From positions 992,001-1,056,000 of the forward strand of contig CANXME010000213.1 of the NCBI GenBank assembly GCA_948144175.1: 64,000 nt of DNA, read 5' to 3'. Positions 1-64,000 of the stretch are shown here, in pieces. A model generated the notes under the pieces. That model made no database searches. It was not told the DNA's origin and worked only from the letters and a program-made list of their open reading frames with translations. Each line of letters starts with the position of its first letter. Positions within the stretch are counted from its first letter, which is position 1. A program made the position numbers and the translations under genes. The stretch comes from Closterium sp. NIES-65 (Eukaryota > Streptophyta > Zygnematophyceae > Desmidiales > Closteriaceae).

Positions 1-409
1 ATGCAATAAGAGTCCGACCATTAGCCCACTCAGAGGGGCGTTTATGGATCGCACCGTTACAGACACTCTTGACTGGCTTACGCCACAACCCACCGGTAGT
101 TATCGCTGCTTTTAGAATGCTCTTTCAGTCAAGCTGTAGGATTTATGTGTGTGTTTAGATGCGCTTTTGAGCTAATTATTTCCTAGAATGTGTAGATAGT
201 GATTTTGTACGGTACTTGACCCTTAGCCTTGACAGTTTCAAGCTAATGGTGGCTTCATAGTTTGATATGACTTCATTTGTTGGGTTGCTCTTAGCGAGCA
301 GATTTGAATCGAGGTTATTCTGACAGTAATTTAGATTGGTCGCGTGCCACAAGCACCAACGATCCAATCCCGCACTCCACGGCGTCTGCTCTTCACTTTA
401 GAGCGAGCC
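1..409. other. Upstream region, no gene recognised
   Basis: AT-richer DNA ahead of the hydrolase gene. I see no convincing coding region, RNA gene or repeat. It presumably holds the promoter and 5' UTR of the gene starting at 410, but no core promoter element can be assigned with confidence. Confidence 0.4.
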
Positions 410-3400
410 ATGGCGTCCGTTACCGCAATGTCATTTCCACACTGCCGCCGTCCCGCGCCGCTCCCGAACTGCCCCCATGCCGTGCCACAACCGTTCCCCT
501 CTCGCCCCTCGTTTTGCTCCCCTCGCCTGCTCGCGGCCTCGGCGAGGCCGCGCGCCGCATTCAGCCCACCGCCGAAGGCGCAGCGGAGCGCGGAATGGGC
601 GCGGCCCGCGCGCCACACGACCGCCGCGCCATCTCTGCGCGGCGGTGGCGGGGTTCGAGCGCATAGCGCGGAAGGCCCACGGTTGCGGGGAGTGCTTGCG
701 AAATGGGGGAGAGGCGAGGGGCTGGATAGCAGCGGCGGAAGATTCAGTCCCGCGCGCGGATTGAAGCGCGGATGCAGGGCAGCAGCGGGGGAAGTGGGGG
801 GCGGAGATGCGGCGCAGGGATGGGGGGAGTTGGAAGGCAGGTGGCGGTGGTGGTGGGAGGGATGGGGGGAGGAGGAGACAGGGGATGAGAGAGGGGGGAG
901 AAGCGGGGGTAGAGTGCGAGACACATGGGCGGATTCGTGGCAGGGAAAGGATGAGGAGTGGAGGTGAGCATCGAGATGGAGATGGGAATCGGTCTGTAGC
1001 TAGGGGAGGCAGATAACGGGAGAAAGGGAAAGAAATGGGGAAGGAAAGAGCGAGCGAGAGAGTCTGGGAGGAGAGCTAGGGCGGGGAAGGGAGAGTGAAA
1101 GTGAGAGAGGGAGTGGAGGGTGCAGTGGATTGGCAGCTGGTATGGCGTCTGGGCTGTCCATTCCATATCCGCGCTCCTGTGCTCCTTTGCTCCTGTGCAC
1201 ATGTGCGTGAACGTGTTGCTGCCCCACAGCACACGCATCAACAGGAGCATGTGTGAGCGTGTGTGGAGGAGTCTGTGTTCACGAACTGCATGCTCGCTTG
1301 CTCCTTCGTCTCGCCTTGCCTTTACCGCCTCGCAGCGGATTCTCAGCAGACCGTGTGCTCTCCGTGTGCGCACCCCTCTGTTGTTGTCACGTGCATGCGT
1401 GTGTGTGTGGGCGTGTGCATGTGTGTGTTCTTCCCTGCACCAGCAGCAGCAGCACATCAGCACCACCAGTGGCAGGCATACCACAGCACCCATCAGCGCT
1501 GGTGGACGACCCGCGTGCCCTCGCAGACCCACACAGCACCTTCCTCTCCGTGCACGGCGTCATGCTGCATGCCAAGCTCACAACGCCATCGCCATCGCCA
1601 TCATCAACCCCATCCCCATCCCAATCCCCAACCCCATCGGCGCCACCACCAGCGCCACCACCCCTGCCGTCCTGCCCCTCGCCGCATCCCACGCTGCTGC
1701 TACACGGCTTCGGCGCGTCGCTCTTCTCCTTCCACCGCCTGCAGCAGCACCTCTCCGACCGTCTGCGCTCCCCATCCCTCTCCTTCGACCGCCCCGCCTT
1801 CGGCCTCTCTGCCCGCCCGCCCCCCTCCCCCCTCCCTGCCTCTGCCTCTGCCTCTGTCTCTGCCCCTGCCTCTGCATCTCCCTCCCCTTGGCACCCCTCG
1901 CCCTACAGCCTGGCGTACAGCCGAGATGCCACCATTGCCCTCGCACACTCCCTGCTGCATGGCCCGCTGCACCCAGCACAGGGGGCGGAGGGGAACAAAA
2001 ATCCAAAGGAAGCAGGGGGAGCAGAGGCGTTTGGGGGGGAAGTGATTGGGGAGGAGGGGAATGAGGGAGGCGGCAAGGAGAGGGGGCCGGGAAGGGTGGT
2101 GCTTGTTGGGTGAGTGTAAGGGGACGGGGGAATGGGTGGGAAAGGGGTGTTTGAGAGGACGTGGGGTCTGGTGCTGCACACTGCTGTAGTGCTGCACACT
2201 GCTGTAGTGCTGCACACTGCTGTAGTGCTTGCACCTTCACTGCTGTAGTGCTTGCACCTTCATATGGTATGACATGTTGTCGTGAATCATGTCATGTAAT
2301 GCCGTACCATGTCATGCCGTACCATGTCATGCCATACCATCCCATCCACTACCATGCCAAATCATGCCATGCCATGCCATGCCATGCCATACCGACTCCT
2401 CCATCACCTCCCCTCCTGTTGCTCCCCTCCCCCTCCCATCCCCCTCCGCCCTTCCCTCCCTCCCACCCTATCCTCCACCCCTCGCTTCCTACCTCTCTCC
2501 CTGCCCCGCCCCCAGCCACTCGGCGGGCTGTCTGCCAGCCATAGAGGCAGCTCTCGCCCGCCCCGATCTCTTCTCTGCCCTCGTCCTCATCGCACCTGCC
2601 CTCGTGCTGCCCCTGCTGCCGCCCCGCACCCGATCGCCCCCCTCCTCATCGCCTCCTCGCGCTGCTGATCACCACTCTGCGGGAGAGGCTGCAGGAGGAA
2701 ACGAGGGAGAGGCAGGGTTAGGAGAGGGGAAAGAAGGAGCAGGAGGAGCAGGAGAAGCAGGAGGAGCAGAAGAAGGGGGGGAAGAAGCAAGGGATGGCGG
2801 GGCCAAACGGGGGGGCGTTGGTCGGCTTGTGGCTGTGGCATGCTGCCTTGCATCTCTCGCTCTCTCCCGCCTGCTGCTCCTGCTGCTCTCGCTCACTCGT
2901 CTCACTGTCACCGCGTGCACGGCTGCTGTTGCTGCTGCCGCTGTGGCCGTGGCCTCTATGACCCTCCTGCTGCAACCCTTCTTTGCACTGCTTCGTTCCG
3001 CACCACTGCCACTCCGTGCTGTCGCTTACTCTAACGCCCCCACCACAGATAGCACCGCCAGCAGCAGCAGCAGCGGCGGCGGCGGCAGCGGCGGTGGCAG
3101 CAGCGAGCGTGGAAGTGTATTAGGAGCTGCTGGTGCATGTGCTCACTTCGCCCTCACTCTCACCGTCGCTCTCCCCTTCCTCCTCGCTCTCCACCTCGCC
3201 CTCCTCCTCTCCTCCCTCTCATCCTTCTCTGCATCGCTCCTGGCAGCCCTCACCTGCTCGCCCCACCTGCCCTCCGCCCTCGCTGCTCTCGTGTTGCGAT
3301 GCGAGCTCATGCGACTCATGGTACACACTCAATCCCAACACTTGCTCCCCGCTGTCTCTCCCGATCTTCGCTCCCCACATTCGCTCCCCACATTCTGAGT

Positions 3401-6400
3401 TGCTTAGGGTACACATGCATTTTCTGGGTACTGGGGAGGAGGGATGGGTGGGTTTGGTCAGACAGTGGATAAGGAGAGGCAGACGGTAATGCAGTGCAGT
3501 GCAGTACGGTGCGATGTGGTGTGGCGCTGTTCAGGAGACAGGCGAGTAGGGCTTTGTGCCATCACATTCCATGCCATGCCATGTTGTGCCATGCCATGTT
3601 GTGCCATGCCATGTTGTGCCATGCTGTGCCATGCCATGTTGTGCCATGCTGTGCCATGCCATGCCATGCCACACCATGTGAAGAACCCATGTGGCCATGT
3701 GCGCCCATTCATGACATCAGATGCACAGAGCTACCTTCACATGCTGCTACACCTGCAAAACATCCCTGTCACCTCCACATGCATGTGCATGTACATGTAG
3801 ATGTGTATGTGCATGCATGTGCACTCATGGGCTGCTGCAGTGTGCCTGGTTACCTTCCGCTGCTCTCTCAACCCCTCTCTTCGTCTCCTCCCGCTTCTCT
3901 CTCCCGGCTCTACATCCAACACACCTCCTCTCACACGCGCACACCAGGTGCGAGCAGTGATGGGCACCGTGGGAGTGGCAGCAGTCAAGCAGGCATGGAG
4001 TAATCCGTCCCTCTGCTCGCCAGCCATTGTTGATGGTTACACCAAGGTACGTCCACTCTGCTCCTAGGTACCTCCTCTCTGCCACGTCCTCTCTGCACCG
4101 CACCCATATGGTCCTCAATAGCTGCCCCCAGTCGCCACAGCTGCATGCATGCGTCCCAACTACGACTGCAGTCGTCACCACTGCACAACATTGTGTCTTC
4201 CCTAACCTCGCCCCTCCCCTCACCCTATCCCCTCATCCCTTCATCTCCTCATCCCCTCGCCACGCCTTCTTGCCCCCACTTCCATTCTCTTCGTTCTCTC
4301 CACTTCAATTGTGTGCCTTGCTTGTCCTCCTCTCCCTCCCCTCCCTTCCCCTTCCCTCTTGCCTGTTCCACGGCAGCCCCTGGCGTGTCGCAACTGGGAC
4401 AGGGCGCTGATAGAGTTCACAGTAGCAGCCACGCTCAACCCCAACACGGCCACCAAGCTGCATGCACTTAACCTCCCAGGTGCGTGCCACTGCTTTCCTC
4501 TCACATGCTTCACTTTCCTCTCCCTTGCTCTCCTTTCCTGTCACGTGCCCTCCTTTCCTGTCACAGAACTATTGCTTACATCCACTTACCTTCTAGGTTC
4601 GCTCTACCACCTGCGTTTAGTTAGATTAGAACCAAGTACTCGAAAGTGTCTGTATGCCGTCATAAAACCCTCCATGAGAACAATTTAGAACGACATTTGC
4701 TTTTCGCCCTGCATTGCAAACATGCCCATAAGGTCAAGGGAAAATGGCGTTTGAGTGCACATATGACAGACAGGTATGGGCCAGGAGCCACGCTGCTTTG
4801 TCGTCAGGATGATGTAGGGGGGTAGGGAGGCAGCTCATAGGCTAATGGTGTAGAGTCTCAAATTATGGTGCGTCGAGGTTCTGAGCATGGTGTGTGGAGA
4901 GGTGGGACCAGCAGCTGAAGCTGTCTTGGCTTCAATATAGTCGAGAGGGCTCAACGTTCAATAGCACTGCGACCAGTTCCAAGGCTGGCCTCGAATTTGG
5001 CCGCACAGTGGGTGTGGAGCTCAGGGGCGGCTTACATTGTCTGTGAGTCAATAATTCGTCTGGATCTGCTTCTTCTGTATCTGCTTCGTCTAAGGTTGAC
5101 CCAAAGGAAGGGGGTCTGGTTCAGAGTATCGGGTAATTCACCCCATTGGATACAAGTGTATTCTATTATTTTGCAAAGTGCATCTATATCCTGTTTCTTC
5201 GCGTATATCCACTGTTTTGTCACAAGTGCACCTGTTTTACTGAGTTTGTGTGCGCTCTCTTCCAAAGACCATGGTGGAGGTGGTATGGTGGTGTTTTAAG
5301 ACAGCTCCTGCTACTGCACCCTGGATGTACGGTAAGTGCTATTTGCTATGTCGGACGGGCCGAGGCAGGTGAGATGAATTCAATACGGTTGGGCAGGAGA
5401 GTCAGAAGCTCGGCACAGTGTGTCGCGTCCGTGTGGTGAGAGTTTTTCTCAATTATTTCTATAGGGGGGCCTTGACCTGATTTTTTTTCAAAATGTTGGA
5501 AAGGGTATTGAGGTTGTTACTGCCAAGGAGGAGGTGTGTAAGGACGTGGTGCAGATCGCTCCGATCTCACGCAATCGGTGGTCGATTGGATCAGATCGGA
5601 ATCGAATGGGTATGACTGCCCTGATCTGACGCAATCATCGATACGCATCCCGCGCCACGCGTCTGACAAATATTTCTCTACGCAACAGGGCGGAATCTCA
5701 ACCGCGCCTTCCAGGCGAGTTGTATGTCCCTTCCACCTCAAAGTTGGCGAAACTTAGCGACCATTTGTATTGTACAATTACAGGGTAGCCCCATTACAAG
5801 TTTGACTGTCGCGAGATGTTCTGTAGCAGCGAGCAGAAGCGAACCTCAGTGACTGTGGTTTCAACTCGCGTGTAATCGCCAACATACCCAATCTAATGAT
5901 TGCAATCGGTTGCAATCGATTGCATCAGACCGAGGCTGATCAATCAGCCAACCTCAAAACGAATCTCTGGCCCTGCTCAGGTCAGATTGTAGGACAGATA
6001 TTAAGTGAGTTTACATGAGATGTAAATATGGCAGTCATTCAGTTTGTGGTCTTGACTCTTGACATGCCTTTTTTGGTGCTGCCCTCCCTCATACCCCGCG
6101 AATGGTACTGCTGCACTCATCCATGTACCTCTACTAATTAATGGTTCAATTCTGGTCTGTTATTCAGGTTCTGTATTACCGTACATTTGTCATCCCCCGT
6201 CATCATATCCCGAACAGTCCTTGTTGTTGCAGGTAGGCAAGATAAGATACTTCCCCACTGGAGCGCCAGGAGGGTAGCAGCAGCATTGCGTAATGCCAAG
6301 CTGGTAATTCTGGAAGAGTGTGGCCATGTCCCACAAGAGGAAAACCCAGATGTGCTGCTGACTGCCATTGCTGACTTCTTAGGTCACTCTGGACCTCTAT

Positions 6401-6408
6401 TCGACTAA
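410..6408 (+). CDS. Alpha/beta-hydrolase fold protein, six exons, probably plastid-targeted
   Basis: Proposed exons are 410-963, 1444-2109, 2516-3320, 3948-4046, 4377-4479 and 6218-6408. All junctions are GT/AG, phases agree, and the sum is exactly 806 codons including stop. The product resembles plant alpha/beta-hydrolases such as the Arabidopsis At1g80280 group (from memory). Seen in order: an S/R/P/A-rich N-terminus beginning MASVTAMSFP that looks like a transit peptide; the oxyanion segment LLLHGFGASLFSFH; nucleophile elbow GHSAG, created across the second junction (VLVG at the exon end, HSAGC after it); a hydrophobic lid; GYTK joined to PLACRNWD; the acid-bearing strand VLVVAGRQDKILPHW; and the catalytic His in EECGHVPQEENPD. 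Exons 3-6 are firm because every joined segment matches the family. Exon 1 rests only on open frame, compatible phase and transit-like composition. Unusual are long Pro/Ala/Ser and Gly/Glu-rich inserts. The substrate is unknown. Confidence 0.8.
2161..2395. repeat. Short tandem repeats in hydrolase intron 2
   Basis: The intron at 2110-2515 opens with about three 18-bp units (GTGCTGCACACTGCTGTA), then two related longer units. A degenerate CATGC/CATGTCATGCCGTAC pentamer-based array follows, running to about 2395. Both lie before the pyrimidine-rich tract that leads to the acceptor at 2515. Confidence 0.8.
3556..3675. repeat. ATGCC/ATGTTGTGCC array in hydrolase intron 3
   Basis: A degenerate 10-15 bp array built on ATGCCATGTTGTGCC lies inside the intron at 3321-3947. 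It uses the same ATGCC core as the array in the preceding intron. About 100 bp downstream is an alternating GTGCATGTACATG stretch (about 3776-3830). Confidence 0.75.
5541..5995 (-). mobile_element. Short non-autonomous inverted-repeat element (MITE-like), copy 1
   Basis: It lies inside the last intron (4480-6217) of the hydrolase gene. Its left edge AGGACGTGGTGCAGATCG matches, in reverse complement, the right edge of the copy at 8423-8992. An internal block around 5750-5790 (GGGGCTA..CTGTAATTG.. TCGCTA..T.TCGCCAACT, read on the minus strand) also matches that copy. It is dense in CAATCG/CGATTG motifs. The right edge is eroded (AGATTGTAGGAC at 5984-5995). No coding capacity and no clear target duplication. 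The rest of this 1.7-kb intron holds nothing I recognise. Confidence 0.55.
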
Positions 6409-6551
6409 ACTTTTCTTGCCCATGTGAATGAAACGTGAAAGATCACAAACTACCCAGCAAGCATACATAAAACTAAATGATCTGTTCATGAAGTGCAATA
6501 AGGGATCAATCGTGCGGGAAATGCACCAATGCTGCCCCACTACTACAGGTA

Positions 6552-7993
<1,442 letters not shown>

Positions 7994-9066
7994 CTTGAAC
8001 GATTTTCACTGTGGAAGACCATGACATAAAATAAAATAAAAAGGTTACTTTCTTAGATGCTCCAAGAAAAACTGCCTGGTGCGGTTATGAAAAAAAAAAA
8101 AAAAAACAAATACGGATCTATCTGACAGATGATGGCCCGAAGAACAAACCCTAATAACCATTGTTTGACATGCTCACCAGATGTGAATACGGAGGAGCCA
8201 GGCTAGGGATGAGGTGCTGTGAGAGCTCCGTAGGGAATGGAGGCGGAGATAAAAAAAGTCTTCTTTCTCCTCCAGCTCTTCAAACAACCACAGAAGAAAG
8301 TACCTTAGGCAACAACCCCGCACTCACGGCACCAGCCCAACGGGCAATGCAACAGAAGGGACGAAGAACATTCGACTTCGTTTTTTTTTTTTTTTTTTTT
8401 TTTTTCGTCATATTAACTTATTAGGACGCGGTACAGATTGGCCTGATCTGCGTGCGATTGCGTCAGATTGGGGCGATCCACCATTTATAGAAAGCCGCGG
8501 GAGTATTTTGAGGCAATCGCATGCAATCGGGGGCAATCTGTCGATTGCGATCGGGAATCCAATCGATTGCGATCGATCAACTCGATCTGACGCAATCTCT
8601 TGCGAACGATTGCAATCGACAGATTGCCTCGGATCGCGAGTTTTAGCGACAGATGCGAACGGTAACCCTCCTGCCGAAAATTTTAGCAGCACCATTGGAT
8701 ATCGCGATATCAGACTTTCCAGACGCGCTTGCCCCCCAAAAGGGGCTACGCTGTAATTGCGCGATTTAAAATTTCGCTAGGTGTCGCCAACTATGTAGGG
8801 AACAAAACGAGTGAATTGCACAAAGCCCTCGCGGCTGATTCACATTTACTTCCCCGAAATTCATCGTATGATCGCGCGGCTCGGGACGCAATCGACAGAT
8901 CGCCTAAGATTGGGGCAATCTCATGCAATCTGATCCGACCCGACCGGATCGGACGTCTGAGGCGATCGATCATACGATCTGCACCACGTCCTCAGGCTTT
9001 GCTTTGAAGGGAACAACTGAGGACACGCACAATTGCGACATCGAGGGAGAATCGCGGTCACGTACC
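7994..9066 (-). other. Probable actin 5' leader with a leader intron
   Basis: Just upstream of the actin ATG, minus-strand sequence reads ...CTTCCACAG/TGAAAATCG, a good acceptor after a T-rich tract, with its last G at 8009. A matching donor, CTTCG/GTACGTGACC, lies at 9066/9065. Plant actin genes usually carry a leader intron, so 9065-8009 is a reasonable candidate. It contains homopolymer tracts at about 8089-8106 (A) and 8380-8405 (T) and the 570-bp inverted-repeat element at 8423-8992. The donor choice is inference. Confidence 0.4.
8423..8992 (+). mobile_element. Short non-autonomous inverted-repeat element (MITE-like), copy 2
   Basis: Ends are AGGACGCGGTACAGATT at the left and, in reverse complement, AGGACGTGGTGCAGATC at the right: imperfect terminal inverted repeats. 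The first and last 200 bp are packed with CAATCG, CGATTG and GATCTGACGCAATC-type motifs in both orientations. No coding capacity. It is related to 5541-5995 in reverse orientation. No convincing target duplication, so the superfamily is not assigned. Confidence 0.6.
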
Positions 9067-9951
9067 GAAGCTGTGAGAATCGATCTCCTCCGGGCCAGAT
9101 GTGCCGCGTTCGTCCTCAGGTTCGATAGTTAGCGGGGTTAGAGGCCTTTTTATCAGTTTTTACTGCAATATGTAAGGTTTTCGTACGGTGACAGATCGAC
9201 ATGGAAGGGACATCGCGTTCGGTGAGGTGTGTTGGGTCTTCGCGAACAGTGATGAAAACGGGATACAAGACACTGCGACTCTTGTACACCCAGAACATCG
9301 ATCTCCAACAGAATCAATGTCGCAATTGTGACGCGTCCTGACTGTACAGCTCATGAAGACCCTTGCCAAACCTTCCTATGTCCCAAAATAAAAAAAACAT
9401 TTTGACCACTGACCGAGTTTGATTCGTTGAGACCCAGAGCACCCCTGGACCGAGAAATAATCTCGACACAACGGTACCCAGTGTAATCCCAAGGTAAGAA
9501 TACAAAGCAAGGAGTTTATGACTATGACGTGTTATGCAGGATGTTAATTCACAACTGAAATGAGCAGAACTAAAATCAAGGAGCTATAACCAAACAGACC
9601 ATAGAAAGAAAGTGATGAGGATATTTTTACGATAAGGAAGTGATGAGAATTCCGGTGCGTAACAAGGAGAAAGCACAATCTAGAGCGAAGACGAATCGTC
9701 AGCATGATGCGAAGGGTCGCGTACGGTTGGAGGATCTGGATTGTCAGCAGCATAAGCATCGGGCAGCTACATTGCCAAGGGAAAAGGCGGGAACCAGTTT
9801 GAAACGGGCTCCCGTGTCGCACGGTAAAATTTCGCTGCAATAAGGAATGTACCCCTTATAGTACATGGTTAGCTATGCCGTTTAGTATTCCCTGTTTTTC
9901 ATACATAAACACACGTATGCTCTTGTTATAATAACTTCTATCATTATACAT
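9067..9951. other. Intergenic region upstream of actin, no gene recognised
   Basis: Moderate-GC DNA containing only short unconvincing frames. It may hold the actin promoter near 9070-9300, but I cannot point to a definite TATA or other element. Nothing else is recognised. Confidence 0.4.
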
Positions 9952-10285
9952 CAGGGCCTCAAATTTGTTTTTGCCTAGGCTGAACAGTCTGTGTTGTACC
10001 TAAAAAAAAGCTGAAAAAAACAGTGTCCTGGTTAAAAAAAGGCTGACTAATCAGCCTCACTTAAAAACTAAGGCTGAACTAAGCTAGAGTCAATTTTCAA
10101 TTAAGTGCTGTGGGTGAGGTGGGGGTGCTTAACCTGGAGGCACCTAGTGCTTTATAGTGTGTTGTTCAGCTGCAGAACTTCTGCACCGAATCAGCGCGTT
10201 GGGAATATTTGATTCGCTGTAGATGGCTATTTCGGTGTGACTGACGCGGAAATGAACATAGACTGCTGAAACTCATGGCTCCTAC

Positions 10286-13200
10286 TGTCAAACTTATATG
10301 CTATAGTATATGTAGGCTGTAGTGGGGTAGACAATATGGGGTACAACACTTTTAGGTTTTCCTACTTGTACCCATCTGTTTCCTAGTGCATTTATTCCTC
10401 GTTCTTTCATATGGTATAGAGCAGATTCCCTAGAGAGAACTTTTCCTAGGGCCCACCACGATCGAAATATTTTTTTCCTGCCCGGAGCGCGCTTCGCTCC
10501 TGCCCGAGTCGCGCCCCGTGTGCCTGCCCTCCCGTCGCGTCCCCTGCTCTTATCGGCCCGTCGTGCTCCCTTACGGCCCCTCTTACGGCCCCTCTTACGG
10601 CCCCTCGCGCCCCCCTCACGGCTCACTCGCGGCCCCTACGCGGCCCTTCACGGCCCCGCTCACGGCCCTTCGTGGCCCCTTACGGCCCCTCGCGGCCCCT
10701 TTGCGGCCCCTTGCGGCCCCTTCTAGGCCCCATCGCCGCCCTTCGCGGCCCCGTCGCCGCCCTTCTCGGCCCCGTCGCCGCCCTTCGCGGCCCCTCGCGG
10801 CCCTTCTCGGCCCCGTAGCCGCCCTTTGCGGCCCCTTCTTGGCCCCGTCGCCTCCCTTCGCGGCCCCTCACGGCCCCTTTGCGGCCCCGTCGCCACCCTT
10901 CGCGACCCCTCACGGCCCCTTTGCGGCCCCGTCGCCGCCCTTGGCGGCACCTTCTCGGCTCCCTCACTGACCTGCCGCCCCGCCGTCGCCGCCCCTGCAG
11001 CAGCAGCCGACGCCGCCCCTGCAGCAGAAGCCACCACCACCGGTGCCGCTAACTTACAGCAGCCGCCGCCGCCACTGCCGGGGCCGCAGCTGCCGCAGCC
11101 GCCGCCGCCACAACCGGGGCCGCAGCCGCCGCAGCCGCCGACTGCAGCTGCCGCCGTCGCCGACAGCAGGGGCCGCCGCCGCTGTCCCGGCCCTGCCTTG
11201 CAGAGTGGAGCAGCGCTCCTCTGCCGCCCTGTAGCGGCCCCGTCCCTGCTGACGCGCCTCGACCCTGCCCCACCACTTGTGGAACTCTACCCACCTGCCC
11301 TGGTAAGAGCACCGCCGAGCCGCGCCCCTACTGTTGCTACTACTGCTGCTGCCCCTAGCCTGCTGCCACTGCTATCATGGCTACCCCTAGCGCTCTCGTC
11401 TTTGATGCTGAGGGTCGGGCTGTTGACTTTGAGGTCTGGGTCGATGATCTACAGCTTTTCCTACAGTGCGATAGGAAAGACGGTCTCTCACTGTTCGATC
11501 TTACGTCTGGCGCCTCTGCTGCCCCTGCTGCCGATGCTGACAGCACTGTTCGCTCACAGTGGGCCACACGCGATGCTGCTGCCTGTCTTGCTGTGCGTAG
11601 TCATTTGCCGTCCTCTAAGCGCGCGCACTTCAGTCAGTACAAGAGTGCTAGGACCTTGTACGACGCTGTAGTCGCACGCTAATCTTCCCCTGCCACTGCT
11701 GCCCTTAGCCGCCTGATGCTGCCGTACCTGTTCCCTGACCTCGCCACCTTTCCCACAGTCGCTGACCTCATTACGCACCTTCGCACTAGTGACACCCGCT
11801 ACCGCGCTGCGCTTCCTGCTGAGTTCTGCGCCAAGAACCCCCCCCCCATGTACATAACCCTCTACTACATAGTCACCCGGCTCCCTGACTCCCTTCGCTC
11901 GGTTAGGGACCACTTCCTCTCCGTTTGCCCCACCACACTCACCGTTGACCTCCTCGAGGAGCGCCTCCTGGCAGATGAGAAGAGTGTAGTCGCTATAGGA
12001 GCCTCTCGTTGTGACCCTCGTGCCCCCTTCTTTTAGGGGTGCTCCCCCTACCCCCTTTTGCCCTCTGTTGCCTCTGCTGCTGCCGTCGACTTCGTTGGCA
12101 CCGAGTCGGTCGGCGTTGCGTCGGCCCCTAGCCGGAGACGCCGCACCGGCAAGGGCAAGGGGGGCAAGGGAACAGGAGGGGCTGGCGGGGTAGGTGGAGG
12201 TGGCGGAGGGAGTGGGGGTGGCGGTGGGAGTGGTGGCGGGGGTGGGGGCTTCAGTGGCGGCGGCGGAGGCGACGGCAGCGGTGGCGGTGGGAGCGGAGGA
12301 GGAGGCGGTGGCGGCGGTGGCAGAGGTGGCGGCGGCGAATGTGGAGCTGGTCGGGGTGGCTCTGCGTAGCGGAGCGGCTTCGGTGGTGGTCAGTGCCAGC
12401 AGCAGCAGCGCACTCGTGAGACCCCGCCCCCCCCAGCAGCTTCGTGAGTGGTACGCTGCGCGTCAGCGGGGTGGGGGTGCTGGTCCTTGTGCCTACGTCC
12501 TGCGTACCGGCGACCGCACTGGTGAGCCGTGCGGTGGCCCGCACACCACCCAGCGCTGCTTCGGCCGCCTGACGGACGCTTGGCGTCTCCAGTTCCCTGA
12601 CGCTACTGAGATCCCCCGCTGGGGCGAGCTGCTTACGTCGTGGGTTGCTATCTTTGATCTTGATTATGATGCCATTCTTGGTGCCATGTATTTTCTGTCT
12701 ACTAGTGATGAGGGTGACTGTTACCTCTGTGTTCCGCCTGACCCGGGCATTGAGGCTGCTGCTCTAGGTGCTGGTGAGGCTGCTGCTCTAGGTGCTAGTG
12801 CGTCTGCTGCCCCAAGTACTGGTGCGTCTGCTCTCTCAGGTACCACGTCGGCTCAGGCCTTACACACCTTCACCCTTGACTCGGGTGCTTCCCGCTCCTT
12901 CTTTTGAGACCGCGCCGCGCGTACGCCACTTAGTCAGCCAGTTGCGGTCTCCCTGGCGGACCCCTCTGTGGGTCCTGTCCTTGCCCACTTCTCCACTGTC
13001 TTACCGTGTCCGGCGGCCCCCTCTGGCACCCTGTCAGGTCTCTACCTCCCCTCGTTCTCTACGAACTTGGTGAGTGGTGCTGATCTACAGGATGGGGGGG
13101 TTGACCAATTCACTCCTCCGAGTCTGCGGTTGACCCTGTGTACGTGTGCTCGGACGGGCCAACACGTGGCCACGTTTACCCGTCAGCCAGGGTTGAGCCT

Positions 13201-16200
13201 GTACACACTGACTACTGAGTCTCCTCTGCTTGCTGAGTCTGGTCAGGTAGCTGCGTCGGGTCAGGTGTTTACTGCAGCGTCCAGGTCTGGTCCTGAGTCT
13301 GCTCCCTGCTCGTGTCGTCTCCTGTCCCACTTGACTCTCCTCTGGCACCACCGCCTTGGTCACACCTCCCTACCTCGTCTCCGAGGCATGGCCTCCCGTT
13401 ACCATGTCTCTGGTCTCACCCGGTCCCTCCCTCCCCTCCCTTCAGGGCCTGCCCCTACCTGTGTTCCCTTCGTCGACGGGCGGCAGCGCGCCGCCCCTCA
13501 CTCCTCCGAGTTTCCTCCGACAGAGGCTCCGCTGCAGACTCTTCACATGGACGTGTGGGGCCCCGCCCGCGTCCGTGGCCAGGGTCACGAGCGTTACTTC
13601 CTGTTGGTGGTTGACGACCACTCGCGCTACACCACGGTGTTCCCCTTGCGCAGCAAGGGTGATGTCACTGAGGTGTTGATCGACTGGATCCGCGCAGCTC
13701 GTCTCCAGCTCAGAGAGAGTTTCGGCTCGGACTTTCCTGTTCTGCGTTTGCACTCTGACAGAGGCGGGGAGTTTTCCCCTGCCCTTCTGGGAGCCTTCTG
13801 TCATGCACAGGGCATCCGCCAGACGTTCACGCTCCCGGCCTCTCCACAACAAAATGGGATTGCTGAGCGCAGCATGGGCATGGTCATGGACGTCGCTCGT
13901 ACGTCCATGATCCATGCGGCAGCTCCCCATTTTCTGTGGTCGTATGCGGTTCGGTACGCAGCGAATCAGATCAACCTTCAGCCCCGGGTCTCCTTGCCAG
14001 AGACCTCCCCCACCTTGCGGTGGACGGGGAAGGTTGGCGATGCGTCTGCGTTTCGGGTCTGGGGATCTCGGGCGTTTGTCCGCGACTTGTCTGCGGACAA
14101 GTTGTCCCCCCGTGCTGTTCCCTGCGTCTTCGCTGGCTTCCCCCCTGACGCGCCAGGTTGGCAGTTTTACCACCCCACCTCGCGCCGTGTTCTGTCCTCC
14201 CAGGACGTCACCTTTGACGAGTCGGTTCCTTACTACCATCTCTTCCCCTACCGCACCACGCCCCTCTCCCCGCCGCCGCTCTTCCTTGCGCCAGGTCCCC
14301 CCCCGGTAGACCCTCTCCCCCATCAGGGTCCTGCCCCGTTAGGTGTGTCCCAGGTAGACGCAGTCGAGCCTTTCGAGGTAGCTGTTGACTCTGGTGCTCC
14401 TAGGGGTGCTGAGCCTGTGGGTGTTGAGTCTGGGGGTGCTGAGCCTGGGGGTGCTGAGCCTGGGGGTGCGGAGCCTAGGGGTGCTGAGACTGGGGGTGCG
14501 GAGCCTGGGGGTGCTGGGTCTGCTCGTATGGCCGCTGGCGATGCTGGGTCTAGGGGCCCTTCGGGTGCTTCGTCTCGGCGGGAGCTACCCTCTCCACAGG
14601 AGCTGCACAAGTGGTTTGCCCGGCGCTGGAGCCGTGCTATTGGAGCCGGAGGTGCTACTGTTGCTGCTGACCTTGGGGTCGGCGCTGGAGGTACAAGAGC
14701 CACTCGTCCTAGAGGTGCTCGTACTGGCGGTACTGGAGCTGCTGGGACTGGGGGTGCTGCTAGGGCTGCTAGAGTTGGTCCTGCTGGAGGTGCTGCTGGT
14801 GCTGCTAGAGGTACTGGAGCTGCAGGTGCTGCTGGGGGTACTGGAGCTGCTGGGCCTGGAGGTGCTCCTGGTGCTGGAGTTGCTGGCGGTGCTGGAGCTG
14901 GCGATCCTGCTGGAGCAGGTTCTGGGTCTCCCGCCTTCTTTTGGTCCTGCTCCTCCCTTAGAGTGTCCACAGCCTGTCGAGTCGCAATCATAGTTGCTGA
15001 GCTTGTCGACTTTGCTGCGCGTTGTCGTCTAGACTACGCCGCTAGTCTTGTTGCTGAGTCTGAGTCTGTCTGTCCTCCGTCCGTCGGGGGTGAGTGTGCT
15101 CTTAGCACAGACGTCCTTGAGGACAGGCTGGAGGAGTTCCAGTGTTTTGCTGCTGCTTTGCCTCATCTCGTATCCACGCTGATTGCCCATGAGGGAGACC
15201 CGGATGCACCAGACATCCCGACTCCTCGATCGTACGCTGAGGCGATCGAGGGTCCCTACTCCTCACAGTGGCAGTCAGCCATGGACGTAGAGATGGCTTC
15301 CTGGAAGTCCACAGGCACCTACATCGATGAGGTTCCCCCACCTGGGGCGAACATCGTCAGTGGCATGTGGAACTTCAGGGTGAAGCGGCCGCCCGGTTCT
15401 CCGCCTGTCTTCAAGACGCTTTACGTGGCTCGAGGCTTTCGTCAGTGGCAGGGAGTTGACTACTTTCAGACCTTCTCTCCCACCCCAAAGATGACCACTC
15501 TTTGCGTGCTGCTGCACATAGCCGCTCAGCGCGACTACGAGCTTGACTCTCTTGACTTCAGCACAGCTCTCTTGCAGGGCAGCCTGCACGAGGAGATCTG
15601 GCTCCGCCGCCCACCTGGCTTCTCTAGGTCGTTCCCTCCTGGTACCCAGTGGAGCCTCCGGCGGCCAGTCTACGGTCTCCGCCAGGCGCCCCATGAATGG
15701 CACGACACACTGATGTCTACACTTGCGGCTCTTGGGTTTGCTCCTTCTACAGCCGACCCTTCGCTGTTTCTGCGCATCCACACCTCTTTGCCGCCGTTCT
15801 ACATCCTCGTGTACGACGACGACTTGGTCTTTGCCACTGCTGAGACTGCTGAACTCGCCCACGTAAAGTCTGAGCTGCAGAAGAGACACACGTGCACAGA
15901 CCTGGGTGAACTGCGCAACTATTTGGCTTGCAGATCACCCGGGATAGAGCACAGCGCACCATTACCCTGAATAAGTCACACATGGTGCAGCAGGTCCTTC
16001 AGCGCTTCGACTTCACGTACTCCTCGCCTCAGGCCACTCCTCTGTCTACTCGCCTTTGGATGAGTCCGTAGAGCCGAGTGGCCCGTACCCAGAGCTTGTT
16101 GGCTGCCTCATGTACCTGATGACCTGCACTCGACCTGACCTTGCATACCCTCTTAGCATCTTGGCACGCTATGTTGCTCCTGGGAGACACCGACCAGAGC

Positions 16201-17098
16201 ACATGGCTGCAGCAAAGAGTGTGTTGCGCTACTTGTGCAGTACGTCAAGCATGGGGCTAGTGCTTGGAGGGCGGCGTTCAGTGGCCCTCACCGGTCACGA
16301 AGACGATTCTTGGTCTGATGACCAGGCTACGCAGCGGTCGTCACAGGGTTTCACCTTCAGCCTTGGTTCCAGTTCTGTTTCGTGGCGGTCTACCCGCTCG
16401 TCTTCTGTTCTCGGCTCCAGCTGTGAGGCTGAGATCTACGCGGGAGCCATGGCTGCACAGGAGCTACGCTCGCTCACCTACCTTCTGACCGACCTGGGAG
16501 AGCCGCCTCGTTCTCCTCCAGTGCTGTACGTAGACAACAAGGCCATGCTGGCCTTGTGTCGGGAGCACAGACTGGAGCACAGAACGAAGCAAATTTCTCT
16601 TCGCTACTTCCTTGCCCGTGAGCTGCAGCAGCGTGGTCAGCTGCGCCTTGCTTACGTGGCCTCTGAGGCCAACACTGCTGATATCTTTACCAAGGCACTT
16701 CCGCCTTGTGATCATCAGCGCTGCTGTACGATGCTAGGTCTTGTGCCTACTTGGCCTCACTTGCTCACTTCTTTACCTTGCTTGTACTATGATCTATCTA
16801 TACCTGCACTTGCTTGTTTACCTTTACATGTGATCTTGCATGTGAACTGGCCTTGTGGCCTTGAACTTGTGCTCGGAATGTGTGGTGACGTTGTGATCCA
16901 CCCTGAGCCTGCTTTGCTTTGCTTGCCTGGTCTTGTGACCTCTTGTTCTCCCCCACTTTGCCTATGGGGGTGTGTCGAACTTATATGCTATAGTCTGTGT
17001 AGGCTGTAGTGGCGTAGACAATATGGGGTACAACACTTTTAGGTTTTCCTACTTGTCCCCACCTGTTTCCTAGTGCATTTTTTCCTCGTTCTTTCACA
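10286..17098 (+). mobile_element. Copia LTR retrotransposon (element A), broken
   Basis: Terminal repeats of 126 bp lie at 10286-10411 and 16973-17098, flanked by a perfect 5-bp duplication CCTAC (10281-10285 and 17099-17103). The primer site TGGTATAGAGCAG follows the 5' LTR directly, and a G-rich tract precedes the 3' LTR. Parts in Copia order: GC-rich leader, gag from about 11377 with a glycine-rich tail, aspartic protease (LDSGAS), integrase, a Gly-Ala-Glu-Pro linker, reverse transcriptase and RNase H to about 16780. I count 8 differences between the LTRs (about 94% identity), so it is moderately old. The coding region is broken in several places. Confidence 0.92.
10540..10960. repeat. GC-rich tandem repeat in the leader of element A
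   Basis: A degenerate array of roughly 10-20 bp units built on CGGCCCCT / CGCGGCCC / GTCGCCGCCCTT. It lies between primer-binding site and gag. Frames across it are low-complexity shadows. Confidence 0.8.
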
Positions 17099-17303
17099 CC
17101 TACACGAATCAGAAATAGCGCGATTTTGGCCTACACGCTCGTTAGTACGCTAAGCAATCAGTGTACACTTGGAAAGAATCTCTGAAATATCAGCCCATAC
17201 ATAAAAACAAAGGCTGAAATATCAGCCCATACATTCTCCCCATGTCTGAAAAATCAGCCTTCCGACCCTAAATCAGTTTTTTTCGCTGACATCCGAGGCC
17301 CTG

Positions 17304-17788
17304 GATATTTACTCTAATTAGGAGTCAATCACTTGTGTTGCATAATCACCCTGTGATCAATCCTGAGGCTGACCCTGGCTAAGTCTCTTGTGGAATCGTA
17401 ACAAGGTACGAAAGCGACTTAGGATTTTTTCGCATCTCCACTTCCAAAAGTTCATACGATAAAAAGGGGCGTCCGGCAGACGCTCGCTTGTCAAGATGGC
17501 CGGAGGATTAGGAAGTCAAACGAATCCAAGGGCCGAAGACTAACTGATTCTGGTTGCGAGCACTGAAGCGACGATGATAATCAACAACGTCAGACTGGAG
17601 CAACTTCTCCATGGACTATCAACTATGGAGAAATGGCTCCAGACATTGCGGAATGGCGATGCGGAAACCTCCTCCTAACCTTCTCAATCGACCGCGACTG
17701 GCTGCGAAGTAGTCCTGCAAACCTTCTTATTGACATGAACACGTCTACACGAAAGGTCCCTTGTCGAAGTATTGTCAGATACAAGGAG
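17304..17788. other. Spacer, nothing recognised
   Basis: DNA between the hAT-like element and the next Copia remnant. One short frame around 17590-17690 is faintly reminiscent of Gypsy gag, but not enough to call. Confidence 0.3.
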
Positions 17789-18673
17789 TGAAATGCACTA
17801 GGAAAGGGTTGGGTACAAGTTGGAAAATCTAAAACTGTTGTACCCTATAGGAACTACCCCACTACAGCCTAAACAGACTACAACATATAAGTTTGACACA
17901 CCCCCATAGGCAAAATGGGGAGAGCAAGGGGTCACAAGACCACTCAAGAAAAACAAAGCAAGCCCAGTGTGGATCACAACGTCACCACACATTCTGAGTG
18001 CAAGCAGATGTCCACAAGGCCAGTTCACATGCAGGGTTATACAGAGGTGATCAAACCCTAGCAAGTGAAAACATGCAGGTATAGATATATAGATCATAGT
18101 ACAAGCGAAGTCAAGAAGTGAGCAAATGAGGCAAGGTAGGTACAAGGCCTAGAACAGTACGTCGGGCATTGGGCTTGTGCTTGGAGGACGGAGTCAAGTT
18201 GTTTTCAATGGCCACACAGATGCGTCTTGGGTTGACGACTTGGCTACGCAGCGGTCGTCACAAAGTTACACTTTCAGCCTTGGCTCCGGTTCTACGCGCT
18301 CGTCTTTTGTTCTCAGTTCTAGTTGTGAGGCTGAGATCTACGCAGGGGCCATGGCTGCACAGGAGTTATGCTGGCTCACCTACCTGCTGACCGACTTGGG
18401 AGAGCGGCCTAGTTCTCCTCTAATTCTGTACGTAGACAACAAGGCCATGATTGCCTTGTGACAGGAGCACAGACCGGAGCACAGGACAAAGCACATCGCT
18501 CTGCGTTACTTCCTTGCTCGAGAGTTGCAGCAGTGTAGTCAGCTTTGTCTTGCTTACGTGGCCACTCGGGTCAACACTGTTGATATATTCAGCAAGGCAC
18601 TTCAGCCTCTCAATCATCATCGTTTTTGTACTGTTTTAGGCCTTGTGCCTACTTTCCCTCACTTGCTCACTTC
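17789..18673 (-). mobile_element. Copia remnant with an internal orientation switch
   Basis: A 110-bp LTR (17789-17898, minus orientation) is followed by the G-rich tract and the 3' non-coding block typical of this Copia group, up to about 18154. From there the sequence switches to plus orientation and carries an RNase H segment (motifs GLVLGGRS, SSCEAEIYAG, LYVDNKA) ending near 18673. Gag, protease and integrase are absent. An old broken fragment. The LTR resembles those at 44974-45083 and 63113-63224. Confidence 0.75.
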
Positions 18674-18917
18674 GGATATGCACGGCTCGTAAAGGTGGCG
18701 AAAGATATGGTTGCGACTCAGAAGTGGCTCATGGAGAAAATGTAGGCCGAACCAGCCGACGAAAAACCTTAAAAGCTGCCCCCCCCTAAAGTACGACGAT
18801 AGTATGGTATTAAAATCCCTTACTCTCTCCCACCTTCTAAATATGTACTTTAATGATTTCATTAGAATACGCAGGACTTAGATATGATCTTGCTCAGGGT
18901 TGATAGCAGAGCGATGC
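18674..18917. other. Spacer, nothing recognised
   Basis: Unassigned DNA between two Copia remnants. A plus-strand TTGATAGCAGAGCG near 18900 weakly recalls a retrotransposon primer site, with no LTR evident before it. Confidence 0.3.
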
Positions 18918-20430
18918 TGTCGAGAGAAAAAGTGCACAAGGAATGAGGGTACATGGAACACAAGTACAAAGGGTCATACTTACAAAATCCCAACCCTGTT
19001 TAGCTTATAAAACGACATGAAAATATGTAAAATATAGTCTCACACACCCCCTAGGCTAAGCAAGGAGTGGTTCCTATGCAACAAAAAGCAAATGCAGAGC
19101 AGCACAACTAGTCCAACCTCTGAGACCGAGAGGCCAAAAGGCGAGTCAATGAGTTCATACAAATAATTATATACGCAGAGTCACTAATAAAGCAAGCAAC
19201 AAGGATCACAAAACTAGTGGGTGACTACCTCCTGTAACTAGGCCGAGCGGTGTGGAGAACCGTTGATGATCAACATGCTAAAGTGCATCTGTGAAGATAT
19301 CAGAGGTGTTGGCCTCTAAGGCCACTGGTACCACACGTGCCCGATCGCGCTGCTGTAATTCGCACAGCAGCTGAACGTGCTTTGTGCAGCCCACCAGTTG
19401 AGGCTCCTGACATTTCATAATCTGGACACTGTTGTCAGCAGGGACGAAGCAAAACAAGGTGAGTCACCCAAGTAAATGAGCAAAAATGCCAGCCAGCGGA
19501 GCTCCAATGCGACCATAGTACCAGCGTAGATATTTAAAAGACGCACGAGCCGACCTCAACGAGACAGCTCCTGAACCGAGACTAAAACAGTAGCCAGGTG
19601 AAGACCTTAAAAAATCAGCGCCGTCCGCCCTCGACGCGTCAGTATGTCCGAAGACGCTGACAACTTGTATTCCTCGAAGCACAAGCCTCATGCCTGATGT
19701 GCTCGCCAGATACAGCACAACCCTCTTAGCGGCTGACCAGTGGGCAGGACAGTGTCTCGCATGCGCAACAAACCAAGCTAGGATGCTGTGAGGGTATGCG
19801 ACTTCCAGTACATGAGGCAGCCCACAAGCTCGGCATACTGGAACATTTAGGCCCAGCATGCTAGTCAAGAAGAGGCCATGGTCAACAGCAAGCAGGATGG
19901 CATGTGGAGAAGAGAAGCGAATGTTGAATCGCTTGAGGATATGAGGCACCATGTGTGACAAAGTCAGTGTGATGGTGCGATGCTCTGTCTCGAGCAATTT
20001 GCAAGCCAAGATAGCTATGCAACTCACCCAGGTCAGTGCAGGTGTGTCTTTGGCCTTCATTGAGGCCAGTGCAACTCTGTTGGTAGCAAAGAGGATTCGT
20101 CGATGTAAAGAAGGATGTAGAAGGGTGTGGAGCCACAATGGACGTAAAGAAAAGTTTTGGCCGAGAGCGGAGAAAAACCGAGTGCAGCAAGTGTCGTACG
20201 CAGCGTGTCATGCCAGTCATGAGGAGCCTACCGCATGCCGTTGACTAGCCGCCAAAGACTCCACTGGGTACCAAGAGGGAACGACCCAGTTAAGCCAGAT
20301 GGATGGCGAAGGCAGATCTGCTCGTGCATGATACCGTGTAGAAAGGCAGTGGAGAAGTTCAATGAGTGGAGCTTGTAGTCTCGGAGAGATGCTACCTCCA
20401 TAGGCTCAAGCCGTGGTGTCCCCTCGTCGA
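18918..20430 (-). mobile_element. Old Copia remnant (RT and RNase H end)
   Basis: The minus strand carries a strongly decayed reverse transcriptase and RNase H region (about 20420-19450) with recognisable pieces such as HTCTDLGEL, YLGLQIARDRA, SSPGYCFSLGSG and AAKRVVLYL. It is followed by a 3' non-coding stretch, a C-rich/G-rich tract and a probable LTR at 18918-19044 starting TGTGAGACT. More diverged than any other Copia here and broken in many places. Left and right limits are approximate. Confidence 0.7.
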
Positions 20431-20692
20431 GACGTTAGATTCCATATTTACCTCTTCATTTTTATTGGGTATCATCCTCATGCCTTCCTCTTCCTGCGCA
20501 AGATGACTCACCTCGGAAGAGGTTGGGCAATCTTCCCCCCCCAAGAGATACCATAGTAGCAAAATGTTGTTTCGAGAGATCGACGAAGCAAATCCAAAGT
20601 CATGGTGGCCAACCCTAATTTGATTTCAACTGCCACAAGATTATGTGGAGCTGCACAAATTGGTGTTTTCGGCTAAAAAGGCTCAAGCATTG
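20431..20692. other. Spacer, nothing recognised
   Basis: Short AT-richer stretch between the old Copia remnant and the miniature LTR element. Its last five bases (CATTG) are the target duplication of the latter. Confidence 0.4.
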
Positions 20693-21037
20693 TGTCAGAA
20701 TCCCAGCCACTAGACCATTGGGATAAAAGGGCTTGTTAATTAGCGCGTCAGTGCGCCCATAACCCCCCAGGCCAACATGCCTGTAACCCTTCCCTAGGAT
20801 CAATCGGGGATCACCAGTGGACCTCTGACACCCCCCCGCACTGGGATGCCCAAAGTGCACACACCGGGATTCGAACCCGAGACCTTCGCTCTGATACCAT
20901 GTCAGAATCCCAGCCACTAGACCACTGGGATTAAAGGGCTTATGAAGTAGCGGGTCAGTGCGCCCATAACCCCCCAGGCCAACATGCCTGTAACCCTTCC
21001 GTAGGATCAATCGGGGATCACAAGTGGACCTCTGACA
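20693..21037 (-). mobile_element. Miniature LTR retrotransposon (TRIM/SMART-like), 345 bp
   Basis: Two 138-bp direct repeats (20693-20830 and 20900-21037), each beginning TGTCAG and ending CTGACA, flank a 69-bp interior. A perfect 5-bp duplication CATTG lies at 20688-20692 and 21038-21042. Read on the minus strand, the interior starts with the primer site TGGTATCAGAGC (initiator-Met tRNA type) directly against the LTR and ends with a run of Gs acting as polypurine tract. No coding capacity, as expected of TRIM/SMART elements, which are moved by other elements. I count 8 differences between the LTRs (about 94% identity). Confidence 0.93.
20866..20924 (-). promoter_or_regulatory. tRNA-like internal pol III boxes at the LTR/interior junction
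   Basis: On the minus strand, TGGTCTAGTGGC (20924-20913) fits a pol III A box and GGGTTCGAATCCC (20878-20866) a B box, spaced as in a tRNA gene. Between them the primer site lies in a possible stem TCTGA/TCAGA closing a 7-base loop, like an anticodon arm. The B-box arm can form a 5-bp stem with a 7-base loop. The acceptor stem does not pair, so it is not a functional tRNA. Promoter activity is inference. Confidence 0.5.
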
Positions 21038-21042
21038 CATTG

Positions 21043-22196
21043 AGCTTCGCTCTAAGAGTAACATACATCATACCTCAATGACATGTAGGTGCGACATATT
21101 TAAGGCTCTACAAGGCAGGAGGGTAGAAGGCACTGCAAGAGGGAGTTACATCTTGTACCTGGTAGCTGTGAGTATAGTCTGTGGACAAGACCAATGGCTG
21201 GGTGGTCCTTTCTTCTCCGGAGCTGCACTAGGGGTGAGACACGAGCTCCTTTGCTTCTACATGTCGCCCTCTCACTCACCTAAGAGGGTTGGAATGCATC
21301 TCTTCGCTTGTCGCATAACTTACTCCCCGATCTAATGCACTCATTCATTTGACATAAACTTGGACGCCACCACGATCTGCAAACTCAAACTCTGCCCTCA
21401 AGATCGAGATTCCATTTTTCAGCACTGAAGTAGTTTGACCTTGATACGATTCGGGTGCTACTCAAAAGGTGGCCGCCGCCCACCAATTCAAGACACAACT
21501 CCAACTCTCCGACCGGGTCTAGCATGACGCGCCGCCTATTCCAACCGAGAAAATTGCCCCGTCGTGTCTATTATTTGCTGCATATACAACCACCTTATAG
21601 CTGAATCGATGCGAACTATTAGGCCTGGAGGAGTCTAACATATATCATTGTATACTAGCGCTCTTCCTCACAACGTGCGAAGTCTATTTCGTGTGCCGAT
21701 GATGGTGGTCAGACAATAGGAAATGCCGTATACAGAATCGAGTTGTTTGTGGCAGTTACTCGACAGTGTCTGGTTCTAGATGACACGGATGTCCCGACGA
21801 TTCGCCCATATTTGCATAAGTCGTTGCTCTATGACAATTCGTTTCACCCCCGCTGGCTCTTCTGAGTACACATCTCAGAAGCGAATTGCTGGTTTAGACA
21901 GACAGATAATGCTGGTTTAGTTAGACAGCCTTCTATTTCAATTAAGCATGAAGCTAGAGATGATAAATTTGGTGACTTTCAAGTTGAGAATTAGCTCCAG
22001 CTGAGGCATTGATGCCGTAATCTTAAGCTCTGCATTTGCAATGCGGAGTGGTAAACTATTTATAGCTGAAACTATGGGTAGTTTGTAAGACGCATGTACA
22101 AATGATCAGTGCTATATCTGGAGTAGATTTTGCAATAACGCATATGCTTATGCGTTTAGTTCTTAGTGGTTGTATTTGTGTGTTGCACTTTATGCT
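21043..22196. other. Spacer, nothing recognised
   Basis: About 1.15 kb of moderate-GC DNA with only short random frames. No protein family, RNA gene or repeat is recognised. It ends at the target duplication GGTTA of the Gypsy element. Confidence 0.4.
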
Positions 22197-22201
22197 GGTT
22201 A

Positions 22202-22481
22202 TGTAAGGAAATTTTCCTTTCCATTAATCCTAGTTTAATGCTTCTCGTACAATCCCACACTTTCAATCTTCGCACGTTCGACCGACATCCACGATTCCGA
22301 AGTTGCCTCGTGTCGCCTTCAAATTTCTCTTCGCCAAACCTGCACCCAATGTCGCGTTCCCAACGTTCCCTCCCAGCTAGGGTAGTCACTATATTATCAC
22401 CTGCCTTTATTGTATGATGAGTTCATTCAGTCATAGCTTCGATATTCATTTTCAATGCAAAATGTTTTACAGCTCATAACA
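22202..22481 (+). repeat. 5' LTR of Gypsy G1
   Basis: 280 bp, starting TGTAAGG and ending ATAACA. Aligns with the split 3' LTR through shared blocks such as CGCGTTCCC/GCGTTCCC, AGCTAGGGTAGTCAC and TTCATTCAGTCA. Confidence 0.85.
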
Positions 22482-23046
22482 CCTGGTATCAGAGCTACTT
22501 TCCTAGTTCACCCCGCTTTTTGAGGGTAGTCTCGTAACACGGGTGTGGCTGGTACGGTGGGGCTGCAAAACTGCTGGCAACAAGGTATATTAAATTGAAC
22601 TTGCCCGACTCTAAACGTTTCTGCGCTTTCACTGTTGCCTGAAGGCCACGGATACTCCTATGCTTACTAGACAAAGTTTGCGACTCATGGACCAGGCCAA
22701 GGAGTGAGTGGTGTCGTTGTGAAAACAAAGAACGAGAATGGAATCACTATGAACGAAGAGGGTACAAATAGGAAACCCTAATTGGGTTGTACCCCCTATG
22801 GGATACCCCACTATAGCCTACAGAAACAAGTAAGCTATAAGTTCTGACACACCCCCATAGGCAAAGTGGGGGAGAACAAGGGGTCACAAGACCAGTCAAG
22901 CAAAGCAAAGCAAAGCTCAGGGTGGATCACAAAGTCACCACGCATTCCGAGCACAAGTTCAAAGGCCACAAGGCCAGTTCACATGCAAGATCATATATAG
23001 AGATATACAAGAGCAAGAGTATATATATGCGAAAGTACAAGCAAGG

Positions 23047-26000
23047 TCAAGAGGAGAGCAAGTGAGGCAAGACAGGCACAAGACCCAACTGCGTGCAGCA
23101 ACGCTGATGATCACAAGGCGCAAGTGCCTTGGTGAAGACATCAGCAGTGTTGGCCTCAGAGGCCACGTACGCAAGTCGCAGCTGTCCACGCTGCTGTAGC
23201 TCACGAGCAAGAAAGTAGCGAAGAGCAATGTGCTTCGTTCTGTGCTCCAGTCGCTGCTCTCGACACAAGGCCAGCATGGCCTTGTTGTCTACGTACAGGA
23301 CTGGAGGAGAACGAGGCTGCTCTCCAAGGTCGGTCAGCAGGTAGGTGAGCCAGCGTAACTCCTGTGCAGCCATAGCCCCAGCGTAGATCTCAGCCTCACA
23401 ACTGGAGCCGAGAACAGAAGACGAGCGGGTAGCCCGCCACGAGACAGAGCCGGAACCAAGGCTGAAGGTGTAACCCTGTGACGACCGCTGCGTAGCCTGG
23501 TCGTCAGCCCAAGAAGCGTCTGCGTGCCCAGTGAGGACCACTGGACTGCGCCCTCCAAGCACTAGCCCCATGCCCGACGTACTGCACAAGTAGCGCAACA
23601 CCCTCTTCGCTGCAGCCATGTGCTCTGGTCGGTGTCTCCCAGGAGCAACAAAGCGTGCGAGAATGCTAAGAGGGTATGCGAGGTCAGGTCGTGTGCAGGT
23701 CATCAGGTACATGAGGCAGCCAACAAGCTCTGCAAACGGGCCACTCGACTCTACGGACTCATCCGAAGGCAGAGCTGAGAGCGAGTGGCGAGTAGGCAGA
23801 GGAGTGGCCTGAGGCGAGGAGTACGTGAAGCCGAAGCGCTGAAGGACCTGCTGCACCATGTGTGACTGAGTCAGGGTAATGGTGCGGCGTGCTCTGTCCC
23901 GGGTGATCTGCAAGCCAAGGTAGCTGCGCAGTTCACCCAGGTCAGTGCACGTGTGTCTCTTCTGCAGCTCGGACTTCACGTAGGCGAGTCCAGCAGTGTC
24001 AGCTGTGGCAAAGACCAAGTCGTCGACGTACACGAGGATGTAGAACGGCGGCAGAGAGGTGTCGGTGCGCAGAAACAGCGACGGGTCGGCAGTGGAAGGA
24101 GCAAACCCAAGTGCCGCGAGCGTAGTCCTCAGTGTGTCGTGCCACTCACGTGGCGCCTGGCGGAGACCGTAGACTGGACGCCGGAGACTCCACTGGGTAC
24201 CAGGAGGGAAGGACCCAGTGAAGCCAGGTGGGCGACGCAGCCAGATCTCCTCGTGCAGGCTGCCCTGCAAGAAAGCAGTGCTGAAGTCGAGAGAGTGCAG
24301 CTCGTAGTCACGGTGAGCAGCAACGTGTAGCAGAACCCGAAGAGTGGTCATCTTCGGGGTGGGGGAGAAGGTCTGAAAGTAGTCAACCCCCTGCCGCTGA
24401 CTTAAGCCACGAGCCACGTAACGCGCCTTGAAGACAGGCGGAGAACCCGGCGGCCGCTTCACCCTGAAAATCCACATGCCACTGACGATGTTCGCCCCAG
24501 GAGGGGGAACAGCGTCAACGTTGGTGCCTGTGGACTTCCAGGAAGCCATCTCTGCATCCATAGCTGCCTGCCACTGAGAGGAGTAGGGACCCTCTATCGC
24601 CTCCGCGTAAGAGCGCGGAGTCGGGATGTCTGGTGCATCCGGGTCTCCCTCAGGGGCTAGCAGTACAGACGCGAGACGAGGTGAAGCGGCGGCCAGACAC
24701 TGGAACTCCTCCTGCCTGTCCTCAAGGACGTCCGTGCCAAGGGCACACTCACCCCCGACGGACGGAGGACAGGCGGACGCAGACTCAGTGACAAGACGAG
24801 CAGCGTAGTCTAGACGACAGCGCGCAGCAAAGTCGACAAGCTCAGTGACAAGGGCAGACGCAGCAGACGACTCGAAGGAGGGGTCAGTGACAGCAGTAGC
24901 CAGGAGACGCGTGACAGTAGGACTGGCAGCACGAAGAGCGTCCGACTCCGGGTCGGCAAGAGCAGGAAGAGAGGAAGCAGGAGGAGAAGGCAAAGGGGCA
25001 CGCAGGGGAGCAGTGGACGGACGCAGTGACATCCGGTGCGTGCCAGGGACAGGAGGAGGACGCTGACGCGAGCCGCGACCACTAGCGCGCTCAGTACGAA
25101 CAGGCGACACAGGACGAGACGCAGGCTCACGACGCTCAGTAAGACCTCCAGTCGGACCAGCGTAGGGAGAAGGAGCAGGCAAAGGGGAGGCAGGCTGTAG
25201 CTGTGGCTGTGACCGGACAGGCTGCAGACCCTCTAAGGGAGGAGGAGGAGGTGTAAGACCAAGAACCTGCTGCAGGAGCGGAACGAAGTACGGTCGGGGC
25301 CGCGCGGCGACGCTAGAAACAGCAGGAACAGCACCAACAGCCCCGGCAGGAGCACCCACTCCAGCAGCACCTCCAGCAGCACCACCAGAAGCTCCAGAAC
25401 CTCCAGCCGCAGCACCAGGAGCACTGTCAGTCGTGCCGCCAACGGCAGGCTCAGCGCCAACACCCTCAGCAGGACTAGCTCCAGGAGAACTCTCAGACTT
25501 AGCAGCTCCAGCACCCACAGTACGAGCGCCGGCGGGGCGCGCAGCAGCAGTACCCTCTGCACCAGCAGCACGCCTCCAGCGCCCGGCAAACCACTCACGC
25601 AGCTCCTGTGGGGAGAGTGGCTCCCGGCGAGACGAAGCACCCCCACGCACAGCACCTCCAGGCTCAGCACCCCTAGACACAGCACCCCCAGGCTCAGCAC
25701 CCCCAGGCACAGCACCCCCAGGCACAGCACCTCCAGGCTCAGCACCCCCAGGCACAGCACCCCCAGGCTCAGCACCCCCAGGCTCAGCACCCCCAAACTC
25801 GGCACCTCCAGGCTCAGCACCCCCAGACTCCGCACCCCCAGGCTCAGCTCCCGCAGCAGCACCAGAGTCACCAGTGACCTCGACAGGCTCGACCGCGTCT
25901 ACCTGGGACACACCTGAAGGGGCAGGACCCTGAGGGGGGAGGGGGACTACCGGGGGGGGACCTGGTACCAAGAAGAGCGGGGGTGGGGGGAGGGACGGAG

Positions 26001-28971
26001 TGCGGTAGGGGAAGAGGCGGTAGTAGGGTACCGACTCGTCGAACGTGACGTCCTGGGAGGACAGAACACGTCGAGAGGTGGGGTGGTAAAACTGCCACCC
26101 AGGGGCGTCGGGGGGGAACCCCAGGAAGACGCAGGGAGAAGCACGAGGGGACAGCTTGTCCGCAGACAGGTCGCGAACAAACGCCCGAGATCCCCAGACC
26201 CGGAACGCCGACGCATCGCCAACCTTCCCAGTCCACAGCAGGGCTGGGGAGGTCTCCGGTCGAGAGACCCTGGGGTGGAGGTTGATCTGGTGCGCCGCGT
26301 ACCTGACCGCAAACGGCCACAGAAAATGGGGAGCAGCCGCATGCATCATGGACGTACGAGCGACGTCCATGACCATGCCAATGCGGCGCTCAGCAATCCC
26401 ATTCTGCTGCGGTGAGTCCGGAAGCGTGAAGGTCTGACGGATGCCTCGCGCACGACAGTAGGCACTCAGGAGGCCAGAGGAGAACTCTCCGCCTCTGTCC
26501 GAGTGCAGACGCAAAACAGGGAAGTCAGAGCCAAAGCTCCTCCGAAGCTGGAGACGAGCTACGCGGATCCAGTCGATCAACACCGCAGTGACCTCACCCT
26601 TGCTGCGCAAGGGGAAGACTGTGGTGTAACGCGAGTAGTCGTCAACCACCAGCAGGAAGTAGCGCTCCTGACCCTGTCCACGGACGCGGGCTGGGCCCCA
26701 CACATCCATGTGAAGCGTCTGCAACGGGGCCTCTGTCGGAGGAAACTGGGAGGAGTGAGGGGCAGCACGCTGGCGCCCCTCGACACAGGGGACACAGGTG
26801 GGGCCAGGGCCCGGAGGGAGGGGAGGGAGAGACCGGGGAAGACCAGACACAAGGACTCGCGAGGCCATGCCTCTGAGCCGAAGCAGAGAGGGGTGGCCAA
26901 GGCGGTGGTGCCAGAGGAGGGTCTCGTGAGACAGACGACGGCACGAGCAGGGGGCAGACTCAGGACCAGACCTGGACGCTGCAGCAAACACCTGACCAGA
27001 CGAAGTGACCCTACCAGACTCAGCACCTGGAGGAGAAGCAGTGGTCAGAGTGTACAGGCTCGACCCTGGCTGACGTGTAAACGTAGCCAGGTGGCGACCT
27101 GTATCCGCCTCCGTGCAGTGGGTCACCCGCTGACGAGCAGGGGTGAACTGGTGGACACCCGCATCCTGGAGGTCAGCACCACTCACCAAGTTCGTCGAGA
27201 ACGAGGGGAGGTAAAGACCAGTCAGGGTGCCAGAGGGGGCCGCCGGACACGGGAGGACAGTGGAGAAGCGAGACAGGACAGGCCCCCCAGAGGGGTCAGC
27301 CAGGGACACCGCAACCGGCCGACTAAGCGGCGTGAGAGTGGTGCGGTCCCGAAAGAAGGAGCGAGACGCTCCAGAGTCAAGGGTGAAGGTGTGGGAGGCC
27401 GAAGCCGACACAGTACTTGAGAGGGCAGACTCACCAGCACCTGAGAGCACAGACGCACTGGCACCTAGAGCAGCAGCCTCACTAGTACCTGACGCGGCAG
27501 TACCAATGCCCGGGTCGGGCGGGAAACACCGGTAACAGTCATCCTCATCACTACCAATCGCAGCATACATAGCAGAGAGAATAGCATCAAAATCAAGATC
27601 ATAAATAGCTACACCAGCCCTAGACAGCTCTCCCCAGCGGGGGATCTCAGCTGCCTCCGGAAACTGCTGACGCCAGGCGTCAGTCAGGCGGCCAAAGCAG
27701 CGGCGGGCAGTGTGGGCGCCTCCACACCTCTCCCCTGCACGGTCACCGGTGCGGAGAACGTAGGGGCAAGGACCAAGCGCACCACCACGCTGACGCTGCG
27801 AGTACCACTCACGGAGCTGCTGAGGGGCGGGGACGGTGCGAGAGCGCTGCTGGTGCTGTGGCTGCTGCTGCGGCTGCTGCTGCTGCTGCTGCTGGCGCTG
27901 ACCACCCCCGGAGCTGCTCCGCTGAGACGAGCCACTCCGACCCCCGCCTCCACTGCCACCCCCGCCTCCACCGCCACCCCCGTCTCCACCTCCACCTCCC
28001 CCACCAGGACCGTCGCTCCCACCGCTCCCACCGCCTCCTCCGCTACCACCTCCGCCGCCACCTCCGCCTCCACCGCCGCCACCAGTACCTCCACTCCCGC
28101 CACCACCCCCACCGCCACCCCCACTCCCCCCGCCACCCCCACCGCCTCCTCCACCGCCCCCTCTAGCTCCACCCGCTCCCTTGCCCCCCTTGCCCTTGCC
28201 AGCGCGACGTCTGCTGCTGGGGGCAGACGCCGCGCCGACCGACTCAAAACCAGTGAGGTCGGCCGCAGCGGCAGAGGCGACAGAGGGCAGCAGGGGGGAA
28301 GGACCACACCCCTCAAAGATGGGGGTGCGAGGGTCACCCCGAGAGGCCCCTACAGCGACAATACTCTTCTCAGCCGCTAGCAGGGACTCCTCAAGGAGGT
28401 CGACAGTGAGAGTGGTGGGACAGACAGAGAGAAACTGGTCCCTAACGACACGAAGGGACTCAGGGAGACGGGTGACGAGAAAGTAGAGAGTGATGTACAT
28501 GGGAGGAGGGTTCGCAGCGCGGAACTCAGCAGGAAGGGCAGCGCGGTAGCGGGTGTCACTAGCACGGAGGTGGGTAACGAGGTCAGTGACAGTGGGAAAG
28601 GAAGCGAGGTCAGGGAAGAGAAACGGTAGCATGAGGCGGCTAAGGGTAGCGGAGGAAGGGGAGGAGTAGCGTGCAACTACAGCGTCGTACAAGGCCTGAG
28701 CGGTCTTGCACTGACTAAAGTGGGCACGCTCAGAGGAAGGGAGGTGGCGACGCACAGCAAGACGTGCAGCAGCATCGCGGGTCGCCCACTTGGAGCGAAC
28801 GGCAGAGTCAGCATCAGCAGGTGGGGCAGGGACAGCGCCAGAGACAAAGTCAAAGAGAGAGACCTCATCTATCGCATCACACAGTAAGTACAGCTGCAGG
28901 TCTTCAATCCAGACGGCAAAGTCAATGGCCCTCCCCTCAGCGTCAAAGGTAAGAACATTGGGGGTGGCCAT
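23047..28971 (-). CDS. Copia gag-pol polyprotein of element B
   Basis: A single frame of about 1974 residues counted from the Met of MATPNVLTFDAEGR, the start shared by the related elements here. An in-frame upstream Met at 29082 would add 37 low-complexity residues. Domains in order: gag (1-about 220); glycine-rich stretch (about 265-370); a Cys/His motif with CGGAHTARRC; protease LDSGAS (about 530); GAG-pre-integrase WHHRLGH; integrase with DVWGP, SDRGGEF and NGIAERR (about 755-860); a linker of GGAEP-type pentapeptides (about 1040-1110); RT with YVDDLVF (about 1650); RNase H with GHADASWADD (about 1815) and a C-terminal segment ending LPHLLSS. Domain order is Copia. The single-frame arrangement is common in Copia, where gag and pol are made as one protein. 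Confidence 0.93.
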   Translation of the reverse strand: MATPNVLTFDAEGRAIDFAVWIEDLQLYLLCDAIDEVSLFDFVSGAVPAPPADADSAVRSKWATRDAAARLAVRRHLPSSERAHFSQCKTAQALYDAVVARYSSPSSATLSRLMLPFLFPDLASFPTVTDLVTHLRASDTRYRAALPAEFRAANPPPMYITLYFLVTRLPESLRVVRDQFLSVCPTTLTVDLLEESLLAAEKSIVAVGASRGDPRTPIFEGCGPSPLLPSVASAAAADLTGFESVGAASAPSSRRRAGKGKGGKGAGGARGGGGGGGGGGGGSGGGGGGGGGSGGTGGGGGGGGGGGGGSGGGGGSGGSDGPGGGGGGGDGGGGGGGGGSGGGGRSGSSQRSSSGGGQRQQQQQQQPQQQPQHQQRSRTVPAPQQLREWYSQRQRGGALGPCPYVLRTGDRAGERCGGAHTARRCFGRLTDAWRQQFPEAAEIPRWGELSRAGVAIYDLDFDAILSAMYAAIGSDEDDCYRCFPPDPGIGTAASGTSEAAALGASASVLSGAGESALSSTVSASASHTFTLDSGASRSFFRDRTTLTPLSRPVAVSLADPSGGPVLSRFSTVLPCPAAPSGTLTGLYLPSFSTNLVSGADLQDAGVHQFTPARQRVTHCTEADTGRHLATFTRQPGSSLYTLTTASPPGAESGRVTSSGQVFAAASRSGPESAPCSCRRLSHETLLWHHRLGHPSLLRLRGMASRVLVSGLPRSLPPLPPGPGPTCVPCVEGRQRAAPHSSQFPPTEAPLQTLHMDVWGPARVRGQGQERYFLLVVDDYSRYTTVFPLRSKGEVTAVLIDWIRVARLQLRRSFGSDFPVLRLHSDRGGEFSSGLLSAYCRARGIRQTFTLPDSPQQNGIAERRIGMVMDVARTSMMHAAAPHFLWPFAVRYAAHQINLHPRVSRPETSPALLWTGKVGDASAFRVWGSRAFVRDLSADKLSPRASPCVFLGFPPDAPGWQFYHPTSRRVLSSQDVTFDESVPYYRLFPYRTPSLPPPPLFLVPGPPPVVPLPPQGPAPSGVSQVDAVEPVEVTGDSGAAAGAEPGGAESGGAEPGGAEFGGAEPGGAEPGGAVPGGAEPGGAVPGGAVPGGAEPGGAVSRGAEPGGAVRGGASSRREPLSPQELREWFAGRWRRAAGAEGTAAARPAGARTVGAGAAKSESSPGASPAEGVGAEPAVGGTTDSAPGAAAGGSGASGGAAGGAAGVGAPAGAVGAVPAVSSVAARPRPYFVPLLQQVLGLTPPPPPLEGLQPVRSQPQLQPASPLPAPSPYAGPTGGLTERREPASRPVSPVRTERASGRGSRQRPPPVPGTHRMSLRPSTAPLRAPLPSPPASSLPALADPESDALRAASPTVTRLLATAVTDPSFESSAASALVTELVDFAARCRLDYAARLVTESASACPPSVGGECALGTDVLEDRQEEFQCLAAASPRLASVLLAPEGDPDAPDIPTPRSYAEAIEGPYSSQWQAAMDAEMASWKSTGTNVDAVPPPGANIVSGMWIFRVKRPPGSPPVFKARYVARGLSQRQGVDYFQTFSPTPKMTTLRVLLHVAAHRDYELHSLDFSTAFLQGSLHEEIWLRRPPGFTGSFPPGTQWSLRRPVYGLRQAPREWHDTLRTTLAALGFAPSTADPSLFLRTDTSLPPFYILVYVDDLVFATADTAGLAYVKSELQKRHTCTDLGELRSYLGLQITRDRARRTITLTQSHMVQQVLQRFGFTYSSPQATPLPTRHSLSALPSDESVESSGPFAELVGCLMYLMTCTRPDLAYPLSILARFVAPGRHRPEHMAAAKRVLRYLCSTSGMGLVLGGRSPVVLTGHADASWADDQATQRSSQGYTFSLGSGSVSWRATRSSSVLGSSCEAEIYAGAMAAQELRWLTYLLTDLGEQPRSPPVLYVDNKAMLALCREQRLEHRTKHIALRYFLARELQQRGQLRLAYVASEANTADVFTKALAPCDHQRCCTQLGLVPVLPHLLSS

Positions 28972-29039
28972 GACAGCAGCTGAAAATCTCACCGGGCGGG
29001 GAGAGGCAGGTAGGTCAGCAGCAGAGGAACAGCAGCACG

Positions 29040-29345
29040 GCTCCGCAGGCGGCTCGGGCGGCGCGGGCGGCTCGGGCGGCACGGGCGGCTCGGCGGCGGC
29101 TCGGGCGGCGGCTCGGCGGCGGCTCGGCGGCGGCTCGGCGGCGGCTCAGGCGGCGGCGGCTCGGCTGCTGCTGGGCGGCGCGGGCGGCTCGGGCGTCACG
29201 GGCGGCTCGGCGGCGGCTCGGGCGGCTCGGCGGCGGCTCGGGCGGCGGCTCGGCGGCGGCTCGGCGGCGGCTCAGCGGCGGCTCGGCGGCGGCTCGGCGG
29301 CGGCTCGGCGGCGGCTCGGCGGCGGCTCAGGCGGCGGCGGCTGCT
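29040..29345. repeat. CTCGGCGGCGG repeats in the leader of element B
   Basis: About 25 imperfect copies of an 11-bp unit CTCGGCGGCGG and variants, between gag and the larger array on its 5' side. Non-coding in the element's orientation. Confidence 0.85.
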
Positions 29346-29357
29346 GCTGGGCGGATC

Positions 29358-29815
29358 GGCGGGGCCGCGTAGCAGAGTGGCGGCGGGGCCGCGACCGAAG
29401 AGAGCGGCGGGGCCGCGTAGCAGAGGGCGGCGGGGCCGCGTAGCAGAGGGCGGCGGGGCCGCTACCGAAGAGAGCGGCGGGGCCGCGTAGCAGGGGGCGG
29501 CGGGGCCGCGATCGAAGGGCGGCGGGGCCGCGTGGCAGAGGGCGGCGGGGCCGCGTAGCAGAGGGCGGCGGGGCCGCGTGGCAAAGGGCGGCGGGGCCGC
29601 GATCGAAGGGCGGCGGGGCCGCGTGGCAGAGGGCGGCGGGGCCGCGTAGCAGAGGGCGGCGGGGCCGCGTAGCCGAGGGCGGCGGGGCCGCGATCGAAGG
29701 GCGGCGGCGGGGCCGCGTAGCAGAGGGCGGCGGGGCCGCGATCGAAGGGCGGCGGGGCCGCTAGGGAAGGGCGGCGGAGCCGCGAGGGGAAGGGCGGCGC
29801 AACGGTCCGCTAGGG
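29358..29815. repeat. GGCGGGGCCGCGTAGCAGAG array in the leader of element B
   Basis: About 20 units of 20-24 bp built on GGCGGCGGGGCCGCG followed by TAGCAGAG, ATCGAAG or TGGCAGAG. Very GC-rich, between primer site and gag. No counterpart unit sequence in the leaders of the other Copia elements. Confidence 0.88.
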
Positions 29816-30048
29816 GCGACACGACGGGTCGCTAAAAAAAAAAACGCGCCTCGGGGCGCGGTTCGGTGGGCCCTAGAAGCAGTCCCTAGGAGGGAACCTG
29901 CTCTGATTCCATGTGAAAACAAAGAACGAGAATGGAATCACTATGAACGAAGAGGGTACAAATAGGAAACCCTAATTGGGTTGTACCCCCTATGGGATAC
30001 CCCACTATAGCCTACAGACACAAGTAAGCTATAAGTTCTGACAGTCGT

Positions 30049-30340
30049 AACAACGGACGAGCTTACACGCAGTGTTGAGGAAAGTGATAATGCCGGCACC
30101 AGCAATTGCAGTTACTACGATCAAGATCAAGCCGATGAGCCCGCCCCGTTCACCCCTATGAACAAGAACGTAATAGTGAAAGGGTGGCTGTTCGACGTGG
30201 AGGTCTTCTTTACTGCGGCAAGTGTTGACGATGATGCCACGCGTATTAACTATGCGGTTTTGCTTCTCCAAGGACCCGCACTGGAGTGGTGGCGATGTAC
30301 CTTGGACACGGGGACCCCGACAGGTGTGACTCATGCGGCA
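30049..30340 (+). pseudogene. Gypsy G1 gag fragment
   Basis: Part of the Gypsy gag between insertions B and D, recognised by VKGWLFDVEVFF and by LLLQGPALEWWR, the conserved capsid motif of Ty3/Gypsy gag. Fossil piece. Confidence 0.8.
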
Positions 30341-30345
30341 GACGG

Positions 30346-31895
30346 TGTCATAATATTATGCTTGTCTAGTCTGTAGTGGGGTACTTAATAGTGAGCATAA
30401 CCCTTTTGGGCTTGCTATTTGTATCCCCCTCCTTTCTAGTTCAAACTCTCTTTTGCCTATTCTCTCTTGCCTAGCTAGCTAAACCCTAGCTATGGCTCCT
30501 ACATTCTAGCTGTTATTCTGGCATGCTATCAGAGCGGTTACGCTCTTGGCCTGTGGGCCCACCTGCTTCCGCTGCCCTACTATGTGCCGCGCGCACTGTG
30601 GCGCGCGATGTTCGATTTTTCTTCCCGCCACACGCTCGGGGCGCGTGGTGGTTTTCTGCCCGCCACGTGCTCGGGGCGCATGGCGGTTTCCTGCCCGCCG
30701 CGCGCCTGGGGCGCGCGCGGCGGTTTCGTCGCCCGACGCGGCGCCCCGGGGCCCGCGCCTTGCCTCTCCTTTTGTCGCCCGTCGGCGCGCGCCGGGGACC
30801 CGTGCGTCGCCTTCCGTCATCCGTCGTTGCACCCCCGGGGACCAGCGGGCTCCCCCTGTTGTTCGTCGCGGCGCCCTCGGGGACCCGTGTGCGGCCCCCC
30901 CCGTCGCCCGTCATGGCGCCCCCCGTCGACCCGCCCGCCGCCCTTGGGGACCCGCGCGCCCGTTCCCGTCGACCTGCGCGCCCCTCCCGTGGACTCGTGC
31001 GCCGCTCACGGGGACCTCCCCGGCTGCCCCCGTCGACCTGCGCGCCCCTCCCATGGACCCGCGCGCCGCCCCCGGGGACCTCCGCGGCCGCCCCCGTCGA
31101 CCCGCACGCAGCCTCCCCCCCCCCCCCCCCCCCCCTTTCTTCTTCGCCTCCCTGCTACGCATGCAGCTGTGGGGTGGAGGGTATGGGGGTGGCGGGTGTG
31201 TGAGCAATCACCTGCTCCTCCTCCTCCTTCGTCTCCCACTGCTGCAGCTGCCGCTGAGGGGGGTGGGTGTGTGGGAGCCGAGGGAGAGGTGCTATAGGGG
31301 GGTGACGTGGGAGTGGAGCTAGGGGTGCAGCAAGGGGTGTGTGCAAGGGGGGTGGGATAGTTGGGGGAGGTTGAGCGGAGGTTGAGCGGAGGTTGAGCTG
31401 TCGTGTCGCCAGCAGCGCCAGTAGTCCGGAGGCTACAATCTCCGGTAGTCGCCAGTCGCCCGTGGGTCAGTTGCTCCAGCCGCCCGGCATAGCCGCGGAG
31501 CCAGTTACTCCTATAGTCCGGGCCTTTTCTTCGGTAGCCACTGAGCCAGCCGCTATCGTGTGTCTGCAGCTTCCGTCGTCGCCTCCCATCTCCCCTCCTC
31601 TCACATTTCCTCCTCCTCACTGGCCCTCTGTGAATGCCTCTAGCTTTGCTTGTACTTGTGAACCTGCTCTATGACTGCTTGCTGTGCTGATTATACCCCA
31701 CTTTGACTATGGGGGTGTGTCAGAATATTATGCTTGTCTAGTCTGTAGTGGGGTACTCAATAGTGAGTATAACCCTTTTGGGCTTGCTATTTGTATCCCC
31801 CTCTTTTCGAGTTCAAACTCTCTTTTGCTTATTCTCTCTTGCCTAGCTAGCTAAACCCTAGCTATGGCTCATGCATTCTAGCTGCACTTCTAACA
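30346..31895 (+). mobile_element. Gene-less LTR retrotransposon (element D, LARD/TRIM type)
   Basis: Two 178-bp LTRs (30346-30523 and 31718-31895) with about a dozen differences, flanked by a perfect duplication GACGG (30341-30345 and 31896-31900). The primer site TGCTATCAGAGCGG follows the 5' LTR. The 1.2-kb interior is GC-rich and low-complexity (about 30560-31130), with no gag or pol domain in any frame. Its end CCCCACTTTGACTATGGGGG before the 3' LTR is nearly identical to that of the Copia elements around it, suggesting they move it. It sits in Gypsy gag. Confidence 0.9.
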
Positions 31896-31900
31896 GACGG

Positions 31901-32739
31901 GACCTCAACCTCCGCTAATCAAAGGGCATAATAAATATTTGGTGTGACCAAAATTCGCGCATAGAAGGAGTGGGGCGCAGCCTAGCGGGATCGCTTCGAG
32001 CATGTTTCTGCCCTGGAACAAGCTCGCATGAAGTTGCATACCTGGTCGCACTTGACATTTAGACTAAATTACGTCGTTTAGGGCGCTTGCCGATTAAGTG
32101 GACGACATGGCGGACCTGGAGTGGTTGGACAATACATCAGCGGCTTGAAGTACGAGATACAGTACAAGGTCCGCCGAAGCCGCCTGGTTACATTCCTGAA
32201 AGCCGTGCAATTGGCCGAGTCTACAGATACGTTGATGCAGTGGGCGAGGCCGAGTTTTCGAGAGGGAAACTGTTTCACAGATAGACCCAGCGGGCCACGA
32301 TTAACGGAGTCAATGCACCCGACCGCCCTTTCACAGGGTTGTGTTATAAGTGCGGGAAGTCGGGTCACATATATAGAGACTGCCCCGACAAAATGCCGTG
32401 GAAGAAGAACGGCGGAAAAGAGCAGGGAAATGGGAAGAGTCAGTAATAAAAGGCCCACCTACTGGCTATGCTCTGTCGCACCGAGTCGTGATTCCGATGC
32501 ATGCAATCGATTGCACTCGACCGAAAGGGGATAGCAATGAGGATTTAAAAAATGTTCATCGATGGCGGGGCTAGCCATAGCCTCTCCAATCTGGCAACAA
32601 AAAAAAGCAAGTTGCAGCTGGACAGATGCCTACGAAGTTGATGCTTGCCTCGTGGATGGGACGCCTCTTGCGGTTTTGGAGGAAACACGGATGGCGCGCA
32701 TTGAGAGCGGCGACGATTTTGGCTTTAGCATGAAGTTCC
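31901..32739 (+). pseudogene. Gypsy G1 gag C-terminus, zinc knuckle and protease start
   Basis: Decayed gag, then a CCHC knuckle CYKCGKSGHIYRDCP (about 32341-32385) and a protease-like FIDGGASHS (about 32555-32580). Broken in several places. It ends where the next Copia element begins. Confidence 0.75.
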
Positions 32740-32999
32740 TGTCAGACTTATATGATCTAGCCTGTGTAGGCTGTAGCGGGTTAGATACTAAGGGGTACAC
32801 AATTCTAGGGTTTCATATTTGTATCACACTCATTCCTTAGTCAATCATTCCTCGTGATTCTCACATGGTATAGAGCAGGTTCCCTAGTGGGAACGTTTCC
32901 TACGGCCCACCACTGAAAATCGATTTTTTTTTTCCTGCCCGGAGCGCGCTTCACGTGTGCCTACCCTCCCGTCGCGTCCCCTGCCCTTAGCGGCCCGTC

Positions 33000-33310
33000 G
33001 CGCCCTCTTACGGCCCCTCGCGGCCCCCCCTCCCACGGCCCTTCGCGGCCCCTTCGCGGCTCCCTTGCGGCCCCTTTGCCGCCCTTCGCGACCCCTCTAA
33101 CGGTCCTTCACGGCCCCTTGCGGCCCATCGCGGCCCCTTTGCGGCCCCTCGCGGCCTCGTCGCCGCCCTTCGCGGCCCCTACGCGGCCCCTTCTCAGCCC
33201 GGCCGCCATCCTTCGCGGCCCCTTCACGGCCCTTCGTGGCCCCTTCGCCGCCCTTAGCGGCCCCCTTCTCCGCTCCTCCGCGGCCCCCTTCTTGGCTCCT
33301 TCACGACCCT
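33000..33310. repeat. GC-rich leader repeat of element E
   Basis: Degenerate CGGCCCCTTCGCGGCCC-type units between primer site and gag, similar in style to those of element A. Confidence 0.7.
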
Positions 33311-36300
33311 GCCGCCCAGCCGTCGTCGCCCCAGCAGCAGCGGCCGTCGCGCCGTCACAGCCGCCGCCACCACTGTCGGGGCCGCTACCGCCGCCGCTGC
33401 TGACAGCAGGAGCCGTCGTCGCCGGTGCAGTGACAGCAGCAGCCGCCGCCGCCGTCGACAACACCAGCCGCCGCCGCCGCTGACAGCAGCAGCCGCCGCT
33501 GCCGTGACAGCCGCCGCCGTTGATACCGGAGCCGCCGCCGCCGCCACCGCCTGGAGCAGCAGCCGCCGCTGCCGTAACGGCCGCGGCCGCCGCCGCCGCT
33601 ACCGGGGCCACAGCAGCCGCAGCCGCCAACAGCTGAAGCCACTGCAGCTGTCGCGGCCCTGTCCCTGCAGGGGCGCCTCGGCCCTGCCCCTCCTCTTGCG
33701 GCACTCTACCCTCCCGCCCTGGTAAGAGCACCGCCCAGCCGCGCCCCTGCGACTGCACTGCATCTAGCCTGCTGCTCCTGCCCCTAGCCTGCTGCTCCTG
33801 CCCCTAGCCTGCTGCTATTGCTGTCATGGCTACGCCTAGCGTTCTCGTCTTTGATGCTGAGGGTCGGGCTGTTGAATTTGAGGTCTGGGTCGATGATCTG
33901 CAGCTTTTCCTACAGTGCGATAGGAAAGACGGTCTCTCACTGTTCGATCTCACGTCTGGCGCCTCTACTGCCCCTGCTGCCGATGTTGACAGCACTGTTC
34001 GCTCACAGCGGGCCACACGCGATGCTGCTGCCCGTCTTGCTGTGCGTAGTCATTTGCCGTCCTGTGAGCGCGCGCACTTCAGTCAGTACAAGAGTGCTAG
34101 GACCTTGTACGACGCTGTAGTCGCACGCTACTCTTCCCCTGCCACTGCTGCCCTTAGCCGCCTCATGCTGCCGTACCTGTTCCCTGACCTTGCCGCCTTC
34201 CCCACAGTCGCTGACCTCATTACGCACCTTCGCACTAATGACACCCGCTACCGCGCTGCGCTTCCTGCTGAGTTCTGCGCCAAGAACCCCCCGCCCCCCC
34301 CCCATGTACATCACCCTCTACTACATAGTCACCCGGCTCCTTGACTCCCTTCGCTCGGTCAGGGACCACTTCCTCTCTGTTTGCCCCACCACTCTCACTG
34401 TTGACCTCCTCGAGGAGCGCCTCCTAGCAGCTAAGAAGAGTATAGTAGCTGTAGGAGCCTCTCGTGGTGACCCTCGTGCCCCCTTCTTTGAGGGGTGCTC
34501 CCTCGTCCCCCTTTTGCCCTCTGTTGCCTCTGCTGCTGCCGTTGACTTTGTTGGCACTGAGTCGGTCGGCGCTGCGTCTGTCCCTAGCTGGAGACGCCGC
34601 ACCGGCAAGGGCAAGGGGGGCAATGGCGCTGGAGGGGCTGGCAGGGGCGGTGGAGGTGGCGGTGGAGGCGGCGGCGGGAGTGGGGGTGGCGGTGGGAGTG
34701 GTGGCGGGGGTGGGGGCTTCGGTGGCAGCGGTGGAGGCGCAGGCGGCGGCGGAGGTGGCGGTGGGACCGGAAGAGGAGGCGGTGGCGGCGGCGGAGGTGG
34801 AGATGGTCCGGATGGCTCTGCGCAGCGGGGCGGCTTCGGTGGCGGTCAGCGCCAGCAGCAGCAGCGCACTCGTGAGACCCCGCCCCCCCCAGCAGCTTCG
34901 TGAGTGATACGCTGTGCGTCAGCGTGGTGGGGGTGCTGGTCCTTGTGCCTACGTCCTGCATACCGGCGACCGCACTGGTGAGCCGTGCGGTGGCCCGCAC
35001 ACCACCTAGCGCTGCTTCTGCTGCCTGACGAACGCTTGGCGTCTCCAGTTCCCTGACACCACTGAGATCCCTAGCTGGGGCGAGCTGCTTAGGTCGGGGG
35101 TTGCTATCTTTGATCTGGATTATGATGCTATTCTTGCTGCCATGTATGTTGTGTCTACTAGTGATGAGGGTGACTATTACCTGTCTGTTCCGCCTGACCC
35201 GGGCATTGCGGCTGCTGCTCTAGGTGCTGGTGAGGCTGCTGCTCTAGGTGCTAGTGCGTCTGCTGCCCCAGGTGCTGGTGAGTTTGCTCTCTCAAGTACC
35301 ACGTCGGCTCAGTCCTTACACACCTTCACCCTTGACTCGGGTGCTTCCTGCTCCTTCTTTTGAGACCGCACCACGCTTACGCCGCTTAGTCCGCCAGTTG
35401 CGGTCTCCTTGGCGGACCCCTCTGGGGGTCTTGTCCTTGCCCACTTCTCCACTATCTTACCGTGTCCGGCAGCCCCCTCTGGCACCCTGTCACGTCTCTA
35501 CCTCCCCCACCTTGCGGTGGACGGGGAAGGTTGGCAATGCGTCTGCGTTTCGTGTCTGGGGATCTCGGGCGTTTGTCCGCGACTTGTTTGCGGACAAGCT
35601 GTCCCCCCGTGCTATTCCCTGCGTCTTCCTTGGCTTCCTCCCTGACGCGCCTGGCTGGCAGTTTTACCACCCCACCTCGCGCCGTGTTCTGTCCTCCCAT
35701 GACGTCACCTTTGACGAGTCGGTTCCTTACTACCGTCTCTTCCCCTACCACTCTGCGCCCCTCCCCCCGCCGCCGCTCTTCCTCACGCCAGGTCCCCCCC
35801 TGGTAGACCCTCTCCCCCCTTAGGGTCCTGCCCCGTCAAGTGTGTCCTAGGTAGACGGAGTTGAGCTTGTCGAGGTAGCTGTTGACTCTGGTGCTGCTAG
35901 GAGTGCTGAGCATGCGGGTGTGGGGTCTGGTGGTGCTGAGTCTTGGGATGCTGAGTCTGGGGATGCTGAGCCTCGGGGTGCTGCGTCTGGGGGTGCTGAG
36001 CCTGGGGGTACGGAGCCTGAGGGTGCGGAGCCTGGGGGTGTTGGGTCTGCTCGTGTGGCCTCTGGCGGTGCTGGTTCTGGGGGTCCTTCGGGTGCTTCGT
36101 CTCGGCGGGAGCTACCCTCTCCACAGGAGCTGCGTGAGTGGTTTGCCCGGCGTTGGAGTCGTGCTGCTGGAGCTGGAGGTGCTGCTGCTGAGGGTGTTGG
36201 TGCCACGGGTCCCGGCGGTGCTCGTACTGGAGGTACTGGAGCTGCTAGACCTGGGGGTGCTTCTTGTGCTGGAGCTGCTGGTGGTGCTGGAGCTGGCGGT

Positions 36301-37034
36301 GCTTCTGGAGCAGGTGCTGCTGGAGGTGCTGGAGCTGGGGCTGTTGAGTCTTCCGGTGGTCCGCCTGGAGCTGGAGCTGCTGGGGGTGTTGGTGCTGGAG
36401 GTGCTGCTGGCACTGGTGCTTCTAAGGGTGCTGGAGTTGGTGGTGCTGCGGCTGGGGGTGCTACTAGTGCTGGTGCTGCAACTGGTGGTGCTGGTGCTGT
36501 ACCTGCTAGTTCTGGAGGCGCTGCGCGGCCGCGGCCGTACTTCGTTCCGCTCCTTGAGCAGGTTCTTCGTCTCCCGCCTTCTGCTGGTCATGCTCCTTTA
36601 GAGTGTCCGCCGCCTCTCCGGTCCGAGTCACAGTTACAGCCCACCTCCCCCCTGGCTGCTCCTTCTCCCTACAGTGGTCCTACTGGAGGTCTTGCTGAGC
36701 GTCGTGAGCCTGCGTCTCGTCCTGCATCGCCTGTTCGTGCTGCTCGCACTAGTAGTCGTGTTCTGCGTCCACGTCCTCCTGCGGTCCCAAGCACACACTA
36801 GATGGCGCTGTGTCAAACATTATATATGTTGTGTTAGTTTAGGCTACAGTGGGTTAGCCTATAGGGGGTACACAATTCTAGGGTTAGGTACTTGTACTCA
36901 TTTCACTGCTAGTTCATCCATTCCTGTTCAGTGATTCCAACATGGTATAGAGCAGGTCCTTCCTAGGACCGAAATTTTCTTAGGGCCCACCACTACGTAA
37001 CTCCCTACCTACCTACCTACCTGTGCCCTAGGGC

Positions 37035-37700
37035 GCCTCGGCGTGTCACGCCCCTAGAGGCCCCTCTTGACGGCCCCGCGCTAGCCCCGTTCAGGCCCCG
37101 TCGGCCCCACGCCCGCTCTCCCTAGCGGCCCCGTTCAGGCCCCGTCGGCCCCTTTAAGGCCCCGTTCAGGCCCCGCGCTAGCCCCGTTCAGGCCCCGTCG
37201 GCCCCGTTTCAGGCCCCGTCGGCCCCGCGCTAGCCCCTCTCAGGCCCCGTCGGCCCGCGCTAGCCCCGTTTCAGGCCCTATCGGCCCCGTTTCAGGCCCC
37301 GTCGGCCCCGCGCTAGCCCCTCTCAGGCCCCGTCGGCCCGCGCTAGCCCTGTTTCAGGCCCCGTTGGCCCCGTTTCAGGCCGCGTCGGCACCGCGCTAGC
37401 CCCTCTCAGGCCCCGTCGGCCCGCGCTAGCCCCGTTTCAGGCCCCGTCGGCCCCGCGCTAGCCCCTCTCAGGCCCCGTCGGCCCCGCGCTAGCCCCATTC
37501 AGGCCCCGATCGGGCCCGCGCTAGCCCCGTTTCAGGCCCCGTCGGCCCCGTTTCAAGCCCCGTCGGCCCCCCGCTAGCCCCGTTCAGGCCCCGTCGGCCC
37601 CTTGCTAGCCCCGTCAAGGCCCCGTTTGGCCCCGCGCTAGCCCCGCTCAGGCCCCGATCGGCCCCGCGCTTGCCCCTCTAGGGCCCCAATCGGCCCTGTG
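37035..37700. repeat. CAGGCCCCGTCGGCCCCGC array in the leader of element F
   Basis: About 25 units of roughly 20-30 bp alternating CAGGCCCCGTCGGCCC with GCGCTAGCCCC and GTTT/TCT variants. Non-coding, ahead of gag. Confidence 0.88.
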
Positions 37701-37969
37701 CCGACCTCGCCGACCCGTGCCCACCACCTAGAGGCCCCGGGCGGCCCGTTCCCGCTGCAGCACACGAGGGAGAGCGGGCGGCCCGTCCCCGCCGTGACCC
37801 GAGCTGCGCGACCCGAGCCGCGCGCCCCGGGCCGAGCCGCGCGCCCTGAACCGAGCCGCGCCACCCAGCCGAGCCGCGACCCGACCTGAACCGAGCCGCG
37901 CCGCCCTGCCCTACCTGGTTCGTCCTACTTGCTTCTCCTACTGCTACTGCTGCTATTTCTACTGTTCCT

Positions 37970-40900
37970 ATGGCTAGCCCACAGGTTCTCGTGTTCGATG
38001 CTGAGGGCCGCCCTATGAAGTTGGACACCTGGCTCGATGACCTGCACCTCTACCTACAGCTCACAGCCAAGGATGACATCTCACTGTACGATCACGCCCT
38101 AGGCCATGTCACTGCCCCTGCTGCTACTGCTGACAGCACTGCTCGCTCACAGTGGCGGAATCGTGATGCCCACGCTCGCTTCGCCATTCGCAACTCCCTG
38201 CCGATAGACGAACGCGAGCACTTTGGGCAGCACAAGACTGCACAGGCACTGTACACAGCTGTAGTTGCTCGCTACTCCTCACCTGCCTCTGCCGCACTAG
38301 GCCGTCTCTCCCTCCCCTACCTGTTTCCCGGCCTGGCCTCCTTTCACACAGTCGCTGACCTTATCACGCACCTCCGTACTAGTGAGGCCCGCTTCCGTGC
38401 CGCCATGCCTGCTGAGTTCCTTGCCACGCACCCCCCTCCACTCTGGCTCACTCTCTACCACCTAGTCACCCGCCTCCCTGACACACTGCGTGCTGTCAGG
38501 GACCACTTCCTAGCTCGTTGCCCCACTGAGCTCACCATTGCCCTCCTCGAGAAGGAGCTACTTGCAGCTGAGACTAGCATAGTCGCTGTAGGTGCCTCTC
38601 GTGGCGACCCCCGTACCCCGTTCTTTGAGGGGTGTTCTCCTCCCCCCCTTCTTCCCTCTGTCGCCTCTGCTGCTGCTGTCGACCTTCTTGGTACTGAGAA
38701 GGTCGGCGCTGCGTCTGCCTCGAGCGGACGCCGCAGCGGCAAGGGCAAAGGGGGCAAGGGTGGTGGCGGTGACGGCGGGGGAGGCGGCGGTGGGGGCGGT
38801 GGAGGCAGTGGGGGTGGTGGCTCGGCTGGAGGGACGAGTGGTAGCGGTGGGGGTGGTGGCGGCAGCGGCGGGGGAGGTGGCAGGAGTGGAGGCGGCGGTT
38901 GGGGTGGCGGTGGACGAGGCGGCGGCAGGGGTTGGGGTGGTCGAGGAGGTGGCAGCGGTGGTGGTGGAGGTTCGCTGCTGTGGACGGGGGAGGTTGGCGA
39001 TGCGTCGCGTTTCCGGGTCTGGGGGTCTCGAGCCTTTGTCCGCGAATCGTCTGCGGACAAGCTCTCCTCCCGTGCTGTTCCCTGCGTCTTCCTTGGCTTT
39101 GTCCCGGACGCGTCTGGTTGGCAGTTTTACCACGCCACCTCGCGCCGAGTCTTGCCCTCCCAGGACGTCACTTTTGACGAGTCTGTCCCCTACTACCGCC
39201 TCTTCCCCTACCGCACTGCCCCGCTCCCCCCCCCGCCTCTCTTCCTCGCGCTAGGTGCTGCTGTTGCAGACCCCCTCCCCCCTCAGGGTGCCGCTCCCTC
39301 AGGTGTGTCTCAGGTAGACCCGGTTGAGCCTGTTGAGGTAGCTGTCGACTCTCGTCCTGCTGGGGGTGCTGAGCCTGGGGGTGCTGAGCCTGGGGGTGTG
39401 GAGCCTGGGGGTGTGGAGCCTGGGGGTGTGGAGCCTGGGGGTGTGGAGCCTGGGGGTGTGGAGCCTGGGGGTGTGGAGCCTGGGGGTGTGGAGCTTGAGG
39501 GTGCTGAGCTTGGGGGTGTGGAGCCTCGTGGTGCTGAGCTGCGGAGTCCGGAGTCTGGGGGTTCTGAGTCTGGAGGTACTAGGCCTGGGAGTCCTGCACC
39601 TAGAGGAGCCCTTTCCTCGGAGCAGCTGCGTGCGTGGTACTTAGAGTATTGCAGCCTCCGGAGAGGTACCGCTCGAGCCGGACGTACTACTGGGACTGGT
39701 GCTAGTGCTTCTTCTCCCGTTCGGGAGCTCCCCTCCCGCGAGCGGATCCGCGAGTCGTACGAGCGGCGCTGCACTCTTCGTAGTGGCGTGCCTCGTGTTA
39801 CGGACCCCGCTGCTGTTGGAGCTGCTGCTGGTGCTGAGGACCCGGGCATTGGAGCTGCTGCTGGTGCTGAGGACCCGGGCGTTGGAGCTGCTGCTGGTGC
39901 TGAGGACCCGGGCGTTGGAGCCGCTGCTAGTGCTGAGGACCCAGGCGTTGGAGCTGCTGCTGGTGCTGAGGACCCAGGCGTTGGAGCTGCCGCTGGTGCT
40001 ACGGACCCGGGCGTTGGAGCTGCTACTGGTGCTGAGGACCCGGGCATTGGAGCTGCCGCAGGTGCTGAGGACGTGGGCACTGGAGCTACTGCTGGTGCTA
40101 CGGACCCTGGTGCGGGTGTCCCTGCTGGCTCTGGTGTCGCTGCTCGGTCTCGGCCGTACTTTGTTCCGCTCCTTCAGCAGGTTCTTGGTCAGCTTCCTCC
40201 TCCTTTTCCTCCTCCCTCCTTTGCGTGTCCTCCGCCTGTCCAGCTGCAGTCGGCGTTACCGTCTGCCTCCCCTCTCCCTGGTCCTGCTCCTTACACTGGT
40301 CCGACTGGAGGTCTTACTGAGCGGCGTGAGCCTGCGTCTCGTCCTGCGTCCCCTGAGTCTCGTCCTGAGTCGCCTGTCCGCACTGCTCTCTCTAGTAGTC
40401 GAGTCCAGCGTCAACGTCTTCCTGCTGTCCCAGGCACTCACCGGATGGCGCTTTGTCCGTCCACTGCTCCACAGCGTGTCCCACTACCGTCTCCTCCTAC
40501 TTCCTCTCTTCCTGCTCTTGCTGACCCTGGATCAGACTCTCTTCGTGCTACCAGCCCTACTGTCACGCGTCTCCTGGCTACTATTGTCACTGACCCTTCC
40601 TTTGAGTCTGCTGCTGCGTCTGCCTTAGTTGCTGAGCTTGTCGACTTTGCTGCTCGCTGTCGTCTAGACTACGCTGCTAGCCTAGTTGCTGAGTCTGAGT
40701 CTGTGTGTCCTCCATCCGTCGGGGGTGAGTGTGCTCTTGGCACTGACGTCCTTGAGGACAGGCAGGAGGAGTTTGAGTGCTTTGCTGCCGCTTTGCCCCA
40801 TCTCGTGTCCATGCTTGTTGCCCCTAAGGGAGACCCGGATGCACCAGACATCCCGACCCCACGCTCTTACGCAGAGGCGATGGCCGGTCCCTACTCCTCT

Positions 40901-42430
40901 CAGTGGCAGTCAGCCATGGACACAGAGATGGCTTCCTGGAAGTCCACAGGCACCTACGTCGACGAGGTTCCCCCACCTGGGGCGAACATCGTCAGTGGCA
41001 TCTGGATTTTCAGGGTGAAGCGGCCGCCGGGCTCTCCGCCTGTCTTCAAGGCGCGTTACGTTGCACGAGGCTTCAGTCAGCGAGAGGGAGTTGACTTCTT
41101 CCAGACCTTCTCCCCGACCCCGAAGATGACCACTCTTCCGGTTCTCCTGCACGTCACTACTCAGCGTGACTACGAGCTCCACTCGCTTGACTTCAGCACT
41201 GCTTTCCTGCAGGGCAGCCTGCACGAGGAGATCTGGCTGCGCCGTCCACCTGGCTTCACTGGGTCGTTCCCTCCTGGTACCCAGTGGAGCCTCCGACGGC
41301 CAGTCTACGGTCTCCGCCAGGCGACTCGTGAGTGGCACGACACACTGAGGACTACGCTTGCGGCTCTTGGGTTCGCGCCTTCTACTGCTGACCCGTCGCT
41401 GTTTCTACGCACCGACACCTCACTGCCGCCGTTCTACGTCCTTGTGTACGTCAACGACTTGGTCTTTGCTACTGCTGACACTGTGGCACTCGCCCACGTG
41501 AAGTCGGAGCTGCAAAAGAGACACACGTGCATAGACCTGGGTGAACTGACAAGCTATCTTGGCTTGCGGATCACCCGGGACAGAGCACGCCGCACCATCA
41601 CCTTGACTCAGTCACACATGGTGCAGCAGGTCCTTCAGCGCTTCCGCTTCACGTACTCCTCGCCTCAGCCCACTCCTCTGCCTACCGGTCACTCGCTCTC
41701 AGCTCTGCCTTCGGATGAGTCCGTAGAGCCGAGTGGCCCGTATCCAGAGCTTGTGGGTTGCCTCATGTACCTGATGACCTGCACTCGACCAGACCTTGCA
41801 TACCCTCTCAGCATTCTTGCACGCTATGTCGCTCCCGGCCGTCACCGGAAGGAGCACATGGATGCAGCTAAGAGGGTGTTGCGCTACTTGTGCAGTACGT
41901 CGGGCATGGGGCTAGTGCTTGGAGGGCGAGTCCCAGTTGTTCTCACTGGGCACTCAGACGCTTCTTGGGCAGACGACCAGGCTACTCAGCGGTCGTCTCA
42001 GGGTTACTCCTTCAGTCTTGGCTCTGAAACTGTTTCTTGGCGTTCTACTCGCTCTTCTTCTGTTCTCAGCTCCAGTTGTGAGGCTGAGATCTACGCCACA
42101 GCCATGGCGGCCCAGGAGCTACGCTGGCTCACCTACTTGCTGACCGACCTTGGAGAGCAGCCTCGTTCTCCTCCAGTGCTGTATGTCGACAACAAGGCAG
42201 CCATTGCCTTGTGTGAGGAGCACAGACTGGAGCACAGAACGAAGCACATTGCTCTGCGTTACTTCCTTGCTCGAGAGCTGCAGCAGCGTGGTCAGCTTCG
42301 CTTGCGTTACGTGGCCTCTGAGGCCAACACTGCTGATGTGTTCACCAAGGCGCTTCAGCCTTGTGACCATCAGCGCTTTTGCACTCTTCTAGGCCTTGTG
42401 CCTACTGGACCTCACTTGCTTACTTCTTGA
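37970..42430 (+). CDS. Copia gag-pol protein of element F (reduced domain set)
   Basis: An open frame of 1486 residues. Parts seen: gag from MASPQVLVFDAEGR (1 to about 240), glycine-rich stretch (about 265-340), the integrase C-terminal part with FRVWGSRAFVRE (about 350), two in-frame repeat linkers, RT (about 985-1200, FQTFSPTPKMTT), and RNase H ending LLGLVPTGPHLLTS. Compared with element B it is about 490 residues shorter. The stretch between gag and integrase C-terminus is much reduced, so it cannot supply all functions itself. Confidence 0.88.
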   Translation: MASPQVLVFDAEGRPMKLDTWLDDLHLYLQLTAKDDISLYDHALGHVTAPAATADSTARSQWRNRDAHARFAIRNSLPIDEREHFGQHKTAQALYTAVVARYSSPASAALGRLSLPYLFPGLASFHTVADLITHLRTSEARFRAAMPAEFLATHPPPLWLTLYHLVTRLPDTLRAVRDHFLARCPTELTIALLEKELLAAETSIVAVGASRGDPRTPFFEGCSPPPLLPSVASAAAVDLLGTEKVGAASASSGRRSGKGKGGKGGGGDGGGGGGGGGGGSGGGGSAGGTSGSGGGGGGSGGGGGRSGGGGWGGGGRGGGRGWGGRGGGSGGGGGSLLWTGEVGDASRFRVWGSRAFVRESSADKLSSRAVPCVFLGFVPDASGWQFYHATSRRVLPSQDVTFDESVPYYRLFPYRTAPLPPPPLFLALGAAVADPLPPQGAAPSGVSQVDPVEPVEVAVDSRPAGGAEPGGAEPGGVEPGGVEPGGVEPGGVEPGGVEPGGVEPGGVELEGAELGGVEPRGAELRSPESGGSESGGTRPGSPAPRGALSSEQLRAWYLEYCSLRRGTARAGRTTGTGASASSPVRELPSRERIRESYERRCTLRSGVPRVTDPAAVGAAAGAEDPGIGAAAGAEDPGVGAAAGAEDPGVGAAASAEDPGVGAAAGAEDPGVGAAAGATDPGVGAATGAEDPGIGAAAGAEDVGTGATAGATDPGAGVPAGSGVAARSRPYFVPLLQQVLGQLPPPFPPPSFACPPPVQLQSALPSASPLPGPAPYTGPTGGLTERREPASRPASPESRPESPVRTALSSSRVQRQRLPAVPGTHRMALCPSTAPQRVPLPSPPTSSLPALADPGSDSLRATSPTVTRLLATIVTDPSFESAAASALVAELVDFAARCRLDYAASLVAESESVCPPSVGGECALGTDVLEDRQEEFECFAAALPHLVSMLVAPKGDPDAPDIPTPRSYAEAMAGPYSSQWQSAMDTEMASWKSTGTYVDEVPPPGANIVSGIWIFRVKRPPGSPPVFKARYVARGFSQREGVDFFQTFSPTPKMTTLPVLLHVTTQRDYELHSLDFSTAFLQGSLHEEIWLRRPPGFTGSFPPGTQWSLRRPVYGLRQATREWHDTLRTTLAALGFAPSTADPSLFLRTDTSLPPFYVLVYVNDLVFATADTVALAHVKSELQKRHTCIDLGELTSYLGLRITRDRARRTITLTQSHMVQQVLQRFRFTYSSPQPTPLPTGHSLSALPSDESVEPSGPYPELVGCLMYLMTCTRPDLAYPLSILARYVAPGRHRKEHMDAAKRVLRYLCSTSGMGLVLGGRVPVVLTGHSDASWADDQATQRSSQGYSFSLGSETVSWRSTRSSSVLSSSCEAEIYATAMAAQELRWLTYLLTDLGEQPRSPPVLYVDNKAAIALCEEHRLEHRTKHIALRYFLARELQQRGQLRLRYVASEANTADVFTKALQPCDHQRFCTLLGLVPTGPHLLTS
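39360..39500 (+). repeat. In-frame 15-bp repeat (GGVEP pentapeptides) in element F
   Basis: About nine copies of a 15-bp unit CCTGGGGGTGTGGAG encoding PGGVE-type pentapeptides, at the same place as the GGAEP repeats of elements A, B and E. Confidence 0.9.
39815..40115 (+). repeat. In-frame 36-bp repeat (GAAAGAEDPGVG) in element F
   Basis: About eight near-identical 36-bp units encoding GAAAGAEDPGVG-like 12-residue repeats in the integrase-RT linker. Not seen in the other elements at this length. Confidence 0.9.
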
Positions 42431-45083
42431 GTCTGTTTGTACTGTGATGTCTATATATATACCTGCATGTTTACTCTTGTTAGGTTGTGATCATTGTACC
42501 TTTTCCTCTATTATAAACCTGCATGTGAACTGGTCTTGTGACCACTTGCTTGTGCTCGGAATTGTGTGGTATCCTTGAGATCCACCCTGAGCTTGTTTTG
42601 CCTTGCTTTGCCTTGACTGGTCTTGTGACCCCTAGTTCTCCCCCACTTTGCCTATGGGGGTGTGTCAAACATTATATATGTTGTGTTAGTTTAGGCTACA
42701 GTAGGTTAGCCTATAGGGGGTACACAATTCTAGGGTTAGGTACTTGTACTTATTTCACTGCTAGTTCATCCATTCCTGTTCAGTGATTCCAACACGCTGC
42801 GTCCTTCCACCGCTCCTCTAAGTGTCCCTTTGCGGTTTCCTCCAGGGTCCTTTCTTCCTGTTCTTGCTGACCCGGAAACAGACTCTCTTCGTGCTGCCAG
42901 TCCTACTGTCACGCGTCTCCTGGGTACTGTTGTCACTGACCCTTCCTTTGAGTCCACTGCTGCGTCTACTTTAGTTGCTGAGCTTGTCGACTTTGCTGCG
43001 CGCTGTCGTCTAGACTACGCCGCTAGTCTTGTTGCTGAGTCTGAGTCTGTCTGTCCTCCGTCCGTTGGGGGTGAGTCTACTCTTAGCACGGACTTCCTTG
43101 AGGACAAGAAGGAGGAGTTCCTGTGTTTTGCTGCTGCTTTGCCTCATCTCGTGTCCACGCTGATTGCCCCTGAGGGAGACTCGGATGCACCAGACATCCC
43201 GACTCCTCGATCGTACGCTGAGGCGATCGAGGGTCCCTACTTCTCACAGTGGCAGTCATCCATGGACACAGAGATGGCTTCCTGGAAGTCCACAGGCACC
43301 TACGTCGACGAGGTTCCCCCACCTGGGGCGAACATCGTCAGTGGCATGTGGATTTTCAGGGTGAAGCGGCCGCCCGGTTCTCCGCCTGTATTCAAGGCGC
43401 ATTACGTGGCTCGAGGCTTCAGTCAGCGGCAGGGAGTTGACTACTTTCAGACCTTCTCTCCCACCCCGAAGATAACCACTCTTCGGGTGCTGCTGCACAT
43501 AGCCGCTCAGCGCGACTACGAGCTTCACTCTCTTGACTTGAGCACAGCTTTCTTGCAGGGCACCCTGCACAAGGAGATCTGGCTGCGCCGCCCACCTGGC
43601 TTCACTGGGTCGTTTCCTCCTGGTACCCAATGGAGCCTCCGGCGGCCAGTCTACGGTCTCCGCCGGGCGCCCCGTGAGTGGCACGACACACTGAGGACTA
43701 CACTTGCGGCTCTTGGGTTTGCTCCTTCTACAGCCGACCCGTCGCTGTTTCTACGCACCGACACCTCTTTGCCGCCGTTCTACATCCTCGTGTACGTCGA
43801 CGACTTGGTCTTTACCACTGCTGACACTGGTGTACTCGCCCACGTGAAGTCCGAGCTACAGAAGAGACACACGTGTACAGACCTGGGTGAACTGCGCAGC
43901 TACCTTTGCTTGCAGATCCCCCGGGACAGAGCACAGCGCACCATTACCCTGAATTAGTCACACATGGTGCAGCAGGTCCTTCAGTGCTTCGACTTCACGT
44001 ACTCCTCGCCTCAGGCCACTCCTCTGTCTACTCGCCACTCGCTTTCAGCTCTGCCTTTGGATGAGTCCGTAGAGCCGAGTGGCCCGTACCCAGAGCTTGT
44101 TGGCTGCCTCATGTACCTGATGACCTGCACTCGACCTGACCTTGCATACCCTCTTAGCATCTTGGCACGCTATGTTGCTCCTGGGAGACACGGACCAGAG
44201 CACATGGCTGCAGCGAAGAGGGTGTTGCGCTACTTGTGCAGTACGTCGGGCATGGGGCTAGTGCTTGGAGGACGGCGTTCAGTAGTCCTCACAGGTCACG
44301 CAGACGCTTCTTGGGCTAACGACCAGGCTACGCAGCGGTCGTCACAGGGTTACACCTTCAGCCTTGGTTCCGGCTCTGTTTCGTGGCGGTCTACCCGCTC
44401 GTCTTCTGTTCTCGGCTCTAGCTGTGAGGCTGAGATCTACGCGGGAGCCATGGCTGCACAGGAGCTACGCTGGCTCACCTACCTGCGGACTGACCTCGGA
44501 GAGCTGCCTCGTTCTCCTCCAGTGCTGTACGTAGATAAAAAGGCCATGCTGGCCTTGTGTCGGGAGCACAGACTGGAGCACAGAATGAAGCACATTGCTC
44601 TTCGCTACTTCCTTGCTCGTGAGCTACAGCAGCGTGGTCAGCTGCGCCTTGCTTACGTGGACTCTGAGGCCAACACTGCTGATATCTTCACCAAGGCTCT
44701 TCCGCCTTGTGATCATCAGCGCTTCTATACGATGCCAGGTCTTGTGCCTACTTGGCCTCACTTGCTCACTTCTTGACATTTCTTGTACTGTGATCTATCT
44801 ATACCTGGACTTGCTTTTTTGCCTTTATATATGATCTTGCATGCGAACTGGCCTTGTGGCCTTGAACTTGTGCTCGGAATGTTTGGTGACGTTGTGATCC
44901 ACCCTGAGCTTACTGTGCTTTGCTTGACTGGTCTTGTGACCTCTTGTTCTCCCACAATTTGGCTATGTGGGTGTGTCAAACTTATATGCTATAGTCTGTG
45001 TAGGCTGCACTGGGGTAGACAATATGGGGTACAACACTTTTAGGTTTTCCTACTTGTACCCACCTGTTTCCTAGTGCATTTCA

Positions 45084-46909
45084 TCACACCGATCACGCCG
45101 AAGAAGGACAGCGGCATTCGTATGTTGATCAAATATCGCTCGCTCAACCGAGTAACCATCAATGTTTGTTATCCCATCCCATTCACCGACGGACTTCTAG
45201 ACCAACTTCGTGGCGCTCGTTGCTTCTCGAAGATTTACCTATGCGGCGATTATGACTAGATCAGTGTCCTTGCTGACGATTGTCACACAACAGCCTTCCT
45301 AACCTGCTATGGCATTTACGGGTTTTTAGTGATGCCCTTCGGCCTCACGAACGCGCCTTCGACTTTTCAAATGACCATGGGTGTTCCGGGATCTGCTCAA
45401 CAAGAATGTTATCGGATTTATTGACGATATTTTTATCTTTAGCAGGACACGCGAACAAGACCTCCGCGTCATCGACTGAGTGTTTAAATGGCTCCATGAC
45501 AACCGGCTCATCACCAAAGGCTCTAAGTGCGAGTTTTTAGGTAGGAGTTGGAGTTTTAGGGGCACGTCATCTCACGAGACGGTATCAAGATCGACCCGAA
45601 AAAAGATTCATGCTATACATGAGTGGAAAGCACCGACTAGTGTCACAAAACATGAGTCTTTTCTTGGGTTCGTGAATTACGTCCGGCGGTTTATCCTGAA
45701 TATGGAAAAGATAACCGGCCCGCTCACCGACCTACTGCTGAATGACATGAATTTTGTGTGGGGGGAGGAGGTTGAGGCGGCTTTTCAGAAGCTCAAGTAG
45801 TTTATGGTGTTCCCTCCAGTTCTGCACATCGCTGACCCATCCAAGCCAATCTTATTTATCACCAACGCTTCAAATTTTGCCACCAGCATTGTGTGACTCC
45901 AAGTTTTTGGCAATGGCCTTCTGTCAATTGCCTACAAGTCACGCAAGTTGCAGGCAATTGAGCGCAAATACCCAATTCACGACAAGAAAATGCTCGCCAT
46001 CATCCACGCGTTCAAGTTATGGCGTTGCTACCTGACTGGCACCGATGTCACTGTTCGCACCGATCACAAGTCACTACTGCACCTTCACGCGCAGCCCAAG
46101 CTCAACTAACAAAAAATCAGGTGGCTCGATTACTTCACTCCAACTACCGCATCACCAACAAAAAGGGGGCTAATAACATCATCGACACCCTCAGCCGCCC
46201 GACATTTCAATCCGCTGCAGTACTAATTACCCATTCGAACCCGCTACTTACGAGGCTTTTCACCCACGGCTACTCGACGGACTCGTTTGTTACAATAGGA
46301 AATCACCAACATGTGACAACGCAGAAGGGGACTTATTACCTAAAAGCCGAAACGCGAACTCCTCATCCAGGGGGTCCATGATTGTAGCCTCTCTTGCCAT
46401 TTCCGGGTTGACAAGATGACGAAACATTTGCACCGTCAATATTACTAGCCCAATTCTTTTTCCAACATGCAGCGTTATGTGTTTTCATGCAAAGTCTGCC
46501 GTGCAATGAAGTTGACACGTCAACGCCTGGCCGGCCTGTTGCAACCCCTCGATCCACCTAAATGACCATGGCAATATGTGATAATAGATTTTGTCACGAG
46601 GCTACCCCTTGGCGAGTCCGGCAACAACGCAGTCCTCGTCGTCGTCGACCGCCTAACGAAAATGGCGAACTTGGCACACAATCATTGCCGAAGAAAGTGC
46701 GCGCCTCTTCATCTCAATCGTTGATCGACTACACTGTATCCTGTCTACGATTGTAAGTGACCAAGACCCAAAGTTCACATCCAAGTTATGGAAGGAGACA
46801 TGGGCGCAGTACGGCACTAAGCTTCAATTCTCGTCGGCCTACCACCCACAAACCAACGGACGGACTGAGCGGACCAATCAGACGATGGAGCAGCTCATCC
46901 GTACGAACT
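45084..46909 (+). pseudogene. Gypsy G1 RT, RNase H and integrase region
   Basis: Reverse transcriptase pieces ([34 protein letters not shown]), RNase H (YPIHDKKMLAIIHAFKLW, VRTDHKSLLH) and integrase (LPLGESGNNAVLVVVDRL, FSSAYHPQTNGRTERTNQ), in Gypsy order. Broken in several places and interrupted by Copia G at 46910. Confidence 0.88.
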
Positions 46910-49900
46910 TGTCAAACTTATATGCTATAGTCTATATAGGCTGTAGCGGGGTAGACAATATGGGGTACAACACTTATAGGTTTACTACTTGTACCCACCT
47001 GCTTCCTAGTCCATCCATTCTCTCGTACAGAGCACGTTCCCTAGTGGGACCGTTTTTTTCAGGGCCCACCACGAATTTTTTTTTTCCTGCCCTGCTCGAA
47101 GCGCGCTCCCGTGCCTGCCTGCCCTGTCGCGCGCCTCGCGCCTGCCTCACGTGCGCCCTTGCGCCTGCCCTGCCGTTGCGGCCTTGCCGTCGCGGCCTGC
47201 CGTCGAGCACCTGCAGCAGCCGTCGCGGCCCTGCCCTGCCGCTGTCGCGGCCCTGCACGATAGCCGCTGTCTTCAATGTGACTCTAGGGACGGAGTCTCA
47301 TTGTTTGATCATACGTCCGGCGTCTCTGTTGCACCTGCTGCCGATGCTGACAGTACAGTTCGCTCACAGTGGACTACTTATGACGCTCTTGCCCGCCATT
47401 CTGTTTGTAGTCACCTGCCGTCTGCAGAGCGCGCGCACTTTGGCCAGTACAAGACTGCTAAGTCTTTGTATGATACGGTAGTTGCACGCTACTCCTCCCC
47501 TGCCACTGCTGCTCTCAGCCGCCTCATGTTGCCGTACTTGTTCCCTGACCTAGCCGCCTTTCCCACAGTCGCTGACCTCATGACTCACCTCTGCACTAGT
47601 GACACCCGCTACCGCGCTGAGCTTCACACCGATTTTTGCGCCAAGAACCCCCCCCACATGTACATCACCCTCTTCTACCTCGTCACCCGTCTCCCTGACT
47701 CTCTTCGCTCAGTCAGGGACCATTTCCTCTCTCTTTGCCCCACCACGCTTAGTGTCGACCTCCTCGAGAAGCACCTCCAAGCAGCTGAGTCTAGCATAAT
47801 TGCTGTAGGAGCTTCCCGCGGCGACCCTCGCGCCCCTGCACTTACGTTCTCTGCACCGGCGACCGCAGTGGGGAGACGTGCGGGCTGCCACACGCGACGC
47901 AGCAATGTTTTGGTTGCCTGACTGACGCCTGGCGCACACAGTTTCCTGACGCCACTGAGCTCTCTTGCTGGAGTGATCTGCTTAGGTCTGGTGTTGATGT
48001 CTTTGCTCTTGACTATGATGCCATCCTTGCTGCCATGTATGCTGTGACTATTAGTGCTAAGGGTGACTGTTATTTGTGTGTTCCGCCCGACCCGGGCATT
48101 GGGGCTGCTGCTCTATATGCTAGTGAGTCTACCGCTCCAGGTGCAAGTGAGTCAACTGCTCCAGGTACTGGTAAGTTTGCTCTCTCCGGTACTGCGCCCG
48201 CTGAGGCCTTGCACATCTTCACACTTGACTCAGGTGCTTCCCGCTCCTTCTTTCGCAACTGCACCACTCTCACACCTCTCAGCCGACCGGTTGCAGTCTC
48301 CCTGGCGGACCCCTCAGGGGGCCCAGTCCTTGCGCACTCTTCCACGGTTCTACCGTGTCCGACAGTCCCGTCTGGCTCAGTGTCAGGTCTCCACCTCCCC
48401 TCGTTCTCTACGAAATTGGTGAGTGGCGCTGATCTCCAAGATGTGTGGGTTAACCTGTTCACTTCTGGAGGTCAGCGCGTGACCCACTGCACTTGCTCCC
48501 GAACTGGTCGACACCTGGTCACGTTCACCCGTGCGCTTGGCTCGGGCCTGTACACACTGACTACTGCGTCCCCCTAGGTAGCTGCGTCTGCGTCAACGTC
48601 TGGTCAGCTAGCTGCCCCCTGCTCGTGTCAGGCTCTGTCGCACCAGACCCTTCTTTGGCACCATCGTCTTGGTCACCCCTCGGTGCAATGCCTTCGGGCC
48701 ATGCACCGCTGTCTCCTGGTCTCTGGCCTTCCAGAGACTCTGCCTCCTCTCCCACCCTCCCCTACCCCTCCCTGCCTTCCCTGTGTTGAGGGGCGGCAGC
48801 GCGCTGCTCCTCACTCCTCCTCGTTCCCCCCGACGACTTCTCCCCTGCAGACCCTGCACATGGACGTGTGGGGCCCAGCCTGCGTCCGTGGGCAGGACCG
48901 CGAGCGGTACTTCCTGCTCTTTGTTGACGACTACTCGCGCTACACCACGGTCTTCCCCTTGCGCACCAAGGGTGAGGTCCCTGATGTTTTGATCCCTTGG
49001 ATCCGCGCTGCCCGTCTCCAGCTCCGCGAGCGATTCGGGACGGAGTTTCCCGTCAAGCGTCTGACAGAGGTGGAGAGTTTTCCTCTAACCTGCTGCAGAG
49101 CTTTTATCGTGGGGAGGGCATTCGCCAGACGTTCACGCTTCGGGCCTCTCCGCAGCGAAATGGGGTCGCTGAGCGCCGCATTGGCTTAGTCATGGAGGTC
49201 GCTCGTACCTCCATGGTCCATGCGGCTGCCCCCCATTTTCTGTGGCCGTTTGCGGTCCGCTACGCTGCGCATCAGCTCAACCTCTGGCCCCATGTCTCCA
49301 TGCCAGAGACCTCGCCCACACTGCGGTGGACGGGGAAGGTTGGAGATGCGTCGGTGTTCCGGGTCTGGGGTTCTCGTACCTTTGTCCGCGATACCACCGC
49401 GGACAAGCTTTCCGCCCGTGCTGTTCCCTGCGTCTTCCTTGGCTTTGTCCCTGACGCGCCTGGCTGGCAGTTTTACCACCGCACCTTGCGCCGAGTCCTG
49501 CCCTCTCAGGACCTCACGTTCGACGGGTTGGTTCCCTTTTACCGTCTCTTCCCCTACCGCGCTACCCCTCTCCCCCCCCCGCCACTCTTCCTTACACCAA
49601 GTCCTCCCCCGGTAGACCCCCTTCCCCCTCAGGGTCCTGCTCCCTCAGGTGTGTCTCCGGTAGATGTTGTCAAGCCTGTCGAGGTAGCGGTTGATCTGGT
49701 GCAGCTGGGGGTGCTGAACCTGCATGTGCGTAGCCTGGGGTTGCTGAGCTTGGGGGTGCTGCGCCTGGGAGTGCTGAGCTTGAGCGTGCGGAGCCTGGGG
49801 GTGCTGAGCCTGAGCGTGTTAGGTCTGGGGGTGCTGAGCCTGTAGGTACGGCGCCTGGGGGTGCTGAGCCTGAGCGTGTGGATTATGGGGGTGCTGAGCT

Positions 49901-52866
49901 TGGGGGTGTCGAGCCTGCGGTTGCTGAGACGGGGGGTGCTGAGTCTGCTGGAGGTCCTGCAAGGGCCTCATCTCGGCGGGAGCCTCTCTCTCCACAGTAG
50001 CTACGAGAGTGGTTTACTCGCTGCTGGAGGCGTCCGGGCGGAGCTGCTGCGGTTGAGGAGCTTGCCGCGGGTGGCCCTAGAGCAGGAGGTGCTGGAGCTG
50101 CTGCTGTTGGAGGTACAGGATCCGTTGGAGCTGGTGGTTCTGCTGGAGTTGGAGCCGGCGCTACTGGAGCTATTCCTGCTGGAAGTGCTACTGGTGCTGG
50201 AGCTAGTGGTGCTGCAGGAGATGGAGCTGGAGACCTTGGAGCTGGAGGTCCCTCTGCTGGTTCTCGTGGTGCTGCACGGCCGCGGCCATACTTCGTTCCA
50301 CTCCTTCAGCATGTTCTTGGTCTCCCGCCTTCTAATGGTCCTACTCCTCCCTTAGAGTGTCCACCGATTGTCCAGTCGCAGTCGCAGTATCAGCCAGCCT
50401 CCCCACTGCTTGCTCCTTCTCCTGACACTGGTCCGACTGGAGGTCTTGCTGAGCGTCGTGAGCTTGCGTCTCGCCTTGCGTCGCCTGTCCGCGCTACTCG
50501 CACTGGTCGTCTTGTTCCGCGTCCGCGTCCTCCTCCTGTCCCCGGCACGCACCAGATGGCAGTGCGTCCTTCCACAGCTCCACAGCGTGTCCCTCTGCCG
50601 TCTCCTCCTGCGTCCTCCCTTGCTGACGGTCCGGACCCAGAGTCTAACTCCCTTCGTGCTGCTAGTCCTACTGTCAGGCGTCTCCTGGCCACTGTTGTCA
50701 CTGAACCTTCCTTTGAGTCCATAGCTGCGTCTGCCTTAGTTGCTGAGCTTGTCGACTTTGCTGCTCGCTGTCGTCTGGACTACGCTGCTAGTCTTGTTGC
50801 TGATTCTCATTCTGTCTATCCTCCGTCCGTCAGGGGTGAGTGTGCTCTTGGCACAGACGTCCTCGAGGAGAGGTAGGAGAAGTTTCAGTGTTTTGCCGCT
50901 GCTTTACCTCATCTCGTGTCCATGCTGCCTGCACCTGAGGGAGACCAGGATGCACCAGACATCTCGACCCCGCACACTTACGCTGAGGCGATAGAGGGTC
51001 CCTACTCCTCTCAATGGCGGACAGCCATGGACGCAGAGATGGCTTCGTGGAAGTCCACAGGCACTTACGTTGACGAGGTTCCCCCACCTGGGGCGAACAT
51101 TGTCGATGGCATGTGGATTTTCAGGGTGAAGCGGTCGCCGGGTTCTCCGCCTGTCTTCAAGGCATGTTACGTTGCCCGAGGCTTCAGTCAGCGACATGGA
51201 GTTGAGTACTTTCAGACCTTCTCCCCTACCCCGAAGATGACCAGTCTTTGGGTGCTGCTGCACGTCGTCGCTCAACGTGACTACGGGCTTCACTCTCTTG
51301 ACTTCAGCACAGCGTTCTTACGGGGCAGCCTGCACGATGAGATCTGGTTGCGCCGCCCACCTGGCTTCACTGGGTCGTTCGCTCCTGGTACCCAGTGGAG
51401 TCTCCGGCGGCCAATCTATGGTCTCCGTCAGGCCCCTCGTGAGTGGCACGACACACTGAGGACGACTCTTGCAGCTCTTGGGTTTGCTCCTTCTACTGCT
51501 GACTCGTCGCTGTTTCTACGCACCGGCACTTTGCTGCCGCTGTTCTACATCCTCGTGTACGTCGACGACTTGGTTTCTGCCACTGCTGACACTGAGGCAC
51601 TGACTCTAGTGAAGTCGGAGCTATAGAAGAGAGACACATGCACAGACCTCGGTGAGCTGTGCAGCTATCTTGGCTTGTAGACCACTCGGGACAGAGCACG
51701 CCGCACCATCACCCTGACTCAGTCGCACATGGTGCAGCAGGTCCTTCAGCGCTTCGACTTCATGTACTCCTCGCCTCAAGCCACTCCTCTGTCTTCTCGC
51801 CACTCGCTCTCAGCTCTGCCTTCGGATGAGTCCGTAGAGCCGAGTGGCCCGTATCCAGAGCTTGTGGGCTGCCGCATGTACCTGATGACCTGCGCTCGAC
51901 ATGACCTTGCTTACCCTCTTAGCATCCTGGCACGCTACGTTGCTCCCGGGAGACACCGACCAAAGCGCTAGAAGGCAGCTAAGAGGGTGATGCGCTACTT
52001 GTGCAGTACGTCGGGCATGGGGCTCGTGCTTGGAGGACGGGGTCTTGTTGTCCTCACAGGTCACGCAGATGCTTCTTGGGTTGACTACTTGGCGTCGCAG
52101 CGGACGTTACAGGGTTACACCTTCAGCCTTGGTTCCGGCTCTGTTTCGTGGCGGTCTACCCGCTCGTCTTCTGTTCTCAGCTCCAGCTGTGAGGCTGAGA
52201 TCTACGCAGGGGCCATGGCTGCACAAGAGCTATGCTGGCTCACCTACCTGCTGCCCGACTTGGGCAAGGTGCCTCGTCCTCCTCCAGTTCTGTACGTTGA
52301 CAACAAGGCAATGCTTGCCTTGTGTCGTGAGCGGAGACTGGAGCACAGAACGAAGCACATCGCTCTTCGCTACTTCCTTGCTCGAGAGTTGCAGCAGCGT
52401 GGTCATTTTCGTCTTGCTTACGTGGCCTCTAAGGCCAACACTGCTGATATCAATGGTTCTGTACTGTTCTAGGCCTTGTGCCCACTTGGCCTCACTTGCT
52501 TTCCGTGACTTTGCTTGTACTGTGATCTCTATATATATACTTGCATGCTTACACTTGCTAGGTTGTGATCAGTGTCTTGTTTGCTCAGCTTTATTTAACT
52601 CTGCATGTGAACTGGCCTTGTGGCCGCTTGCTTTTACTCGTAATGCGTGGTGACGTCGTGATCCAGCGTGAGCTTGCTTTGCTCTTTTTGACTGGTCTTG
52701 TGACCCCTTGTTCTCCCCCACTTTGCCTATGGGGGTGTGTCAAACTTATATGCTATAGTTTGTGTAGGCTGTAGCGGTGTAGACAATATGGGTTACAACA
52801 CTTTTAGGTTTACTACTTGTACCCACCTGCTTCCTAGTTCATTCATTCACTCGTACTTTTCTCACA
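46910..52866 (+). mobile_element. Copia LTR retrotransposon (element G), broken
   Basis: The left LTR starts at 46910 and runs to about 47029. The right LTR is 52738-52866. The flanks are GAACT and GAAAT, a probable 5-bp duplication with one difference. Parts: short GC-rich leader, gag from about 47280, protease (LDSGAS), integrase (DVWGPACVRGQ), linker, RT and RNase H to about 52470, then the usual 3' non-coding block. Several LTR differences and many breaks indicate an older insertion. It lies in the Gypsy integrase region. Confidence 0.88.
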
Positions 52867-53105
52867 GAAATGCCCCAACCTTGCTCGATAAGAAATTTCA
52901 CTTTCGATACTAGAATTTGCGTACTATAACACCACTTCTAGCACGACTAATCTCTCCCCTAGTTTTCCCTAAACTACATGTTGGACCCAGTGGTACTGAC
53001 AACGACATCCCTCGAGAAACCAGTACTAAGGTCCCAAGACTTTATGACGAAACTGCAAGAAATTCACGACGAAGCAGCTGACGCCATAAGGAAGGATAAC
53101 GTCGT
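52867..53105 (+). pseudogene. Gypsy G1 tail before its 3' LTR
   Basis: Unassigned tail of the Gypsy interior between Copia G and the 3' LTR, decayed. A purine-rich AAGGAAGGATAACG lies just ahead of the LTR at about 53090 and may be the old polypurine tract. Confidence 0.5.
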
Positions 53106-54274
53106 TGCCCGCAAATATTCGATATCCTTCATTTCCGTTATCGGGGTTTACTGATTCGCGTACAGCCCCACACTCACAAACTTCGCATTTATAGCCGACG
53201 TCCTTGATTCCGAGGTTGCATCGTGTCGCCTTCGGCTTTCCCTTTGCCAAACCTGCACCCAACTTTGCGTTCCCGAGGTTTGTTGTATGCATGTCAGTTT
53301 GAGTGCATGTCATCCTAACGTCCTGCTGTATGCTCGTGCAATCCATGCTTGTGTCAATTGCATGAGCTTAAATCATTATGTATGGCTGTTGGATTTTATC
53401 ACCTCTGTGTTTTTCTCCAAGTCTAAATGCTTGACCGCGCTAGAGAAATCCATGGCTTTTCAACGATACCAAGACCGCCTTATTCCGACCAATATCGCCC
53501 AAGTTACAAGATTTCCAAGTTTTGTGAATTCTATCTTAAGTTGGGATATTAACTTAAGTGGGCGATTATTGGGTCATGATTATAAAGGGATCTTATATTT
53601 GGGTGGTTAGGAAGGCACCTTTGACTTTTGGATTGGGGTGGCTATAAGTTTATAGCATGGGTTGCAAATGTTGCAACACCCAGGCATGATTTTGCATGTG
53701 ACATCTCAAGAACGTCATCATAAGGGTTGCATATTTGATGCTATGAAGGTTCTCACTACCCTTTCAAAGCATTTGGAGAGCCCTTCCCTCACAAGGTTCT
53801 CATGAAACCCCCCAACTCCTTATTATATGCCTAATGCTTGTTCTTCCTCCATTCATTCCAGTGAAAGCAACAGCTATACCTTTTTAGTTGGTTCTCACTC
53901 CCTGGACCATGAAATCAAGTGATTCAACTTCAAATGGTAGCGAAAACCAGCACGCGCAATCTTACTTAGCGGATTTACGTTTAGTTGAGATTTGAGTTCG
54001 TCGTAAGTCTTCAAAGTGACCGGATCCTATGCAACAAGTGGTATTAGAGCTGGTGGTCGACTTTGAAGCGACGAATCGTCATCGATTCTCAACCAATTTT
54101 GACAAGTGAAACCATTTGATTATTACTCTGCTCGCGATCTTTTGATTGGTGGTCGAATCGCGTTCTGTTTTGACGTGTGCTAACCGCGACGGCGTTATTC
54201 GTAAATGCGAAATTTCTGGCATAATCTTGTCCAAGCGTTTTTTCTTAAGATTCAAACGTGCCGAAGGCCTTGTG

Positions 54275-55001
54275 ATGGCTGAGACGGACACCAGAGATGC
54301 TACTGATGAGATGGGCGGGAGTGGAGAGGTTGGAGAGGAAGAGAGAGTAGTTGGTGGTGGAGTGGGAACTCACCAACCAACTATCCCTGTGCTACCCTCT
54401 TCCATTACACCATCTCCTATATCTGTGGATCCTATGAAAGTCTTCTCTATTGATAAGTCCATGGGGAAGGATTATGAGCACAAGAGATTTTGTATGAGGC
54501 TCATGTTTACCCAATACACGTGATTGGATATGGTAGAAGGAAAAGAAAAGATGTCAGAGGCCTTGGACTTGAAAAGAGCATGGATAAAACGCTCATTTGA
54601 TGCATACATGCCCATGGTCCAAGCGGTTGGTGGACGCCAACTTGACCATATCAAAGGCCAATTGAGTGATCCCGAGTGTGGACCCAAGGCATGGAGGAAA
54701 CTCTTTAATGAACACTCACCAACACATGCTACAGGCATCATGCTACTTGCGCGGCGATTGCGCGACATCAAATTTGTTGATGGAGAGCCAATGCAGCCCG
54801 TGTTGGATGAGATGCGAGACATCATCACGAAACTCAAGAGTGGTGGCGTTGTCTACCCTGAACTTGTTCAATGCGCGAAGATAAGGATCCGACTTCCTGA
54901 GTCGTGGTATGCCCTAACCATCAACCTCAACTCCGAGCAATCCCAATGGAGTGTGGATAACATTCGTGCAAGAATCCTTGAAGAGGATTTGAGGCGCTTA
55001 A
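54275..55001 (+). pseudogene. Gag of element H, first part
   Basis: Begins MAETDTRDATDEMGG. Later stretches (AWIKRSFDAYMPMVQAVGG, LRDIKFVDGEPMQPVLDEM, LPESWYALTINLNSEQ) fit the UBN2-type gag of Copia elements. Fossil. Confidence 0.7.
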
Positions 55002-55176
55002 AGCCCAACACCTGAATTACTCAACGGAAGTCAACGCTAAAAGCTAGGTTCGGGAGGCAGGCACGGAGAGGTTCGGTTGGGTTGCGAGAGACTTTCACTC
55101 GCGAAACCAATTTGCGACAATCTCGCTTCCCATGATGGCTGGGGTTCTTCCCACAACCAGAAATGCGCGAGCATAC

Positions 55177-55194
55177 CAAACTGTGCACAGTTTG
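55177..55194. promoter_or_regulatory. Subterminal palindrome, left end of the TIR element
   Basis: CAAACTGTGCACAGTTTG is a perfect 18-bp palindrome about 175 bp from the left terminus, repeated exactly near the right end. Likely a transposase-binding site by analogy with other TIR elements. Confidence 0.55.
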
Positions 55195-55399
55195 AGATAG
55201 CACGCAGAGTATTAGGTATAGACCATACCTGTAGACAGGGCAGGGCGTCGGCGTTCACTCATATGGGATCAGATACGCCATACGATGTGGGTGGCGCGGA
55301 TTTAGATGATGATGCGCAAAGCTAGTGTCCGCTGGATGAAGATTATTGTGTCGAAATGCAGGTTATTGTGCAACTAGCGTAATCCCGCGGCGAAAATCG

Positions 55400-57230
55400 A
55401 ATTGCCACCGTTCGCCCAAACGTGACCCTCCCTTCGCCCTCGCTTTCCTTTCCCACGCTTCCGCTCTTTTTTGTCCGCGTCGTCGCCCTCGCTTTCCTTT
55501 CTCACGCTTCCCCTCTCTTTCGCCCGCGTCGTCGCCCTCGCTTCCGCAGCTCGTCGCGTGCCCGTCGCCTTCGCTCCGCCCGTCGCCTTCACTTCCCCCC
55601 CGTCGCCTTCACTCCCCCCCCTCCCCCCCCTCTTCTGTTGCCTTCATTTCCCCCTCCCCGTCGCCTTCACTTCCCCCTCTCGTCGCCTTCACTTCCCCTC
55701 CTGTCGCCTTCATTTCCCCCTCCCGTCGCCTTCACTTCCCCCTCCCGTCGCCTTCATTTCCCCCTCCCGTCGCCCTCACTTCCCCTCCCGTCGCCTTCAT
55801 TTCCCCCTCCCGTCGCCTTCACTTTCCCCTTCCGTCGCCTTCATTTCCCCCTCCCATCGCCCTCACTTCCCCTCCCGTCGCCTTCCCTTCCCTCTCCCGT
55901 CGCCTTCACTTCTCTCCCCCGATGCCTTCGATTCCCCCTCCCGTCGCCTTCCACGCCTGTCGCACTCGCTTTCCCGCCCGTCACACTCGCTTCCCCACCC
56001 GCCACCTTCCCTTCCCCTCCCATTGCCTTTCACTCTCTCCTGTTCACTCTCTTTCCCTCTGCTCACTCTCTTTCCCCCTGATCACTCGCTTCCCCCCTCC
56101 TCAATCTCTTTCCCTCTGCTCACTCCCCTTGTTCTAACCCCACTCTCCCCATTTCTCACCCATTTTCCCCCTTTACGCTCTCTTACCCCCTCTGCTCGCC
56201 CCTGTTTTCCTGGCTCACTCCTATACTCACTCTCTCCCCCCCTGCTCACTCTCTTCCCCCCTGCTCACTCTCTTTCCCCCTTCTCACTCTCTTTCCCCCT
56301 TCACGCTCTCTTTCCCTCCCTTCCGCCCGTCGCCCCCCTTCGTCTCATCGACCTCCCTGCTGCTCGTCGCCTTCGCTCCCGCTCGTCCCCTCGCAATCCC
56401 CGTCTCTCTCTCCCCCCTTCGCCCTCCCTTCCACTCCTCGTTGCCCTCGCCATCCCTCCCTTCTCCCTTCCCATCTCGCACACTTGTCACGCCCCCTTTC
56501 CAACCCGCACATACACCCTTCCCTTCTTCCCTGTTTCCCCGCATCCCTTGTGCTGCTTTCCCCCATCCTCCGACTTGCTCCCCCCATCCCCTTCCCTGCT
56601 TCCCCCCGTCCCCTCCCCTGCCTCCCCCCATCCCCTTCCCTGCTTCCCCCCATCTCCTTCCCTGCTTCCCCCCATCCCCTTCCCCCCTTCGGCCCGTGCC
56701 CTCCCCTGCCTCCCCCCATCCCCTTCCCTGCTTCCCCCCAACCCCTTCCCTGCTTCCCCCCTTCCCCTTCCCTGCTTCCCCCCCGTCCCCTTCCCTCCTT
56801 CCCCGCGTCCCCTCCCCTGCCTCCCCCCATCCCCTTCCCTGCTTCCCCCACCCCCTTCCCTGCTCCCCCCAATCCCCTTCCCTGCTTCCCCCCGTCCCCT
56901 TCCCTCCTTCCCCCGTCCCCCTCCCAGCATCCCCCCATCCCCTTCCCTGCTCCCCCCCATCCCCTTCCCTGCTTCCCCCCATCCCCTTTCCTGATTCCCC
57001 CCATCTCCTTCCCTGCTCCCCCCCATCGCCTTCCCTGCTCATTCTTGCTCCCTTTATTTCACCCTTGCTCCCTCCCCTTCTTCTCTTCTCACTCTCTTCC
57101 CCCTTCCTCACTCTGTTCCCCCCTGCTTCCTCTCTTCCCCTCTGTTCAATCTGTCCCCCGCTGCTTCTTCTCTTCCCCTCTGCTCATTCCGTTTACTGTC
57201 TTCCCCCCTTCACTCACCCCCATACCCCCC
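55400..57230. repeat. Polypyrimidine tract with CTTCACTTCCCCCTCCCGTCG-type minisatellites
   Basis: About 1.8 kb of almost pure C/T. It includes a roughly 24-bp unit based on CGCCTTCACTTCCCCCTCC (55580-55900) and a roughly 20-bp unit CCCCCATCCCCTTCCCTGCTT (56570-57030). Long frames here are repeat shadows, not genes. Confidence 0.85.
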
Positions 57231-57819
57231 AATGCAGTTACAGGTGCCCAGGACCAGATGTGGCTTAACATGGCCTGGTTTATTGCTTGCAGTATAGCAG
57301 ACAAAACCGGGAAGCAACATTACACACACCCCCAAGCTTTGTTCCCTTCTCGAGTCTCGTGATTCCCCTTATTTTACAGATACTGTAATATATTAATTGT
57401 TGAACTCCCTGGTATTGGTCATGTGTATGACTGCTCTGAGGCTCATAATCCTGTATTATTACAAATTATCCAATACATGGCAAGGCTATACATCGTGTTA
57501 CTACGGTATCAGACAGCCAACACATCACAAACCCAGAAGTCAGATGTGACGTGGCTGAAGTATAAGGGAAGCAGGCATGCATAAGAATGACAACTGGCAA
57601 ATAAGGAAAGGAGGAACGGAGGGAGGAAGTGAGGAATGCAGGAATGAAGGAAGTAATGATGGGAGGAAGGGAGGTAGGGAGGATTCTTGGGGGAGAAGCA
57701 GAAGGGAGGGGAGGAAGAGAGGCTGGGGAGGAGGGTGGGAAGGAGGGTGAAACTTGGCAGAAGAATGATGGGATCGGGAAAGGAGGGACGAGGAAACGAG
57801 GAAAAGAGGAAACGAGGAA

Positions 57820-58205
57820 TGGGGTGGGGCAGAAAGGGGTGGGGCGGAATGGGGTGGGGCAAAAAGGGGTGGGGCAGAATGGGGTGGGGCGGAATTGGGT
57901 GGGGCGGAATGGGGTGGGGCAGAAAGGGGTGGGGCGGAATGGGGTGGGGCAGAAAGGGGTGGGGCGGAATGGGGTGGGGCGGAAAGGGGTGGGGCGGAAT
58001 GGGGTGGGGCGGAAAGGGGTGGGGCGGAATGGGATGGGGCGGAATGGGGTGGGGCGCAAAGGGGTGGGGCGGAATGGGGTGGGGCGGAAAGGGGTGGGGC
58101 GGAATGGGGTGGGGCAGAAAGGGGTGGGGCGGAATGGGGTGGGGCGGAATGGGGTGGGGCGGAATGGGGTGGGGCGGAACGGGGTGGGGCGGAATGGGGT
58201 GAGGC
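57820..58205. repeat. 15-bp G-rich array GGAATGGGGTGGGGC
   Basis: About 25 units of 15 bp (GGAATGGGGTGGGGC, alternating with GGAAAGGGGTGGGGC). Every unit carries two runs of four Gs, so the plus strand has strong G-quadruplex potential throughout. Confidence 0.92.
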
Positions 58206-58435
58206 GGATTGGGGAGATGAGGGATGGGGAGATGAGGGATGAGGAGATGAGGGATGGGGAGGTGTGGGATGGGGAGGAGAGGGCTGGGGAGGAGAGGGAT
58301 GGGGAGGTCAGGGATGGGGAGATGAGGGATGGGGAGATGAGGGAAGGGGAGATGGGGAATGGGGAGATGAGGGATGGGGAGATGAGGAATGGGGAGATGA
58401 GGGAAGGGGAGATGAGGGAAGGGGAAATGAACGTG
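58206..58435. repeat. 15-bp array GATGAGGGATGGGGA
   Basis: About 15 units of GATGAGGGATGGGGA and variants, directly continuing the previous array with the same period. Confidence 0.88.
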
Positions 58436-58464
58436 TATGCGACGGAAGGGTGCTGCTAGCCACT

Positions 58465-58790
58465 GGCGGTGGGCGACAGTGGCGGTGGGGGGAAGCGTGG
58501 GCGACGGTGGCGGTGGGGGGAAGCGTGGGCGACGGTGGCGGTGGGGGGAAGCGTGGGCAACGGTGGCGGTGGGGGGAAGCGTGGGCGACGGTGGCGGTGG
58601 GGGGAAGCGTGGGCGACGGTGGCGGTGGGGGGAAGCGTGGGCGACGGTGGCGGTGGGGGGAAGCGTGGGCGGCGGTGGCGGTGGGGGGAAGCGTGGGCGA
58701 CGGTGGGGGGAAGCGTGGGCGACGGTGGGGGGAAGCGTGGGCGACGGTAGGAGGAAGCAAGGGTGACGGTGGGGGGAAGCGTGGGACAGA
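58465..58790. repeat. 28-bp array GACGGTGGCGGTGGGGGGAAGCGTGGGC
   Basis: Unit based on GGTGGGGGGAAGCGTGGGC with an optional GGC insertion, about 12 copies of 22-28 bp. The same unit reappears at 59715-59870. Confidence 0.9.
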
Positions 58791-58938
58791 GTAACTCAGC
58801 CATATGACGAGGGAGGAAGGAAACACCTGAGGCGCCAAAGAGGCAGGGGCACACTGTAGTACAAGAGAAGCGCTGGATGCAGGCAGACGAACTAGGGGGA
58901 GAAAGAGCCGACATCTGATGGTGCAGGCTGGGAATAAC

Positions 58939-59013
58939 CTTGCAAATCACATGCGGGTAGCCCACCCATTCCCACGTCACGTGGCACGTCACCCCGTCCA
59001 CCTGCAGCGGTGC
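58939..59013 (-). other. Exon-like segment inside the TIR element
   Basis: Minus-strand 75-nt stretch reading APLQVDGVTCHVTWEWVGY then PHVICK, bounded by ...GTGAAG/ and /GTTATT, in phase 0. Unlike its surroundings it is not low-complexity. A second such piece lies further upstream on the minus strand around 59420-59180 (ERWGWGRDSIAVGCHK, then after GGCAG/ VLLRLWRRALGAQPGQR). They may be exons of a host gene captured by the transposon. I do not recognise the protein. Confidence 0.3.
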
Positions 59014-59714
59014 CTTCACAACGGAGAAGGGAGGGGAGGACGACTGTGGGGTAATGAACGAACAGAGTAAGGGAGGAGGGCAGGAGGTAAAAATGTGGCA
59101 TGGTAAAAGGGTGGATAGGATAGGAGGATGCCTGGACCCTCTCTCCCTCCCCTCCACCTCCCCTGCCCCGCCTCCCCCGCTCCCCTGCCCCCTGTCATCT
59201 GAAGCACTGCGCTCCTTGCTGCCCGACTGCACGCGCTGCCCCGGCTGTGCGCCCAGCGCTCTTCTCCAAAGCCGCAGCAGCACCTGCCATGCGTGCGGGG
59301 TTGGTGCAAGAGAGAGAAGGGTGGGTGCTGCTGATGCACCTTGTGACATCCCACCGCGATCGAGTCACGACCCCATCCCCAGCGCTCGAGACCTGCCCGC
59401 CATAGGTCCGCGGCCAGGGTGGGTGAGAGGCAGGGAGGGAGGGAGAATGAGAGAAGGAAAGGAGGGTGCAAGGATGGGGTGGTAGGAGTGAGAAGGTGGT
59501 AATGGGGAGAGCGAGAGCGACCAAATGCGGCAATGGGAAGGGAAGCAACAACGATAGGAACAGATGAGAGGGTGGGCGGCGTGGGTGGAGAAGCAATGGT
59601 GATGAAGAGGTGGAACGTGATTGGCAAGGAACTGATGACGACGTGGAGAGAGGTGGGAGAGAAGGGAGGTCGGCGGGGAGGCTCATTTCCAGGCGACAGG
59701 GAGGAGGATGAGAG

Positions 59715-59880
59715 GGGAAGCGTGGGCGACGGTGGGGGGAAGCGTGGGCGACGGTGGGGGGAAGCGTGGGCGATGTGGGGGTAAGCGTGGGCGACGTTGG
59801 GGGAAAGCGTGGGCGACGGTGGGGGGAAGCGTGAGCGACGGTGGGGGGAAGCGTGAGTGACGGTGGGAGGAACCGTAGGC
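59715..59880. repeat. 22-bp array GACGGTGGGGGGAAGCGTGGGC
   Basis: About seven imperfect units, related to the array at 58465-58790. Confidence 0.85.
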
Positions 59881-59999
59881 GATGAGCGGGGAAGTGTGAG
59901 GGAAGGTGGGGGAAGGAAGGGGTGAGCGACGATGTGGGGAAGCGTTGGTAAAGGCAGGAGGAAGCGTGAGCGGCGGTAAGGGGAAGCGTGAGCGGTGGT

Positions 60000-60265
60000 G
60001 GGGAAGAGCTCGGGCGACGGTGAGGAAGAGCTCGGGCGACGGTAAGGAAGAGCTCGGGCGACGGTGAGGAAGAGCTCGGGCGACGGTGAGGAAGAGCTTG
60101 GGTGATGGTGAGGAAGAGCTCGGGCGACGGTGAGGAAGAGCTCGGGCGACGGTGAGGAAGAGCTCGGGCGACGGTGAGGAAGAGCTCGGGCGACGGTGAG
60201 GAAGAGCTCGGGCGACGGTGAGGAAGAGCTCGGGTGACGGTGAGGAAGAGCTCGGGCGACAGTGA
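60000..60265. repeat. 22-bp array GAAGAGCTCGGGCGACGGTGAG
   Basis: About 12 near-identical 22-bp units, each containing a SacI-type GAGCTC. Near the right end of the TIR element. Confidence 0.93.
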
Positions 60266-60769
60266 GGGGAAGCGTGGGTGTGCGTGGGGGAGTGTGTAAG
60301 AGACGGTGGGGGGAAGCGTGTGGAACGCGGAAGGCGATAGGGCCTAAATGCGATGTGCGCGGGGTTGCGATGCCAGGGCGAGCGAGATCGAAAACGTGAT
60401 ACGCCACTAACATAGTTGCTGTCATGCCGATAAGCCACGACCATCAATCCGTTCGGGGTTTCTATTTTGGCCGCAGGATAGATACGCCTGGATTTCTAAG
60501 GGTCCCGTAATATTCGTGAAAGCGATCGTGGCCTATGCTATGTTATAATTTTTTTCCGGACTCTTGGAACAATCTACGAGTAGTAGGAAAAGCACGACCT
60601 GAATTACCAATGTAGGCAAACTGTGCACACTTAGAGTGGTTGTTCCTTGAGAAAGGTGTTGGGACCCTCGCCAACCAAACCTCTTCTACTGCACGACTCA
60701 GTGTTTTTTTGTGTGCGATCTTTTCTGGTAACCAGCCTGGCTCGGGAAGTCAGCTGTGGGTTCGGTAGG

Positions 60770-60787
60770 CAAACTGTGCACAGTTTG
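60770..60787. promoter_or_regulatory. Subterminal palindrome, right end of the TIR element
   Basis: The same perfect 18-bp palindrome, about 32 bp from the right terminus. A third partial copy (CAAACTGTGCACA) is at 60617-60629, and a copy of the inner TIR sequence (GACCTGAATTAC) at 60596-60607. Confidence 0.55.
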
Positions 60788-61814
60788 CCATCTTTTTTTT
60801 GTAATTCAGGTCTTGGGCTTTAAGTGTAGAGCATTCAAGGGATGGTGCTGGTTATGGAGCTGGAGGTGGGAAGAGCGGCTTCAAAAAGAAGTGGAAGGGC
60901 AAAAAGAATGAGAACTCCCAAGAGGAGAGTGGCGGAGGTCAGGGAGAGGTGTGCTTGTATTGCAAGAAGCGCTACATGTCATCCTAATGTACTGCTGTGT
61001 GCTCGTGCAATCCATACTTGAATCAATTGCATGAGCTTAAATCATTATGCATGGCTGTTAGATTTTATCACCTCTGTGTTTCTCTCCAAGTCTAAATGCT
61101 TGATCGCGCAGGAGAAATCCATGGCTTTTCAACGATACCAAGTGTGTCTTGTTCCGACCAAGATCGCCCAAGTTACAAGATTTCCAAGATTTGTGAATTC
61201 TATCTTAAGTTGGGATACTAACTAAAGTGGACGATTATTGGGTGATGATTATAAAGGGATCTTTAGTTGGGTGGTTAGGAAGGCAACTTTGACTTTTGGA
61301 TTGGGTGGCTAGAAGTTTCTAGCATGGGTTGCAGATGTTGCAACATCTAGGCAAAATCCAATTGGATTGGATTTTGCATGTGACATCTCAAGGACGTCAT
61401 CATGATGGTTGCATCTTTGATGCTATGAAGGCTCCCACTATCCTTCCAAAACATTGGAAGAGCCCTTCCCTCATAAGGTTCTCATGAAATATCTCAACTC
61501 CTTATTCTATGCCTAATGTTAGTTCTTCCTCCATTCATTCTAGTGAAAGCAGCAGATATATCTTTTTTGTTGGTTCTCACTCCCTAATGATAGCTAAGAC
61601 CAGCGCGCGCAATCCTACCAAGCGGATTTGCGTCTAGTTGAGATTTGAGTTCGTCGTAAGTCTTCAAAATGACTGGATCCTATGCAACAAGGTTCCCGCC
61701 TAGCTAGGGTAGTCACGCTATAAACACCTGCCTTCAATGTATGATCAGTTCATTCAGTCACAGCTTCGTTCTTCGTTTTCCGCGCAACTCTCATTTACAA
61801 CTCATAACAGGTTA

Positions 61815-61864
61815 ACACCTTTATCAAAACGTAAAACTTAAAACTCAAACTGAAACTTAAAACA
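61815..61864. other. 50-bp spacer between two Gypsy elements
   Basis: A-rich stretch with AAAACTTAAAAC-type repetition. It separates the right target duplication of G1 from the LTR start of the second Gypsy element. Confidence 0.5.
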
Positions 61865-63112
61865 TGTAAGGAAGAATCCTTTTCCTTACTTCGTGCCCGT
61901 GCTTACCGCGTACATGACTGTTCCCGTCACCGGCACCCAAAAGTAAAACGTTACCCGCTCGCGACACTCGCCTCGACCACTGTTCCCGCCACTATACACA
62001 TCGCGGCCCAACCTCACGGTTCGGTTGGTAACCCACGCTCCGGTCCTCCACCTCGACATTTCCCAACCTCGGCGCTAGGCCCATAGCGCACCCCAATTTC
62101 TCGCGCTTCCGTTACCACGCTCGCTTCGCTATATTTTCTTCGCTCATGCCTTCGCTCAATGTACTGTTTTGCTTTGATAGTGCAATTCTCGCTCGCTCGC
62201 TCAATTGCACGCGTAACACTTGGTATTCAGAGTCGACAATCTCTTCTTGGATCGCACCCACACCTTCTCTTCCCCACTATCTCAATTTTTGGAGGGGGCA
62301 GAAGTCTCTTAGCACCCAAGCATCGCCGCTCGAGTGCTCTCTCGTAAGCACGCACGGCCACGACTGAGGCTCTTGCTCAACTCACCCGACACCCCCGCCA
62401 TGGCCAAATTCAACCTCGTGACGTTGACCCAAGAACGCCTCGTCGCACTCGTACGCCAACTTGAAGAATCGGCACTCAAAATTGCGACACTCACGGCGGA
62501 ACGTGACTCCGCCCGGCAGCAGTCAACGGCCAATGCACCCGAGCAATCGGATGAGCCGATAGTCATCTCTCCTGACACACCTCACACCACGACAGTATGG
62601 GACAGCGCTCAGGTGCAGCCAGTGATGGCGTCGCCCAATCGATGCCTGGCATGGAGAGAAACAGGGCCGCCCCAACCACGAATGCACCTCACGAATCCCG
62701 TCGTCACGTCGAATTTGCAGCAACGATCGGCAACGACAACATCGGTGCACCAATGTTGCTCAAGCCGCAACGCCCGCCCTGCTTCGATCCTAGCCAACGC
62801 GGAGGTACGGCGATTCAACCGTGGGTCTTCACGATGAACGACTTTTCTTACGCTAATTACGTCACGTCAGACGCAGGGAAGATACGATATGATGTTTCGT
62901 TGCTGCGGGGCCCCGCCATGGACTGGTGGCGAGTCATCGTGACGTCGCCATGCGGCGCCGCCATCGCAAGAGGAAGGGCCCACAGTGCCAGCTGTTACCT
63001 CAAGTTCATTCTACCAAACCGCCCAATACAACACGTGGGATGCGTGGTGCGCAGGGCTTAAGGCGCGCTTCAAGCCGATTGCGGCTTCTATTTTGTTAGA
63101 ATTGAACAAGAG
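61865..63112 (+). mobile_element. Second Ty3/Gypsy element (G2), 5' part
   Basis: LTR 61865-62218, starting TGTAAGGAAGAATCC (like G1's TGTAAGGAAATTTTCC) and ending GTAACA. The primer site TGGTATTCAGAGTCG is at 62221. Gag starts at about 62400 (MAKFNLVTLTQERLVALVRQ) with a coiled-coil-like N-terminus. The capsid motif LLRGPAMDWWR is at about 62905. The sequence is cut by a Copia insertion at 63113, and the rest lies outside the window. Broken. Confidence 0.8.
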
Positions 63113-64000
63113 TGAATGCACTAGAAAAGTGTTGGGTACAAGTAGGAAACCCTAAACTTACTGTACCCCATAGTAAATACCCCACTACAGCCTAAACAAA
63201 CTGTAGCAGATATAACATTTGACACACCCCCATAGGCAAAGTGGGGGAGAGCAAGGGGTCACAAGACCAGTCAAGAAAGGCAAAGCAAGCTCACGGTGGA
63301 TCACAACGTCACCACACACTCTGAGCACAAGCAATGGGCCACAAGGCCAGTTCACATGCACAGGCATATATGCAACACAAATAGCACAGTGATCTCTACC
63401 GAGCAAGGCAAGCATGCGGGTATATATATAGATCACAGTACAAGAAAAGCCTACACCAAGTGAGTGAAAGTGGGCACAAGCCCTAGCATAGTGCAGAAAC
63501 GCTGATGATCACCAGACTGAAGTGCCTTGGTGAATATATCAGCAGTGTTGGCCCGAGTGGCCACGTAACACAAACGAAGCTGACCACGCTGCTGCAACTC
63601 TCAAGCCAGGAAGTAACGCAGAGCAATGTGCTTCATTCTGTGCTCCAGTCTGTGCTCCTCACACAAGGCAATGGTAGCATTGTTGTCGACGTACAGCACT
63701 TGAGGAGAACAAGGCCGCTCTCCCAAGTCAGTCAGCAGGTAGGTGAGCCAGCGCAACTCCTGTGCAGCCATGGCTGAGGCATAGATCCCAGCCTCACAAC
63801 TGGAGCTGAGAACTGAAGACGAGCGAGTAGAACACCAAGAAACTGAACTAGAGCCAAGGCTGAAGGTGTAACCCTGTGACGACCGCTGTGTAGCCTGGTC
63901 GTCAACCCGAGAAGCGTCTGAGTGCCCAGTGAGAACAAATGAGCTCCTCCCTCCAAGCACAAGCCCCATGCTTGATGTACTGCACAAGTAGTGCAGTACC
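63113..64000 (-). mobile_element. Copia LTR retrotransposon (element I), 3' end only in window
   Basis: Minus orientation: 3' LTR 63113-63224 (112 bp), G-rich tract, the conserved 3' non-coding block, then the C-terminal RNase H region from about 63500 to the window end (SSCEAGIYASAMAAQELRW, LYVDNNATIALC). The left flank is AAGAG; the other end is beyond the window. Some decay is visible. Confidence 0.85.

Follow-up and report, generated by a model that had tools for sequence, protein, structure and literature searches.

The window, a 64,000-nucleotide stretch of a Closterium sp. NIES-65 contig, contains a nest of transposable elements at positions 22202–61809 (39.6 kb), which is made up of a decayed Ty3/gypsy host element, A, with ~4.0 kb of its own sequence kept, and of the insertions within it. 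A nested stack in a Gypsy host had been proposed in a preliminary description of this DNA, and is borne out by target site duplications (TSDs) and by relatives that read across the insertion sites. The nest is genuine, and every component is of an already known kind. The features of the nest and its flanks are as follows:

22202–61809, plus strand: host A, decayed Ty3/gypsy element, recognized by its TSD (GGTTA/GGTTA), TGT...ACA ends, domains and relatives
22202–22717, 30044–30345, 31896–32739, 45089–46909, 52867–53280 and 61690–61809, plus strand: A's own pieces, with refined borders
22202–22481, plus strand: 5′ LTR of A, with its partner at 53128–53280 and 61695–61809
22718–30043, minus strand: B, Ty1/copia, TSD GTCGT, 132-bp LTRs 99.2 % identical, RVT_2
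30346–31895, plus strand: D, 1.55-kb LTR element, TSD GACGG, 178-bp LTRs 92.7 % identical
32740–45088, plus strand: E, Ty1/copia, a probable recombinant, flanks GTTCC/CCGAT, LTRs of different subfamilies, ~518 bp of A missing
32740–32865 and 44974–45088, plus strand: 5′ and 3′ LTRs of E, from two different subfamilies
36811–42794, plus strand: F, Ty1/copia inside E, TSD CGCTG, LTRs 98.5 % identical, RVT_2
46910–52866, plus strand: G, Ty1/copia, TSD GAACT with right copy GAAAT, RVT_2
53281–61689, plus strand: H, Ty1/copia, TSD AGGTT, sitting in the 3′ LTR of A
55002–60819, no strand assigned: TTAA-flanked DNA transposon within the gag of H, TTAA at 54998–55001 and 60820–60823
10286–17098, plus strand: X, Ty1/copia outside A, TSD CCTAC/CCTAC, LTRs 93.7 % identical, reference subfamily for the 3′ LTR of E
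17777–18673: copia fragment in the left flank of the nest
~63110 to beyond the right end of the window: copia sequence in the right flank of the nest

Host A combines an RVT_1-type reverse transcriptase, RNase H, an integrase placed after the reverse transcriptase, and LTRs with a TSD, as expected of Ty3/gypsy. Domain matches were found in four of nine A pieces and run along the element in the order zf-CCHC (1e-6), RVT_1 (2.7e-4), RT_RNaseH (7e-19) and rve (5e-4), with RVT_1 and rve the weaker matches, both below the curated cut-off. In a relative, L005, we found protease, RVT_1, RNase H, H2C2 and rve in this order, all above their cut-offs. The LTRs of A are 77.5 % identical over 267 columns, the 3′ LTR being split by H. 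For comparison, 56 loci of the A family were examined, one of which, L004, gave no match to any A piece; the 40 scored candidates included no allelic contig for A, the next best reaching 75 %. Judged by eye, a 482-aa rbcL frame seems to be of streptophyte type.

Exact 5-bp TSDs flank A, B, D, F, H and X, and TTAA flanks the DNA transposon. As two random positions in the window share an exact 5-mer with p = 0.0013 (0.018 for a match at four or more of five bases), the five exact 5-bp pairs within the nest are far above chance. With refined borders, the duplications previously listed for B, D, H and F are exact on both sides. Relatives of host A are contiguous across the sites of B, D, G and H (six, five, six and four relatives shown, respectively), those at the D site having one copy of the TSD, and no host sequence has been lost at the insertion points of B, D, F, G and H except for small alignment gaps. 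The near-match reported for the flanks of G was confirmed, and host relatives run through the site, reading ...AAACTGCCCC; it is this read-through, more than the match at four of five bases, that supports the insertion.

A reverse transcriptase of the Ty1/copia type (RVT_2) was found in B, E, F and G, and the order gag_pre-integrs, rve, SH3 and RVT_2 was seen in full only in B and X. B has a single open frame of 2032 aa (23047–29145) with integrase before RVT_2, whilst F has an open frame of 1526 aa (37850–42430). The LTRs of G are 92.3 % identical over 117 columns, and its primer site and the end of its 5′ LTR are, judged by eye, partly deleted. D belongs to a repeated short family, nine other aligned copies spanning its positions 1–3 to at least 1538 at 74–80 %. 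D is comparable to the TRIM/LARD class of short, non-autonomous LTR elements, which it resembles in being short, bounded by LTRs and repeated in the genome, and in giving no Pfam match in the one reading frame scanned (30479–31297). Typical TRIMs are shorter, and typical LARDs longer, than the 1.55 kb of D.

H encodes a copia-type gag (PF14223, 3e-19, at 54524–55015) and has no pol, for which there is no room: gag runs straight into a shortened 3′ LTR that starts at 60975 with its first 25 bp missing. This junction was considered as a family feature and rejected, as among 41 aligned rows the gag side is covered only by the window's copy; one other row of the 41 is the 5′ LTR of H itself. The placement of the DNA transposon inside H, as first described, is upheld by the TTAA on both sides and by three relatives of H that cross the site, where they read CTAA, CAAA and CGAA and in no case TTAA. 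The element has a 19-bp terminal inverted repeat with 18 matching positions. At its end, 38 of 40 other rows stop at query position 380–388 (the TTAA end being 384) and two at 271; TTAA flanks just one side of a short copy, L068. Presumably this element is of the piggyBac type of TTAA-specific DNA transposons, which it resembles in its 4-bp TTAA duplication and short terminal inverted repeats, but from which it differs in that five of its reading frames gave no Pfam match, transposase included, and in that its interior is mostly low-complexity (C-rich and then G-rich arrays). A genome-wide profile search for the PF13843 transposase returned no matches, as did the same search of control genomes.

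Nesting alone makes it certain that A preceded all other elements, that E material preceded F, and that H preceded the TTAA element. LTR divergence was 0.008 for B, 0.015 for F, 0.077 for D, 0.081 for G, 0.102 for H, 0.269 for A and 0.289 for E (trimming of non-LTR end columns had lowered the values for A and H from 0.276 and 0.123, respectively). By this measure, D and G are older than B and F, and A predates B, D, G and H. These values agree with the earlier statement that B and F are nearly identical-ended. D and G are, as had also been stated, both older than B and F, but bootstrapping does not separate G from D statistically (0.54), nor B from F (0.79) or H from G (0.75). The broader claim that LTR divergence follows the insertion order holds for B and F relative to D and G and breaks down at E, which is no less divergent than its host (bootstrap P(K_A>K_E) = 0.40). 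At this one element LTR ages contradict the nesting, although the nesting order itself stands; E appears as divergent as A because its two LTRs do not stem from a single insertion.

The flanks of E (GTTCC/CCGAT) carry no target duplication, and both of its LTR termini are intact and adjoin host A. Its 5′ LTR shares 99.2 % identity with the 5′ LTRs at loci L059, L061 and L062, and its 3′ LTR 91.3 % with X, whereas the two LTRs of E are only 71–76 % identical to each other. All 41 A-family loci with both flanks (fewer than 41 independent copies, since loci such as L003/L025, L024/L054 and L043/L044 overlap or are duplicates) have 495–539 host bases at the E point that are absent from A, the lowest value (L053) being extrapolated over 134 bases and uncertain. 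This stretch measures 524 bp in 31 of the 41 loci, and in 35 CCGAT lies 6 bp upstream of its right end; thus, ~518 bp of A is missing at E. The right edge of the gap is set by these five bases, beyond which another 6 bp are absent from A. An ordinary old insertion, with LTRs that aged or a 5′ LTR that was gene-converted, next to an unrelated host deletion, would have company among the 4126 nested/original plant pairs described in PMC7251063, in 1042 of which nested LTRs are more diverged than those of the host. Age alone, however, fails to explain LTRs that are so close to other subfamilies and so far from one another, and a gap ending at both LTR termini is unexpected for an unrelated deletion, making this explanation very improbable. 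A 5′ LTR that is simply old was rejected on its 99 % identity to other loci, and a clean insertion with an eroded TSD on the missing host sequence; B and F were dismissed as causes of the gap, as their TSDs are exact and their positions elsewhere.

Diagnostic sites likewise differ between the two ends of E. Within the first 1 kb, 150 sites match L061/L062 and 29 match X, whilst in the last 289 bp 7 match L061/L062 and 29 match X (Fisher p ~1e-13); L061 and L062 have the same flank, are probably one duplicated insertion and so count as one reference. Further along, sites lean to X at 33740–36239 (127 vs 93) and to L061/L062 at 36240–36300 plus 42800–43049 (41 vs 8, sums that exclude 36301–36810), with neither favoured at 43050–44799 (29 vs 39). 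The last switch lies between ~43.05 and 44.8 kb, the crossover is not sharp and the 5′ half is mosaic; from these mixed sites it follows that either E was already mosaic or its parents were. Copia copies are abundant, with coding parts that are mostly 85–97 % alike, as would suit an assembly misjoin between similar copies at the E junctions. Such an error would nevertheless need to connect two sites of one A copy: both flanks of E are A, in the correct order and orientation and ~518 bp apart in relatives. Moreover, the contig spans 4.79 Mb and F within E has an intact TSD, and we find a misjoin hardly credible. That F lies inside E, as reported earlier, was corroborated by its own exact TSD and by the copia relative L061, where the E flanks of F directly adjoin (5206/5207).

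The most plausible reading of E is that recombination merged two insertions, at a cost of ~518 bp of A. Unequal recombination can yield intact elements without TSDs (PMC7251063), different outer LTRs together with no target duplication mark recombination between elements (PMC1950507), and both papers cite Devos et al. for inter-element unequal recombination. E shares three marks with such recombinants (no TSD, outer LTRs from different elements and loss of the intervening sequence); it differs in that the lost host DNA is measurable, because A is a repeat whose relatives keep the stretch. We give a probability of roughly 80 % to the overall account, in which A was repeatedly landed on and E was fused from two copia insertions with this loss of host sequence. 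The old Ty3/gypsy element served as a repeated landing ground for Ty1/copia elements and for the short, copia-like, non-autonomous D; a 5-bp target duplication accompanied the integration of B, D, F, G and H, and a TTAA-specific DNA transposon landed inside H. Two copia elements of different subfamilies would have inserted into A ~520 bp apart and with the same orientation, and homologous recombination between them would have eliminated the left element's 3′ end, the right element's 5′ part and the intervening host DNA. The expected product is a single element with the intact outer termini, unmatched LTRs, missing TSD and ~518-bp host gap seen in E. F, which carries its own TSD within E material, would most simply have landed after the fusion. 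The five direct insertions originally counted in A would then become at least six. Neither proposed parent's lost half is visible.

A single aberrant integration might also have produced E, if copia DNA whose LTRs were already unmatched, through strand transfer between co-packaged copies, had joined host sites ~520 bp apart and the host DNA between them had been deleted. In keeping with this, both LTR termini of E are whole and abut the host, the next LTR is unmatched in three of six fetched loci with an E-type 5′ LTR (L059, L060 and L063), and extrachromosomal copies of the Onsen family can carry recombinant LTRs (PMC5668417). L063 combines unmatched LTRs with near-matching flanks (GAAGC/GAAGG, four of five bases), and hints at another route to unmatched LTRs; a flank match of this type, however, arises by chance in 1.8 % per pair. 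Furthermore, an aberrant integration requires two unusual events against one for recombination, and normal reverse transcription produces identical LTRs (PMC1950507), such that we regard it as unlikely. It is quite improbable that, in this copia group, co-packaged copies recurrently exchange their 5′ LTR and leader before or at integration, and that E and L063 both stem from this process instead of from chance recombination after insertion; if true, dating by LTR pairs could not be trusted anywhere in the group.

In large plant-like genomes nests of retrotransposons are commonplace, and the value of this locus is methodological. The likely cause of the broken age order of E is readable because numerous relatives of the host repeat retain the stretch that is missing from A. 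In PMC7251063, the LTRs of ~25 % of nested elements are more diverged than those of their hosts, and gene conversion is proposed; our findings suggest that inter-element recombination can mimic an LTR-age reversal ascribed to gene conversion, and the two can be separated simply by comparing relatives of the host.

The nest resembles those described in PMC6911290, which covers 1491 nested/original pairs from 12 plant genomes, in having younger LTR elements inside older ones at several nesting levels. H, which lies in an LTR, and G, which lies in the integrase region, occupy the positions reported there as least used, and a single locus proves nothing about insertion-position preference. The view that elements landed in the nest rather than in flanking DNA is unsupported, as the flanks carry X and two more copia stretches. 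A density test of nest against flanks gave p = 0.01, which counts for little since E was counted twice, the 14 kb of flank host is a rough figure and the window was chosen for its nest.

Additionally, ~150 bp of A, overlooked in the preliminary description, is absent ~24 bp upstream of B. Insertion of B was rejected as its cause, given this distance from the insertion point and the exact TSD of B, and the loss is a separate event. The alignment that reveals it also contains 6- and 8-base gaps in A further to the right.

The stack of elements was examined by comparing the window with itself and by inspecting the borders, which were then refined. The window (57.5 % G+C by base counts) corresponds to positions 992001–1056000 of a 4.79-Mb contig (C213) in an 874-Mb assembly (G000) of 2400 contigs. 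Using this methodology, the stack read in the preliminary description was reproduced, and the nest is real and well formed; its element types are known and their arrangement is unremarkable. The part that did not hold is the treatment of E as one insertion, as it most likely represents two.

Elements of the nest, and copia element X outside it (window positions; TSD, target duplication, exact on both sides; K, Kimura two-parameter divergence between LTRs, bootstrap range in brackets)
10286–17098: X, Ty1/copia, left flank; K 0.066 (0.024–0.120)
22202–61809: A, decayed Ty3/gypsy host; TSD GGTTA; K 0.269 (0.202–0.347)
22718–30043: B, in A; TSD GTCGT; K 0.008 (0–0.023)
30346–31895: D, in A; TSD GACGG; K 0.077 (0.041–0.129)
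32740–45088: E, in A; flanks GTTCC/CCGAT, no match; K 0.289 (0.181–0.415)
36811–42794: F, Ty1/copia, in E; TSD CGCTG; K 0.015 (0–0.039)
46910–52866: G, in A; flanks GAACT/GAAAT; K 0.081 (0.035–0.141)
53281–61689: H, in A; TSD AGGTT; K 0.102 (0.077–0.129)
55002–60819: DNA transposon in gag of H; TTAA on left and right

Two random window positions share a 5-mer with a probability of 0.0013, and at least four of five bases with 0.018. A spans 39.6 kb and keeps ∼4.0 kb of its own sequence. By its domains A is a Ty3/gypsy element: four of nine scanned stop-free pieces match, in order along A, zinc knuckle, RVT_1, RT_RNaseH and rve (RVT_1 and rve below curated cut-offs), and the open frame of a relative (L005) contains protease, RT, RNase H, H2C2 and rve, all above cut-offs.

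All 41 loci carrying both flanks of E (56 examined; some of the 41 overlap or are duplicates) have 495–539 bases where A has E, and 31 of these have 524. Host sequence resumes after E with the five bases CCGAT, which lie 6 bases upstream of that point in 35 of the 41; taken with the 524-base interval, this indicates that A lacks ∼518 bp between the flanks. A further 6 bp is missing directly to the right of CCGAT. The two LTRs of E are 71–76 % identical, depending on the alignment; the 5′ LTR is 99.2 % identical to those of the loci L059, L061 and L062, the latter two having one LTR type at both ends, whilst the 3′ LTR is 91.3 % identical to X. At diagnostic sites, defined as positions where X differs from L061/L062, the first kilobase of E is L061/L062-like at 150 and X-like at 29, and the last 289 bp is X-like at 29 and L061/L062-like at seven (p ∼1 × 10−13 for the contrast). 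The middle is mixed: 33740–36239 leans towards X (127 : 93), 36240–36300 and 42800–43049 lean towards L061/L062 (41 : 8), and 43050–44799 has no clear lean (29 : 39; the scan leaves out 36301–36810). By these sites, the ends of E derive from two subfamilies. The gap in the host stops at the LTR terminus on either side, and a target duplication is absent. These two features and the two-subfamily ends are all explained by two insertions fused by recombination. E is thus most likely two insertions rather than one: two separate insertions in A would have merged by recombination, and F, with its own target duplication, would in the simplest order have entered after the fusion.

Two papers describe a class of recombinants whose outer LTRs differ and which lack a target duplication (PMC1950507; PMC7251063). 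An alternative is raised by six loci picked for 5′ LTR likeness to E. L061 and L062 have matched LTRs and the same flank and are 97.6 % alike, probably representing one duplicated insertion, and L064 is broken by another LTR ∼470 bp in. In L059, L060 and L063 the next LTR does not match the 5′ LTR, and L063, a copia element, is flanked by GAAGC/GAAGG; on this set, which is small and was selected on the 5′ LTR, some elements with unmatched LTRs may have integrated as such. In Onsen, pairwise recombination is reported to take place during reverse transcription (PMC5668417), and complex and nested LTR elements are the subject of a tool paper (PMC5379124). In L060 (6521–7300) another leader comes after the second LTR, an arrangement like that of tandem or three-LTR elements.

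LTR divergence in A exceeded that of H, G, D and B in all bootstrap replicates, and D and G each exceeded B and F in at least 99 %. By this measure B and F are younger than D and G. The replicates were split for G over D (0.54), H over G (0.75) and F over B (0.79). By the criterion set in the preliminary description, LTR ages fail to support the nesting at E, A exceeding E in 0.40 of replicates, a misfit likely to arise because the LTRs of E are not a pair. For nested elements, PMC7251063 gives LTRs more diverged than those of the host in 1042 of 4126 pairs, put down to gene conversion.

The sites were read without their insertions in 56 loci from the wider family of A; 55 of these have a match to one or more pieces of A, with protease-to-integrase pieces mostly 70–77 % identical. 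The host is unbroken at the D, G and H sites in the five, six and four relatives shown, respectively. The G site there reads ...AAACTGCCCC, by which GAAAT is the mutated right copy of GAACT. At the B insertion point the host is also unbroken. All six relatives shown have ∼150 bp that A lacks, ∼24 bp upstream of this point, as a loss separate from B, and the alignment has further gaps of 6 and 8 bases to the right. For F, both E flanks adjoin exactly in the copia relative L061 (5206/5207). The site of the TTAA element is uninterrupted, with no loss, in three H relatives, reading CTAA, CAAA and CGAA, none TTAA.

Copia-type RVT_2 is present in B, E, F, G and X, preceded by an integrase domain in B and X. 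One long open frame is kept in B (2032 aa) and in F (1526 aa), in keeping with recent arrival. Upstream of RVT_2 each of the five has a 15-bp (five-codon) tandem array of varying length, within the long open frame in X, B and F:
14399–14522: X
25636–25856: B
35897–36084: E
39360–39596: F
49705–49949: G
More GC-rich tandem arrays occur in copia leaders or gag regions (10531–10963, 29038–29799, 32983–33310 and 37058–37696).

H encodes a copia-type gag (PF14223, 3 × 10−19) and is without pol, the gag joining directly a 3′ LTR without its first 25 bp. Only the window's own copy has this junction among 41 genome search rows, and the deletion thus appears to be private. D measures 1.55 kb and has LTRs of 178 bp, and the single reading frame scanned gave no Pfam match; nine other genome rows span nearly its whole length (74–80 %), by which D is a short non-autonomous family. 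The inverted repeat CCCCCACTTTGCCTATGGGGG, or similar, stands directly before 3′ LTRs (e.g. ∼52715–52735 and 31695–31715) in copia elements and D alike, suggesting a derivation of D from copia.

Inside TTAA, the DNA transposon in H is bounded by a terminal inverted repeat of 19 bp (18 matching). Low-complexity arrays make up its interior, the left part being C-rich and the right part G-rich, and none of five reading frames tested matched a Pfam domain. Its right end recurs at many other places in the genome, 38 of 40 other rows stopping at query 380–388, at or near TTAA, and two at 271. A ∼240-bp copy (L068, G000:C287:173150–173650), with nearly the same terminal repeats and TTAA on one side only, resembles a miniature element.

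The preliminary description also read the nest as insertions returning to the same elements and not to flanking DNA, a claim we could not uphold, as the flanks also hold copia sequence: X, with its own target duplication, and
17777–18673: copia fragment, left flank
from ∼63110: copia element, right flank, leaving the window
Six of nine insertions lie in A, more than its length predicts (p = 0.01), but this value carries little weight: it counts E as two, takes a rough estimate of 14 kb for flank host sequence and comes from a window picked for its nest. Nesting is common and non-random in plants, LTRs and integrase being least used, according to a survey (PMC6911290); H and G lie in such regions (LTR, integrase), at one locus that sets no trend. 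By eye, a second gypsy-like LTR with a leader (61865–63110) seemingly begins ∼55 bp beyond A and is broken by the copia element leaving the window; two frames in this stretch gave no Pfam match. Actin gene exons lie ∼14 kb left of A (6643–7880, minus strand; PF00022, 4 × 10−72 and 8 × 10−46). Elsewhere in the assembly, 20 of 24 rbcL rows share one score and are repeated on several contigs, often in opposite orientations (C75, C97, C162, C1848, C2174 and others), and look as if plastid DNA had been assembled many times.
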